From Zygnema cylindricum (Eukaryota > Streptophyta > Zygnematophyceae > Zygnematales > Zygnemataceae), in the NCBI GenBank assembly GCA_037447655.1, contig JBBHKE010001405.1:1-64000 (forward strand): a DNA stretch of 64,000 bases, in the 5' to 3' direction. The notes below the pieces were generated by a model. The model made no database searches, was not told the origin of the DNA, and was given only the letters and a program-made list of their open reading frames with translations. Shown here one piece after another: positions 1-64,000 of the stretch. Position numbers and translations under genes: made by a program. Numbering within the stretch: position 1 is the stretch's first letter; each line of letters starts with the position of its first letter.

Positions 1-336
1 GTCCTTGCTATGGAGCTGAGGCAGCCATGGCTCCATCGCTCTCTCTCTCCTTCAGTGACTACAACAAGTATGGGGAAAAGAGAGAAGAGATGGAGGCAGG
101 CTGCCATCATTTCTTATATATATATATATATTCGCAAATTTATTTTAAACTAGAAAATACAAAAACTATTTATTTCAACAATAAACACTAAATCCTGCCT
201 ACGACAGTTTAGCTTTCATACGAACTGCTATGGCTGCGGTCCTTTACCAGCGCAGCTGTAATGTATAGAGCAGCGCAGCTGTTTACTCAAGCTGCTATGA
301 CTGGGGTGTTCTACCAGCTCAGCGGCAACATTAGAG

Positions 337-458
337 CAGCGCAGCATGGCAGCATAGCAACGAAGTATAGAGAGGATTACAGGTTTCCAGCTGCGATGTC
401 ACACTTAGCGCAGCATGGCAGTATAGCAACGAGATATAGAGAGGACTAAAGGTTTCCA
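337..458 (+). repeat. 70-nt tandem repeat (GCGCAGCATGGCAG family)
   Basis: The block starting AGCGCAGCATGGCAG, then ATAGCAACGA and ATAGAGAGGA, occurs twice at a 70-nt spacing. Related CTATGCTGCGCTTGTCTGAC sequence appears inverted near 543. Confidence 0.75.
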
Positions 459-559
459 AAACAATAGTTCCACCTACATTGTGTTGCATTGCTATGTTGC
501 TAAGCTGTGTTGCTCTACTGCTATACTAAGTTGCTATACTACTATGCTGCGCTTGTCTG

Positions 560-3121
560 ACATTGCAGTTGCGCAGCTCCAAAATCTTAACTGTAGTAGC
601 CCTACTATTCTTTTTTTAAGTACTCGATTATGTAACCCAGTTACATTTATACTGAGCCTCTAAGATAACCCTGACCCCCTTCTCTTTCACCAAGAATTAG
701 TGCCACATTGTACATAACATAATAGTCGCCATAGATTTTGTACGGCGGATGTAGGTTAGCTGTACAGCACCACTAAGGAGGTGTTACCATCCAACGCCAT
801 GGATTTGTCTCCTCCCTCTTTGACGTCCAATGAGATGTTGCCACTTGTCATTTTGTGTCTTCTTGGGCGTAAGTTGCCAAAAGAACCATTCCAGTCTTTT
901 GGTACTCACGTGATGCGTTTGTTCAAATTGCATCTTCTTTTGGCGCGCGTCTAATTATCCGCGGCACCGTATTTGTGTTTCATGTCACCAATTTTGTTTC
1001 ATCCTGTTAAATGATTTAATCTGCTCGTTACATGTTTATTAACGTATCTAACCCTGAATTTGTAACCCCTTTTCGACGACTTAGCGCATAAACGATACAT
1101 CTAATTTAATTTCGTATGACCTAGTATCAAAAGTGAGTTAACATTTTTAGTGTGGTCTAATTTATCTCCCTGCCCCTTAGCTTTGGCTACCATCGACAAC
1201 CATGGTTTTCTTTCCTTTGCAGCTTCTATCATGTCTCAACCCAAAGAACTACAAGTAAGATAGGAATCATATTTTTATTGTTGTCAACATCGTGGCATTG
1301 CACTTATTTCAACCTTAGCGCAGACTGTTAATTTGACATATAAGCACGAAAGGCTTTTCTCACTAAAATTTTTATTGAAAAATTTGTACAAAGTTGTGGC
1401 ATGGAGTTGAAAGGTGGTAACAAATATTTATTCGGGTGCAAAAGTATTAGAAAGTAATAACAAGTCATTTACCATTTTACCTTTATAATATTTCGATACT
1501 CATTAAAATGGGGAAACGAGTTGTAATACTTATGTCTTTTACAAGAATTTTGGGAAAGGGTCAAAGTTTGGCTAAAAATGTTACTTTTTTTTTAACCGAC
1601 ACTTTTAGTAGAAATTATGAACGGTTGGGAAAAAAGTTAGTTAGAAGAGTAACGTTTCAAATCATGTATTTTTATTCACCAATTAGTATTTTGCACTTAT
1701 TTTCATAAGTCAATTGCGTCAATAATGTTTTGGTGTGTACCATGATATATGCATAAAACTCTATGAAGAGTGTCGCATATCGTATGCTAAATGTCGATGA
1801 TATTATACAATACGGTATATACACAATAATTGTATGTGACTGGCAATGATCGATTCGTTGTTTTTGTGATATTCCAGTTTCTTGTTATTTGAGGGTAAAA
1901 CTTTTTCATAGTGTAAAAGTAAGTAAAATATTGTATTTGTTTTTTTTTCTTTCCACATGACTTAAGTGCGAAAGTGCTATAAACACTGAATCTTTATCTA
2001 ACTCCTAGTTCGTTGTTAAGGTATGATTAAGGATTTTATGTTATTTTCAAGTACTTAAAGGTTTCTTACGTTTTCTAGGATATTTTAGAATTTTCACCGA
2101 GAAATCGCAATTTTTTGTCTTCTCGGCAAGAAGTGGGGTGAGTATTGCCTCTATGGTATGGGAATACATTGGTAGGTGAATTGTTTGAGACAATGGGCAT
2201 CCATTCGGATACAACATGGCGATGAGCAGTGTGCAAATGTAAAAGATACGATGTGCTAAGCGATGTATGCGATATCTCGTCATATCGTCGTTTATGCTCT
2301 TTCACAAATAAAGAATAAGATACACTGTTGATTGTTTGTATAGTAAATATCACTAATTAAAAAAGTCACACAATCATGTGAACACCCCTTTTTAAGGGAG
2401 TGGACTACAATTTCCACAACTCTTTGCATTAATTTATGGTTATACTTCGTAATTTTTAGTGTTGTTTATCGGCAAGAAATTTATTGAGATAACACCAATA
2501 CCATTAGTTATCGGTTATCGAACGGTCAATGGTTCCAATATATTGCTTCGAGACCAACAATTTCCTTATCGGCGATAAATGGAAATATATAGTACGATAC
2601 ACAATAGTATTTACAATTTATTGTATTATATTTTTCATTGTTTATAGCGTGGCGTGCCACGTGTTGCAATCAGTTCCATACTCGGTGCAACAGAATAACG
2701 GCGGCTCACTACGACGGAATAAACCGTACAATTCTATGGTACAAACCGTAAAATGATCGGCGATAGTTATCGGAGCTGGTGTTATTGCGATAAAAAACCG
2801 ATATTATCGATTTCTTATTGGCGATAACACCAGTTTTGATATATTGTGCCAATATATCGATTACCGGCAAGCCAAAAAAAGGTACATATCAATTATCAGC
2901 AAAACCCTGCCGATACACAACACTGGTAAAAACCCCTTATAAACCCTGCAAAAAACTCATAAAACACTTAAATAGTGAACGCTAAAGGACAAAAGTCGGT
3001 CTATTTATATGTCATTTTACTCAAAAAACATTACCATTTTTTGTGGCTGCAAAACAAATTTTCACTTCTATTCTAGTATCTGCAGCAGCCCGCGAAAACG
3101 ACAAGGGCGCCTATTTTTAAG
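560..3121. other. No gene recognised
   Basis: AT-rich sequence with only short frames. 2460-2930 has several TTATCGGCGATAA-like inverted motifs. Nothing else stands out. Confidence 0.5.
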
Positions 3122-3345
3122 TGTTGTTTTGAAGATTTAGTTTTGTGCGTACGTGATATTTGGTGCGCACGCAACGTTTTGTGCATGTATATTTACTTGA
3201 TGTACTGTGGAGGTTTGAAAAGATTTGCGGATCGGGAGAGTAAGTGTGCGAGTGAAACTAAAGGGATATAAGGAACAAACTGAGTGGCGCGGATTGCGTT
3301 GGGAAATGGACGGCGGATCGCGAAGCGATCCGACGATGATTTATA
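3122..3345 (+). repeat. LTR-like dispersed repeat, plus orientation
   Basis: Starts TGTTGTTTTGAAG and shares ordered blocks with the minus strand below 33231: GTGCGTACG, GGAGGTTTGAA, GGATATAA, GAGTGGCG and a CGGATCG-GAAGCGATCCG hairpin. Confidence 0.55.
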
Positions 3346-3486
3346 TTTGAAATGATTTAAGTTGTACGCCTGCCGTACGGAACCTAATGTGACCGGGGAC
3401 AATTATAGAAAGTACGCGATGGTACAAACTAATCTACTTTGGATAAGTCTACTTCAATGTTTGACTTGTTGCATTTATGACGAAGT

Positions 3487-3747
3487 ATGCGGTTTTGGTA
3501 CGGACAGAGTTTGGGTAGTACGGTATCACACGGCGAGTGGATCGTGTTATACTTCGAAGGCGGACGACGTCCGCCGCTGTTTTTGAAAAGCGTGGACGTG
3601 GAATCAAGTGGACCGTACGTATTTGATGTCAGCTTGACAATTGAGGAGTTTCGTCGAGTGACTCAGCATGAGTCAGCATACGATTTTGTGAGATTTTGTG
3701 TACCTGTAAATAATTGGAACAACGTTGGTTTGTCCTATGTGTATTAA
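3487..3747 (+). CDS. Unrecognised 86-codon ORF
   Basis: The frame includes GEWIVLYFEGGRRPPLFLKS and SLTIEEFRRVTQHESAYDFV, with a protein-like, non-repetitive composition. It ends just before direct repeat A and follows the LTR-like repeat at 3122. It may be the relic of a mobile element. No family is recognised. Confidence 0.25.
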   Translation: MRFWYGQSLGSTVSHGEWIVLYFEGGRRPPLFLKSVDVESSGPYVFDVSLTIEEFRRVTQHESAYDFVRFCVPVNNWNNVGLSYVY

Positions 3748-3774
3748 TAAAATAGAGTTGATTATGGTGTTTAC

Positions 3775-4432
3775 ATTTATGTGGTCAATTAGGGGTTTGG
3801 TAGTTTAATTTATGTGGATGTAGTGTCGTACTTTTAGACAAGTGTACTCTTATGATTGGTCGACTCTCAGGTGTACACTTACAGTTAGGATTATTTGTCG
3901 TAGTAGGTTATTATGGTTAAATAATATTTAGTGGAAGTTACGTTGCTTAATTTGACACGTAGCGATTTGTTGACAGCTCACAAATGTATACATAGTTATG
4001 AGCTTTGTTAGGAATAATCATCAATGCTGGTCAGAAAAGTAGGGACCAAAGATGTAGACTTTTAGGGTTGCCGATTAGGTCATGCATTTGAGTGATGTAT
4101 TTATTGATATACTTTTGTTTATTAAATGTTGATGTGTGATTGCACTTTTATTATTATTTATTTATGTTATTTTATATATATGTTTGTTATGCATTGTTTA
4201 TGCATTTGTTGCCTTAAGGTTTGTTTATGTTGACTATTCCATCAAACCTTAGTTGTTGTCATAGGGTTTATTTATGTTGATTATTCCATGAAACCCTAAA
4301 TGTTGTGTGTTGCGTCTGTGTACGCATATGGAGGATGCATTTCAAATGATTGTTCATTGGCCTTACTTTGCTTAGCTTACTGGGTGATAGTTTGGGTGGC
4401 TTCTGCGGTGCATTTCAGACCAAAGAACAACA
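3775..4432. repeat. Direct repeat copy A (about 660 bp)
   Basis: Almost identical to 8960-9618, starting ATTTATGTGGTCAATTAGGG and ending near AAAGAACAAC. It starts with a TG and ends with a CA, so it could be an LTR, but no target duplication or coding interior was recognised. Confidence 0.8.
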
Positions 4433-5101
4433 TTAAGGGCCTACTAACCTGCCCGCAACTGGGATGTCGTCATAACGTTGTATTTCAAAATTTTGTTGGC
4501 GACTCTGTGACATTTTCTGCCACGTCAGCTGTATCCCATCGGATATCAGTTGCATCGCCCCGTGCGCACGATTTTATGGCAAGATGCGATTCAACGTGCA
4601 TAATTAATTAAGTACGCATCGCCATTGAAGCTACATCCGTGAATCGTTTTCGTCTTGTAAAACATCTGTTCTCCGTACACACATGTCGGATTGTGGATCT
4701 GACGGTTGTGATTGAAGATTAAAACTTTGTGCTTCCGATTAGCTGTCTGAAATTGAAAATCGGACAAGTGTGTACGGAAAAAAAGGGTTTTAAGTGGCGA
4801 AAAAAATGTCAGCACTAATAGCCATACACGGTATACTGAAGCAACTCTACATCGATCATCTTATTAGTATTAGTAACACCAATTCAGCTACGAATTTTTT
4901 TGGCCCAAAATCACAAAATGAGTTAGCAACATTATTTAAGGATGTGGATTACCATATGCCACGTCTCCTCAAACTAAATTAGTGTTATTAATTCTGATTA
5001 GTGATTTTGGCATTAACACTAATAAATCTTTAACTCTTAAGCGTCTCTCTACTGTTATTTTGTCGTGACTATTTTTGTCCGAAAATCGTAAAATAGTGTA
5101 A

Positions 5102-6723
5102 GGGGGTGTCCCCCTGTTTAAAACATATACTTTTCCATGTCATTTTGCCCTTAAATTCAAGGAACTTTGACAAAAACTTCAACCGTAAGAAAAAATCGTT
5201 TTTACCAAAGTATAGTGAACGTCAATTCATAATTTGAATGTACGGCGTGTATGTCATCATTTGAATGCATTTTGGCTTTTTCCCCTTTTTCGACCCCCCG
5301 GGCAAGAGAATCCAGCCCAAAAAAAAACTTCTTTTTAAATCACCTCGAGGGGTTGTTTTCAGTTAAAGTACAACCCAAACAGCGAATGAAAAACAACCCA
5401 CGCATGGTCACGCGAGCACAAAAATTTTTGGGCGAAGGAGAGTCCTCGCTATTTTTCTCCGTGCCCGTCACGCGCATGTACGGAAAAAAAAAATTTGTAG
5501 GGGTCTCGGACCTCCACTTTCATTCATGGATCCTCTTCAAGATTTTGTGCCGTCGTCGCCTCTCCCCTCTCCCTCTCACACTATCGTTGCAATCTCACAC
5601 TTTCTAAATGAGACACGACAATATTGATATAAAATGAAAGATCTCCGACTTTTATATTTTTTGACAATTTTTAGGTTTATTTTTTAAGGCAAATCGAGTG
5701 AAATAAGTCAAAAAAACGAAATCGGAAAACCATGGCGGAAAGTTTTTGAATCAGTGACGTTGACGTTGTCACGAGTGAGCGTGACGTCATAATGTCACCA
5801 AACCCTAAACATCAACAATTTCATAAAAATGTAGACGTCTATCACTTTCGCTATTTTTGTTGGCATCACTTATCGTCGGAAGCTTTGTAGTCGGCTTCAA
5901 TCGTCACAAAATGTACCAACGTCTACAACGGTCACATGTCAAAGTTCCGATTTCTTTTTTTCGCACATAGGGACTCTCTTCAAAGTAGTACGGAGAATCT
6001 TCAATACAGTCCAAAATACTTCATCAAAGTACCGATTACATGAGGAAGTACACTTATTTTTGTTTTGAGAATTAATAGTGTACGGCTCAAATTTAGCGTT
6101 ACGAGTCGTGGCAGGTTGCAGTCCACTCCTTTAAGAAGTGTTGCTGAAAATCCTAAAAATTGTCAAAATAAATAAAAATCGGAGATCTTTCATTTTATAT
6201 CAATATTGTCGTGTCTCCTTTTATTAAGTGTGAGATTGCAGCGATAGTGTGAGAGGGAGAGGGGAGAGGCGACGATGCCGCAAAATTTTGAAAAGGATCC
6301 ATGAATGAAAGTGGAGGTCCGAGACCCCCGCAATTTTTTTTCCGTACATGCGAGTGTCAAGCACGGAGAAAAATAGCGAGGACTCTGCTTCGCCCTAAAA
6401 TTTTCGTGCTCGCGTGACGCGTGCGTGGGTTGTTTTTCATTCGATGTTTCGGTTGTACTTTAACTAAAAACAACCCCTCGAGGTGATTTTAAAAGAAGTT
6501 TTCTTTTGGGCTGGATTCTCTCACCCGGGGGTCGAAAAGGGGAAAACGCCAAAATGCGTTCACATGACGGCAAACACGCCGTACATTTAAAGTATGAATT
6601 GACGTTCACTATACTTTGGTAAAAACGAATTTCTCGTACGGCTGAAGTTTTTGTCAAAGTTCCCTGAATTTTAGGGCAAAAAGACAAGGAAAAGTAGATA
6701 CTTTAAAACATGGGGACACCCCC
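5102..6723. mobile_element. Foldback/MITE-like element with about 570-bp inverted arms
   Basis: The left arm 5102-5672 is inversely repeated at 6149-6723, with ends GGGGGTGTCCCC and GGGGACACCCCC. Flanking TAA trinucleotides (5099-5101 and 6724-6726) fit a 3-bp target duplication, as for PIF/Harbinger-type elements. The 476-bp loop shows no transposase, so it would be non-autonomous. Short ORFs in the arms are mirror images and are not genes. Confidence 0.85.
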
Positions 6724-6869
6724 TAAGTCCTTGGTTGGCAGTGTAGTAGGATTTTTTTTTGTACTATTCTTAAACAATTAGCGGTTTCACGAGCCGAAAT
6801 TGACCAAGAATATCGTTGAAAAACTGTTGTTCTCAAAATATTGGCGGTAATAATCGAACTGGTAGCTTT

Positions 6870-7035
6870 AGTGTTTCTAGGATTTTATAGGGTATTTTAG
6901 GATTTTTTATGTTTTTTAAGGTTTTCTAGGATTTTTTAGGAATTTTGACCGTTTATAGGGTTTTTGCGGATTTTGAGGGTTTTGAGGGTTTTTAAATGAT
7001 TTTTTAGGGTTTTTTTAGGGCTTTTTAGACCACGA
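6870..7035 (+). repeat. Degenerate TTTAGGG-like repeats
   Basis: Many irregular T-rich units ending TAGGG, AGGG or AGGA. Related sequence is at 8340-8450 and, inverted, at 2936-2962. The units are too irregular for a telomere. Confidence 0.6.
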
Positions 7036-8339
7036 TCCCTGCCGGTTCCAAAAACCCTAAACTGGCGGTTATAGTTCGACCCCTAAAATTGCGTCGTCGT
7101 GCCCAACTTTTTTTTCAGCGTGTTGAGCACGTTTTTTTTGTGACACGGATGCCGAACACGTGCCGCAGAGGCTGTAGCCGACTTCTCACACGCTGTAAAA
7201 ACGTGCAGGACAGAATCGTTGATGTCTTATTCCACGTGCTTGAATCCTATTGAGTGAGAAAATTATACAAAAATTGAAGGGTCGAAAATGCTTTAGGAGT
7301 TGAGGATACACGTGTGCTTACGAATCTGCACAGCTACACGACAAATATTTGTCACATTAGTTCGCATCATCATGCCGGATACAGAGAACCCGATTGGACC
7401 CGAAAATATCCTTTCCATGGACAAGCTGACCTGTCAAAAAGTATGACGCTAGAAAATTTTAGGACCGACATTGTCGTCAAAATTGTGGAACTTGAAATTG
7501 TGATATTGATCCAATATGTAGAAGCGACACGTCACAAAAGACGTCCAAGTCCGTAATTTGTCTGTTATGACACGTCACGCTGTCCTTCCAAGTTGGCATG
7601 GGGAACTTGGCGGCAATCGAGTCGAGTCACGAAAATGTTTTTCTTTTATTTTTTTGCAGACCGGATCTCAGCACTATAGTTTAGAGACCGATGACGTCGT
7701 TTTCGCAATGACGTACACCTTTGCATAACGGAAAGCATTTCGTACGGCTTGTGGTGTCTTTCCGTACATAAATATGGCCAGTGAAAGGGAATTGACTTGT
7801 CTGAGCTTGACAAGTGCATAAATTTGGACCAATTATAAGGTGCCAGAACAAGCCTTTAAAAATCGAACGAATCACAGCCAAGATTCGAAAAGTAGCCACG
7901 AAAGCTTTCACTGTCCTTCAAAAAAAATGGTTAAAAATTAAAAATTTGTTTCCTCAAAATGTTTTTTCTTTTGTACTTTTTACTCCCTTGGTAAAAACTG
8001 GTAACCCGGATAGTATATGCAATAAAGACTTCAAAAAAAATAAAAATAAAATCAGATAACATGGCAGGCGATATATCGTTACGGATACTTTTAGGCGATA
8101 CACATCGGACTCCTTGAATACGATATATGAAACCCTAAATCTGCAAAAGATTCTGAGACGATGCGAAAGGATGCGACGTATCGCCAACAAATATGGTGAA
8201 ACTGCAAGCTACCGTACTGTACCGTACCGTACGAACGATAGTTTTGTACTACGCTAAAAGATTTTTTTTGTCGTTTTCCGTGGCGTAACAAACGGCAAAT
8301 AAATTCTTAAATTCAGTTCCCTTTAATCCGCAGACTCGC

Positions 8340-8450
8340 CTGAAAGAGTTTTAGGGTTTCCTAGGGTTTCTTAGGGCTTTTTAGAGTTTTTTGCAGGGTT
8401 TATAAGGGGTTTTTACATTTTAAGTTTTCTAGGGTTTTTGGTAGCCTATA
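8340..8450 (+). repeat. Degenerate TTTAGGG-like repeats, second block
   Basis: GGGTTTCCTAGGGTTTCTTAGGG and more. GAGTTTTTTGCAGGG with TTATAAGGGGTTTTTAC is an inverted copy of 2936-2962. Confidence 0.6.
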
Positions 8451-8841
8451 GTTAATCGCCACGTGGCTGGCCAGCAACTGGGATGCGTCACAAAAGCATT
8501 ACATGAAAAATTCGTCCGCGAATTGACAACTATGACGTCATCTGTCGTCGGCAATGACCTGCCACGTCAGCAGTCACAACGCACCGTGGCATCCACTGCA
8601 CAGTCTCGTGCCGAATCGCTGCGGCGATTTAGCCACTGCAATACGATTCGGTATAATACGATACGGTATTAAACGATACTCGATACGATACAGCACGATA
8701 CAACGGTACGATATGACATGCATCACTTCTACTGTACTCCATATGTAAACACACAAAAACAAAATATTTCTTAAGACGGGCAGCTTCACGCGATTGTCAC
8801 GACGGATCCACACTATTTCATGTGTGACCTGACGTGAATAG

Positions 8842-8959
8842 TACACCGTGAATCGCTATTAGCGTAATGAAATAGATAGCGTAATGAAACAATTAGCGTA
8901 CTTTACGGTAAATTGTGTTTTTTCGGGTACACCATGATACTAATTTATCATGTACTCTA
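8842..8959. mobile_element. Truncated MITE fragment
   Basis: Matches the left end of the element at 19758 (TACACCGTGAATCGCTATTA and the following AGCGTAATGAAA). It is cut off by direct repeat B. Confidence 0.65.
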
Positions 8960-9618
8960 ATTTATGTGGTCAATTAGGGGTTTGGTAGTTTAATTTATGT
9001 GGATGTAGTGTCGTACTTTTAGACAAGTGTACTCTTATGATTGGTCGACTCTCAGGTGTACACTTACAGTTAGGATTATTTGTCGTAGTAGGTTATTATG
9101 GTTAAATAATATTTAGTGGAAGTTACGTTGCTTAATTTGACACGTAGCGATTTGTTGACAGCTCACAAATGTATACATAGTTATGAGCTTTGTTAGGAAT
9201 AATCATCAATGCTGGTCAGAAAAGTAGGGACCAAAGATGTAGACTTTTAGGGTTGCCGATTAGGTCATGCATTTGAGTGATGTATTTATTGATATACTTT
9301 TGTTTATTAAATGTTGATGTGTGATTGCACTTTTATTATAATTATTTATTTATGTTATTTTATATATATGTTTGTTATGTATTGTTAATGCATTTGTCCT
9401 AGGGTTTGTTTATGTTGATTAATCCATCAAACCTTAATTGTAGTCATAGGGTTTATTTATGTTGATTATTTCATGAAACCCTAAATGTTGTTTGTTGCGT
9501 CTGTGTACGCATATGGAGGATGCATTTCATATGATTGTTCGTCGACCTATTTTTGTTTAGCTTCTTGCATGATAGTTTGGGTCGCTTCTACGGTCTAATT
9601 TAGACGAAAGAACAATAA
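8960..9618. repeat. Direct repeat copy B (about 660 bp)
   Basis: Second copy of 3775-4432, 4.5 kb away in the same orientation. Its right end abuts the truncated gypsy pol fragment and its left end cuts a MITE-like fragment. Confidence 0.8.
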
Positions 9619-9620
9619 TA

Positions 9621-9714
9621 ACAACCTTCTTGAGGGTAAATCACTTGAGAAAACATCTCGAAATTCAAAAATCAAATCTTTAACAACAACATAAGATGTA
9701 TTAATGTCAGTTAC
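9621..9714 (-). pseudogene. pol: Gypsy protease-RT linker, continuation beyond the copia insertion
   Basis: The minus strand reads YVVVKDLIFEFRDVFSSDLP, the conserved F-x-D-V-F-x-x-x-L-P lead-in to gypsy RT. It abuts the GTTAC target site. The element is cut off at about 9620, where the 660-bp direct repeat begins. Confidence 0.65.
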
Positions 9715-10601
9715 TGAAATTTTGTGGTCTCCATTGACCCACAGAATGAGCATCCTATGTAAAGCCTCTAGGATAATATTGCCCCTTCTACTTTCCCGCT
9801 GAATAAGCGCCGCCCAGGCACACATATATTCTGACCAATCTCAACCTTGTGAGGACAAGACTCCCTTGAGTCAAACGCAAAAAGAATCACTAAATTTGCT
9901 CCCCTAAGCAGTAAGTTATAGCTGGTCAAAGATGACCTTTATAGTTACAAGCTCTCTTAGAGAGAGAGGTACCTAAATATTACTAAGTCTCGGTCTGCCT
10001 ACTCAAACTACCTACTACTAAACCCTAGTCCAATAGGATCACTATATAGATCAAGAAGGCACAATGGGCGATGTACTTATTGTACGACCATTGCACGACA
10101 AGGTCTACAAGGTGACACCTGTCAAATCGCAAGCCATGGTTCCTCCTCCCATCTTCTCCGGTAACAAATAATGTTGCGCCACGTGGCATCACGTGACGCT
10201 ATCTCCGTATGCCACCAAAAATCTCACTTAGCGTGGCGGCTATAATGTCGGCTGTCCGATCAAAACATATTTTACACCGTTCAGATTCTCGTACATGCAG
10301 AAATTGCTCCTTTTGGTTAGTCTGCTGTTAATTAGCTGTTTCGTTAATGTTTATATATTTATGAAACCCGTCACGTATATCGTTTCGTAACGCCTTAATG
10401 GTTAAGGCGTTGAGCTATAGGGAATCTAGAGGTCTCAGGTTCAAACCTAGACCTAGGCATCATTTTAGCAAATACCTATTACTTAAAAAATTGCCACTTT
10501 CTAAATACGGCGGCAGCCATGGCGCGCCTTTGGTCCTCACTCTCTTTCTTTAAAGCAAAACTAAAATAGGGAAGTGAACTATTAATTACCTCTTTTCAAC
10601 A
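9715..10601 (-). repeat. 3' LTR of the nested copia element
   Basis: 887 nt, TG...CA, matching 15009-15897 along its length with scattered substitutions. In element orientation it begins TGTTGAAAAGAGG. It contains a tRNA-like segment on the plus strand. Confidence 0.9.
10388..10460 (+). other. tRNA-like (Pol III box) segment inside the 3' LTR
   Basis: CGCCTTAATGGTTAAGGCG resembles a Ser/Leu-type tRNA D-arm and A box. GGTTCAAACCT resembles a B box/T-arm at the right spacing. The acceptor and anticodon stems do not pair well, so it is not a working tRNA gene. The equivalent of the other LTR is at 15684-15755, with a weaker B box. Confidence 0.45.
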
Positions 10602-10669
10602 CTCCCTTTAATTCCTAATCACTTTTCAATTTTAATCCACAGTTTTCTCTGCAATAAATCAACTTAGGG

Positions 10670-11426
10670 GAAGGCACTGCTTTTGTCATCATGTGTGCAA
10701 TCATTTCTCTATCAGTTTTATGAACCAATTTAATAACTTTTTTTTTGCCTTCTCTTTGACAAAGCTTAGTCTAATATCCATATGCTTAGCTTTGAAGTGA
10801 TGTTTCGGATTAGCTTGAATAGAGATAGCAGCTTGATTATCACAAAAAACATTTTGAGTTTAAGACTTTTAGAACCCAAGTTCTTCAAGAAGAGATTTAA
10901 CCCACATTAATTCTTTGGTGGCAACACACAAAGCCATGTATTCAGCCTCCATAGTGGATTGAGCAACTACTTTTTGTTGCTTGCTACTCCAACAACATGC
11001 ATCGGATCCGATTTGCAACACATATCCAGTCGTACACCTCCTTAAAGGCACATCTCCATAACTGGCATCACTCCAAATGGTGATGTCAGTGTGCTCCCCT
11101 CCCAAATGCAACTATAATTCCCTTGTCCCCACCAGATACCTCATCACCCTTTTGGCAGCCTCCCAGTCTCTCTTTCTTGGTTCATTTAGATTTCTACTAA
11201 GGACACCTACAGCTGCAGCTATATCCGGACAGGTACCGTTCATAAAATAAATTAAACTACCTACTATCTGCCGATAAGGGATGTTTTCCATAAATTTTCT
11301 TTCTATCTCATCCATCTCATCATTAATGATTAATATTCCTCCCTCTTCACTCCCCTCACTCACTTTCTTCAAATCCATGGGAGTAGTACATCCGTTTGCT
11401 TTCTCCATTTGAAATTTTTCTAGCAT
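10670..11426 (-). pseudogene. pol: Copia RNase H and pol C-terminus
   Basis: Two adjacent frames cover the RT connection (YRQIVGSLIYFMNGTCPDIA, AAKRVMRYLVGT) and RNase H ([36 protein letters not shown]). A third frame continues from 10868 to about 10670 with CDNQAAISIQANPKHHFKAK and HMDIRLSFVKE. Stops between the frames show decay. Confidence 0.85.
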
Positions 11427-11462
11427 ATTACCGATTGGTTCTTTTTGAGTGAGTCTTATAAT

Positions 11463-12626
11463 TCAATTCCCTCTATCTCTCTCCATCCGAATTCCCAAAA
11501 TGTACTTTGCTTCGCCAAGATCTTTCATATCAAAACTGCTTCTAAGATCCCGTTTTAGTTTGTTAATTTTATCTAAGGACTTTCTTAAAACCAACAAATC
11601 AACCACATAAATAGCAATAAATATCAATCCATTCTCATCTTCAATAAAATATATAGAGTGATCTGAACTTATTATGATATACCCCAAACCGGTCAAAAAT
11701 TCGTCTAGCTTTATATTCCACTGTCGCGTGGCTTGCTTAATCCCATAGAGTGATTTTATCAGTTTGCAAACTTTGTTTTCTTCCCCACTTTCCAAGAATC
11801 CTTCCGGTTGTCTCATATAAATTTCTTCTTCTAACTCTCCGTGCAAAAAGGTCGGTTTAATATCCATCTGGTGGATTTCCATATCCTCCGCTGCGGCTAT
11901 ACTTAAAAGGATTCTAACAAAAGGAAATCTGACTACAAGTGCAAAGGTTTCTTCGTAGTCTATCCCCTCTTTCAGAGTATAACCTTTTCCAACTAACCTA
12001 GCTTTGTACCTTTCAATGGTATTATCTGGGTTTAATTTAAGTTTAAAAACCCACTTACATCCGATCGGTTTTCCGAACGGTGGACAATCTACTAACTCCC
12101 ATGTATTGGCTTCCATGATAGAGGCCATTTCTTCATTTATAGCTGTGATCCACCGGCTACTTCCTAGAGTGTTTATGGCCTCTAAGTATGTTTGAGGTTC
12201 ATCTGGGAGAGACATCTTTGTGAGTTGGTTATTTACTTGTCTTTCTTGAAGTCGTTTACTACTTCTTCTTCCCCCTTCAAAATCTGACGCCGGTATGGAA
12301 GGCATCCTTGGGTTTCGTTTTGGGAGATTTTCAGCTCCCCTATCTTCCAATTCCGGTGTCTCATCAAATTCCTCTTCGTTTTCCTCTTTGTATTGTGGCG
12401 TTGTCTCGGATGTTGTCCTTTCCTCCTTCTCCTTTGGTAGATTTGCAGATTTTTCTTTTTCTCCCTCTTCCTTCTCTTCATTTTCAAAGTCAAAGTCAGA
12501 AAACTGATCCGTTTCAAATCTGATTTTGACTTCCTTATTATATTTGAATGGATCAATGGACTTCTCTTCATTCATCTCCACTATGTGTTTTACCAAAATT
12601 ATCTCTCTCTTTTTCAAGTCATACAC
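11463..12626 (-). pseudogene. pol: Copia reverse transcriptase, YVDD changed to YVVD
   Basis: After an acidic linker come [71 protein letters not shown] and VCKLIKSLYGIKQATRQW, all copia RT blocks. The active-site box reads AIYVVDLLVL, so one catalytic Asp is lost. The long intact frame (387 codons) contrasts with the broken neighbours. Confidence 0.9.
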
Positions 12627-12751
12627 TCGGTATCCTTTTGTGCTCTCATCATATCCTAGAAGATATCCTGGCTTCCCTCTCCCCTCTAACTTCCATTTAG
12701 TCTGTCCGAACCGAACACTCTCAAACTAGACAATTCAGGCTTTCTTCCTGT

Positions 12752-13342
12752 CTACCTCTCATACGGAATTTCCTCCTTATTTGCTGAAGTTAGGACTCTA
12801 TTTTTGATGAAATTAGCATAGTTCATAGACTCCGCCCAAAACTGCAACCCTATCCTCGTATCAGTTAACATACTTCTGGATATATCTCGTAAAGTTCTAT
12901 TCACTCTTTCTGCTACTCCATTTTGTTCCGGATTATAGGGAACAGTTTTCTCATGATGAATTCCTTCTTCTTTAAGATATTCTTCAAATTCCCTTGAGGT
13001 GTATTCTTTCCCATTATCACTTCTTATCTCTTTTATTGAGGTTTCATGTAGTTTTTCACTCCATACTTGATACTCTTTGAAACATCTTAATACCTCTGAC
13101 TTATGTTTGAGAAAGTATATCTTCGTGTATCTAGACCAATCATCTGTGATGGTTAACATCCATCTCTTCCCCCCATGTGAAGCATACCTAACTGGTTCCC
13201 AAACATAAGTGTGAACTAGATCTAATACTTTCTCTCTCCTAAATGTGGTTGCCTTTGCAAATGGAAGTCTATGAATCTTCCCTTGGGCACATCCACTACA
13301 ATCATCAAAGGTCTCATCATCCTCAAAAGTAATACCCTCCAC
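12752..13342 (-). pseudogene. pol: Copia integrase, degraded
   Basis: CSGCAQGKIHRLPF ends the zinc-binding region. The core reads HTYVWEPV, TITDDWSRYTKIYFL, IRSDNGKEY and PYNPEQNGVAERVNRTL. The second Asp and the Glu of the DDE triad are present, but the first (normally HTDV) is Tyr. The C-terminal part (GYLLGYDESTKGYRVYD) continues below 12752 in another frame. Confidence 0.85.
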
Positions 13343-13345
13343 TAT

Positions 13346-13830
13346 TCATTTTTTCTTCATTTTCTTTAATCTATCTAGATGCACATGCCCCAACCTTTTA
13401 TGCCAAAGCATCATCTCACTTGCACACGAGTAGAGAACACTCTTTTCATTGCAAAGAACAATTTTGATCATTCCTTGACTGCCTTTTTTAGCTATGAAAT
13501 AAACCTCATTATCAAAGCTTGTTGTGAAGATTCCTTTCCTAGTTCCTATTTCAAACTCCTTTTCATTTAGGACAGCTGTTGAGACTAGGTTCTTGCTAAG
13601 TTGTGGAATGTAAAGAACGTCTGAGAGTGTTACAATTGAGGCCTTTCCATCAACTAGAACCTTCAAGTCAACAGTTCCAAGAAGACTTGTGGTTTTTACT
13701 CTACCATCTCCGTACTCTATCTCAACTGTTGGGATCTTTCTCAGTTTAGTGAGCCACCGCTTATCTTTGCACATATGCATTGAAGCCCCTGATTCTATGA
13801 TCCTCCCATCCTCGGGTGGATCCCTCTTAC
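13346..13830 (-). pseudogene. pol: Copia protease and GAG-pre-integrase region, catalytic Asp changed
   Basis: The expected DSGA protease motif reads IIESGASMHM, so the catalytic Asp is Glu. Downstream DVLYIPQLSKNLVS and MLWHKRLGHVHLDRLKK are textbook copia protease-end and GAG-pre-integrase signatures. A TGA stop at 13346-13348 lies in frame with the integrase that follows. Confidence 0.85.
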
Positions 13831-13990
13831 CTCCGAAAGCACACTTTTATGTCCATGGAATGTCAACATGCATTTCAATGTTTTTCGTATTAAGAAGAAG
13901 CTCCTCAAGCTCCTCTTCTGGTTCAGTTTTTCCTTCCACTTCCTCATCATGAACTTGAGTCAGGAAAGCCTTTTTCTTTCCTCCACCCCT

Positions 13991-14947
13991 TCAGGTTCCT
14001 TGACCATCTTTGAGTTGAAGATCTGCAAGTTTGACACAATCTGCCATATAGTGTCCCGGTTTCTTGCAGAAGTGACATAATCCTCCTCGAGAAGTTCCTC
14101 TCCCCTGTCTATCAAATCTGACACCTCCTTGTCCTCTTCCACCAAAGTTTTGATAGGGATCTTTCCCTCTCTCCTCATCACCCTTCCGCCAATCAGCTCC
14201 CGCAGACAATGCTTGAACACTTGGACTCCCTCTCCTAAGCTCTATGGTGCTTTCTTTCACTAAAATCATTCCTATTGTGTCATTCCATTTCCAATTGCTA
14301 TCTCCCATGTCTTGCAATCGTTTAATGATATTCTCATACTCTTCAGGTAGTTTCATAATTAATGTGTTCACTCTTTGTCTCTCGGACCATGAGTTACCTG
14401 CACTCTCTAACTCTCCAAATAATGCTCCTAAATCATTGCAATGATTATCCATACTTCCTCCCTTATAAGTATAAGCTGCAATCTTATTTTCTGCCAACTG
14501 TTGCTGCTGCAATGATCCACTCTTATATTTGTTAACTAGTGATATCCAAATCTGAGATGAAGATTTCACATGCATAAGGGGAATGGCAATGCCCTTTGCT
14601 ACACTTTTAAGAATTAAGAGCTTAGCAACCTTGTCTTTGTAGTTCCACTTTTCATACTCTGATCTTTCGGTCTGAACCCTTGTCGCCGTTTTTGGTGGTG
14701 CTGCTGCCGGTATCGCCTTCGGCAATGGTGTCACTTGAGTTGCAACTCCTCCCTTTTCTCCTTCCATGAGAATCTCCCCTCCTTCCTCATCTTCATCCTC
14801 GGTGATGGTGGCAGCTGTTCTACCAACTGTAGAGGCGGAGGTGCCAAAAAAATGTGTCCCTCCAAACCTAGGTGGAGGTGGGCATCGAATTTGTCCAGAC
14901 ACTATGCCCCATAGATGCTTCTCAAATAGTTCTCCCTCTATCATCAA
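13991..14947 (-). pseudogene. gag: Copia gag with one CCHC zinc knuckle
   Basis: 318 codons from the ATG at 14947, about 60 nt inside the 5' LTR. The central segment (LYKGG-like SMDNHCNDLGALFGELESAG and LIMKLPEEYENIIKRL) is a UBN2/copia gag pattern. The zinc knuckle CHFCKKPGHYMADC is near the end. A frame break separates it from the protease. Low-complexity Thr/Ala/Pro sequence fills the N-terminal third. It would form the virus-like particle. Confidence 0.85.
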
Positions 14948-15008
14948 TTCCTAATAAAGAAAGTCTTATCCATCAAATATGGGCACCCTAGAGGGTGGGC
15001 CTATAACC

Positions 15009-15897
15009 TGAAATTCTGTGGTCTTCATTGAACCACAGAATGAGCCTTCTATGTAAAGCCTCTAGGATAATATTTTCCCCTTCTACTTTCCCGCTGAATA
15101 AGCGCCGCCAAGGCACACAAATATTTTGACCAATCTCACCCCTATGAGGAAAAGACTCCCTTGAGTCAAACGCAAAAAGAATCACTGAATTTGCTCCCTT
15201 GAGCAGTAAGTTATGGCTGGTCAAAGATGACCTTTATAGTTACAAGCTCTCTTAGAGAGAGAGGTACCTAAATATTACTAAGTCTCGGTCTGCCTACTCA
15301 CGACTACCTTCTAGTAAACCCTAGTCCAATAGGAACACTATATAGATCAAGAAGGTATAATGGGCGATGTACTTATTATACGACCATTGTACGACAAGGT
15401 CTACAAGGTGACACCAGTCAAATCGAAAGCCATGGTTCCTCCTCCCATTTTTTCCGGTATCAAATAATGTGGCGCCACGTGCCATCGCGTGATGCTATCG
15501 CTGTATGCCTCTAAAAGCTCACTTCGCGTGGCGGCTATAATGCTGGCCGTCCGATCAAAATATATTTTATACGGTTCAGATTCGCATACATGTAGGAATT
15601 GCTCTTTTTAATTAGTCTGCTGTTAATTAGCTGTTGCGTTAATCTTTATATATTTATAAAACCCGTCACGTGTATCGTTTCGTAACGCCTTAATGGTTAA
15701 GGCGTTAGGCTATAGAGAATCTAGAGGTCGCAGGTTGAAATCTAGACCTAGGCATCATTTTAGTAAAATACCCTTAACTTCAAAAAATGCCTATTTCTAA
15801 TTATGGCGGCAGCCATGGCGTGCCTTTGATCCTCACTCTCTTTCTTTAAAGCAAAACTAAAATAGGGAAGTGAACTATTAATTACCTCTTTTCAACA
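15009..15897 (-). repeat. 5' LTR of the nested copia element
   Basis: 889 nt copy of the other LTR, directly followed by the GTTAC target duplication at 15898-15902. Confidence 0.9.
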
Positions 15898-16378
15898 GTT
15901 ACAAAATCAAATTTTAGTGTTTCAAGAATTTTGGTGGTCTCTGATTTAAGGATGACATTAATGTTAGTGTTTTCTGCCCCTCTTTCATCAGTAACTTCCT
16001 TAGTTACTAATAACAAGAAAGCATGACTTGTTTTATATTTTAATTTCTTTTTAAATTGCTTAGCAAAAATCAAACCCTCAACTCCCAATTTGTTTATGTT
16101 TTTTATATGATTCTTATACAATTTCTTAGATTGATGATGCTTGCAAAACCTTCCAACCATTTTTAGATTTCACTTTGAAGGTGTTAAATTCCCAATTAAT
16201 TTGAGGATTATGTTCAGTTGACCAAGGCTTTTATAAAATTATTTCCTCACTTCCCAAATCATTATTTCATAAACAAATTTTATTTTATGACCTTGGATAT
16301 CAACTTCTATTGTGTCGGTTTATAAGTTTAATGTGGACTTATAACCATTTGCCACTTGAACATGTAAAGGCATTTCCC

Positions 16379-16642
16379 TTATGACAATATGAATTTTATT
16401 ACAAACTTATATGAAATAAAATTATGTGCAGCACCTGAATCAACCATTACTCTTAACAGTTTTCCATTCACTAAAAACTCAAACTTGATCAAACAATGTC
16501 TTGTGTCATCATTTCTTAGTTGTCCTAACATAGGTCTGTTGTTGAGAATTTCATTAGAAAGATCCTTCAAACTATGCAATGTAATGAGAATCATAAAATA
16601 TTCAACTATCCTAAACTTTCCATTCATTAATTTGCCCTCCAA
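16379..16642 (-). pseudogene. pol: Gypsy aspartic protease remnant
   Basis: LLRVMVDSGAAHNFISYKF is the active-site strand of a Ty3/gypsy retropepsin (D-S-G). The upstream LRNDDTRHCLIKFEFLVNGK is the usual lead-in. The fragment ends at a stop soon after. Confidence 0.8.
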
Positions 16643-16716
16643 AGTTAACTCATTAACTTTTGGATCTGGTTCACTCTACTGAGGACTTTCAGTTAGTCCA
16701 TTGCGTTTCCCACCTC

Positions 16717-16926
16717 TTACGTTTCTTGCTCAGCTAGGTATAATGCAAAAAAAATTTGGAGACCTTTATTGACATCGACTGTTTTAGCAGAACTTTTATC
16801 TTTACTGGCGTTAGCGTAATGATATGGATCTCCGCATTTGAAACAAGTGACTTTCTTTTTGGGTTTTGTGCACCCCCTATTGAAATGTTCGTTCTCTCCA
16901 CAGTTATAACAATTTATCTCTTTCAA
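16717..16926 (-). pseudogene. gag: Gypsy nucleocapsid with two zinc knuckles
   Basis: CYNCGENEHFNRGC is a full CCHC knuckle. CFKCGDPYHYANA is a second knuckle lacking its last Cys. The order relative to gag and protease is that of Ty3/gypsy elements. Confidence 0.8.
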
Positions 16927-17176
16927 TTGTGCACAATCAAATGCTCAATGACCCTTTTTTTGATAGATAGTGCATGTGAATATGATAAGATTAGGTTATT
17001 GAGCATTAATGCTTCGTTTTAGAATTTTAATGTATCCCCCTCTATTGTTAAATTTCTCTTTGCATTAACACTTGTCCACCTCTCTAATTTACCATGAAGA
17101 TACTATACCCATCCACCAAACCCGGATTTAGACCTTCCGCAATTTCCTCCGACACCACTCTCATACTTCATTCAAA

Positions 17177-18000
17177 TTACCGATGAGTCATCGAGTTTTC
17201 TCGATTATATCCCAGCTGATCCTCTAATTCTAATGACTTATCTCGTAATTCGTTAAAATAATTAATTTTTTGATGCTTCATTTCTATTTTTAGTATATGA
17301 TTCAGATAGCTCAAAAAATGCAACTTAGCCATTTCATCAATCAAACCTATGACATGAATGCTAGATGAGTCAAATTCCACAATATAATCTTTTACAGATC
17401 CAGTTTGTTTACAGTTCAACCAATTTTCCTCCACTTTGGATTTATAAGTGACATACAAGAAACACGATTTGATCGCGGTTTTAAAAGCTTCCTAATCAGC
17501 ATTATCAAGAATCAATTTAGACCTTCTTTGAGTGTTATACCAAATCTCAGCATCACCTTTTAGACACGTAACAACAAAAGAAGTGTATCATCATTATCAA
17601 AAATTTTAGATTCCAAATAGTACTCCATATTAAAAATCCAAGCATCCAATTCACCAATCTTCCTACCATCAAAGGACGTTGCCTCACTAGACAATTTTAT
17701 ATCTCTTAATTTCTTAGGTCTATCATGATCATCCTCCCTAAAATTGGCATTCTTTTTACTTCTCTCACACTTTTGGTCATTTACATCATTTTTGGTATGA
17801 ATTGGGTTAATGTGTTCATCCAATTTCTCATTTGAAACATTTCAATTTTCTTTAACAACTTTCAGTTCACTTTTCAATTCCGAAATTGTTTCATCCACAA
17901 AAACAACGTGATTATAAAATATTTTGACCAATTTCACAGTACGCTTTTTCAACACATTCAAGGCATTCTCCATTTCACGTTTCCATGAAGAATTTGCCAT
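17177..18000 (-). pseudogene. gag: Gypsy gag remnant
   Basis: The N-terminal part (17560-18000) has one in-frame stop. It includes KLSSEATSFDGRKIGELDAW and MEYYLESKIF, typical of the start of retrotrans_gag. The second part (17177-17458) includes WLNCKQTGSVKDYIVEFDSS and KLHFLSYLNHILKIEM, the conserved gag domain core. A frame break lies between them. Confidence 0.75.
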
Positions 18001-19757
18001 TATCACAAAATGAAACTAAATAAAAGGAAAGATAGAATATAATTTCCGAAAGAAATTTGCTTCAGATTTTAAGTCCCTAGATTGCTCCAATCCAAGACTA
18101 TTTCTCCATAAAAAATCCTTTGAAAATATCAAAATTTGAGAAATCAAAAAGACATTGAAAGTAAGTTATTGCAAATTCAATTTTTCAATTTCCCAAGATT
18201 TAATCAGAAAGGAAAAAAAATCCCCACAAATTTTGGAAGAGCAAAATTGAAAGCTCTCAAAGGAAACAGTTTAGGGTGTGAAATGTTTTGAGTCATTTCT
18301 AGATTCCTTTACTCTTGAAGAAGTAAAGTACTCATCTTTCCTTCTCCTCGATTAGAAAATTTCCCATTTCTCACTACATTAGGATCTTTTACTTTCTAAT
18401 CCTCACATCTTCACCTTTCATGGCTTCAAGCCCTCCTTCTACACATGAATCATTGTTGGGAGATGGTTAGTTTGTTTGGCCTGTAGGTAATTGGAGTGAG
18501 CTTCAAGTGAGCTTCAATTGGAGTGAGCTTCAAGTGAGCTTCAGCGATGGCTACAGTGCACGCCACGCTTGAGTCCGAGGACCTAAGCCCGCCCAATATT
18601 GAACCATCGACCGCTGGTAGTGTGGTCATTTAGTTTACCTCCAATCCCCTACCACTTCACATTATGGTTCCACCTTCACGTCTTAGAGCACCCTCACCAG
18701 TCACGGTAGTCGATTTTGGGGTGAGCAAACTTCTCACTGATTTCTAACCAAAGCTAAACTAATATTGTCTTCAAATTTTTCCTCTTTGTCGTTTGATAAC
18801 TTTATTGCTTTCTCCACATAATTGTGAAACTCCACAATCCTTGATTGAATAATTGTTCTAGTAGTTGAATTGTAGATGTGGAATTAGGATTGCATCTAGC
18901 AATTACACTTGGTAAGATTTATAACTGCATTTCCTGGTTCGATACCGTTTCTTAATTTAATGAAGGACTTGTCATCCTCAAATCTGAAATATCAAACGCA
19001 TGAAATCGCGCCACTCTACAATTGTTTAGGTGTCTTTTTTGAAATCAAAGTTATTGTTAAGTTACAACATAAACTAATAGCAGTGCACCAAGTAATAACG
19101 AAACTACATAGACGTAAACTTGACCGGAACTTCCCCAGACAACTACACATTGAATTGCTATTAGTGTCAATAACGCTAATTTTGCGCCCCCAAATTATGA
19201 CGATAAAACCTTAAATATAATTAATAGCAGTATTTGTTTTTTTACGTTATTTAAGGTACTCGTTAATTAGCGTTTATAACTCTAATTTACCGTCATCTTG
19301 AATAGAGTTGTGTACGAAACGTTTGAATCCGTACAAAATCGTAATTGGTTAAGCAATAAAATACGAAACATGGATTAAAATAAGCGTGAACGCACGTAAA
19401 ACTGCTAAAAAAAAAGGCAAAATGTGGTCGTACCTATTTTAGTGTAAAGATAATGATCATGTGTTGATTATACGTGGGAAAGCCCAAATTAGAGTTATGA
19501 ATCAATTAGAGTAAAAGGACGCGATATTTTGCGATTTGTCAAATTTTGTACTGTGACCTATTTTAGTGTAAAGATCTTGATCGCAGATTCAATATAGGCA
19601 AACTATTCCCAAATTAGAGATAATAAATTAGAGATATAGGTTTTTTCCAAAATCGCGAAAAATCCAGATTAGAGTTAATAACACTGATTATTCTTCTACA
19701 CTAGTAATTCCTTAACGCCAACAACGGTTCACGGTGTACTGTAACTGCAATCTAAAC
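18001..19757. other. No gene recognised upstream of the gypsy gag
   Basis: It should hold the gypsy 5' leader and LTR, but no LTR partner is in the window. TTCACGGTGTA near 19726-19736 looks like the inverted end of another MITE of the 19758 family. Confidence 0.4.
18486..18545 (+). repeat. Short tandem repeat GAGTGAGCTTCAAGTGAGCTTC
   Basis: GAGTGAGCTTCAA and GTGAGCTTCA units repeat four to five times upstream of the gypsy gag. Confidence 0.7.
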
Positions 19758-19759
19758 TA

Positions 19760-20278
19760 CACCGTGAATCGCTATTAGCCTAATGAAATAAATAGCGTAA
19801 TAAAACAATTAGCAGCATTTACGCTATTTGAGAATATCGTTTTTTGTGGAAATAATTTTTATTCTACTTTTTCGTATACTCTAACTTGTACACTGCCTTG
19901 TAAATTTTTTTGGAGCATAATATATTCACACTATAATAAGTGCATGCAGGAAATTGTTCAAATCGTACGCCGTCGCGTTTTTTTTGACATCCGCGTATGC
20001 CGGAAAATATTTACGCAATTACATGTTAGCGCGACTAGGGAACAGCGTGAATATTTTTTATGTACTTTTCTACTTAAAAAAGTACAAAATAGTACGTCTC
20101 TTACATTTCTTACTCCACACTATTTATAATGGCACTAAATTAGAGTCATAGGTCCTATTTAATGGACTACCTCAAATAACATGTAGAAATATTTAGAATG
20201 TTTAATTCTATTTGAGAATTTGCCCAAAAAACAGGGTACTTCAATTAGCGTTCAACCCGTTAATAGCGATTCACTGTG
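19760..20278. mobile_element. MITE with TA target duplication (Stowaway/mariner-like)
   Basis: Terminal inverted repeats CACCGTGAATCGCTATTA (left) and TAATAGCGATTCACTGTG (right), one mismatch, flanked by TA on both sides (19758-19759 and 20279-20280). About 520 bp, AT-rich, no credible coding region. Confidence 0.75.
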
Positions 20279-20796
20279 TAGGCGTCCATCTCTTAAAAGC
20301 GCTAAACAGTTAATCGCCGGATTCCACAATCGTACGTCACAAAGAAGGAAGTGGACTACAATCTGCCATGTCTTTTTGCACTAAAACATTATTAGTATTT
20401 TATAATTTCGCATTGACACTAACGAATTCTAAACGGACGGTGTATTGTGTTCCCAACGTGTGAAACCGGATTAACATATTACACAGCGATTGCACGTGGC
20501 GCATTGCGGTACTTCTGGTGAGCTGGACGCCAGAGTAGATTAAAGCAATCGCGGTGATGAGCTGGATGCCAGAGTGGATAAGAAAAGCCGCCTACCGATC
20601 ACAAAAATAACGACTCGCCGTCCATTAGTTCGCCCTAATCCGTCGAGAAAATTAGTGTTGGTTTTGAAGTTTCTGGCGTGGCAGAATTTTATAGCGCCAG
20701 CTGTAGAGCGTGAGCTACTTTAAAGCTTCAGACGAGTTCGCACGCGTGAAATATCAAAGGTTTTGCAACGCTGTAAAACCGCCGTCAAATGACTCA

Positions 20797-21475
20797 GGGT
20801 GACGTTCCATTAGGCGGTCCCAGTAAATGTACGGACAAGTCTACTGGCAGCTTTTAACTGGAAGTCCGTTCCATTGTGTCGGGCCAGTAACAAACCTTCC
20901 TCAATTATGATTTGCGTCACGTAGGTTAGTCTAAGATTCTAAAAATCTTTAAAAAAATCTACAAACGGAATATCTGGAGTGAAAATCAAAATGTCGAAAC
21001 TGAATGGCAAAAAGTCGCGACAAACTTTAAAGGTCGCGGCAAACTTTGAATGTCGGCAGATGTCAGACGGAGCGTGCGAGGATATTTTCACGTGATGACC
21101 TGCATTCAACGTGGCAGGAGGCACATGGCATGTACGACGTGCACGCCTGTGATCGCTTGAACAACGTAGATTCTTTTTTTTCTTTTTCACGTGTACCAAT
21201 GGTTGTGAATGGCAATTATGTAGTGGGCCCCAACTCTCCTCCGCGAGGAGAGTTGGGGCCCACTAGATGATGTGCTCGATTGCTTCGCGGATCTCAAAAA
21301 GTGAAGCATCCAACGGTCAGGAATTACGCCTACATCATTGGAACTTCCTGACAGCTTTCGAGTAACGATGTTTCGTCCGACAAAAAAAAAATCTGGTACG
21401 GCTCTGTACGACTCTGTACGAAAACGTACGGCATCCAGTAACGAACCCCACTTTTCGTCTAATGGAACGTCACCC
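20797..21475. mobile_element. MITE with TCA target duplication, just upstream of gene 1
   Basis: Ends GGGTGACGTTCCATTAG (left) and its complement (right), flanked by TCA at 20794-20796 and 21476-21478. The 679-bp element ends 360 bp before the gene 1 start codon and contains a long perfect hairpin. No transposase is seen. Confidence 0.72.
21221..21265. other. Perfect 21-bp stem hairpin
   Basis: TAGTGGGCCCCAACTCTCCT is followed by a very short loop region and its exact complement. The stem is 21 bp and the loop CGC. It lies inside the 20797-21475 element, about 570 bp upstream of the gene 1 ATG. Confidence 0.85.
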
Positions 21476-21835
21476 TCAGCCAAGATTCTCCTTGGAAGGT
21501 GGACAATCAGCTTCGCACATGCGATGTAAGCTTATTTTGTACGGCTTGAACGCGAAAATGGTACGGTCTTCAGCTCAGAGCAAAATTTTCATTGTAACCG
21601 AAAGACCGATTACACGTGTGAATGAAATCGACGGACGGCTCTCCGTCACGATAAAACAATCGCCTCAGAATCCCATCGAGGAAAGTACAAACTAGAGACA
21701 GGTTCACACGCGTGAAGTAAACTAAAAAACATATTACTGTACTTCAAAACTGGAAAACTCTTACTGAAGCAAAATCGCCACGTGGCTTTTGTAAAAATAA
21801 CTTTTTTCAGCGTGTGACGTAACGAATCCTCAGCC

Positions 21836-21932
21836 ATGGCTGCCACCACGCTCATCGCGACACTGCTTATCTTAGCTTGCCACGTGGCAATCACCATGGG
21901 AGATTACTTCGGACCCATGCCGGAGCCAGACA
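21836..21932 (+). CDS. Gene 1 exon 1: start codon and signal peptide
   Basis: The ATG lies in a good plant context (gccATGGC). It opens 32 codons beginning MAATTLIATLLILACHVAIT, a short n-region followed by a hydrophobic core typical of a secretory signal peptide. Cleavage is likely just before the GDYFGP segment. The exon ends in phase 1 at a GTACGT donor. Reading on past the donor runs into low-complexity intron sequence. The chosen acceptor of exon 2 restores the frame exactly. Confidence 0.8.
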
Positions 21933-24900
21933 GTACGTTTCCCCCTCCCTTTGACTTTCCTAGTTTCTTTTCCCCCCTTCCTTCTTTTTGTGCAATACTT
22001 TTCTTCACACGTGTGAAACATCGCTCTGATTCGATCCTTGGAATCGTCGGCCAATTCGGCTGCTGCAGAGTCGACCCTGGAGGCGGTAAAGGCGGCCGTC
22101 GCGAATAAGGGGAACTTTCCGGAGATCGTATGCGGATATAATTTCAATTGCGACAAGTCCGGTCGCGTGTACATGATGTGAGTGATTATCGCCGCGTGCC
22201 ATTCTCTGATTCTTAAGATACGCACTGAATCTTCGCACTAAATTTTCGCACTAGATTTTCGCACTAAATTTTCGCACTAAATCTCCGCACAGAATCTACG
22301 AACTGTATCTAGGCACTGAATCTCTGCACAGAATCTACGCACTGAATCGAGGCACTGATTCTACGCACTGAATCTCGAGTTTTCATTTCATACGGAATCG
22401 AGCTTGAATTTCGTATTGAATCGAACTTGGATTTCATACGGAAATTTCGCACTTTATTTTATTTCTTAGGCTGCGTAAACTCTGCTGCGATGTGTATTCA
22501 GAGCTATGCTTGGGCTGGCGAGGCTTAGAGGAGGGGGAGGGGGGAAGGAGAGGGGGACGGAAGAGGAGGAGAGGAGGAAGAGGGGGAAGGGAGGAGGGAA
22601 TGGAAGTGGGGGGGAGGAGGGGGGAGGGGGAAAAAAAGATTTTCTTTCAAATGGGAGGGGGAGAAGACATCTCCTTTGATATTAAGGCAGAGGTACAGAT
22701 ACATGTATGGATTTATAAAAGAGGGAAGGGAAATGTGATGGGAAAAGAGACGGAACGAGGAATATAAGAGAGGGAGGGAGGAGGAGGAGGGGGAGGGAAA
22801 CCGAGGGGGAAAGGTGGGATTCAGGGGAAGGAGGGGAAGAGGAGGAAAGGGGAAATAAAGGATCTCGTTAAGGGAGGGAGGGGAGGGATTGAAGAGAAAG
22901 GGAAAGGTGAAAGAGGGGAACGAGGGGGGGCCCGGGGGAGAGAATGAAGGATCTTGTTAAGAGAGGGAGGGGAGGTTGAGGAAAAGAAAGGCAGGAGTTT
23001 GGGGGACCAAGGAATGTGTATGGAGGGGCAGGGAGAAGGGGAGTAGGCGAGGGGAGGAGAATAGGGTGTTTGGTCATGAGAGGAAGTGGAGATGGGGGAG
23101 AAGAGGAGGTGGAGGAACAAGGGACCATTTTTAGGAGAGAGAGGTGGGGGGGAAAGTTTGACGGGGGAGAGGGAAAAGGCCAAGGGATCTCGCTAAGGAA
23201 AGGAGGGGGTAGAAGGAGGTGGAGAAAGGGGGGGAAGAGGATAACGAAAAGTGGGGGGAAGAGGAGGAAGTAGGGGGTGGGGGGAAGAGAATAAACGATC
23301 TACTAGGAGAGAAGGGGTGAGGGGAAAGGGAAAAGGGGGTAGGTCGGGGGAGGAGGAAACTTGCTAAAGAGGCAGAGAGGAGGATCTGGGGGGAAAAGAA
23401 TAAGGGGTCTCTTCAAGAGAGGAAGCGGAGATGGGAGGAGGGGAGGAGGGGGGGAGGTAAGGGAACAAGGGAACTTATTAAGGGAAGAGAGCGGAAAAAA
23501 AAACGTCGTGGTGGAGAATGACAGATATCGTTTAGAGAGGGAGATGTGGGAGGGATCGATGTGGGAGAACAATGGAACTTGTTCGGAGAGGGAGATAAGA
23601 GAGGGGAAAAATGAGAGAACGGGGGGGGGGGATAGACACGTTGGAATCCTTTAATGCCACTCTCCTTAAGGTCTTTACATTTTATTTACGCTGCATGTTT
23701 CTCTTCTTATGCCTGTCACAATACTTTTTCATTTTTCTATTAGATTTGTTTCTGTTCTTTCCCGTTGTCATGGCTTTGGTTCATTTTCTCTTTCCTTCGA
23801 AATGGCTTCGAATTGCTTTTTTAAAGCGTCAAGTCCTACACATTTCAGAATACCGTAACCTCTAATAGGTATTGGGCACCACCCACCAGTCAAGTTTGAC
23901 AGCGCAAATTATTTGTACTGGATATTTGCGGCCACTCATGCTACCGATCATAATAAATCTGGAAATATTTATCCCGCAAAAGCTCTCCTATCGATGAAGC
24001 ATCTATGGATGTTGTAACGATTGTCGAGAAGGTTTCCTTAGTCGATTAGATTCGCTAGGAATAATAAGCCAAAGTCTATTTAATCTTAGCTGTTTTTATC
24101 AAAGAAACTTACCCCATTCGCGACGGCATAGCAAATACAATTGCCAAGGTATCAGATGCGCTCCCCGACGTCTACTTTGTTGAAAAAGTTCCTCCATTTG
24201 CAAGGTAGTTAGTAATGGTTTTTGTATGGAATATTATACAAATAAACTTTTGTGAAATAAAAGAAGGTTATGCTCAATCACTCACATAATATCTTGTCCG
24301 TAAACTAAATAAAAAAAAATATATATATATTTTTAATTAAAATGAAACTATATATGGTCTAAATTAGAGATATCGTGTGCGGAGCTGGACATAAAATGAG
24401 CTCAAACACACGACGAGTTTCACCAAGATCGGTGTACATTTCAATCCCTACACCATAGGGTCACGCGCTCCTCATATTTTGATTGTAATTTTTGTTGGTG
24501 ATCTGATTCTTCTAAGATAATCTTGCTCTTGTTGTCGAGGTCAAGCTCATATTCCAATAGGCTCATATAAGGGTGCTAGAATTTATCCAGGTATTGAAGT
24601 TCTTCATGACCGGTTTTTAGAAAACTTTTGAGGGTGGGATTTTGCCATGAACATTTATATACTAACAATATGGTAAAGTTTGTAATAGCTTCGAGCTCCC
24701 TTGCCACTAACCTTTTTGAGGCTGACTTCAAATGCACCGCTGCAACATATTCTTTCCCCTTCCCCCAAACTTTGTCACTCTATAGTGGATAGCCTCATAT
24801 ATGTTATGCAGTAGTTGACTTGAATTTTTTGTCTTTGTTACTATCTTTGTCAATGACTTGATCCCCCTTGGTGGAAGTCGCTATCTCATTGTCGACTGCC

Positions 24901-27900
24901 GCGAAATAACTTATATTTACGCGATATTGGGGAGTTATATTGCTGTCCCGTGGACTCAATTTTTTTGTAGTTTGTCCTCTCGCACTTCCTTATCTAGTCA
25001 AGGAAATAATATTAATAACTTATACAATGGTTTTTCACGATTTCTTTCTCTTCTAGCTTTACCCATTTGAATGATAATGTCAAACTCACCTCGAGCCACA
25101 ATTGATATTTTCTCATCTTCTCTCCATGCTCTCTAACACTCAATTGTGTGGATTCTTATTTGTGTTATACCGGCCTAAGTATTGCTACGACCGTCATCTA
25201 CATTACATGGTTCTTTAATTCTCTGTTTCCCTAAAATAATCGAGGTAAATTATACCTTATGTTCCATGTTCGCTTGGTCAAGGGTCGATAGTTGATGCAC
25301 ATACATCGGGAGCCGCCTTTTTTTGATAAAGAAAATATCAATGTCTCATTCGAGCTACCAATCCATTATCACTACCCTATCTGTGAAAGAGAGGATGTAT
25401 ACAACGTCAATATAACACAAAGCTCAGTTGTACGTTAATTAAAATGGTGGTTCCCCCCAGCTTTGTAAGCCATGGTACAAATAAATTTATATACAGGCGT
25501 ACTTTCTAGAAGTTGTTTAAAAAAACATCAACATATCCTTCCGAAATTTGTTTGAAAATTTATCGAGAGCTGTTTGCGCTCACTATCAAAGTTTATGACG
25601 GAATATACATAAATTTCGTGGAGACCATGAAATGCTATTATCATACAATTTTTCGAGAGTTATACCTTAACCATCAAAACATATTTACACTGGGGCCTTT
25701 CAGCTTTACAAGATGTAAGGCCCATAGATGTGAAATGTTCTATTTAGGAACACGTATACCTGTCTCACCACTCTAAGTGAGAACAAAATACTCTCTCACG
25801 ATATGCAACGTCTTTGGTAAATATTTCAACTTCCTTGAAAACCTGGTGCCCAAAACTAGGTCTTTCGCGCTTATGATGTAATTAACCTATATAGGTTCGA
25901 TACTTACCGACTTCTAAATGTGCGAGCCCAAATTTTAATTATGTAAGAAAACGTTCGTTGCTAAACATCACATATGACGTGTAAACGCACTACAATATCC
26001 ATTCCTTTCACTAATGTTGTGGAAAACAAGTATTTCTCAAACACACATGCCAAAACTACTTTCAACTCGCAAGTGATCAAATTTTACTTTGTTGACTAGT
26101 CCAACAAAGATAAATACTAAATTTGGTAAAATAAAGGATAAAGGTGCTAGTTTTGGCGATTTGAGCGATATCAAAACGGACGATTTTATGATAATCTCGG
26201 TCCCATCATGGAATTAACATCTTTAATGCAACCCATATTTGCACTATCTTTGGTTCGTTCCTTTTCTTCTTTATAATAGTTTAGGCTTTTTCTTTCCCAA
26301 CCTCTGCTCCTCCACCTTCTACTCAATCACATCCACCAAGAATGAGGGACCTTGAGGAGATTGAAGGGAGAGCGAGGAGGGGAAGTGGGAAAAGGGACCT
26401 TGTTGGCAGAGAGAGGGGGGAGGGCAAGGTGGGGGGGGGAAGCGAGATCTCGTTAGGAGAGGAGGGACGATGAAGGTCGGGAGGGAGGGGGGAGTGGGAA
26501 ACGCTGAAAGGAGGGAGCTGTTAGGAGAAGGAGGGGGAAGGGAGAAGGGAGGGGAGAGTACAAAGGATCTTATTAGGAGAGGGTAAGGGTAAGAGGAGGG
26601 GGAGGGAGGAGGAACGGAGGGAGGGGATAGAGGTGGGAGGACAGAGGTGGGGATAAAATAATCCGTGAGGGAATGAGAGAAGGGAGAGAATTAGGGAACT
26701 CTTTCATCGATCTGTGGGGTGGGTTTCTTTTCCTATGTATCACATAGAAAAGCGCGGGGGGGGAGGGGAGAGGAAATAGGAATAGAATGAGGTAAACCGT
26801 TCAACGCGCTGGGTATTTAAGAGTGGAGGGGGAGGGAGGGGTAGGGAGGGGGAGATGGTGAGTGAATTCGTTCGACCACAAATAGGAGGCGGTGAGAATA
26901 TCTCTTTGGGGAGGAGTGCGTGGAAAAGGGGGTGTGGGGCAAGGGGGGGGGGCGTTGTGAGGAAGGGAGGGACGGGAGTGAGGGATCTCGTTTAACGACC
27001 GATTGGTGGGGGCGCAGATCTCTTATCTATTTTGGACTGGGAGGCAGCATTGCGCCGGAGATTGGCAACCTCACACGACTAACAGGGCTGTGAGTAAAAA
27101 AATGGGAGAGGAGAGCATCTTATGCGCAAAAAAGAAAGGAAAGCAAATAAGTAAAATTTATAACAATGAAAAAAGGAAAAACCAAGTATTGTAGTTTAGG
27201 TTCGATTTTTATTGTAGTCTTTTTTGTTTTCGGTCATCGGCAAGGAAGAGGTGTGGGAGGTGTTGCAAATAGGGTGGGGTGCATTTTTGATTCGGATTTT
27301 TGGTAATGCTAGAATGATTTCCCTTTTTAGGAACAAAAAACAAAAAAGTTCCGAGCATGTATATGTTTCCATTTTCTGTTTTGAAAATGAACGTGGCCAA
27401 ATCCATTCGTAACAACTAAAATTTCATGCTATTTGTTTTTAATAATTTGATAAAATATCTTTATGTATAAATTTTCCATTCTTAGATTTTTTCCCTTAGT
27501 GTTGATCTTGTAGCCTATACCAAATCGGAGGAAATTTGGGGGGAGGAGGGGGGCTACGAATGTTCCGTGTCACAGAGTTCTAACTGCTAACCAATTGAGT
27601 GGAAGCATTCCATCCTCTATCAGTCAGCTGAGATCCCTCGAAATCTTGTAAGGCATATGACACTATATCTTGTAAGGCTATGGTCCTCATGGAAAGTGTA
27701 CAGTGAATGGCTATGGTTTGGGATGAAGAGTTGATAAAGAGAAAGGGAGTTGTGAAAACAATTTAATGAATAAATATAGCAATGACAGAAAAACTGTTAA
27801 TAATAATAACAATAATATTAATAATAATATTAATAATAATGTAATAATAACAATAAAAACATGTATGTTATAGGAATTATCGATAACAATATTATAATGA

Positions 27901-30900
27901 ATCATAAATATAAATATGAATAAAATTGAATAATATTTATAAAAAAAATATTAAAATGCATAATTATTAGTGTGAAAACAATGATATGAATAATTTAATT
28001 TATTTTTATAATTCTAGTATAAAATATTAAAAATCATAATAACAGACTGTAGAACGAATTAGCAAAAAGAACCCAAAGAGTAAGCAATGTAATACATAAT
28101 AAAATACAATAGGTAACAAAAGCAATTAATCGTCCAAATAAATGGGAATTAACATTAATATATATTAACAGTAAAAAATAATAATACAAAACACAAATTT
28201 AAAAATCATAAAAGTATTAAATGTTAATTAAGTAGTAACTATTATTTTTAATCATAATAGAACATAACTTTAAATAATAAAAAATGATTTATGATATTTA
28301 TCTTTAAAATTTCGAAAAACAGCAAATAATAACAATTAAGCAATAATTGCAGATTATAATAATAATAAAAAATATAAATAATTAGTAAAAATCATGACAA
28401 TAACTAATATGCATAATAATCAGTCATAACAGTAGAAAATATCTATTGATAATAAAAGATAATAGAAATTATATATAGTATTCGGAAAAAGTAGATCATA
28501 ATTTGTTGAAAGTAACGTCTTAATTTTCAACGAAGGAACAATAAGAAAATCTGATGGTTTTTTTATTGTTGATAAAAAGGATTTTTTCTTTGGTTTTTTT
28601 TGCCAAGTTGTACTTTCCTTCTATACAATTCACGTTTTTTTTGTCTTTGTGTAAAAAAATGTAAAATTGGAATATGAAGTGATGGATGGAGGAAAAGGGA
28701 GGGGTGAGGGGGGGGGGGGGGGGAAGGAATTGTGATTGAAATGGATGTGGTAAGGGAACGTTGCATTTAACAATTGTGTAATTCCCTTCTCTATTTGCCT
28801 TTGTTTTTTAAATTGGTTTTGTGAATTATAGTTTTTCCATAGATAAAAGGGAAAAAGAGGGGAGGGGAGGACTGAAAAAAACAATTTTTTGTAATATTGA
28901 ATTTTGTATATTTTTTGTTTTATCCAAATCTTACTGGTTTTTTTTCTTTTCTAACTGGGTTGCGGTTTATATTTGTTGACTTCATTTTTGCACTACATAA
29001 AGTAGAGGGAAGACAAAGGGGAAGGTGGGGAAGAGGTCAAATATAACACTACGTGTACATCTATTTATCATGTATGAGGGAGAGATTAGACCGGTATGTA
29101 CGTGTAGTTTTGAATTCTAACCTGATTGCAACTAGAGTTACTTTAGTTTTTTTTTTGGGTGTTTTGTGATTCATGTGTGATATTTTCTGTTGTCACTGTG
29201 GTTGTAGAATCGTTATGAGATAATTTGGATTGAAAAAATTGACTGTGGAATGTAAAACGAAACAAATAAGTACAATTTATGTGGACATATTATATGTATG
29301 TGAATTACGTTACAAATTTAACTCGATGTTATAATTATCAATATTTCGTTCAAATGTGGTGGCTAACGAAAACCAAGCAGACAAATTCATTGGGAACTCT
29401 TTCTCAATTGTTTTTTGTGTACAACCTTATACCCAAGCTGGGGGGTGTGAGGGGATGCCTGCCGTTCTAGACGTTTGGAAGCCAACCAGTTGAGTGGAAA
29501 CATTCCGTCATCAATCGGTCAAATGACATCTCTTAAATCCTTGTAAGAAGCCTAACTTTACAGTTGTGTCATACAAGATTGGTTGGAATGAAAAATCATG
29601 AATTCATAAGTTAGAAAAATTACTAAATGGTAAATTTTAAAAATCGTAATTCTTTAACTTTTAGGCTTAGAACAACTATTTCAAAATATAAGTTGTCGTT
29701 TTTGTTTTTTTTTTTTTCTTATCAAAAATATAAAAAACAATGATTTTCGTGATGACGACGATGATGTTGATCATGATGACGACGACAATAATAATGATGA
29801 TTTCGAGTTTACGTCATTATTGTTACTGTGCTATATTTTGTCTAAGTTGGAAATATCGAGTGACATAATGTAAGAAAGTGGGGTCGACAGGGGAGATTGA
29901 GAGGAAAGTTATGAAATTAAATGTGATTATAGATTTCAAGGCCAACTCTATAATAAAAAAACAGTTCAAAACTATTTTTGTATTTTTATTTAGAATGTGA
30001 TGGTTGATAAAAACGCTTTCAATGTATTTACTAAGGTTTCACACTCGAATGTTATGGTTTATAACCTCGGAGCCTATTGTAACTTGGGAGGCACTTGGCC
30101 CGAGGACGGGGATTGGTGGGGTGGGAATACCGTTTGTATAGATACCTACGAACCAACCAGTTGAGTGGAAGCATTCCATCATCCATCGGCCAACTTGCGT
30201 CTCTCGAGGACCTGTAAGACATATAACACTATATCTATGTTGCAAATCGAAAGCGTACCTTATAGTGTGTGATGGAATTTGAAGAAAAATATAATAATAA
30301 ATAAGAATGAAAATTGTAATTAATAAATAATAATATGAAGAAAATTTACAAAATAACAATTTACAGGACATAAGTAAACTTATTATATAGCATGAAACTT
30401 GGTTTTTATACTTAATATATATGATTGAAAATATACAACAAATCCTGAATACTTTTCTTTTTTTTACGAAAGATTTTCTTTCGTGATGTCAAGCTCTCTT
30501 CTTTGTGTAACAAAAGGAGAGGAAAGTGTATGTGAAAAAATGCCTTATGTGTGGGAATTCACCTTTTCTGTTTTGAAAATTTGTTATACCTGTTTTAATT
30601 CGGAGACACTTGGGCGGGTGGTGGGTGGGGTTTTGCTGGTGTGGGCATGCACGGAATTGCAGAGAGCTAAGTGAAAACAACTTGAATGGAAGTATTCCGT
30701 CATCTTTCGGTGATTTAAAATCCCTCAGAAACTTGTAAGACACATAAGACTTTGGCTATATTTTCGGCCAAAAGTACACCCTAACTGGTTATGGTTTTAT
30801 TTGGAGGAAAAAAAAAGTACGTGGGAAGGGATCACGAAAAAAAAATATTATTACATAAAATTAACATTAATAATAGCCAGTAGTAACAAAAAGAATGTAG

Positions 30901-33900
30901 TAATCATGATTGATTGTTGTTATTAATGTTTGTGTCAAATGACTCGCTTTAATAGCATAATTAGGTGATACAATGTACGAATGAGGGGTGAGTGGGGATA
31001 TGTGGAAAAAACACGATTATTTGTGGAAATGTTAGACACCGATATTTTTTCCCTCCAGATTCAAAAAATTCCATTTTCCTTGACTATCAGATTTGCCTTT
31101 TTATCTTTAAATTATTTGAAACGGACCTATGTTGTGCAGGATGAAAGCGCAAGATGAGAGGGAATTTGGAAAGCTAATGCTAATAGTTTTTTATTTAGGG
31201 TTTTAAAGAGGGTTGGGTGACTAGTAGTTTCCTTTTGAAAAATTACTTTCCTTGAAAATTAAAAGGAACTAGAAGTCTGCGATTATAGGGTAATGGCAAT
31301 TTTATGTGTTAGTTTCTTTAAACCATTCTGAAGTTGATTCTATCACCAGTTATCATTAACGAATCCTTTTTCTATTATTAAAAATGAAATTATTATGTTA
31401 TTTCATACAGGACAAATATTTATTTTTTTTAAGCAACAAATAATACACTACTCAGTACTACAAAACTGCTGGTTATGGCGATTTTGGGCGATATCTGTTG
31501 TTTTGTAAACTTTACCTCACTATGCACCTAAATTAGAGTGACAGTACAACAAGTTACTCAATCTGAAGAATCGCACACATGCGTCATAACAACAGCGATT
31601 TAGAAAAGAAGAGTTCATTACGGAATCTTCTAAAAGAACACATACCGAGAATCAAAGTCACATCCAACGGCAGAAGCGGATTACAGAAAAAGAGAGTGAA
31701 CTTTTACAAAAAATGCCGCACGGAAACATTCAATAAGATTCTGTGGAAGGTCAAAATAGGAAGAAAGTATTATATTGGGACCAAGTGACTAATCAAATGA
31801 CGCGACAATATTGTTGAGACGCCAACAGGTGGTCAGGGTCCTATTTCCATTAGAACGTTTATTGTCTGTTACCTAATAGAGAACAGCGTGTACATTTTGT
31901 TAAGTGTTAGCCTTAATAGGGTACAATACTATTCATTACTTTACACTGATCTGATTGGATTGATTAGATAGTGTATTGATATAAATTCGGACTTTGAATT
32001 TTTTAGCATAACTTGTACATGTTCCCCTAAGTAAGGAAGCACTATGTGTGCATTTGTGGACCTATTTGACCGGTCATAGGTATGAATCGGTCTGAGCTTT
32101 GACTGTGAAACTTTGATAGGTTGCCAATGTTGTCCATAGCCTATTTCAGCCATGGATCACTCACGGAAACACCCACAGACTACCTCAAAAACAGCTGTGT
32201 TTCAGACAGCACAGATTACTCCAAACTGAAAAAAATCATTTCAAACTGCACCAATAAGCAGTATAACATATACACTATAAACTCCCAAAGTTACAGCTAA
32301 ATCCACCAAGGAATGTAGAAGATATAGGCTCCAGAGTTTCACAAAAACAGCTGACAGCTTCACAAACTAACCAATTAGACTGCTCACAGAATCTTACAGA
32401 GATACTGGAATACAATGCAACTTCACACACATATAGATTCCGTATATCATAGAATAACTCCACAAAGTTTCACATGAATGCACCAAACAGAGTGACCACA
32501 CCAACAGGTCAAACATGCAGAAAACAGTCTGCCATTGCTTTGATTTACTTGACTGCGATACTCAAAATATTATAAGTCCTACAAGTTATACTCAAAGAGT
32601 TCACTACTGAATGTATGGAGGCATACTAGCCGTACGGTATCTACTATCTACCTAAACTATTGTAAGTATACCCGAATAGTTCGAGGTATGTCAGACTGAA
32701 CAGATCTACACTGATAAACAAACTAGCAAAAAGACAAACCTATGTTGTTTACACCGACATCTCCACAATCTTTGTACGTAAAAAACTAAGCTACCACTAA
32801 GTAACCACTAAACAAATATCATTACTCACGATCTATACTAGTTATATTATCCGCAGCTGCGTTAGCTGCTTTGTCCGTACGGATCATATCAAGGTAACCG
32901 CAGCTGCGTTGACTTGTCTGCGCCGCAGCTGCTACGTACCGGTGGCGCATATTCATACAAAATAAGCGTAGCTGCGTTGTCCTGTCTGCATCGCAATTGC
33001 GCCGTACCGGCGGTGCCTGTTTCAACATTTCATTTATTCCACATCGGATCGCTTCACGATCCGCCGCCCATTTGTCAATGCTTGTACACGCCACTCAATG
33101 AGTCTGTTTCTTCACTTAAATTATATCCGTTTGTTCGCTCCCCCAATCCATGAATCCATTCAAACCTCCATATTAAATTTCATGGCGCACGAACTGTCGC
33201 GTACGCACGAAACAAACTTTTCAAAACAACACTCCCCCGAAAATCTAGTTTCGTGCACCTAAAAAAAGTATGCATCGTGTGATACTGTGTTGCTATGCTG
33301 CGCTAGTTTGACATCGCAGCACAGTATGAATACATTGTGCAGCGTGTACTGCTATGCTGCTACGCTGCGCTGGTTCGATATCGCAGCCCAGTACGAATAC
33401 AATATGCAGCGTGTACTGCTATGCTGCCATGCTGCACTATTTTGACATCGCAACCCTATTAGCTGCTCTTTTCGCCCTTAACTTCCTCCTCATAGCCTCA
33501 TCTACTGAGAACTAAAGCTTTCAATTTCAACAGCCAAGTCTAGGTTGCCTAGTTTAGGAAGTAACTACACATTTTTGCAGTTTGTTCTTTGATCAAGTAA
33601 GTTGACGCTAATTGTAGCCATAAGAGTACTATTTGTGAGGTGAATTTTGGTAGTCTTCTTCCTGGTCTACAACACCTACTGCCACGGAACAATAGGCACG
33701 GAACAATAGGTTACTGGCCCGCCGCCAATAGTACTTAAGTTTTACAGAGAAAGCTACCAGTATTGAGTAGGTATGCTGGAGCTCTATTGGAGCTCTTTTT
33801 GTGAAAAGGAGCTAATGAACGTGGTGGATGGATCATTACCCTAGACAGATGCAACTTGGAAAAAAAAGAACGTTCGGTGTTTGAGTATCATCATGTAAGT

Positions 33901-36900
33901 CATTTCAATAGAGGTCGGGATGGCTCACATTCAAATGAACTACGCGTCAGAGGTTTAGAAATCATTGGCAAATGTTTATTTAAAAACAAATGTTCAGCGT
34001 CAGATGATGACAGCTACTTTGATTTTTGACTGTCATTATCCAAGAGGTAGCATACAAAACTACTGGTTTGGACCAATGAAGTTGTTTTTTGACGATGCAT
34101 GTTCAAGAGGCAGTTTTCTACATGCTCAACAAGCTATATTCTTTATGAGAGGTCAGCGTGATGAGTACAAAAGTACCTCTGAAGCATTGAAAAAAATTAG
34201 ATCAGTCTTAGCTAGATTAGTCAGGATGGAGTCTAACAATAGTTATACAATTGGTCTTTAATAAAGAGTCTAGCTGTACAACTATGAAGAATAGAAAGAG
34301 GTCACAGGCATTTAACACTCAATGGCAAAACAAATCAATCTAAAATGTAAACAAAACCAATCATCCGTGAAACTCTTTCTGCTGCTATGGAAAAAGGCGT
34401 AATAAGAAACTGTTCAACACAAAAAAAGGCCTCTCTAAGAGGAAACTTTGGAGAACGATGGGAAAACAGCCATGCCTAGCAGAATAGGGGAAAAAATTTA
34501 AAACAACAAAGAAAATCATTGGCGCTCTCCAATAAAACTCAAGAACGGGTCAAGGAGGAAGATAAAAAACTCAGTAGCTTCCCAATCGTCATCGGAAAGC
34601 AATTGTTTTTGCATTGTAAAGCTGAAAACAAAGAGTAAAAGAAAAAGGGTGGATTATGGACAGTGGATCTTTAACATACATGTGATATGACCGAGAATTA
34701 TTTGGGGATATATACTCTATTCCACTACAAAATATCTGCTATGTGGATAGACATTACGTAATTGCAAATGCCAAAGGCAAAGTGAATTTGAAACTCGAAA
34801 TTGAAGGAAAAAATATAGAGAGAACATTGCATGATGTCTTATACAGACCAGATTTTAAGAGAAACTTGTTTTGGACATCATTAGTAGAAAGCAAAGTCTT
34901 TGAGGTGAAGTAAAAATATGCGAAGCAAATTGTCAGTAAAGGAAGAATGGTAGCAATTGTAGCGACCAGAGGTGAAAATCTAATGTAAAAGCTTACTTTG
35001 TATTTGAATTCTAACGAGCAAGATATTCTATATACAACTGTCACATTTGAAAATGATCTCCCCATAAAAGGTTAGGACATGTGCACTATGACAATTTAAA
35101 AAAAATTATAAAAGATGGACTCATTGAAGGAGTCAAATTAGCAGAAAGTAACAGGGAAGACATGCAAAGATCAAAGACAGCAAATAATTTCTTTGCTCTT
35201 AGGACTGAGATACTTAGATCAATCACAATGTCCTCTAGCCCAGAAGAGATGTCAATCAGCCAAGCTTTTGAACAAGGAGCCAGGTGATTGGAGTTGGGAC
35301 GAAGTGGTGGAGGAAATTTATCTAAACACTTTTATGTAAATTTTCATAATGAAAACAAATAAATATATAAATGTGTGCTTATTATAGCAATTTAATTGAG
35401 GTGTTTTAACATTTCGTATTGTCTATATCTTTCAATCTAAGTAAGTTGGCATGGTTGAATACTTAATTACCAAGTAGGTTTTCAAAAATGGACTACGTTT
35501 TGTAACCTTGTTTTGCCCGTTTCAATTTTTTTATCGGGTTGTCAAATCCGTACAACATAATAGCAATTATTACCAACACTTGGTTAGTGTGATCGTGGAT
35601 GAAAATACGTTAAATAAAATTGCTAAGAATTCAATATTGATTTGTTTTGGGTTTGTAATCTTGTAACATATTTTACCAGGATACATTTGACCGAAGGGGA
35701 GGGGTTGGTTGGGTGGTAATGACCGATGTCACAGATTTTTAGATTCCAACCAGTTGAGTGGAGGCATTCCATCTTCTATCCAGAAATTGACATCCCTTTA
35801 TAGCTTGTGAGACACATGTCACTATAGTTGTGTGACGCAAAAAAAAAAGAAAAAAAAAAAGGAAAGGACTCTATGTATTCATACCTATAGTTGGCGAAAA
35901 CAATATTAAAAAAAACATATATTAATAATAATAATTAAAAAATAATGTATGATATAAAAAAATAACTAAACATTTATTAATAAATTGTAAATAATGTTAA
36001 GTAATCATAGTAATCCAATACTAAATGAAAGTAAATATATTTAAGTAATACCAATTAATTGATTCTAATTTTTTGAAGTACTTGTTAATGTTAGTATGTA
36101 TTTCGCTAGTAGAAAAAAAAAGAGAATTAAAGCGATTTACGTATCTTTTGATTTAACATCGTAAACACTTGAGGTTTTTTTTTTTAGACACATTTTCATT
36201 TTTTATCTGTTTTCCTACTTTATTTCAAGTATAGTTTCGAGGATTATCATTTTTTTGTGACGGAGAGGAAAACGCTATGTGGTGCAAAACACTTGATCTT
36301 TTAATATTTTCGTTTTTGTTTTTACATTTGTGTTTCTATTACAGATTGTTTTTCCTTTTAATCATTTAAAACCAAAATGAGGGGCAAAAGATTAGATGTG
36401 GATATTACACATGTTTACTATTAAAACATGTTATTTGTTATTCATATGGATATCTATATACGGTGGAGCTACCAGACGATCATAAATGTTTCTTCTTTCC
36501 GCTTATGATTGTTATATTTTTGATTTTTTTTGCATTCCTTTTTTCATCCTTATGTGAGATCTCTTCATACTTAAAGCGGTTGTAAACTGATTCTGTTAAT
36601 ATATTAGTTAAAATTGGAAAAACGTAGCGAGGAATTGTAGAAAATCGGAAAAGAGGGCGGCGTATACAAACAAGTGCGATTGTGCATAGTTATTGTGTGT
36701 GCTGACGTCAAACCCACCGTACAAAAGTACAAAATATAATCCATTCCAATTAATGTCGACCGTTGATTTTATCATTGTGTTGATGGATAAAACCCGTCAA
36801 ATGTATTTATGAAGAATATATTCTAAACTTTTTTCGAGTTTACCATGTGTACCAATTTTAAGGAAAAGGCACTTAGAGGTGGAGGGGAGGGGCGCTGGGT

Positions 36901-39900
36901 CGGTGGGTTGGGCCTTTCTTGTATCATAGAAATCTTTGTGGAAACCGATTGAATGGAAGCATTCCGTCGTCCATTAAGAAACTAACATCCCTCCATTCCT
37001 TGTAAGACACGTGACACAATGGCTATCGTAGTCATAAAAAGTGAAGTATAAATGGTTATGTTTTGTGATAGAGAAAGATGTGAGTGGAAATGGAGGGACG
37101 AAAACTACCATAGTAAGTAGTAATAAAAACAACAAATGATTAATAATAATGTTAAGTAAATATGACTAAGTGATGATAAATTGTGGATGATGAGTTTATA
37201 ATATTTATTATTTTACAACTCATTTAAATTGGAAATTTTAAAGGGGTCATAGGGGAAAGGAGAGGGGTTAGTCCAGGTTATGTGGGGTGGCAAGGGAGGT
37301 ATACGAACAAATTTGATTTTGTGGAAATTTTACATTTTGCATTCATAATTTTTAACCATCCATAATCAGAACTTGACGGTTAGTTTAGTGCTATTTCTTT
37401 TGAAACTGTTTGAAATGGAATATATGTACATAACGAATTGTGGGAAAAAGTGAGAGGAGCTCTAAAAAAAAAAAATATGTTAGTACACATATTTTTGAGC
37501 GGGAGAGAGGGTAGAATGACCAGTAATTGACTTAGAAACTTTACATTTTTTCAATTTTTGTGAAGGAATTTAAAATTCTACAAGAGAGAAAATTCAGGGT
37601 GTTAGTTTTTTTGGGAAATTTTTTAAGTTTTTCTTTTTGCAATCAGTGGTTAGTTATTCTTGCATTTTCAAATTGAAAACAAAAATAGGTTTTGTCCCAA
37701 AGTCGGTTAATGTTTCGGAAAACAGATAGAATTATTCACATATTACGCCGTGCATAGTTGTTAGCGTGTTTGCATTTTCTAACACGTAAACCAACCTTCA
37801 TTTGTCCACACTATTTGGATTGCTAATATTGGATTGCAACGGTTTCTACGGTTGTACGGAAAGTTGAAATCCTCGTCTTTCCACTGGCGTTTCACGAGTA
37901 AAAGTTTTAAGTGGAAAAGGACAATAATGTTTATAAAGATACACAGAGGATTGTTCTATAACAATAGTATACGGGACACGTGACCATAATACAGATGATT
38001 TATAAAAAACAAAAATTCCTAAAATGAATATGTTTTATAATAGCAAAAATGAAAGATTGAATAAAACAACATATCTATTTTTAATGTATATAAAGACGCC
38101 ACATACACTATAATGCTAAATCATCAAGTTATATTTTCACAATAAGTGCACATTTATGCATTTATCAAAATTCTTTAATGAAAATAAATAAACACCGAAA
38201 TTCGTGCTAATTGTAAAAACGTAATGCATAGCATTTCGAAGAGTTTATGTTACACAAATCGAGTAATTTTTTATGATATAATCACTGTTAACCAATATGG
38301 TTTATAAGAAATAAACTATGCCTTATAAACTAGTTTGGCATATTTCAATTTATTAATGGGACTATTGAGTCGAGTCGACCAGTCACCACAAAATTTCACT
38401 TTAATTTATTTTTATCAAATTTTTAAGTTTGATGGAGAGTGGATAACTTTTGAATATAATTACAAATCTTACTACCAATTTATTTAGGTTTATTAGCTTA
38501 TAGACATAACTGGCTGGTGGTGTGGGGGCTTGCGGGTGGAGGTGCCCGATGATACAGAGGCTTGTGTAACAACCAGTTCAGTGGAAGCATTCCATCGTTC
38601 ATTGGTCATCTGAAACTCCTCCAGTATTTGTAAGACATTGAACACTATGGTTATTTTAGGGTTTGAAAGTGTATTCTAATTATTTAAAAAAAAAGATTTT
38701 CATCGCACCATAGTCTGAACGAATTAAAAGTCGTCATAAAGTTGAGACTTAAGTAAGACACTGAACACTATGGTTATGTAACGCACTGAAAGTGTACTCT
38801 AACTTTTTGCACCACAGTCTGTACGAATTAAAAGTCGTCATAAAGTTGAGACTTCACACAATTGTTTATTATATTTTTTTAGAATTTTTATTTTGATAAC
38901 CAAAAAACAAATTTTCGTTTATTTTCCAAATGTCTAAAAAGTATCAGGGAGAATAATTATAATAAATTTAGATATAATAATACAAATTCTAATAGTAATG
39001 ATCATCACAATACCAATAATAAGCAATAAATTTGAATAATTTGAATAATAATGGTACTACTGAAAATAATTAAAGTAAAAAGTATTGAATCACAACACGT
39101 AATAGTAATTCACAGTGATGTACAGTGCAAATAACATTAAAAAATTTCAATGAAACGTATCAAATAATAATAATACTTCAAAATTGATTTAAATTATAAC
39201 CATTAAAAGAAGATAATAACTATGAATGATATGTAACAAATAAATACAAATAAATAAAACCTAAAAAATAAGCAAAAAACACTGATTTTCAAAATCCAAG
39301 TTGTAAACAAGAAAAAACAAATAATAAGAGAAAAAAAAATGTATATATATATATTAAAGCATATTCAAATTTATTAGCAGTTGAATAAAAATAATGTAAA
39401 ACAACAATGAATAGCAAATAAATAAATAAAAAGATGATAAGCAATAAACATTAAATAGTGCTAAATTGAAATTTAGAACTTTTAATAAATTAAAATGTGT
39501 GTTTGATAATACATAGTACATAAAAAAAAACATTAATACATAATTCATAATAATAAAAGTGAACAAATTTTTTTTTTTCATTTAACCATTAATGTCGATA
39601 TTATAATTTTTTTTCTTTATGTTTAATTTTTTTGTACAGTCGATTTTTCTTGTCTTTTTATGGCATATGGCTTACAACTATTGAAAATGAAGGGATATGA
39701 GGGGGGAAGAGGGGAGGAAAGGGGATTGTGATTGAATCGATTTGGTGTGAAAATTTCGCATTTACCAATTTTTTATTTGAGCCCTTATTTAGTTAGCAGT
39801 CTTTTTTTTTCATTATTTTTCGGATTACTATTTTTAACTGAGGGAGGAAAGGGGTGGGGGGAATCTTGGGAGAAGACATGTGGCCTTAAAACATTGAATT

Positions 39901-42900
39901 TTGGAAGAAAAACAAATTTCTCCAATTCTAGCTGCTGGTTTTGACTATTAACTACATATACTTATTTACTTTTTTAACCATCTGAAATTGAATAACCTGT
40001 GTGAAACAAAGGAGTAAAAGAGATCAGGATAGGAGGCAAGGGATAAGATATCAATATGTATAAACGTTTATTATTCATATGCATTTACATGTACGTGGGA
40101 GTAATTCAACTAGCAGGTTCTTTTTGTTTGAAATTTTACATGAACTTTTCAATTTTACAATCTCTTTTTTAGTATCCTATGTGAAATTATTTTTTTATTT
40201 GGATTGCTATTTATCTTTGGATATTATATCTATAAAGGTAAAATCCAGTAGTTACAAGAAAAGATTGATTCATGCTAATCTTTTATCAAATAATTTATGG
40301 TGTTATAGTGGATAAAACCTTTTAAACTTATTTATTGAGAGTTTACACTCATTTTCTTTTGGTTTATAACCTTGTAGCCCTCACTAATTTGGAGGGACTT
40401 AGGCCTTGGGGGAGGCTGTGGGGGGAATGGGTTGATGGGTTGGGGATGTGCGGTATCACAGGACTGTTTATAACAACCAGTTGAGTGGAATTATTCCATC
40501 ATCCATTGGTCAACTGACATCTCTCACAGATTTGTAAGAAACATAACACTATGGTTATATTGCGCATAAAAAATGCACTCTTATTTATTATGGTTTATTG
40601 GAAGTATAATATTTATAAATTTAAAATGTAAAACTCTTTTATGAATTATAAGTTGATGTGTGATTTATAAGTTGATAGTCGCCGCCGAGATTTGAAATAA
40701 AGATAATGATAACAACGATGACTAGTAAAGGTCCTACAAAGGCTAGTATTTTTTAAGAAATAATACTAAATGTAGCAATAATAATCATAATATTTTGTAT
40801 CAATAACAAATCAATCTCATAAAGATTAATAAATAATTGAAAGTAATAAACTACAATGGGTGTTAATAATACTAACTTATAATACTTAAGTAATACACTT
40901 AATATAGATAAAATTAATGTTAACAAATTATTATCTAGAGATTTTTGATGAGGTGGATGGAACTCAATATTTATTTTGACTATTTTTTTTGTTATCATTT
41001 AAGAAGGATTTGGTTTTCTATCCTAAAATTAGGTTTTTTTATTTATCTTTAACCAAATGAAATCATGGAAAATCATGTGAAGTAATGGAGGAAGAGGGGG
41101 TGGCTTGTGGAGAGACATAGATTGAAATCGATAATGTCTGTAAACATAACATTAAAATTTGTGGGAAAGGAAGCATTGTAGTGTCAAATCACTGTCGTTT
41201 GCAATTTTTTTTTCCTTCAGCTGTTTCTTTTTTTTTAATGATTTTCTATTTTAAAGTATATGCTATACATAATAATTTTCTTTTAGGCATTTAAAATAAA
41301 CATATGTGAATCAGAAGAGGTACGGGAAAATGGAGGTGAGGCGAGATATAGGATGTAACGAGACTTTACCTGTTATTATGAATATGCATATGGGGGGTTT
41401 CTATCCATCGTTTGTTTATTTCTTCTTTTTTTTACATTTTTTGTATAGTGTTAATACATATATAGATGTTGTTACCTATACCTGATATATTTTTTAAATT
41501 TTAAAATTTGTAGATTGATTTTTTTGAGTCCAAGTTTTTTTTTTAAATATATCATCTAGGCTAAGAAGTTGAGTGACAAAATGTAGGAAAGTGGGAGTGA
41601 TGAACGAATTGGAGTTTTGTGGGACATTGAGCGTGCAAAAGTAAAATCTATCAATAACAGTATAAAACCTATTCAAAATGATGTCCATTGATTTATTTTG
41701 AAGTGCGATAACAGATATTGACTTTTTACATGTGTATATTACAATTAACAATATGTTTTTGGTTTAAAACCTTGGAGCCCATATAACCTTGGAGCAAAAT
41801 TTAAGGCAATTTTTCTGGGGTATTTGGTGCGGTGGGGATGCTTGGTTCACAGATGGCTATCTAACAACCAGTTGAGTGGAAGTATTCCATCATCTATCGG
41901 TCAACTGACAAACCTCACAAATTTGTAAGTTACAAAAAGTTATAGCTATATCATGTATCAAAAATGCCTCTCAAAAGTTTATCTTTTGTGATGGAGAACA
42001 ATGGAGAGGGAGCGATAGGCTTTGAGGTAGTTGGCTGATAGTGTGGTTGGTGGGGGACGAATACTTTCTGTGACAGAGTTTTATCAAGCAACCAATTGAG
42101 TGGAAGTGTTCCATCGTCCATTGTTCATTTGAAATCTCTCCTATACTTGTAAGACACGTAACACTAATGTTGTTTTATGTATCCAGAATGTAATCTAAAA
42201 GGCTATTGTATGTCGAGAGAAGTGTTTATCTGTAAAAATCAACATTTGTTTTGTTGAGCGTTGAAACATATATATTTTTTTGTTTTTGTTATTTTTTTAT
42301 CTATTTACCATTTTGAAATCAAATGATTAAGTAAAAAATTAAATACTAGCTATAATAGTGACGCCATTAATAAAAATGAAGAGAATACATATTTTTATGA
42401 TAATGATAATGATAGATAAAATAACGTTAATGACAATTTTAATATTAATGATGATAATAGGACTAACAATAATAATGGTCGTAATAGTAGTAATCCTGCT
42501 AATAATAATAGCAACAAAAATAATAACATATAGAAGGAGAGGCGATAAAGGGCCAAATTAAGAAAAATAGGGGGCAAAAAATATAAAGTCGAAAGAAGAC
42601 AAATTGTGAATAGAGACAAAAAGGAATGCACAAAATGTTTGTTGTGAATATTTTCCGAAGCTAAGATAATATTTTTACTGGAAAGCAAATTTCCTTCAAG
42701 AGAAAAAGGAAAAGGAAAACGAGAAATCGCGTACAAGATTTTGAAGATACATGAAGTAAAGGTGTGACCAAGAAGGTGAAACTAAACTAGGTAACCGACA
42801 AATCTTATGCAGTTGTAACCAAACAAGGTGAAACAAATCTAGGTAACTGACACAAAAATTCTTCGGTTACCATGTGAAAAAATGCATCTAAACACGGCAA

Positions 42901-45900
42901 AAATATTATAATATTCCCGAGGGGTTTCTTCCATTCTCTAAAACGTACATACGAAGAAGAAACAGAAAAGCACAGAACGTTAAATTAATCTACACTTTGA
43001 CTTTCGTTGTGGACATTGATAAAGATTCGTGATTTTAAACATACGTTTAATACGGAAAATCCAATTATCCCCTTCAATTGAAGCATGGCCTGCGAACCTT
43101 TCAAGTAGGTTGTTTATCGCACAGACAGTGTCGTACAATGACTTGGATACCGATGGGCATCATGGAAGAGATCGTGATACAATTTTCTGGCGGAATTTCC
43201 GTCATATTCTCCAGATCTTAGGAATGCGCTTCGATTCCGAAAATGAACAAATGGGAAACATATGGCTTGAATACATACCACACCTTAAAGGGTATTTTGT
43301 CGATAAGAGCGGGTGTGGAATATCTGTTTGGCACGTAGGAGGACTTTTATAAAACCTCGGCCGGAAGAAGAGGTAAAGAGGCAAAATAGAGCATGGAACG
43401 AGACATGTCAAAAAGTGTGCGGTTCAGCCTTTCAACGTCACCATTTGTTTGGGGATTGTGGGAAGAATTTCTCCGTGCGTTAGTCTATCTTGACTAAGTA
43501 AGGTGGGCAAGATTATAATTGATCGTTTTTGCAAACGTCTTAACAAGAAAGGTAATTTGTTGAAGATTGTGATAATCATATCTTCACCACGTACGCTATA
43601 ATGAAGACATTTCAATTGAACTATAAGCAATTAGACCTTTTGAGATAACGTTAGCATGCTACCCGTTATTTATTTTTTGATCGAAATAGATTGCCTACGC
43701 AATTAGAGTCGTTGCGGCCAAGTGTTCGTTTTGTAAACACTACACAAAAGCGGCCAGGTCTCATGAGACGTTTTTGGGCCATGAAATAAATTTTGAAGCG
43801 AGCTATCTTATGAGAAGACAAGACGCGTTTTTATGGTCGTAATATTCCTCCTTCCATGCAATGATGGCAAGTCTTTTGGTGTCATAAATGGCTTCCCTTT
43901 CTACAGGTATGAAATGAATGGGGACATCACTAATGATGGGAAACAAAATTAAAAAAAAAAATAAGATGTTGGATTTGAAAAATCCAAGTACAAAAGTGTT
44001 TTTTTTGGAATACAAGAGAGATTTTTTTCACAACTGATGCTTTGGGCTGAAAACGTGAAAAAGGTGAAGCCATAAGAGGTCAAAAAGGAATAAAACACAA
44101 AAAGGATGAGGCCAGAAAAAGAAAGCAAAAAGGAATTAGTAGTTGGCTAAGGTACTCTTTGTTACAAGGAGAGGAAACAATTTTGAGGGAAAAAGGAAAA
44201 GCAAAACGAAAAGCCGCGTATATGGTTTTTGAGATACATCTAGTAAACGTGACACCAAGAAGGTGAAAGAAATCTACCTAACCGGCACATCTAGTAAAAG
44301 TGTGACGAAGTAATGCCAAACTAATCTAGGTAGCGAGCACAAAAAGAGTCAAATCACCGTGTGAGGAAAGGCATTCCAGTACAAAAAATAGATTCCTGAA
44401 GGTTCTCGAGGGAAATATTTTTTTCTATGGAAGGTATCTACGGAAAATGTAAGAAAGTACGGAACTCCAAATTAAAGTATTGGACTTAGGACTTAGCGTT
44501 GAGGACTAACATAAATAGAGGTAGATTAGATATAGGTCCAATAGGAATTTCAATTAGGACAACAACAATAATACTACCAGTTATGATATCAGCAATAATG
44601 TTATTAAAGACAACTATATAACAATTATAATCGCAGATAATTAGCAACAATGGAAATATCAACAACAACAATATTAATAGTAAGTTGTAGCAATAGTAAT
44701 CACAAAACATCAAAATAACAACCAATTTCATAGTAAATATTAGTAGCAAACCTGTGTAAATCGACAAATAGATATGAATCAATAATAAATAAACAAGAAA
44801 ACTAATTTTAATACAAAATAAGACCTATGGTTATTGACTTGGGATAACAAATTACAGGAAGAATCAATGCGGTGTGGGAATATTAGATTTATTGATTGTG
44901 TCTTTTACTTCAATTGTTCAGCGGACTTTTTTTTTAATTTGTTTGTAGATTTTTTTTTTTTTGTGATGGAATAAAGGGGGAGGGTTAGGGGAAGGGATCG
45001 TGGCACTAGCTATGTGGTGTGGGAAAATTTAAATTTCACAGATTTTATTTATTTCCTCTATGTTTTAGCGTGTCTTGTGATTTAAATGGTTTTACAGAGT
45101 ATTGTTCTTTTGTCTATTTTTTTGTTTAACTATTGCCCATTAATTTTGTGTACAGCACGGTGATGGTTTATTCGAAAAAATATTCCATCTCAATTCTTAG
45201 TTTGACATTTACATTTCTCTAATAGATGTTTTTTTTTATGTGGTAACCGCTTATAATCTAATACATTTTTTTTCACTTCTCCATTTAAAATTTATGATTG
45301 ATTGTTTTAAACGTAACGGTTTGAGGTTTTTTCAAGGTATTGAGAGGACTGATTAACGGTTGAGAGCTTTTGAGTAGAAAATTTAAAACATTCCTACCAC
45401 AGGTCAAGAACATCAGTCACATACATTGTCTCATATTCCTCTTAGAATTCTCAGAACAAAGTTTAAATGTCACATAATTAGTGTGCATTAAATATTTTTT
45501 AAGCAAAGCCTCTATTCAAATTTTGTGCTATAGAAGGTCTAATGTATACTTCTTTATAACTTGTTGTACAAGAAAGGTTCATGCCGTCATTAAAATTTTC
45601 ATTTATTGCACCTCTTGTCATGGACTTTGATGGCTGGCCAAGTTTTCGTGTTTTTCAATGGCGGACCATGTTTAGTCCTATTTCAAACAACTACTTCGTT
45701 GGGCCAATTATCAAAGGCAATGGACACCCAACCTGTCAAGAGTTGCGTACTAACTGCCTCTTTGGCACAAGCCTTCCATCCGGGTGCAAATCCAAGTACC
45801 AGCGAACAAAAAGCGAATGTGAAGCGTTTTGCAATGCGACCCTACCAGGAGGGCCTTGTGGGGGAGGCGGTATTTGCTCCAATGGTACGGATGGTGTATC

Positions 45901-48108
45901 ACGTACATGTGCATGCAATCAAGGATACAACAATCGGGTGAACAAGTTTATTTGCAAATGTAGGTCCCACTTCACTAAGGTGCACGTGAGTTTTTTCGTA
46001 AAGGAAATATAGCAAAGGGTTGGTAAACTGATTTCTTTATATTATCATGCTCGTTGGTTAACCATAAGGTGTTCATGGTGTGTCAAGGTGCAAGTAAATT
46101 TAGTTTACAAACAATTATCATCGTAAAATAATTTTTATAAGCAGAGATTTTGAATGTATTGAATGACATAACCATATTTGCTCTACTGGAATTTTATTTT
46201 CGGGACTTGTTATTAAAACATAATCATCCACATGGGCAAATACTTTTTGCGATTTTAAATTTTCTTTTATATTCTTAGGCCAAGCGACAAAATTTTGAAA
46301 ACATGTGATGTACAAAATTTTGAAGCCTTTTTTAGTTCCTCTAACATTGATGACAAAAAATAAATAAAACTTCAAAAAAGTAGTTTAGGCTTACCCTTAA
46401 ACACTTGCACTCAACATTTTTCGATTCACTATGCGAATCGGTCTGTTTTGCACCAAGCCATATCTCCTCTATCTAATAGAAAAAATGCAAATTCTGGTGA
46501 CGTGATAAAAACAAATGAAAGTTGTGACAGAAAAATCATATTTGTTCCACAAAATGTTGGAAAATTATGGCTTTTCAAAGTGACTAATCACAAATAGACA
46601 TTGACTGTGGACAAACAATCGGACAACAAAAAAAGCTGAATTTTGACAGAGATAAATTCGACAAGAACAGTGATCTAACAACAAAACAGAAATATCAATT
46701 ATAAAATATTTTTGGCGTAGAAATTTATGTGGATTTTACTTTTTGGCGGATGTTTCCATGTGATCACCATACCAAAATTGGTTATTACTCATTTTGAGCA
46801 TGCCAGCCTTCACTTTATATAATAACTGTTGAAAACTCATTGTTTTGCCAACGTCACTGTACGCAAACTCGTGTTACTGAGTGAATCGGCAGCTCGGTTG
46901 GGTTCGCGTTAGCTGATTAAAATCAGTTCAGCGAGTGTGTTAAAGCATCGGTTCATTTCATAAGGTGTAATGTTATTTAGTGCCTCGGACGTGCTACTTT
47001 GGTTTTGGTCAAGCGTAGGTTTCGTTCCGGTGAAGGAATGTCTATGGTGGAAGTGTCTGCTCTCTTGTTGTTGTTTTCTCTCTTGTTCTTGTTTTGTGAA
47101 TGCCTGTACTTTTTGTTGGAATTCTAACATTCTTGTGATAGTGGAGAGTGTCCCATTAAAGACTTGCCTTGACAATCACCAAAATCATTGAGAGTCCGGA
47201 GCTAGTGAGTAAACAATCATTTTAATATACATGTATTGGTTAAAAGTTTCCGTTTGTGTATTTCTGCCCACTCTGTATGCTTTGCACTATGTTATCAAGC
47301 CTATCAATTGGTATATTGCATTTGAACAAAACGGAAGTGTATTTTGGGAAGGTACTAAATTTGGGTACCTTTTGAAATGAAACAATAAACATATGTTTCT
47401 TAAAAAGTTCCCACAAGTACAAGCTTATGGTAATTCTATCTGAGAATACTATATTTATTTGCATTTGGAAAAAGTTATATGCTTGAAATATCTAAAGCCA
47501 TGAGGTCAAAAGAATTGTCGGTCTTAAATATCTAAAATTTCCAAAAGAGAATATACAGAAAAAAAAAATGACATTTTTTTATTCAAGCCATCCTTTCCAC
47601 AACCCACCCCCCAATAATCCCATCAGCTTCACTCACATCTCTCTTCAAATTTGCCATCAACAGCTTTTTTTTCCCCTCTCCTTCAATTTTCACTCTCACT
47701 TTCACCAAGTATATTTTTTTCCAATATTCAACCTCAACTCTTCTACCTTGGCCTACAGCTATATGTGATAAATGAAATTAAATTCAAAACAGGAAATTGT
47801 CTACTACCTTCGAATTATACCCTTACATTCCTATCTTCTATGAAATCGACTTTTGTAGAACACATTGTTTGTTTTGAGGTCAAAAGCACCATGATTGACA
47901 ACGGAGCTTCTTCTCACGTTTTTTTGCAGTGTTGAAATCGCCACCACCTCATCGGTCCTCTCCTCCTCTCGCTCGTCGTCCACCATCCCCACGTCCTCAT
48001 CCCCCCCCTCCTCCCTCTCCTCCACACTCCGCACCTCCTCGTCCCGCCCCTCGTTCCCCTCCACCAAAATACCCACCTCCTCGTCGCCCCCTTCCCCGTT
48101 CTTGTTAA
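21836..48108 (+). CDS. Secreted LRR / EGF-like / proline-rich (LRX-like) protein, 15 exons (gene 1)
   Basis: Spliced gene reconstructed by eye. Exons: 21836-21932, 22069-22177, 27018-27089, 27576-27647, 29471-29542, 30142-30213, 30663-30734, 35735-35806, 36930-37001, 38558-38629, 40462-40533, 41853-41924, 42077-42148, 45676-45959, 47930-48108. Lengths sum to 1461 nt, every junction is GT-AG, and phases agree throughout (1, then 2 at each LRR junction, then 1). Predicted 486 residues: signal peptide about 1-21, LRR cap to about 68, eleven 24-residue LRRs plus a half repeat (about 69-345), Cys-rich EGF-like region (about 350-427), Pro-rich tail (428-486). No transmembrane segment or kinase is seen, so a secreted cell-wall protein is inferred. 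The layout recalls LRR-extensins, but those are usually intron-poor and lack an EGF-like module. A short alternative end by read-through after exon 14 stops at 46012. No clear TATA box was identified. Function is inferred from architecture only. Confidence 0.85.
22069..22177 (+). CDS. Gene 1 exon 2: LRR N-terminal cap
   Basis: Acceptor CTGCAG, donor GTGAGT. In frame from exon 1 it reads STLEAVKAAVANKG, then a two-cysteine motif (IVCGYNFNCDKSGRVYM). This matches the plant LRRNT pattern in which a helix is followed by a Cys pair, a D-x-x-GRV motif and the first LRR strand. The exon is 109 nt and ends in phase 2, the phase needed by all following LRR exons. Confidence 0.8.
22221..22376 (+). repeat. 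13-nt tandem repeat, 12 copies
   Basis: Unit CGCACTGAATCTC with variants, twelve consecutive copies without indels, starting 44 nt after the exon 2 donor of gene 1. Degenerate related sequence continues to about 22450. Confidence 0.85.
22505..23640 (+). repeat. Polypurine (GGA-rich) tract in gene 1 intron 2
   Basis: Over 1.1 kb is nearly all G and A on the plus strand. Minus-strand reading frames here are Pro/Ser-rich, but this follows from composition and is not taken as coding. Confidence 0.85.
25195..25335 (-). pseudogene. pol: Gypsy RT fragment in gene 1 intron 2
   Basis: The minus strand reads KKGGSRCMCINYRPLTK followed by RYNLPRL. This matches the gypsy RT block KKDGSxRxCIDYRxLN...YPLPR. 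Surrounding sequence (about 24.3-25.8 kb) shows no further clear motif and is broken by stops. Confidence 0.55.
26336..27000 (+). repeat. Second polypurine tract in gene 1 intron 2
   Basis: GGGAGGA-rich sequence directly precedes LRR exon 3 and ends about 20 nt before its acceptor. Confidence 0.8.
27018..27089 (+). CDS. Gene 1 exon 3: first LRR (72 nt)
   Basis: CGCAG acceptor, GTGAGT donor, exactly 72 nt, phase 2-2. Joined to exon 2 it reads GRVYMI-SLIYFGLGGSIAPE, then IGNLTRLTGL. It lacks the NQLSG core of later repeats and resembles the usual first LRR after the cap. It is the most divergent repeat, so it was probably not part of the recent exon amplification. Confidence 0.85.
27576..27647 (+). 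CDS. Gene 1 exon 4: LRR (72 nt)
   Basis: GTCACAG acceptor, GTAAGG donor, 72 nt, phase 2-2. Reads [24 protein letters not shown]; the variable positions are V, TA and EI. Confidence 0.9.
29471..29542 (+). CDS. Gene 1 exon 5: LRR (72 nt)
   Basis: TTCTAG acceptor, GTAAGA donor, 72 nt, phase 2-2. Reads RLEA-NQLSGNIPSSIGQMTSL-KS-L. Confidence 0.9.
30142..30213 (+). CDS. Gene 1 exon 6: LRR (72 nt)
   Basis: GTATAG acceptor, GTAAGA donor, 72 nt, phase 2-2. Reads [24 protein letters not shown]. Confidence 0.9.
30663..30734 (+). CDS. Gene 1 exon 7: LRR (72 nt)
   Basis: TTGCAG acceptor, GTAAGA donor, 72 nt, phase 2-2. Reads ELSE-NNLNGSIPSSFGDLKSL-RN-L. Its scaffold differs more from the consensus (NNLNG, FGDLK) than those of its neighbours. 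Confidence 0.88.
33000..33231 (-). repeat. LTR-like dispersed repeat, minus orientation, with purine tract
   Basis: Reads TGTTGTTTTGAAAAG on the minus strand and is preceded by ATTTTCGGGGGAG (33232-33244), a good polypurine tract for a copia 3' LTR. The far end was not located; it would lie below 33000. Confidence 0.5.
33292..33455 (+). repeat. Tandem repeats of the same CTATGCTGCGCT family
   Basis: GCTATGCTGCGCT...GACATCGCAG...GCAGCGTGTACT is repeated about 2.5 times. It is related, inverted, to the repeats at 337-458. Confidence 0.75.
33965..35290 (+). pseudogene. Copia gag-protease-preintegrase remnant in gene 1 intron 7
   Basis: A 98-codon frame (33965-34261) with a gag-like position comes first. 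Near 34650 the frame GWIMDSGSLTYM gives a protease DSG motif. LHDVLYRPDFKRNLFWTS lies near 34830. HYDNLKKIIKDGLIEGVKLA (35084 on) is a GAG-pre-integrase core. Many stops interrupt it. It is on the same strand as gene 1 and inside its 5-kb intron. Confidence 0.65.
35735..35806 (+). CDS. Gene 1 exon 8: LRR (72 nt)
   Basis: GTCACAG acceptor, GTGAGA donor, 72 nt, phase 2-2. Reads FLDS-NQLSGGIPSSIQKLTSL-YS-L. It follows the largest intron of the gene (5000 nt), which carries retroelement debris. Confidence 0.9.
36930..37001 (+). CDS. Gene 1 exon 9: LRR (72 nt)
   Basis: TCATAG acceptor, GTAAGA donor, 72 nt, phase 2-2. Reads NLCG-NRLNGSIPSSIKKLTSL-HS-L; a cysteine lies on the predicted concave face. 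Confidence 0.88.
38558..38629 (+). CDS. Gene 1 exon 10: LRR (72 nt)
   Basis: GATACAG acceptor, GTAAGA donor, 72 nt, phase 2-2. Reads GLCN-NQFSGSIPSFIGHLKLL-QY-L. Confidence 0.88.
38628..38855 (+). repeat. Tandem duplication of a donor-side segment in gene 1 intron 10
   Basis: GTAAGACATTGAACACTATGG...CGTCATAAAGTTGAGACTT occurs twice in a row (second copy about 38753-38855). A second donor-like GTAAGA lies without an exon before it. Confidence 0.8.
40462..40533 (+). CDS. Gene 1 exon 11: LRR (72 nt)
   Basis: ATCACAG acceptor, GTAAGA donor, 72 nt, phase 2-2. It starts with G rather than A, so the split codon is TTG, still Leu. Reads [24 protein letters not shown]. Confidence 0.9.
41853..41924 (+). 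CDS. Gene 1 exon 12: LRR (72 nt)
   Basis: TTCACAG acceptor, GTAAGT donor, 72 nt, phase 2-2. Reads [24 protein letters not shown]. Confidence 0.9.
42077..42148 (+). CDS. Gene 1 exon 13: LRR (72 nt)
   Basis: GTGACAG acceptor, GTAAGA donor, 72 nt, phase 2-2. Reads VLSS-NQLSGSVPSSIVHLKSL-LY-L. The preceding intron is only 152 nt, the shortest of the LRR introns. Confidence 0.9.
42590..42910 (+). repeat. Direct repeat in gene 1 intron 13, copy A
   Basis: Shares ordered blocks with 44110-44405: AAAAAGGAAAAG-AAAACGA, GAGATACAT or AAGATACAT, CCAAGAAGGTGAAA and CTAGGTAACCGACA-like sequence. Confidence 0.6.
43029..43352 (+). CDS. Unrecognised 107-codon ORF inside gene 1 intron 13
   Basis: The frame has a balanced, protein-like composition (NDLDTDGHHGRDRDTIFWRN, EYIPHLKGYFVDKSGCG). 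It is more complex than its AT-rich surroundings. It is not a 72-nt LRR module and has no obvious splice link to gene 1. Possibly part of an inserted element. Confidence 0.25.
   Translation: MILNIRLIRKIQLSPSIEAWPANLSSRLFIAQTVSYNDLDTDGHHGRDRDTIFWRNFRHILQILGMRFDSENEQMGNIWLEYIPHLKGYFVDKSGCGISVWHVGGLL
44110..44405 (+). repeat. Direct repeat in gene 1 intron 13, copy B
   Basis: Diverged second copy of 42590-42910, about 1.5 kb downstream. Confidence 0.6.
45676..45959 (+). CDS. Gene 1 exon 14: last half LRR and Cys-rich EGF-like module
   Basis: Acceptor GTTTAG. It opens in phase 2 with PISNNYFVGPI, a final half LRR. A Cys-rich linker (TCQELRTNC) follows, then CEAFCNATLPGGPC, CGGGGIC and TCACNQGYNN. 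The spacing C-x5-C-x10-C-x-C-x-x-GY is EGF-like. NAT and SNGT are possible N-glycosylation sites. The donor GTAGGT leaves phase 1, the same phase as the equivalent exon of the convergent paralog. Without splicing, the frame runs 17 codons further and stops at 46012. Confidence 0.85.
46118..46375 (-). pseudogene. Possible RT-like fragment in gene 1 intron 14
   Basis: The minus-strand frame contains CFQNFVAWPKN and VFAHVDDYVLITSPENK, resembling the VDD active-site block of a retroelement RT. No other RT block was found, so the assignment is weak. Confidence 0.3.
47930..48108 (+). CDS. Gene 1 exon 15: proline-rich extensin-like tail and stop
   Basis: A TTTTTTTGCAG acceptor precedes it. Entered in phase 1 it gives LKSPPPHRSSPPLARRPPS, then a long Pro/Ser/Arg run, KYPPPRRPLPRSC and a TAA stop. 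SPPP blocks and a lone Tyr resemble extensin/HRGP motifs, which are hydroxylated, glycosylated and wall-linked in plants. The alternative frame (VEIATTSS...) is Ser/Thr-rich. The Pro frame is preferred because the paralog has the same splice phase and a much longer Pro-rich frame. Confidence 0.72.
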
Positions 48109-49759
48109 CGACCAACTGTTAGGATGTGAAGCAAATATTGGGGACTTATACTTTCGGATAGATTGGATAGGACCTCAAAAAGAGCAAAGGTTGACCAGAG
48201 CTTCTGAGCTTCTGAGATTTCTATGTGTGCTTTATTGGTCTTATACCTTTGTATAGGTGGGTTATTATAGTCGTGTCTTCTTGAGTCGGCAAGCGCGTGG
48301 TGAGTTGGTAGTGGGTTGTTTTTTATTGCTTACTTTATTAATTGCGAGTTTTTGTACTGTTTTGGTTGGGTTGTGGTGTTTCCTTACGTGTTTTTTGGAG
48401 TCTTTCTAGGGGTAAAAAGAAGAGTCTTTGGATGGTGAGAAGCCTTTCAGTGACGGTTTGTCCCAGTATTGAAAGAAGTAACTGTTCTTGGGAAACCTTT
48501 GATACAGTGTAGCAAGCTTCATTTATTTGTAGGCGTTGGTGTTTAGATGTGGACTTTCATATTTTCCATTATCTATCTGAGTCTTTTCTTTCATGTGTAC
48601 CGATGGCTTTTTCATTATAAATAGTGAGCATTGATATGGCGTCGGCCAGTGAAGTGGAATAGGTTCTGTGCCCGCAAGTCAAAAAACTAAAATATGCAGA
48701 ATTCATGACATTGAAGCTAGTGATGAAGCTTTTAATACAGTGAATAAATGGGACAGGTAACCCGATTTTGGAAGCCTGATGACCTCAGAAGAAGATGTGG
48801 ACGAATGGGGGAGATTGGTAAAAAGTCAACAATTGGCTGTCACGATTTTGACTTGTCAACATGTTAGCAATAAGAAGGGGTGACCGATTTTACAAAGAGT
48901 TAGTATCTATATGTTCTTCTTGTGTATAAAAAGGCAATTTCTAAACAAATTGTCAATTGAGTGCAAGCAGATTTTGATACATTAGCTCATATTTGATGAG
49001 AGAGTACGAATGAAATTGAAGATGTTATCCTCTAAATACATTTATCTTGGTTAACAATACTAAACAGAAATTGTTCTAACTAAGGACCAAATTACCTAAC
49101 ATACCGTCGTTAGATATAATGTTTTTTCCCCACTTCAAGTATTTTTTTTCTGTGCACATCGCCAATCGGAAGAAAAGAGATTCACTACTCCATTCGAATC
49201 GTTGTATCAATAATCCAAGAAACGTGCAAGGAGAAAAATTGATTTACATGACATACATAATGTAAACACTGAAAATGATGAAGGATAATCAACACGGGAA
49301 ACAACAAGGGTCAAGTCGAAACCAATTTGCATTAACTTTCAGTGAAGCTTGATACATCTAACTTTGTAGAATTCGTGAAAGATAAGGTCTACGACACCTG
49401 TGATATATATTTATTAAAATATTCTGTTCCAAAATACGAATGTGAGTGTTGCACACAAGAAAAAAGCGAAGTATACAAAAGAACAAAAAAAAAACATTTC
49501 ACTGACCAACCAAACAAGAGAATACGCATTCTTAACTAACCAGAAATCATATTACCAAAAACGATGTCTAACAATTTCATGTAAAAGATATAGCTGCGAT
49601 TAACAACGTAAACCTGCAAATTCCATGTCCACTCAGTTTCTTCCACATTGAAGATTACGTAAATTATATTCTCTTATCGACATAAAATGTCCTGCACACT
49701 GATTTTATCTTGATATTTTACTTCCTCAACCAAAGGATAGGACAAAGAGGCGTGGATTT
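48109..49759. other. Intergenic space between convergent genes 1 and 2
   Basis: Should hold both 3' UTRs and polyadenylation sites, which I could not fix. It contains the possible copia fragment at 49342-49539. Confidence 0.5.
49342..49539 (+). pseudogene. Possible copia pre-integrase fragment between the convergent genes
   Basis: The 65-codon frame KLDTSNFVEFVKDKVYDTCD...ECECCTQEKSEVYKR resembles the end of a GAG-pre-integrase zinc finger (CxxC-x-x-x-K). Alone it is only suggestive. Confidence 0.3.
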
Positions 49760-50259
49760 TCAAGGAGTGGGAGGACGGGCGGAACGAGGAGGTAAGGATG
49801 ATGGAGGAGGGGAAGGAGGGTTGCGAGGAGGAGGCGGGAATAGTGGACGATGTGAGCCAGGAATGGAACGACGAGGCGGGTATTTTGGAGGAGAAGGAGG
49901 AAGGGGAAGACGAGGAGGGAGGAATTTTGGAGGAGGAGAGCGACGAGTTAATGATGGAGGGGGAGAGGAAGGAGGGGAGTGACGAGGAGGCTGGAATGGT
50001 GGACGAAAGGAGCGAGGGGGGGGGAAACGAGGAGGCGGAAATTGTGGAGGAGAAGGGTGGGGAGGTGGGGATTGTGCACGAGAAGAGGGACGAGGGGGAC
50101 GAGGAAGTGGAAATGGTGGTGGAGGTGAGAGAGTAGGGGGAGGCCGAGGAGGTGGTGATGATGGAGGAGTAGAGACAAAGGGTGGGGGACTAGAAGGTGG
50201 GGATGGTGGAAGGCGAAAGGGAGGAGGGGAGGAAGGAGGGGGCGATTGTGGTTGCAACA
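49760..50259 (-). CDS. Gene 2 terminal exon: long proline-rich extensin-like tail
   Basis: The TTTGTAG acceptor enters in phase 1, as in gene 1. It gives [18 protein letters not shown] followed by about 150 more residues of SPPP, PPPR, PPKF and PPSPP blocks, ending ARPPTP and a stop. There are about 166 residues against 59 in gene 1, so the tails differ mainly by repeat expansion. The plus strand of this exon is a GGA-rich purine tract. Pro-rich HRGP-like composition suggests wall anchoring (inference). Confidence 0.78.
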
Positions 50260-53200
50260 CTACAAAGCATTGGGCGAATTGTCAGTTAAAATTATCTAGC
50301 CGTAGAAACAACATCTAACATCTAGCTTTTTTTTTAAGAAGCCGACTTTATTGAAGGTCTAAACCTCTGTTGAAAGCATCTAACAATTTTGAAGTTTATA
50401 ATTCGTTATTTTTACCACATATGGTCTTAGGACAAGATAGGAGGATTGGATCTCAGAGGAAGATGGAGAAAGGAAAAGGTTTGGTATGTGAGAGAAGTTG
50501 ACTGGGTGGCGAAATAGGTGAAGGGAGAGAGGTATAGAGGTGGAGAGGATAAATTGAATAAATAAGGTTAAATACATAAGGACATCTTTTTATGTATACA
50601 TTTTTAATCGAATCCCTTTTTCGTCAACAAAACAAAATCTCTTTATATTCAATCCCCACATCAAGCCAGACTTTTTTTTGTACAGACAAGTCCACTTCAC
50701 AAGTTTAAAATTCTCTAAACATCTTAGCATTGATTTAAAATATTGAGCTAAATTACTGTAAACTTGTATTTTTTTCACAAAACGTAGGCTAAATTTGTTA
50801 TTTCTAAATCACATGCTAATATCCTCATATATATCTATATAGCTACCTTTTATATTCCTATGCAATTGTCAGCAAAAAATCACTTGAAAATGCAGAAATA
50901 TAAAATTCATCTTAATCACAAAATTGGAAATTCGCTATTCTTGTAAAAGACGAACAATGAGTTGAATTGAAATAAAAACATAAATATAACGGATATACAT
51001 AAACAAAAAAAAAGTGAAATTGGATAAATTGACATGGTGAGAAATACCAGTAAAGTTGGATAAAAATTTACGTGGTGAGAATTTATTCAATAAAGGGATC
51101 AAAATCTAAAACTTTAATTGTTTTACAACAAAACCTATTTCCTGTTAATTTTGGAAAATAATGTGGTTCCCACCAGAAATGAAATGTTTGGCATTCAGGT
51201 CAGAAAAAAACTTAATTACTTCCTAGTAACTTCATTTTTCCCTTGTTCAATTGAAGAGGCTATGCGAACATCAAATCTCAAACCTTAATCACACGATAAC
51301 CGTTTAAAATTGTCCTAGACCAACTTACTCAATAACGTCGAGTCAAAATCCAATCAAAAATATTGCAAACATCCATTCGCCAAAATTATTTGGAAATGCA
51401 AATTGACGTTGTTAAGCGTGCTCTTTTCCCTTCTATAATGATACCCAATTTTTGGCCAAACCTATTTTAGCCAAGTTTATTCAGATGAAACCCCGAAAGT
51501 TTGCTACCACAATTTAATTCACATAAATGCATGCATGTTTGCGAATAGAGAATGTTTGATATTTCATCCAAATGTTCTAGATTTTTGGCCAGTTTAATGG
51601 GGGCCATAGTTAATGTTTGGCAATATTTTTTCCTTGGTAATTATAACACCAACGAGGAAAGAGCATTCCATGAAAGTGACACAATTTTTTAAACTTTCGA
51701 GTATTTATTGTTTGTGGTGACCGTGTTATCTTTTTTTAATTATTTTCGAGCGTAATTTGCCATTTAAGTAAATAAAAACATCTCATTAAATAAATTAAAG
51801 TCCCCGGCACATCAGATTATTTCATTTTATTTACTATCAGAGATTTTTTCCGTTTAAAATCATTGACATACAGTTACATATCAACGTGAATATCTCATTC
51901 ATTAATAATATAAAAAATCTACTATTATTCCCGTGAAGGGAATATTTGTTACGAATGTGTATTTGTTAAAAGAGGACATACATTCACATAGAAACTTGTC
52001 CGCTTGATTGCTGTACCCATCATCGCATGCACATGTATTCCCGTTTGCACCATTGGAGCAAATACCGCTTCCCCCACAAGCACCTCCCGTTTGGGTCGCA
52101 TTACAAAACGCGTCACAATCGTTTTTACTTCGTTGATAGTACAATCCGCATTCTGATTGAAAGCTTGAGTCAAATAGGCAATTCGTACCCAACTCTCTAC
52201 AGTATGGGTGTGCATTGCCTTTGTTAATTGGCCCCGTGAAGTAGTTATTTGAAATATCACTGTAAAAATGATCCTCCGTTAAACTTGGTTAGCCAAGAAA
52301 ATCAATAACAACACGTCTAAAAAATAGCAAATGTTTAGTAAGATTTTTATTTTGGTTCATATACAACAAATCATAAAACAGATGCACAACTTAATCTTTC
52401 ATATCATCGACAAAAATTTGAATTAGGCTCTGCTCTTGAATTAGGATTTTCTAGACATGATTTTGAATTTATGATAGTAGTTGTAGTAGTAGCGGTGGTA
52501 ATAGTAGTTGTGGCAGTAGTTGTGCTAGTAGTGGTTGTGGTAGTACTATTAGTAGTGGTAGTAGTAGGAGTAGTATTAGTAGTAGTAGAGTAGTAGCAGT
52601 ATAGTACTACTCCTACTATACCATCACTACTCCTACTATAATACCAGAAGGCGTAGTAGTGGGAGTCGTAGAAGTAGTTGTAGTCGTGATAGAAGTATTA
52701 GAAGAAGAGGTGGAGGTGGTAGTAGTAAGTAGTGGTTGTGGTGAGTAGTAGTGGTAGAAGTACTAGGAAGTAAGAAGTGGTGATAGAGGTAGTAGCAGTA
52801 GAAGTGATGGTAGTAATACGTGGTGGTTGTAGGTAGCGGTAGTAGTAGGTGGTTTTATGGTAATATTAGTGGTAAAAGTACTGGTACAATTATTTGTACT
52901 AGTTGTGGTAGTAGTAGCGGTAATAGTAGTTGGTCGTGGTTAGTAATAGTAGCTAGTAGTATTGGCAGAAATAGTTGTAGTAGTAGTAGCGTTAGTTGTA
53001 GTAGCATTTCTTCAAACATGTCTTTAACCTAAAATTTTCAGTTCCTAATTTGGACTCCGGACAAGTTAGCACCTCTATATACATAGGTGTATGTAGAATG
53101 GTTAACTTCTATAATTTCACTGAAAATTTGAGGAAAAAAAATTGTGTTTTAGTTATTATGTCGAATGCTTATCCACTGTGACTATTACCTGTCACTGTTG

Positions 53201-56200
53201 CATTTTTTGTAGCAACCAATTTTTATGTACACTTCTGATGCGTAAAAAAAACATAAAAAATGAATAATCCATAAAAGCAATTCTTTTAAGAATAACACCT
53301 GCTAAAAATTTATGATGGAGAAAAGAACTAGCAATGCAATGTTATTCGATCACGATGTTTTCAGTCATGGTCTCTTTTCTCCAATTCCCTTTGTCCACTA
53401 TCACAAACCACAACCATTTAGCGTGCAGTTTCATGCTTAACGTAACCATAGTCTCATGGGTCTTACAAGGCATATAGGATTGTTAGTTGACTGATAGACG
53501 ATGGAATGCTTCCACTCAATTGGTTTCCTGATAGATTTCTGTGACATCACGCATCCACAAAAGTAAATGTCAAGAAAATTCAAAATATTCGCATCCACAA
53601 AAGTATATGTCAAGAAAATTTAAATAATTAATTATAGGAAAAATAACGACGTGAAAAAACTATTTCTCCGAACGAATTTGTTTGCATGCTACCCATCTCC
53701 CCTGCCCCTCCACCCTCACGACTCATGTCTCCTTCTCCTCCGCCTCCTCCCTTTTCCCACACCCGATCACCTTGTTGTTCCAATTAATATAATTTTATTT
53801 TTTATTTATTATTATTTATTTATTCTTTTTTTTACATGACACGAACAAGTATTTAAATATGAATGACGTCATATATTTATATAAACATGTACACTATTCA
53901 TTAAAATCATGTTAATTTTGAGAACAAAAAAGATATATCTGTCTAATCTCTCCCCTACACAAACATATACAAATGAACAGTAAATATCCATCTATATTTA
54001 CATCACATTTATCGCCCCGTTTCCCCTTTGCCTTCCCTCTCTTAGTTGATAAAGATTATTCATAAAATATTAAATGCAAAAAAAAAAATCCTACTCGTTT
54101 GTTTTTGTCACAATCCTCCCTTTTTCCTTCATCACATGGAAATACTAACACACTTAGAAAAGGAAAAAACTAAGTAATAGAATCATAAACACACAAATGT
54201 TAAACCCAATATTTGCACACCACATCGAGTTCAATCACGATCCCCTTCCGCCGCCCCGCAACACTTCCTCCACCAGGTCACTTAATTTTCCATGATTTAT
54301 TATATAATATGTGCAAGAAAAAAACGAAATCTCTACTTGAAAAAATGAATATACAACTTAGAAAAGAAAATCCTTATATATCAAAGTTTAAAACCAGTAG
54401 AAAAAAAAATGTTCATTTTTTCTCATAAGAAATAAAAGAGACAATTTAACGATCCATTAATATCATATTTTTATCCTGGGAATTATAATGATTAATGACT
54501 GTTATGATAATTATTTTTTACCGTTATATAGGAATATTTGTTGTTATTGCTAATTATTAATTTTGTTTTTAATTACATCAAATAATGTTGGTATAATATA
54601 ATTTTTTCTTTTGTTATATTGTATTTATTATGTTCTTATGTTGCCTTTTGTGAATACTAACAATAAAAAATATCGCTTTTATCTCAACAATAGTTTATTT
54701 GTTAGTAATGTCATTTTTTGTTATTAATGCTATTAATTACTGTTTGTTTTTTGAAATTTCTATTATTATTTTAACTAATTTTATTTTTTTTTCCTTTACC
54801 ATTATCTTTATGTTTTTCATTACTGTTATAATTACTGTTGCGTTTAGTATTATTATTATTAGGATCACTCTTTTTTTTTAGTTGTTATTTATTACAATTT
54901 ATTAAAAGTTATTGTTATCTATGTTTATTGATTATTATCAATGAAAAATGGCTGGTTATTATTGTTTAATATTAATTTCTTACTATTTATTGCTATTATT
55001 TTTATTTATTTCTGCTTATTATTTGTTATTAGCTATTATTATTTATTATCATTTGCTATTAGTTTTTGTTTTATAGTGATTTTTACAATTTATTAATTTT
55101 CATTATTTTTCGTTATTGTTTATTATTATTTTAATATTTATAACTAGTCCTTTTCGTTTACAACTAAATTATAATTTTCAACTATGCCACCCGTCCACAT
55201 TTCGATTGCACAATTATCCTTTCGGAATAATATTGTAAAAAACAAAAAATCTAAAAATCTGTGGAACTTGTGGTGGGACTAGAAAGTATTTCAAAAGCAC
55301 TAGAATAATTTTATTTGTTTTAGAAAAGTGTTGTTGATATTCAGAAAATTATATTTCAATTGCCATTTAACACTTGAAAAAATAACAATGATGGCCAAAA
55401 ATAAGTAATTTAGAACGGTTCGAAAGAAACCATCACCCAGAAAAACCATAAAATATTCCATAATAACATATTTACGTTGGAAATTCTAAGAAAATTAAAG
55501 TTATACAACAAAAACTAAAACCTTAACACTTTGATTTAAAGTATCTGTTTAATAGACAAGAAGTTAATTTAGTGTACGCTCACAATTTTTATTTTATTTC
55601 TAAACATTAAATACTCTTTTGACAATAATACTAGTTAACGAATAAAATTAGACAATTGCGGAACATAATATTTTCTATCACAAGGTCTTTTTTCAAAATG
55701 ACCTCCCTCCCTTTCCCCTCTTCCTTCATCACAACCACAATCATTTTCCGTACACTTTTGATGCGTAACATAACCATAGTGTCACGTGTCTTACAAGACT
55801 ATGAGGGATGTCAATTGACCAATGGACGATGGAATGGTTCCACTCAGCTGGTTGTTACTTGGAACTCTGTGACACACGGCATCCGGAAAACAAATTGTCA
55901 AGAAAAATGGAAGTACTCGTTAACGGACGGAAAAAAAATGACATAATACACTCGTGTTTTTTCGCATACCTCCCCCCTACGACTTCCATATCCTTTTCAC
56001 GCCCCACCCCCTTCGCCTGTTCTTAGATTCGATCACTCAATTTTTGCAGAATGTTTTGGTGGTCCTCTCGAACGTCCAGGTTCGGAAATGAGGCGCTCAA
56101 AACTATTTAGGCACTCTCATTTTCGTTCATTTCCATCTTTCACTTTTTGTTCTCCTTAGTCATAATTTGTTCACCCTCTTTCACCTTAGACTTAGAACTT

Positions 56201-59200
56201 TTCTCCTCTTCCTTAGACTTAGGAATTTCCTCCTCCTTCTCTTTAGACTTAGAAAAATTTTCCTCCTCAAGAAACTCTCCTTCTTTTATACTTGTTTTTC
56301 CTGAACATAGAAACAACTTGTTAGTGACGACTGCTTTAGTAAGCATGTCTGCAATGTTCTCCTAGTCCGGCATGTAATAGAAGGCCAGCGCTTCTGCTAT
56401 AGTGTTATCCGTTATAAAGTGGTATCTCATAGAAATTTGTTTTGTCTTAGGATGATTGATAGGGGTTGTTAAATAAAGAGCAAGGCAACTCTGACTTTCT
56501 GTGTAAATTAGAGTTTTTCTCGATTTTGTGAATCCGAGTTCGTTAAGGAATCCCTTTAGCCATAGAACCTCCTTCACTGTGGCGGGTGCCGCCATATATT
56601 CTGCTTCCGCCATATATTCTGCTTCCATCGTGGTGAGGGCGACTGTCTTTTGAAGCTTCGAACTTCAGCTCACGCCTCCATCGCCAATATTGCAAAGGTA
56701 CCATGTGGTTCATTTCTGCTGCTTAAGTCCCCTTCCCAATCAGCGTCAGTGAATGCATGAATCTCAATGTTGTCATGCTTTCCTTTAAGTATGAGAGTGT
56801 AATTTATGGTTTCTTTTAAATATTTTAGAAATCTTTTCAGTGGTGACCAATGTTGTTTCCCAGGTCGGCGTAGGAACCTGCTAAAAATCCTAACGGTAGT
56901 GGCGATATCCGGACGGGTGCAGTTCATGGTGTAGATGAGTGCTCCCACTGCCTATGATATAGTGCCTCTATGGGATCATCTTGATACACTGAGAGCTCTT
57001 TAACAAACTTCTCTCCTACCTTGAGTGGAGTTGAAACTGCATTTGCGTCTTGCAATCGAAATCTGGTGAGTAACTCTCTGATATACTTCCTTTATTATAG
57101 TTGAATAGTTTTCTCTTCCTTGTTTCAAATCACCTCAATTCCAAGGACATACTTTATCTCACCTAGATCTTAGATCTCAAATGAATTAGATAGCATCTTT
57201 TTGATTTTTGATATATCGTCTTTTGTTTGCATTGATGATGTTCAATTCCTCATGATAGTAAACTGAGTGGTCAGACTAAATTCTAATTAATCCTTCGCTT
57301 TGTAGCAACTGATCAATTTTCAAATTCCAAGACCTTGGGGATTACTTAAGTCCATAAAGATCTTTAGATAACTTGCAAACCTTGTTTGGGTCCATGTGAT
57401 TTTCATAGCTCTCTGGTTGTTGTATATACAGTTCCTCTTCAATTTCGCCATGAAGAAAAAGCGATTTTAACGTCCATCTGCTCAACCTCCATTCGAAGGG
57501 TGGCAGCAAGTGCAAGGAGAGCTCGAACGGATGTGAGCTTGAAGACGGGAGCAAAAGTCTCTTGGTAATCGATTCCTTCATTTTGCGTATACCCCTTTGC
57601 AACTAGTCTGGCCTTATAACGCTCAATTGTGCCAACTCTATTTCGCTTGATCTTGAATGTCCACTTACTTCCAATTGCTTTTCTTCCTTGTGGCATATCC
57701 TCGAGAGTCCATGTGTTGTTTTTAATAATGGAAACCATCACTTCGTTTCCAGCTGCCTTTTGTCACTGTCTTCTCCAGAGAATGCCTTTGTGAGGCTTGT
57801 GGGGTCGTAGCGTGAGCCATCCCAACGAACTTCCTCCTTGGGGCCTTTGAGGTATCCAGCCACTCACCAAGTCTTTGGGGATGACGTCTTGATCAGCTGC
57901 TTCGTTCGTTGGTCGTGGGTGAGAGGTCAATCTCTTTTCCTTTCTTTCTTTGCTTAGCAAGCTTGGATTTTTCTCCAGCTGTTTTTTCCTTAGTTTCGAT
58001 TTCTTGAGTCGAAGTGTTGTCCTCTTCTTGCCCTACAACATCTTCCTTACTGCCTGGTTGTTCTTCCATTGCAGGTAGCTTAGGGGTCTTTGGTGGGGAG
58101 GGTTTTTCTTCTCCCTCACTTTCTGATGCAGCATCCTCTACTGACTTGGTATCACGCTTGATTTATTCATCACTTAATGACCACAATGAGGGTGAGATGT
58201 CAATCCCTTTCGTGTGGCTCCTACTGCTTTCAGTCTTTGGGAGTTCTCCGAACTTAACGTTCCTGGTAATTGTGATTGTTTTTGTCTTGTTGTTTGCAAT
58301 GCGATATGCCTTGCATTGTTCGTCACATTCGTCGAATATCCCCTCAATTGCTTTAGGTGCTAGCTTCCCTCCTCGATTGTTGTGCTGAAAGCATAAGCTT
58401 TGCTTCGAAAGACTTTGAGGTGTGATAGATTAGGACGTTTGCCATGCCACTTTTTGAATGAAGTTGAATTGTTTAACGCCCTCGTTGGACATCGATTTCT
58501 AAGGTATGTTGCTGTGTAGATTGCTTCTCCCCAAAAAACTTCTCCCCAAAAAACGGAGCTGACTCTGTGCTTAGCCATCATGCTTTACGACATTTCTAAA
58601 AGTGTTCAGTTAATGCGTTTTGCTATATCGTCCCGGTTCTGTAGCGGAGTTCCTGTGCTTAGCCATCATGCTTTACGACATTTCTAAAAGTGTTCAGCTA
58701 ATGCGTTCTGCTATATCGTCCGGTTCTGTAGCGGAGTTCTCGTTGCTTTCAGGTTGTGTTCGATCCTTTTTGAGGTGAGGATTTTCTTAAACTCAGCAGA
58801 CAAATATTCTCTTTCCTTGTCCCTCCTTAAGTTATTGATTTTTGTATCGTGCTTTTTCACAGCCATTGCTTTAAATGCTTTAAATTTCTCAAACACCTCA
58901 CTTTTCTGTCAAAGCATGTATATGTGAGTCATCCGAGATAAGTCGTCAATAAAGGTGACCAAGTATCTTCTCCCACTGCATGAGGGCACCCTAGTTGGGC
59001 CCGTGCCCCTAGTTGGGCCCCATACGTCGGAGTGAATTAGTTCGAGCGGGCGAGTAGCTCTTGTTCCTCCGGATTTTGGAAATGGGTGGCGATGGGATTT
59101 CCCTATCTCGCAGCCGTGACATGGTTCTTTTAATCTTTAATAAAGGTGAGGTGTATTCCGTTAACCATGTTCCTTTCGATTAGTTTCTTCATTCTTTCAG

Positions 59201-62200
59201 TATGGAGGTGGCCTAGTCGTCTGTGCCAAAGAAGTTGATTGTATGATGGCTGCGTGGGTTTATTGACTTTTGCTTTGTTGTCAATGACTTCGTTTTTGAC
59301 GGTATTTTCTTTGATCTCCACTTTGGTGTGTTCTCCGTGTGACGGAAGAACAAATTCGGATGCGAGGGTGATAGATCAGGGCTTGGGGTTGCACTTTAAT
59401 CAATACGTGCGATCTGCCATTCTCTCCCCTTCCGCGATGGTAAGTCTATTTCTCACCAGCCTTATTTTCCCTCTTTCTGTCAGATTGTGACGATTCCATT
59501 ATCTTCAATTTGGGGAATAAAGTAAAGGTTACGTTTAAAGTTGGGAACATAGAGCATATTTTTGATTGTGCGGGAGATCAATCTGCCATCTACTAATGCC
59601 TCAATCTCAATGTCCCCCTTTCCTACGCAGAGTGACGTATGATTGTCTCCCATGTATATACGGGAGGGAGAAGTCTCTTTCAAGTTGGAGAACCACTCTC
59701 GGCGGTAGCACATGTGTTCGGACACCCCGGTGTCAAATATACAATCGTTGTTATTCATCGAGAGGGTGGCCGCCATCATGGCTTGCGACTGAACGATCTC
59801 CTTCCCTTTTCCTTTCCCCTTTTTAATTTCGTTTCGTCAACTTTGACGTGTTGCTTATCATAAGTGTATTTTTGACAAACAGAGATGAAGTGTCCGGGCT
59901 TGTCGCATTAGAAACTCTTCTTGTATTTCTTATCTCGATTTTGACTTTCTCGTTTGTTTTTCTCCTTGTGGGGAAATCTCCCCTTTCCAGATGCAAACGC
60001 GGAGCTCTCTCCGTTGAGCTCACGATTGGACATGATTTGGGTGTTGAACTTCGTCTTTCAAGAGTGCTCGGACTACCTCATTCCATTTCCAAGTCGTGGG
60101 GTCTGATCGATCAAGCCACGTGACTATGGGTTTATACTCAACGGGCAAAGATAACATGAGGAGTGTGATCTTCGTGTCCATGGGAAGAATGAAACCGACG
60201 GCGTCAACCTCGGCCAAGAGATTAGCGTAAAGTGAGGTGTAAGCCTCCATCGATGTGCCGTCTTGGTAGATAGTGGTCATCAGTGATTTTGCCCAGCTTC
60301 ATTCATTCCTGAAAGGTTGTAAGTCGTCGCGAGTGACTCCCAAATTTCCGCAAAGATTTGCACCGAGTGACGTTGCGAAGCTGGTTATCGGCTAGACCTC
60401 TGATCAAAGTGTTTTTTGCTTTGATCTCCTTTGTATCCCATTCTGCCATTGATTTCTTCTCATCAGCTTTGATGTCGTTTGCGTCTCCAGGAACAGGACG
60501 CAGCTCTGTTCGGGTATCGATACCCAAACAACCTCTCTCCTCAAGGGCTGCTTCAGCCCGGCATCTCCAGAGTTGGTAATTCGTGCCTTCGAACTAATCG
60601 AGATTGGAATGGGGGCCCGTAACTTGAAAAACCTGAATCGGCCATTTCGGGTAACCAAGAGAGATCTTGGGACCACGGACATCCTATCCAGCAAAGGAAA
60701 CTCAAGTCCAAGCTCAGAATCGTCACGAAGTGCAGAGAATTAGACAAGATAGGAGAGAGAGAGAGAAATAGGCATTCACATGTAAACAAGATAGGTGGAG
60801 GCTTTTAGAAATCCATTAGAGAAAATAGGAAGAATACCAAATGTAAATCCAGACAATTTTGTCCTTATCAATAAAGCCTTGTCTTGATCTTGCCTCTTTG
60901 TGAATGATAAATCTACATTTGTAGGAAACGAACTACTTAAACCTAAAAGCAAGAAAAGAATCTAAGTGGCTATCCAATGACAAAGTGCCACGTGCCTAAT
61001 CTGACAACCTACAATAATGCGCCTGCATCACACATACCCACCCAAAATAGTGTACCCTAAATATCGCCGGTCAAAGTGGGTACGATTCGATTTCGCGTGA
61101 AGCCGAAATCGGTACAGTACCGAATCGGAATAATTGCCCAGAGTCGCACTAAAAACAACAATATATATATGTAAAACATCCACTAATGTATGTTAATATC
61201 TTTTCTCTTGCCCCCCCCCCTTTTGCCTTTCCTGCCTTGCTTCTCATATGCTAGTCTATTTCAAATGATAAAAAACTAAATCGATAAATGAATAAAAAAT
61301 AAGTAAGAATGCAAAAAATACAGCTAAGAAGTGAAGGAGAACAAAAATAGTTGCAAAATGCAATATTTTCACACCATGATTTTTAGTTATGATCCCTCAG
61401 TTTTCCACCAACACAGAATAATAACAAGAAAAAAATAAAGTAGAACTTCATAGAAGAAGATATACAATTATTTTACACAATCTTTATGCGCCGCGACAAC
61501 TTTAGTGAGGTCCTTTCGTTCCCCCCACAAGCATCAGTCAGTCTAAACATAAACAATTATTAGCAAAAACCTAAATTTAAAAATATTCCAAAAAAACTAA
61601 CTCTACAAAAATCGCATAATACTATATTTTCTTTATCCATTGGAAATTCAAAGACAAGTATTTTAAAACAAAAAATAGAACCTTAAAGCTTTGCTTTACA
61701 GTATCTGTTTAACTTTATAAATTGGAAATTGATCGATCTGACGGAAAAGCTAATGAATTTGGTTTGAAATTGAACTGATTGCACATTTTGAAACGAATTT
61801 ATCTATTTATTTATTTATTTTATTTTTTTGATTTCGGTACGAAAAAAATACAAAATTTCATTCCACTCCGGCGTTTTGAAATCAACTTTCAGCACTTCAA
61901 AAAACACTCTTTTATCGTAGCCGATATGTTAACTATGTCATGTATCATTGAATCCAAGATCGTATGGCCTTCCAATTTCAGAATTCTAAGGACGGCCGAA
62001 ATCATCATTCTTACATGTGCGAAAGTCTATGCAGTGACCTCGTCAAAACAATGCGTTTTCATTAGTTCACCAAACATACTGCAAAAATTGAAAGTTAATG
62101 TGGATTTTTTTTTTCGGACTTTGGTGACCACATGGATTGGTGGGAACAAAGCGTTTGCAGTCGATTTTTGCCATGTCCACCAAACTGTAAATTGACATAA

Positions 62201-63254
62201 ACAAATTAGCTAAAAAACTGTTTTTTTTTTTTTTTACTTTTTAAAATGTGTTTCTAAATAATGTACAATTTTTTGTTTTGTCTCTTGCCTGGATCACACT
62301 TTTGTATTTTTATGCCTGGCAAAGTTCAGAATTTTTCACAGTCCAGAATTTTCTATTTCTGATTGGACACTTCAGAAGGCGATTACTTTGTCGATTTTTC
62401 CAGGAAAAATCTTATTTTTTATCAGATTACTTCATTTAGTTTGCTATCATGTCATAAAAAGTTAGATTTTCCGCGACTACCAAGGAGGATGTTGAACAAC
62501 GCAAAACGAACCGATTTGTCTAATGAGTCAAAAAATTTGCTTTATTTCCTTCTAGTGTTAATGAATAAGATTTAAAATTTAGGGTTAGCTTAACGAATTT
62601 ATATATACTACATATGAAGTGCTTATCTGACTATAAAATAATTTAACGAATGAAATCAAAGTAAGGATAATGCACATAATGTGTGCAATTGACATTCTTG
62701 GCATTATGTGGACATTCCTTAAATATGTCAATCTCGCAAGTCCCTAATTTCACAATCGGGCAACTTAATATATAAATAGTTTAAATATTCAATTCCACAT
62801 TCAACTGAAAATATGAAGGAGAAAAGAAACAAGCAAATTATATTTTCAGTTATTATGTCTAATTCTAATCAATCAGAAACTAACAATCGTTATAATAGAA
62901 AATGTGGGTGTAAAATATTTTGCAACAAACCATTACCATTTTGACTGCACGTTTGATGGGCAAAAATACAACAGAAAGTCAATAATCCAGAAAACCAACT
63001 CAATAAAAAGCAATAACCGCTAAAACATGAAAAAAGAATAAAACGATTAGAAAATACAATTCTTATCACGAGATCTTCGTTCACAATCCCCTCCTCCCCT
63101 TCCTTTTTCCCTCCATCACGAAACACAAACATTTGACATACGTTTTTGATGCGAAACAGAGGCATAATCTCTTATGACTTACAAGCCTTGGATGGATTTC
63201 ATTTGACCAATGCACGATGGAATGCTTCCACTCAACTGGTTAACAGATAGTTGT
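49760..63254 (-). CDS. Paralogous LRR / EGF-like / proline-rich gene, 5' end outside window (gene 2)
   Basis: Partial spliced gene on the minus strand, 5' to 3': LRR exons 63183-63254, 55795-55866 and 53467-53538 (each 72 nt, phase 2-2), EGF-like exon 51982-52259, Pro-rich terminal exon 49760-50259. Phases and exon order match gene 1 exactly, so the two are paralogs arranged tail-to-tail, with stop codons about 1.65 kb apart. The signal peptide, LRR cap and probably more LRR exons lie beyond base 64,000. The 7.3-kb intron between the first two visible LRR exons holds a decayed copia element in the same orientation. The predicted role, as for gene 1, is a secreted wall-associated recognition protein (inference). 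Confidence 0.82.
51982..52259 (-). CDS. Gene 2 EGF-like exon
   Basis: TTTTACAG acceptor, GTATGT donor, 278 nt, phase 2 in and phase 1 out. It starts [45 protein letters not shown] and [10 protein letters not shown] follow, with all cysteines in register with gene 1 exon 14, which is 6 nt longer. Read-through past the donor would stop at 51902, giving a tail-less form. Confidence 0.85.
52460..53010 (+). repeat. GTA/GTG trinucleotide-rich microsatellite in gene 2 intron
   Basis: About 550 bp of irregular GTAGTA, GTGGTA and TAGTAG runs between the EGF-like exon and the last LRR exon of gene 2. Confidence 0.8.
53467..53538 (-). CDS. Gene 2 LRR exon (72 nt), last full repeat
   Basis: On the minus strand: GTCACAG acceptor, GTAAGA donor, 72 nt, phase 2-2. 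Reads [24 protein letters not shown]. Confidence 0.88.
55795..55866 (-). CDS. Gene 2 LRR exon (72 nt)
   Basis: On the minus strand: GTCACAG acceptor, GTAAGA donor, 72 nt, phase 2-2. Reads [24 protein letters not shown]. Pro replaces the usual strand Leu. Confidence 0.88.
56362..56948 (-). pseudogene. pol: Second copia RNase H region
   Basis: [40 protein letters not shown] and [20 protein letters not shown] are the copia RT-connection and RNase H blocks. The EAEYMA motif is locally duplicated. The end of the frame carries [12 protein letters not shown]. Confidence 0.85.
57342..57741 (-). pseudogene. pol: Second copia RT, frameshifted and lacking the YVDD box
   Basis: [39 protein letters not shown] and EQMDVKIAF, then a frame break to [16 protein letters not shown] and [12 protein letters not shown]. 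The following bases show no YVDD block, so part of the palm domain is deleted. Confidence 0.85.
58360..58896 (-). pseudogene. pol: Second copia integrase, with internal tandem duplications
   Basis: [20 protein letters not shown] then [13 protein letters not shown] (58711-58896) carries the middle integrase segment. [17 protein letters not shown] and [12 protein letters not shown] (58360-58581) form its C-terminal part. An 86-nt direct duplication lies between them. Confidence 0.75.
58566..58738. repeat. 86-nt tandem duplication in the second copia integrase
   Basis: The block containing TGTGCTTAGCCATCATGCTT and GTAGCGGAGTTC occurs twice head-to-tail with a few differences. Confidence 0.85.
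59130..59779 (-). pseudogene. pol: Second copia protease and GAG-pre-integrase
   Basis: [18 protein letters not shown] is the protease active site (D-T-G retained). [19 protein letters not shown] ends the protease domain. [20 protein letters not shown] (59130-59321) is the GAG-pre-integrase. The pieces lie in different frames. Confidence 0.8.
60020..60615 (-). pseudogene. gag: Second copia gag
   Basis: Upstream frame: [17 protein letters not shown] then [19 protein letters not shown]. Downstream frame (60020-60280): [20 protein letters not shown] and [20 protein letters not shown]. This is UBN2-type gag. A zinc-knuckle relic [11 protein letters not shown] near 59900 has lost its first Cys and has a stop beside it. 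Confidence 0.75.
60790..63182. other. Gene 2 intron, no gene recognised
   Basis: AT-rich, with a C-run near 61210. The plus-strand frame at 61779-62195 (138 codons) starts in TTTA repeats and shows no family features. No further 72-nt LRR exon was found. Confidence 0.45.
63183..63254 (-). CDS. Gene 2 LRR exon (72 nt)
   Basis: On the minus strand: TTGCAG acceptor, GTAAGT donor, 72 nt, phase 2-2. Reads [24 protein letters not shown]. Confidence 0.88.
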
Positions 63255-64000
63255 CTGCAACACGGGACAAAAACCAATCGTCAAGAAATACAAGAATACG
63301 CGATTATGTAGGGAAAAAAAAGCGAATCGTCAGGAAATACAAGAATACGCCATTACGTATGGAAAAAAGCGACAGAAAAGGACGAAAGTTCCACACTTAA
63401 GTGCATTTGTTTGCATACTCTTCCACACCCTTGGTGAACCTCACTCACTCCCTTCCACCCCACCCCTCAGCTCCTTTTTTTTCTACCTGCCGTCATTCAA
63501 CTTTCCAGTATAGATGATTTATTTAAAAATAATGATAGCATAATGCCAGTGCAACTAGTTTAAAATTACTAAAATATGAAAACAATCTCAAATATGGATG
63601 ACAATAAATATGTATATATATGTATGTATATACCTATATATAGATATCCATGTGTATATATGTATTATTATATATAGAGAGATTGTAACATTTGTTGTAG
63701 TCATGTCAAATATCAACCAGAAGGCATGTATCGGCCTAGTCTCACTCCCACACAAACATGTGAATATGAATAATAAATATACATGTATATTTACATCATT
63801 TCAAAAATTCTAAAATTAATTAATAAATATATAATCCATGATAAGAGTTAACAAAAATAGATGTTAAGGTTTGAAAGAAAACAAAGGTAGGTGCACTGTG
63901 TTATTTTTGTACCACATAGATTATTTCATGATCCCTTCGCCCATTTCCCTCTTCCCCATTTCGCCCTACCGTTGTTATTGTTGGTACATCTGTAATTATT

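Follow-up and report, generated by a model that had tools for sequence, protein, structure and literature searches.

Secreted-type leucine-rich-repeat genes built from single-repeat 72-nt exons form a very large family in a green-lineage genome

Several known protein systems resemble parts of the locus described here. LRX/PEX proteins have the order signal peptide, about eleven leucine-rich repeats (LRRs), Cys-rich module and SPPP-rich wall tail, and their LRR regions are not known to be split by introns. Lamprey VLRs form a modular LRR repertoire. Brown-algal ROCO genes are described as having single-LRR exons of 72 bp with phase-2 boundaries, splice variants, and sites under positive selection on the concave face (PMC11378527, which cites Zambounis et al. 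2012 on LRR-ROCO). The same paper reports 15 non-ROCO sequences with such 72-bp phase-2 exons in Saccharina japonica, and phase-2 single-LRR exons in vertebrate gonadotrophin receptors. Plant LRR-RLPs and LRR-RLKs carry a 24-residue LRR, LxxLxLxxNxLxGxIPxx (PMC10834447 and PMC5296948).

We analysed a 64,000-nt stretch of DNA, hereafter the window. Fifteen exons at 21836-48108 on the plus strand were chained into a 1461-nt frame encoding 486 amino acids (Table 1). The original prediction had assembled these scattered LRR exons into one gene, and all of its parts were found where it had placed them. Both predicted lengths were correct, although the frame, said to close without a stop, ends in a proper TAA. 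Coding sequence had been put at less than 6 percent of the span; we computed 5.56 percent. The GC content was 0.47 in the CDS versus 0.35 in the introns, which ranged from 136 to 5000 bases. All 14 introns were GT-AG, and the splice and profile scan showed that all 11 LRR exons were exactly 72 nt long and phase 2-2, so that the gene fits the structural class of single-LRR 72-nt phase-2 exons at 11 of 11. The predicted phase-2 ends did not extend to the first and last introns, which are phase 1. Similarly, the count of eleven one-repeat exons held, but the first is a cap-type repeat that lacks the NxLxG core, and ten LRRs follow this cap.

Table 1. Exons of the plus-strand gene and of its inverted minus-strand paralogue. 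Positions beyond 64,000 continue the window numbering.
Feature	Position	Strand	Basis or remark
Exon 1, start codon and predicted signal peptide	21836..21932	+	donor GTACGT, phase 1; hydropathy peak at residue 1; counterpart exons in minus gene and at C2011
Exon 2, N-terminal cap (STLEAVKAAV..CGYNFNCDKSGRVY)	22069..22177	+	counterpart exons in minus gene and at C2011
LRR exon 1, cap-type repeat, 72 nt, phase 2-2	27018..27089	+	splice and profile scan
LRR exon 2, 72 nt, phase 2-2	27576..27647	+	splice and profile scan
LRR exon 3, 72 nt, phase 2-2	29471..29542	+	splice and profile scan
LRR exon 4, 72 nt, phase 2-2	30142..30213	+	splice and profile scan
LRR exon 5, 72 nt, phase 2-2	30663..30734	+	splice and profile scan
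LRR exon 6, 72 nt, phase 2-2	35735..35806	+	splice and profile scan
LRR exon 7, 72 nt, phase 2-2	36930..37001	+	splice and profile scan
LRR exon 8, 72 nt, phase 2-2	38558..38629	+	splice and profile scan
LRR exon 9, 72 nt, phase 2-2	40462..40533	+	splice and profile scan
LRR exon 10, 72 nt, phase 2-2	41853..41924	+	splice and profile scan
LRR exon 11, 72 nt, phase 2-2	42077..42148	+	splice and profile scan
C-terminal half-repeat and Cys-rich/EGF-like exon, 284 nt, acceptor phase 2, donor phase 1	45676..45959	+	150/150 scored genomic matches
Terminal Pro-rich (SPPP) exon, TAA stop	47930..48108	+	gene model, tail composition
Minus gene exon 1	73246-73144	-	past window
Minus gene exon 2	73015-72889	-	past window
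Minus gene cap LRR	72205-72134	-	past window
Minus gene LRR	65929-65858	-	past window
Minus gene LRR, 69 nt	65576-65508	-	past window
Minus gene LRR	64739-64668	-	past window
Minus gene LRR exon, 72 nt	63183..63254	-	splice and profile scan; earlier exons past window
Minus gene LRR exon, 72 nt	55795..55866	-	splice and profile scan
Minus gene LRR exon, 72 nt	53467..53538	-	splice and profile scan
Minus gene Cys-rich/EGF-like exon, 278 nt	51982..52259	-	6-nt in-frame gap relative to plus copy
Minus gene terminal Pro-rich exon, 500 nt, TGA stop	49760..50259	-	comparison with plus gene

A second intact gene with the same exon types lies tail to tail with the plus gene on the minus strand. Completed with 40 kb of the contig past the window, it has a CDS of 1509 nt that encodes 502 amino acids without an inner stop. 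Six LRRs follow its cap, compared with ten in the plus gene. Six of its seven LRR exons are 72 nt long; the 69-nt exon at 65576-65508 is one codon short and still in frame. The Cys/EGF exons of the two genes share 63 percent amino-acid identity with acceptor and donor phases kept, and the two Pro-rich exons start at the same codon. A third gene was found on contig C2011, which carries three Cys/EGF exons about 20 kb apart. Between two of them we traced a signal-peptide exon, a cap exon, a cap LRR, three LRRs and a Cys/EGF exon; this was done exon by exon with the frame not joined, and a diverged LRR might be overlooked. The LRRs found after the cap thus number ten, six and three in the three paralogues, and a change in module number is seen only by this outcome. 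In a 9-kb stretch of contig C845, four modules lie upstream of the module nearest the Cys exon. Because exons, phases and order recur in the inverted paralogue and, exon by exon, in the third gene, the plus gene as modelled is almost certainly real.

We searched the whole 352.8-Mb assembly (2689 contigs, the window included) with the Cys/EGF exon. The plus copy gave 461 first-look candidates, and all 150 that were scored matched (E 2.9e-61 to 2.8e-29); an inner stop was absent from 140 and present in 10. The minus copy gave 454 candidates, and again 150 of 150 scored ones matched. Combined, the two queries revealed at least 168 distinct places on 126 contigs. Thirty loci were fetched, among them the window's own, and a regular expression parsed 25 of them. 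In all 25 the AG stood at the same codon, and an in-phase GT followed at +284 nt in 24 and at +287 in one. The GT after the exon at L035 lacks an ordinary donor consensus. Of the 29 other loci, each fetched with about 1.5 kb to either side, 17 contained one or more 72-nt LRR modules, and no module was seen in this stretch at the remaining 12. The plus gene therefore belongs to a very large family in this genome. Its architecture had been called unusual; the split one-LRR-exon design was borne out by two complete gene models and, exon by exon, by the third, but within the genome it is not a one-off.

A cluster of related genes of a different form was seen at C2124:208001-278000 of the same assembly (G000, L013-L019). 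They are intron-poor: several LRRs share one exon and lead into a similar Cys cap, and an adjoining open frame holds Pro-rich sequence and another block of LRRs. The likeness was judged by eye. Among three further loci chosen from LRR matches, L020 held only the LRR/Pro part of this one-exon form, and no family member was found by regular expression in L021 and L022.

The protein ends were examined by several searches. A Pfam scan of the whole plus protein reported LRR families only, with no kinase domain and no ROC-COR GTPase domain. No transmembrane-like window was found outside the signal peptide in either protein; among 19-residue windows that begin past residue 40, hydropathy peaks at 1.36 (plus) and 0.99 (minus). 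The label EGF-like for the Cys-rich exon proved weak: EGF-type models lead the Pfam matches of both copies (hEGF, EGF_2 and EGF_Teneurin, E 0.02-0.46), but no match reaches its curated cut-off, and the list also includes EB and DUF7630. The predicted structure of the Cys module had a mean pLDDT of 39.6 and was unusable. We searched residues 333-430 against about 5.8 billion predicted proteins with a method that requires shared 5-residue words and similar length, and among 16 candidates there were 0 matches at E up to 1e-3, in contrast to the at least 168 exon copies in the genome. The full Cys pattern was not found by regular expression in 240 fetched proteins, and a looser motif occurred in one of them (P0151, a match from the copia search). 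A search with the LRR part returns LRR proteins of plants and bacteria by the thousand and does not single out relatives. The last exon, predicted to be extensin-like, is so in composition: the tails of both proteins are basic, 47-48 percent Pro and contain SPPP motifs. The tail is 59 residues long in one of the neighbouring proteins and 166 in the other.

Selection was compared between the two kinds of exon. The Cys/EGF exon is under purifying selection: among 27 copies (26 of the 30 loci and the minus copy; L041, L045, L050 and L051 were unparsed, L045 having an inner stop), 99.7 percent of the 351 pairs had an omega below 1, the median being 0.37, and ten Cys columns were invariant. The window's two copies, taken as a pair alone, gave an omega of 0.56. 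For the LRR exons, we took as concave sites the x positions of xxLxLxx (codons 22, 23, 1, 3 and 4 of 23) and compared them with the remaining codons. The counts were made on non-independent pairs, near saturation, and are no substitute for a codon model; on this basis, pN/pS for all 40 modules was 1.42 (1.20-1.77) at concave sites versus 0.49 at other codons. The 27 modules outside the window gave 1.50 (1.21-2.01) versus 0.61. The 13 window modules alone, a set that leaves out the cap repeat, gave 1.34 versus 0.34, where the bootstrap ranges from two runs, 1.01-2.06 and 0.98-2.19, are borderline. In 23 close module pairs, pN was 0.324 and pS 0.167 at concave sites, compared with 0.063 and 0.118 elsewhere. 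Random sense codons, the control for concave-site counting, gave a ratio of about 1.0. The concave LRR face carries an excess of amino-acid change.

The introns next to the modules were also compared. The downstream flanks (+7..+66) of the window's 13 modules are alike, with an ungapped identity of 0.476 versus about 0.30 further out, and so are about 20 bases upstream of the exon. Between the window and 17 outside modules the same flank gave 0.319, near background, and the outside modules gave 0.336 among themselves. A general intronic element downstream of every LRR exon was ruled out, the likeness being confined to the window's modules. Plain recent local duplication of exon and flank does not explain it either, because the silent distance inside the window (0.477) is no smaller than that between the window and 21 outside modules (0.427). 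Some modules are closest to one in the opposite gene (36930 with 53467, 16 differences). The shared flanks may reflect exon-limited exchange between loci, intron turnover or a constraint on the flanks in this gene pair.

Retroelement pieces have lengthened the introns of both genes. The plus-gene intron 30735-35734 contains copia parts at 34686-35284 (+), where one of two matches is just below the cut-off, and the minus-gene intron 55867-63182 contains copia pieces on the minus strand at 57442-57762 and 60306-60593, the second below the cut-off. Elsewhere in the window, a Copia-type retroelement lies at 10869-14950 (-), with gag, integrase and reverse-transcriptase frames broken by stops. A copia ORF search gave distant matches only, those named being mostly from flowering plants. 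Frames for a retroviral-type aspartyl protease and a CCHC knuckle mark a further retroelement piece at 16382-16944 (-). Degenerate TTTTTAGGG-like tandem repeats, which we take to resemble telomere units, occur at 6873-7028 and 8349-8415. No Rfam match at the gathering threshold and no tRNA match was found within the window, and one scan for viral contigs confirmed none.

Our favoured interpretation is that these loci probably encode LRR proteins that are secreted, bound to the wall and used in recognition, a large family in which the repeat number and the binding face vary by exon modules. An extracellular recognition role is likely. The signal peptide, N-cap, eleven plant-type LRRs and Cys-rich/EGF-like C-cap would together make a secreted recognition protein. 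Its basic SPPP-rich tail may be hydroxyproline-glycosylated and tether the protein to the cell wall or matrix, and the concave face might bind variable ligands, either non-self or partner molecules. Because transmembrane and kinase parts are absent, signalling would presumably go through a partner. Every LRR exon of the plus gene begins and ends in phase 2 and has a length divisible by three, so the gain, loss, exchange or skipping of a module keeps the frame. Frame-neutral exons of this kind could possibly allow alternative splicing, and the splicing of the gene model itself is predicted wholly from comparison. A bolder and rather doubtful extension is that the exon-cassette LRR loci, well over 150 in number, form a combinatorial repertoire in which many binding faces arise through gain, loss and exchange of 72-nt modules and through alternative splicing.

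An alternative is a family of structural glycoproteins of the cell wall, with the LRRs as a scaffold, the Pro-rich tail as the working part and copy number reflecting wall composition. The Pro-rich basic tails with SPPP motifs, the conserved Cys/EGF exon and the absence of a signalling domain all agree with such a family, and it accounts for everything except the concave-face change. There, concave codons outpace silent ones and the rest of the repeat is conserved; the unequal tails of the two neighbours also argue against it. We regard this explanation as unlikely, but as the foremost of the alternatives. Less probable again is a repertoire for mate, gamete or self/non-self recognition, whose ligand would be a molecule of the partner cell, rather than for immunity. 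It agrees just as well with the number of copies, the wall-type tail and the diversified LRR face. From DNA alone this role and immunity cannot be told apart, and nothing points to reproductive expression.

Two further explanations question whether there are working genes at all. The modules and C-terminal exons might have spread with transposable elements as a mostly dead, unexpressed repeat family, as the retroelement pieces in the introns of both genes, the at least 168 dispersed places and the inner stops in 10 of 150 copies could suggest. However, the other 140 copies are open, the median omega is 0.37 (with the stop-bearing L045 among the four unparsed loci), the splice phase is kept in all 25 parsed copies and the two gene models are fully open, which makes this a very improbable account. 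False chaining, in which stretches between AG and GT are open merely by chance, deserves mention because the individual exons are short and the window's plus strand has 187 AG-72-GT blocks. But 13 real blocks (10 on the plus strand and 3 on the minus strand) carry the strict LRR core, and no such block arose when the window was simulated 40 times with a first-order Markov model, one strand per run. The architecture also recurs elsewhere, and the paralogues make this error so unlikely that it is scarcely credible. For the reality of the plus gene, the recurring exons, phases and order are stronger evidence than the chance simulation.

If the preferred reading of a secreted recognition family is right, its one-repeat, frame-neutral exons might give the organism a means of changing which molecules the protein binds. 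If the family is expressed, the green lineage would have a modular recognition repertoire of very large size, and whether frame-neutral LRR cassettes generate receptor diversity would become directly testable. Ordinary ORF finding detects little of such a gene, and for this reason a family of this size may be absent from annotation.

The 72-bp phase-2 exons suggested a brown-algal host, which was ruled out because two LHC frames match green-type LHCII chains. The assembly contains 88 LHC-type matches; four of these loci were fetched, and two frames were searched against the PDB. The top total in both searches was the multi-domain 9vfj LHCI-2 (550 and 504 bits), a score added up over several copies. 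When only single LHCII chains are compared, the first frame scored 460 bits with 8htu/7xqp, presumably from Physcomitrium, ahead of seed-plant chains (up to 434) and green-algal chains (up to 402). The second frame was closest to Lhcb3-type chains (422, 421 and 416 bits versus 378 for the next). These matches point to a green-lineage host, probably a land plant and perhaps a bryophyte. Dense LHCII-type gene arrays were seen on contigs C519 and C2590 of the assembly (G000), with more than 10 matches on C519.

The plus protein resembles LRX (LRR-extensin) proteins in being predicted as secreted, with an N-terminal LRR domain and a C-terminal SP-rich tail. However, the LRX LRR domain is not known to be split by introns, whereas the plus gene has 15 exons. 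A two-sequence profile of the Cys module found no LRX match in the PDB at E up to 10. The one-exon C2124 relative aligns with LRX2 (structure 6qxp) over 115-336, into its Cys cap (E 4.8e-33); with its last LRR and cap alone as the query, the match to LRX2 falls to E 0.0067 (positions 222-299 of 361 in the chain). The introns speak against membership of the LRX family. The Cys module gives mixed evidence, with no LRX match on its own and leading Pfam matches of EGF type, beside the alignment of the C2124 relative into the LRX2 cap. Gonadotrophin receptors and lamprey VLRs differ from this family in their protein ends, and somatic assembly is without evidence here. The plant-type 24-residue LRR is shared with LRR-RLPs and LRR-RLKs, but LRR-RLPs have a C-terminal transmembrane segment, which both proteins lack, and LRR-RLKs have a kinase, which the plus protein lacks.

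A green family of this architecture was not found in print in the accessible portions of the open-licence literature. Single-LRR 72-nt exons are already known, notably from brown-algal ROCO genes; it is the architecture and the family that we did not find described. The brown-algal LRR-ROCO genes share with this family one LRR per 72-bp phase-2 exon and a fast-changing concave face, and PMC11378527 presents them as candidate immune receptors shaped by exon shuffling. Selection was tested there with PAML, and here by counting only. They carry a ROC-COR GTPase, which the plus gene lacks; it has instead a signal peptide, a Cys/EGF-like C-cap and a Pro-rich tail, in a green-lineage genome. By analogy, and with considerable doubt, a combinatorial repertoire of such loci might be a green-plant parallel to the repertoires of shuffled LRRs that have been proposed in brown algae and are known from lamprey VLRs.
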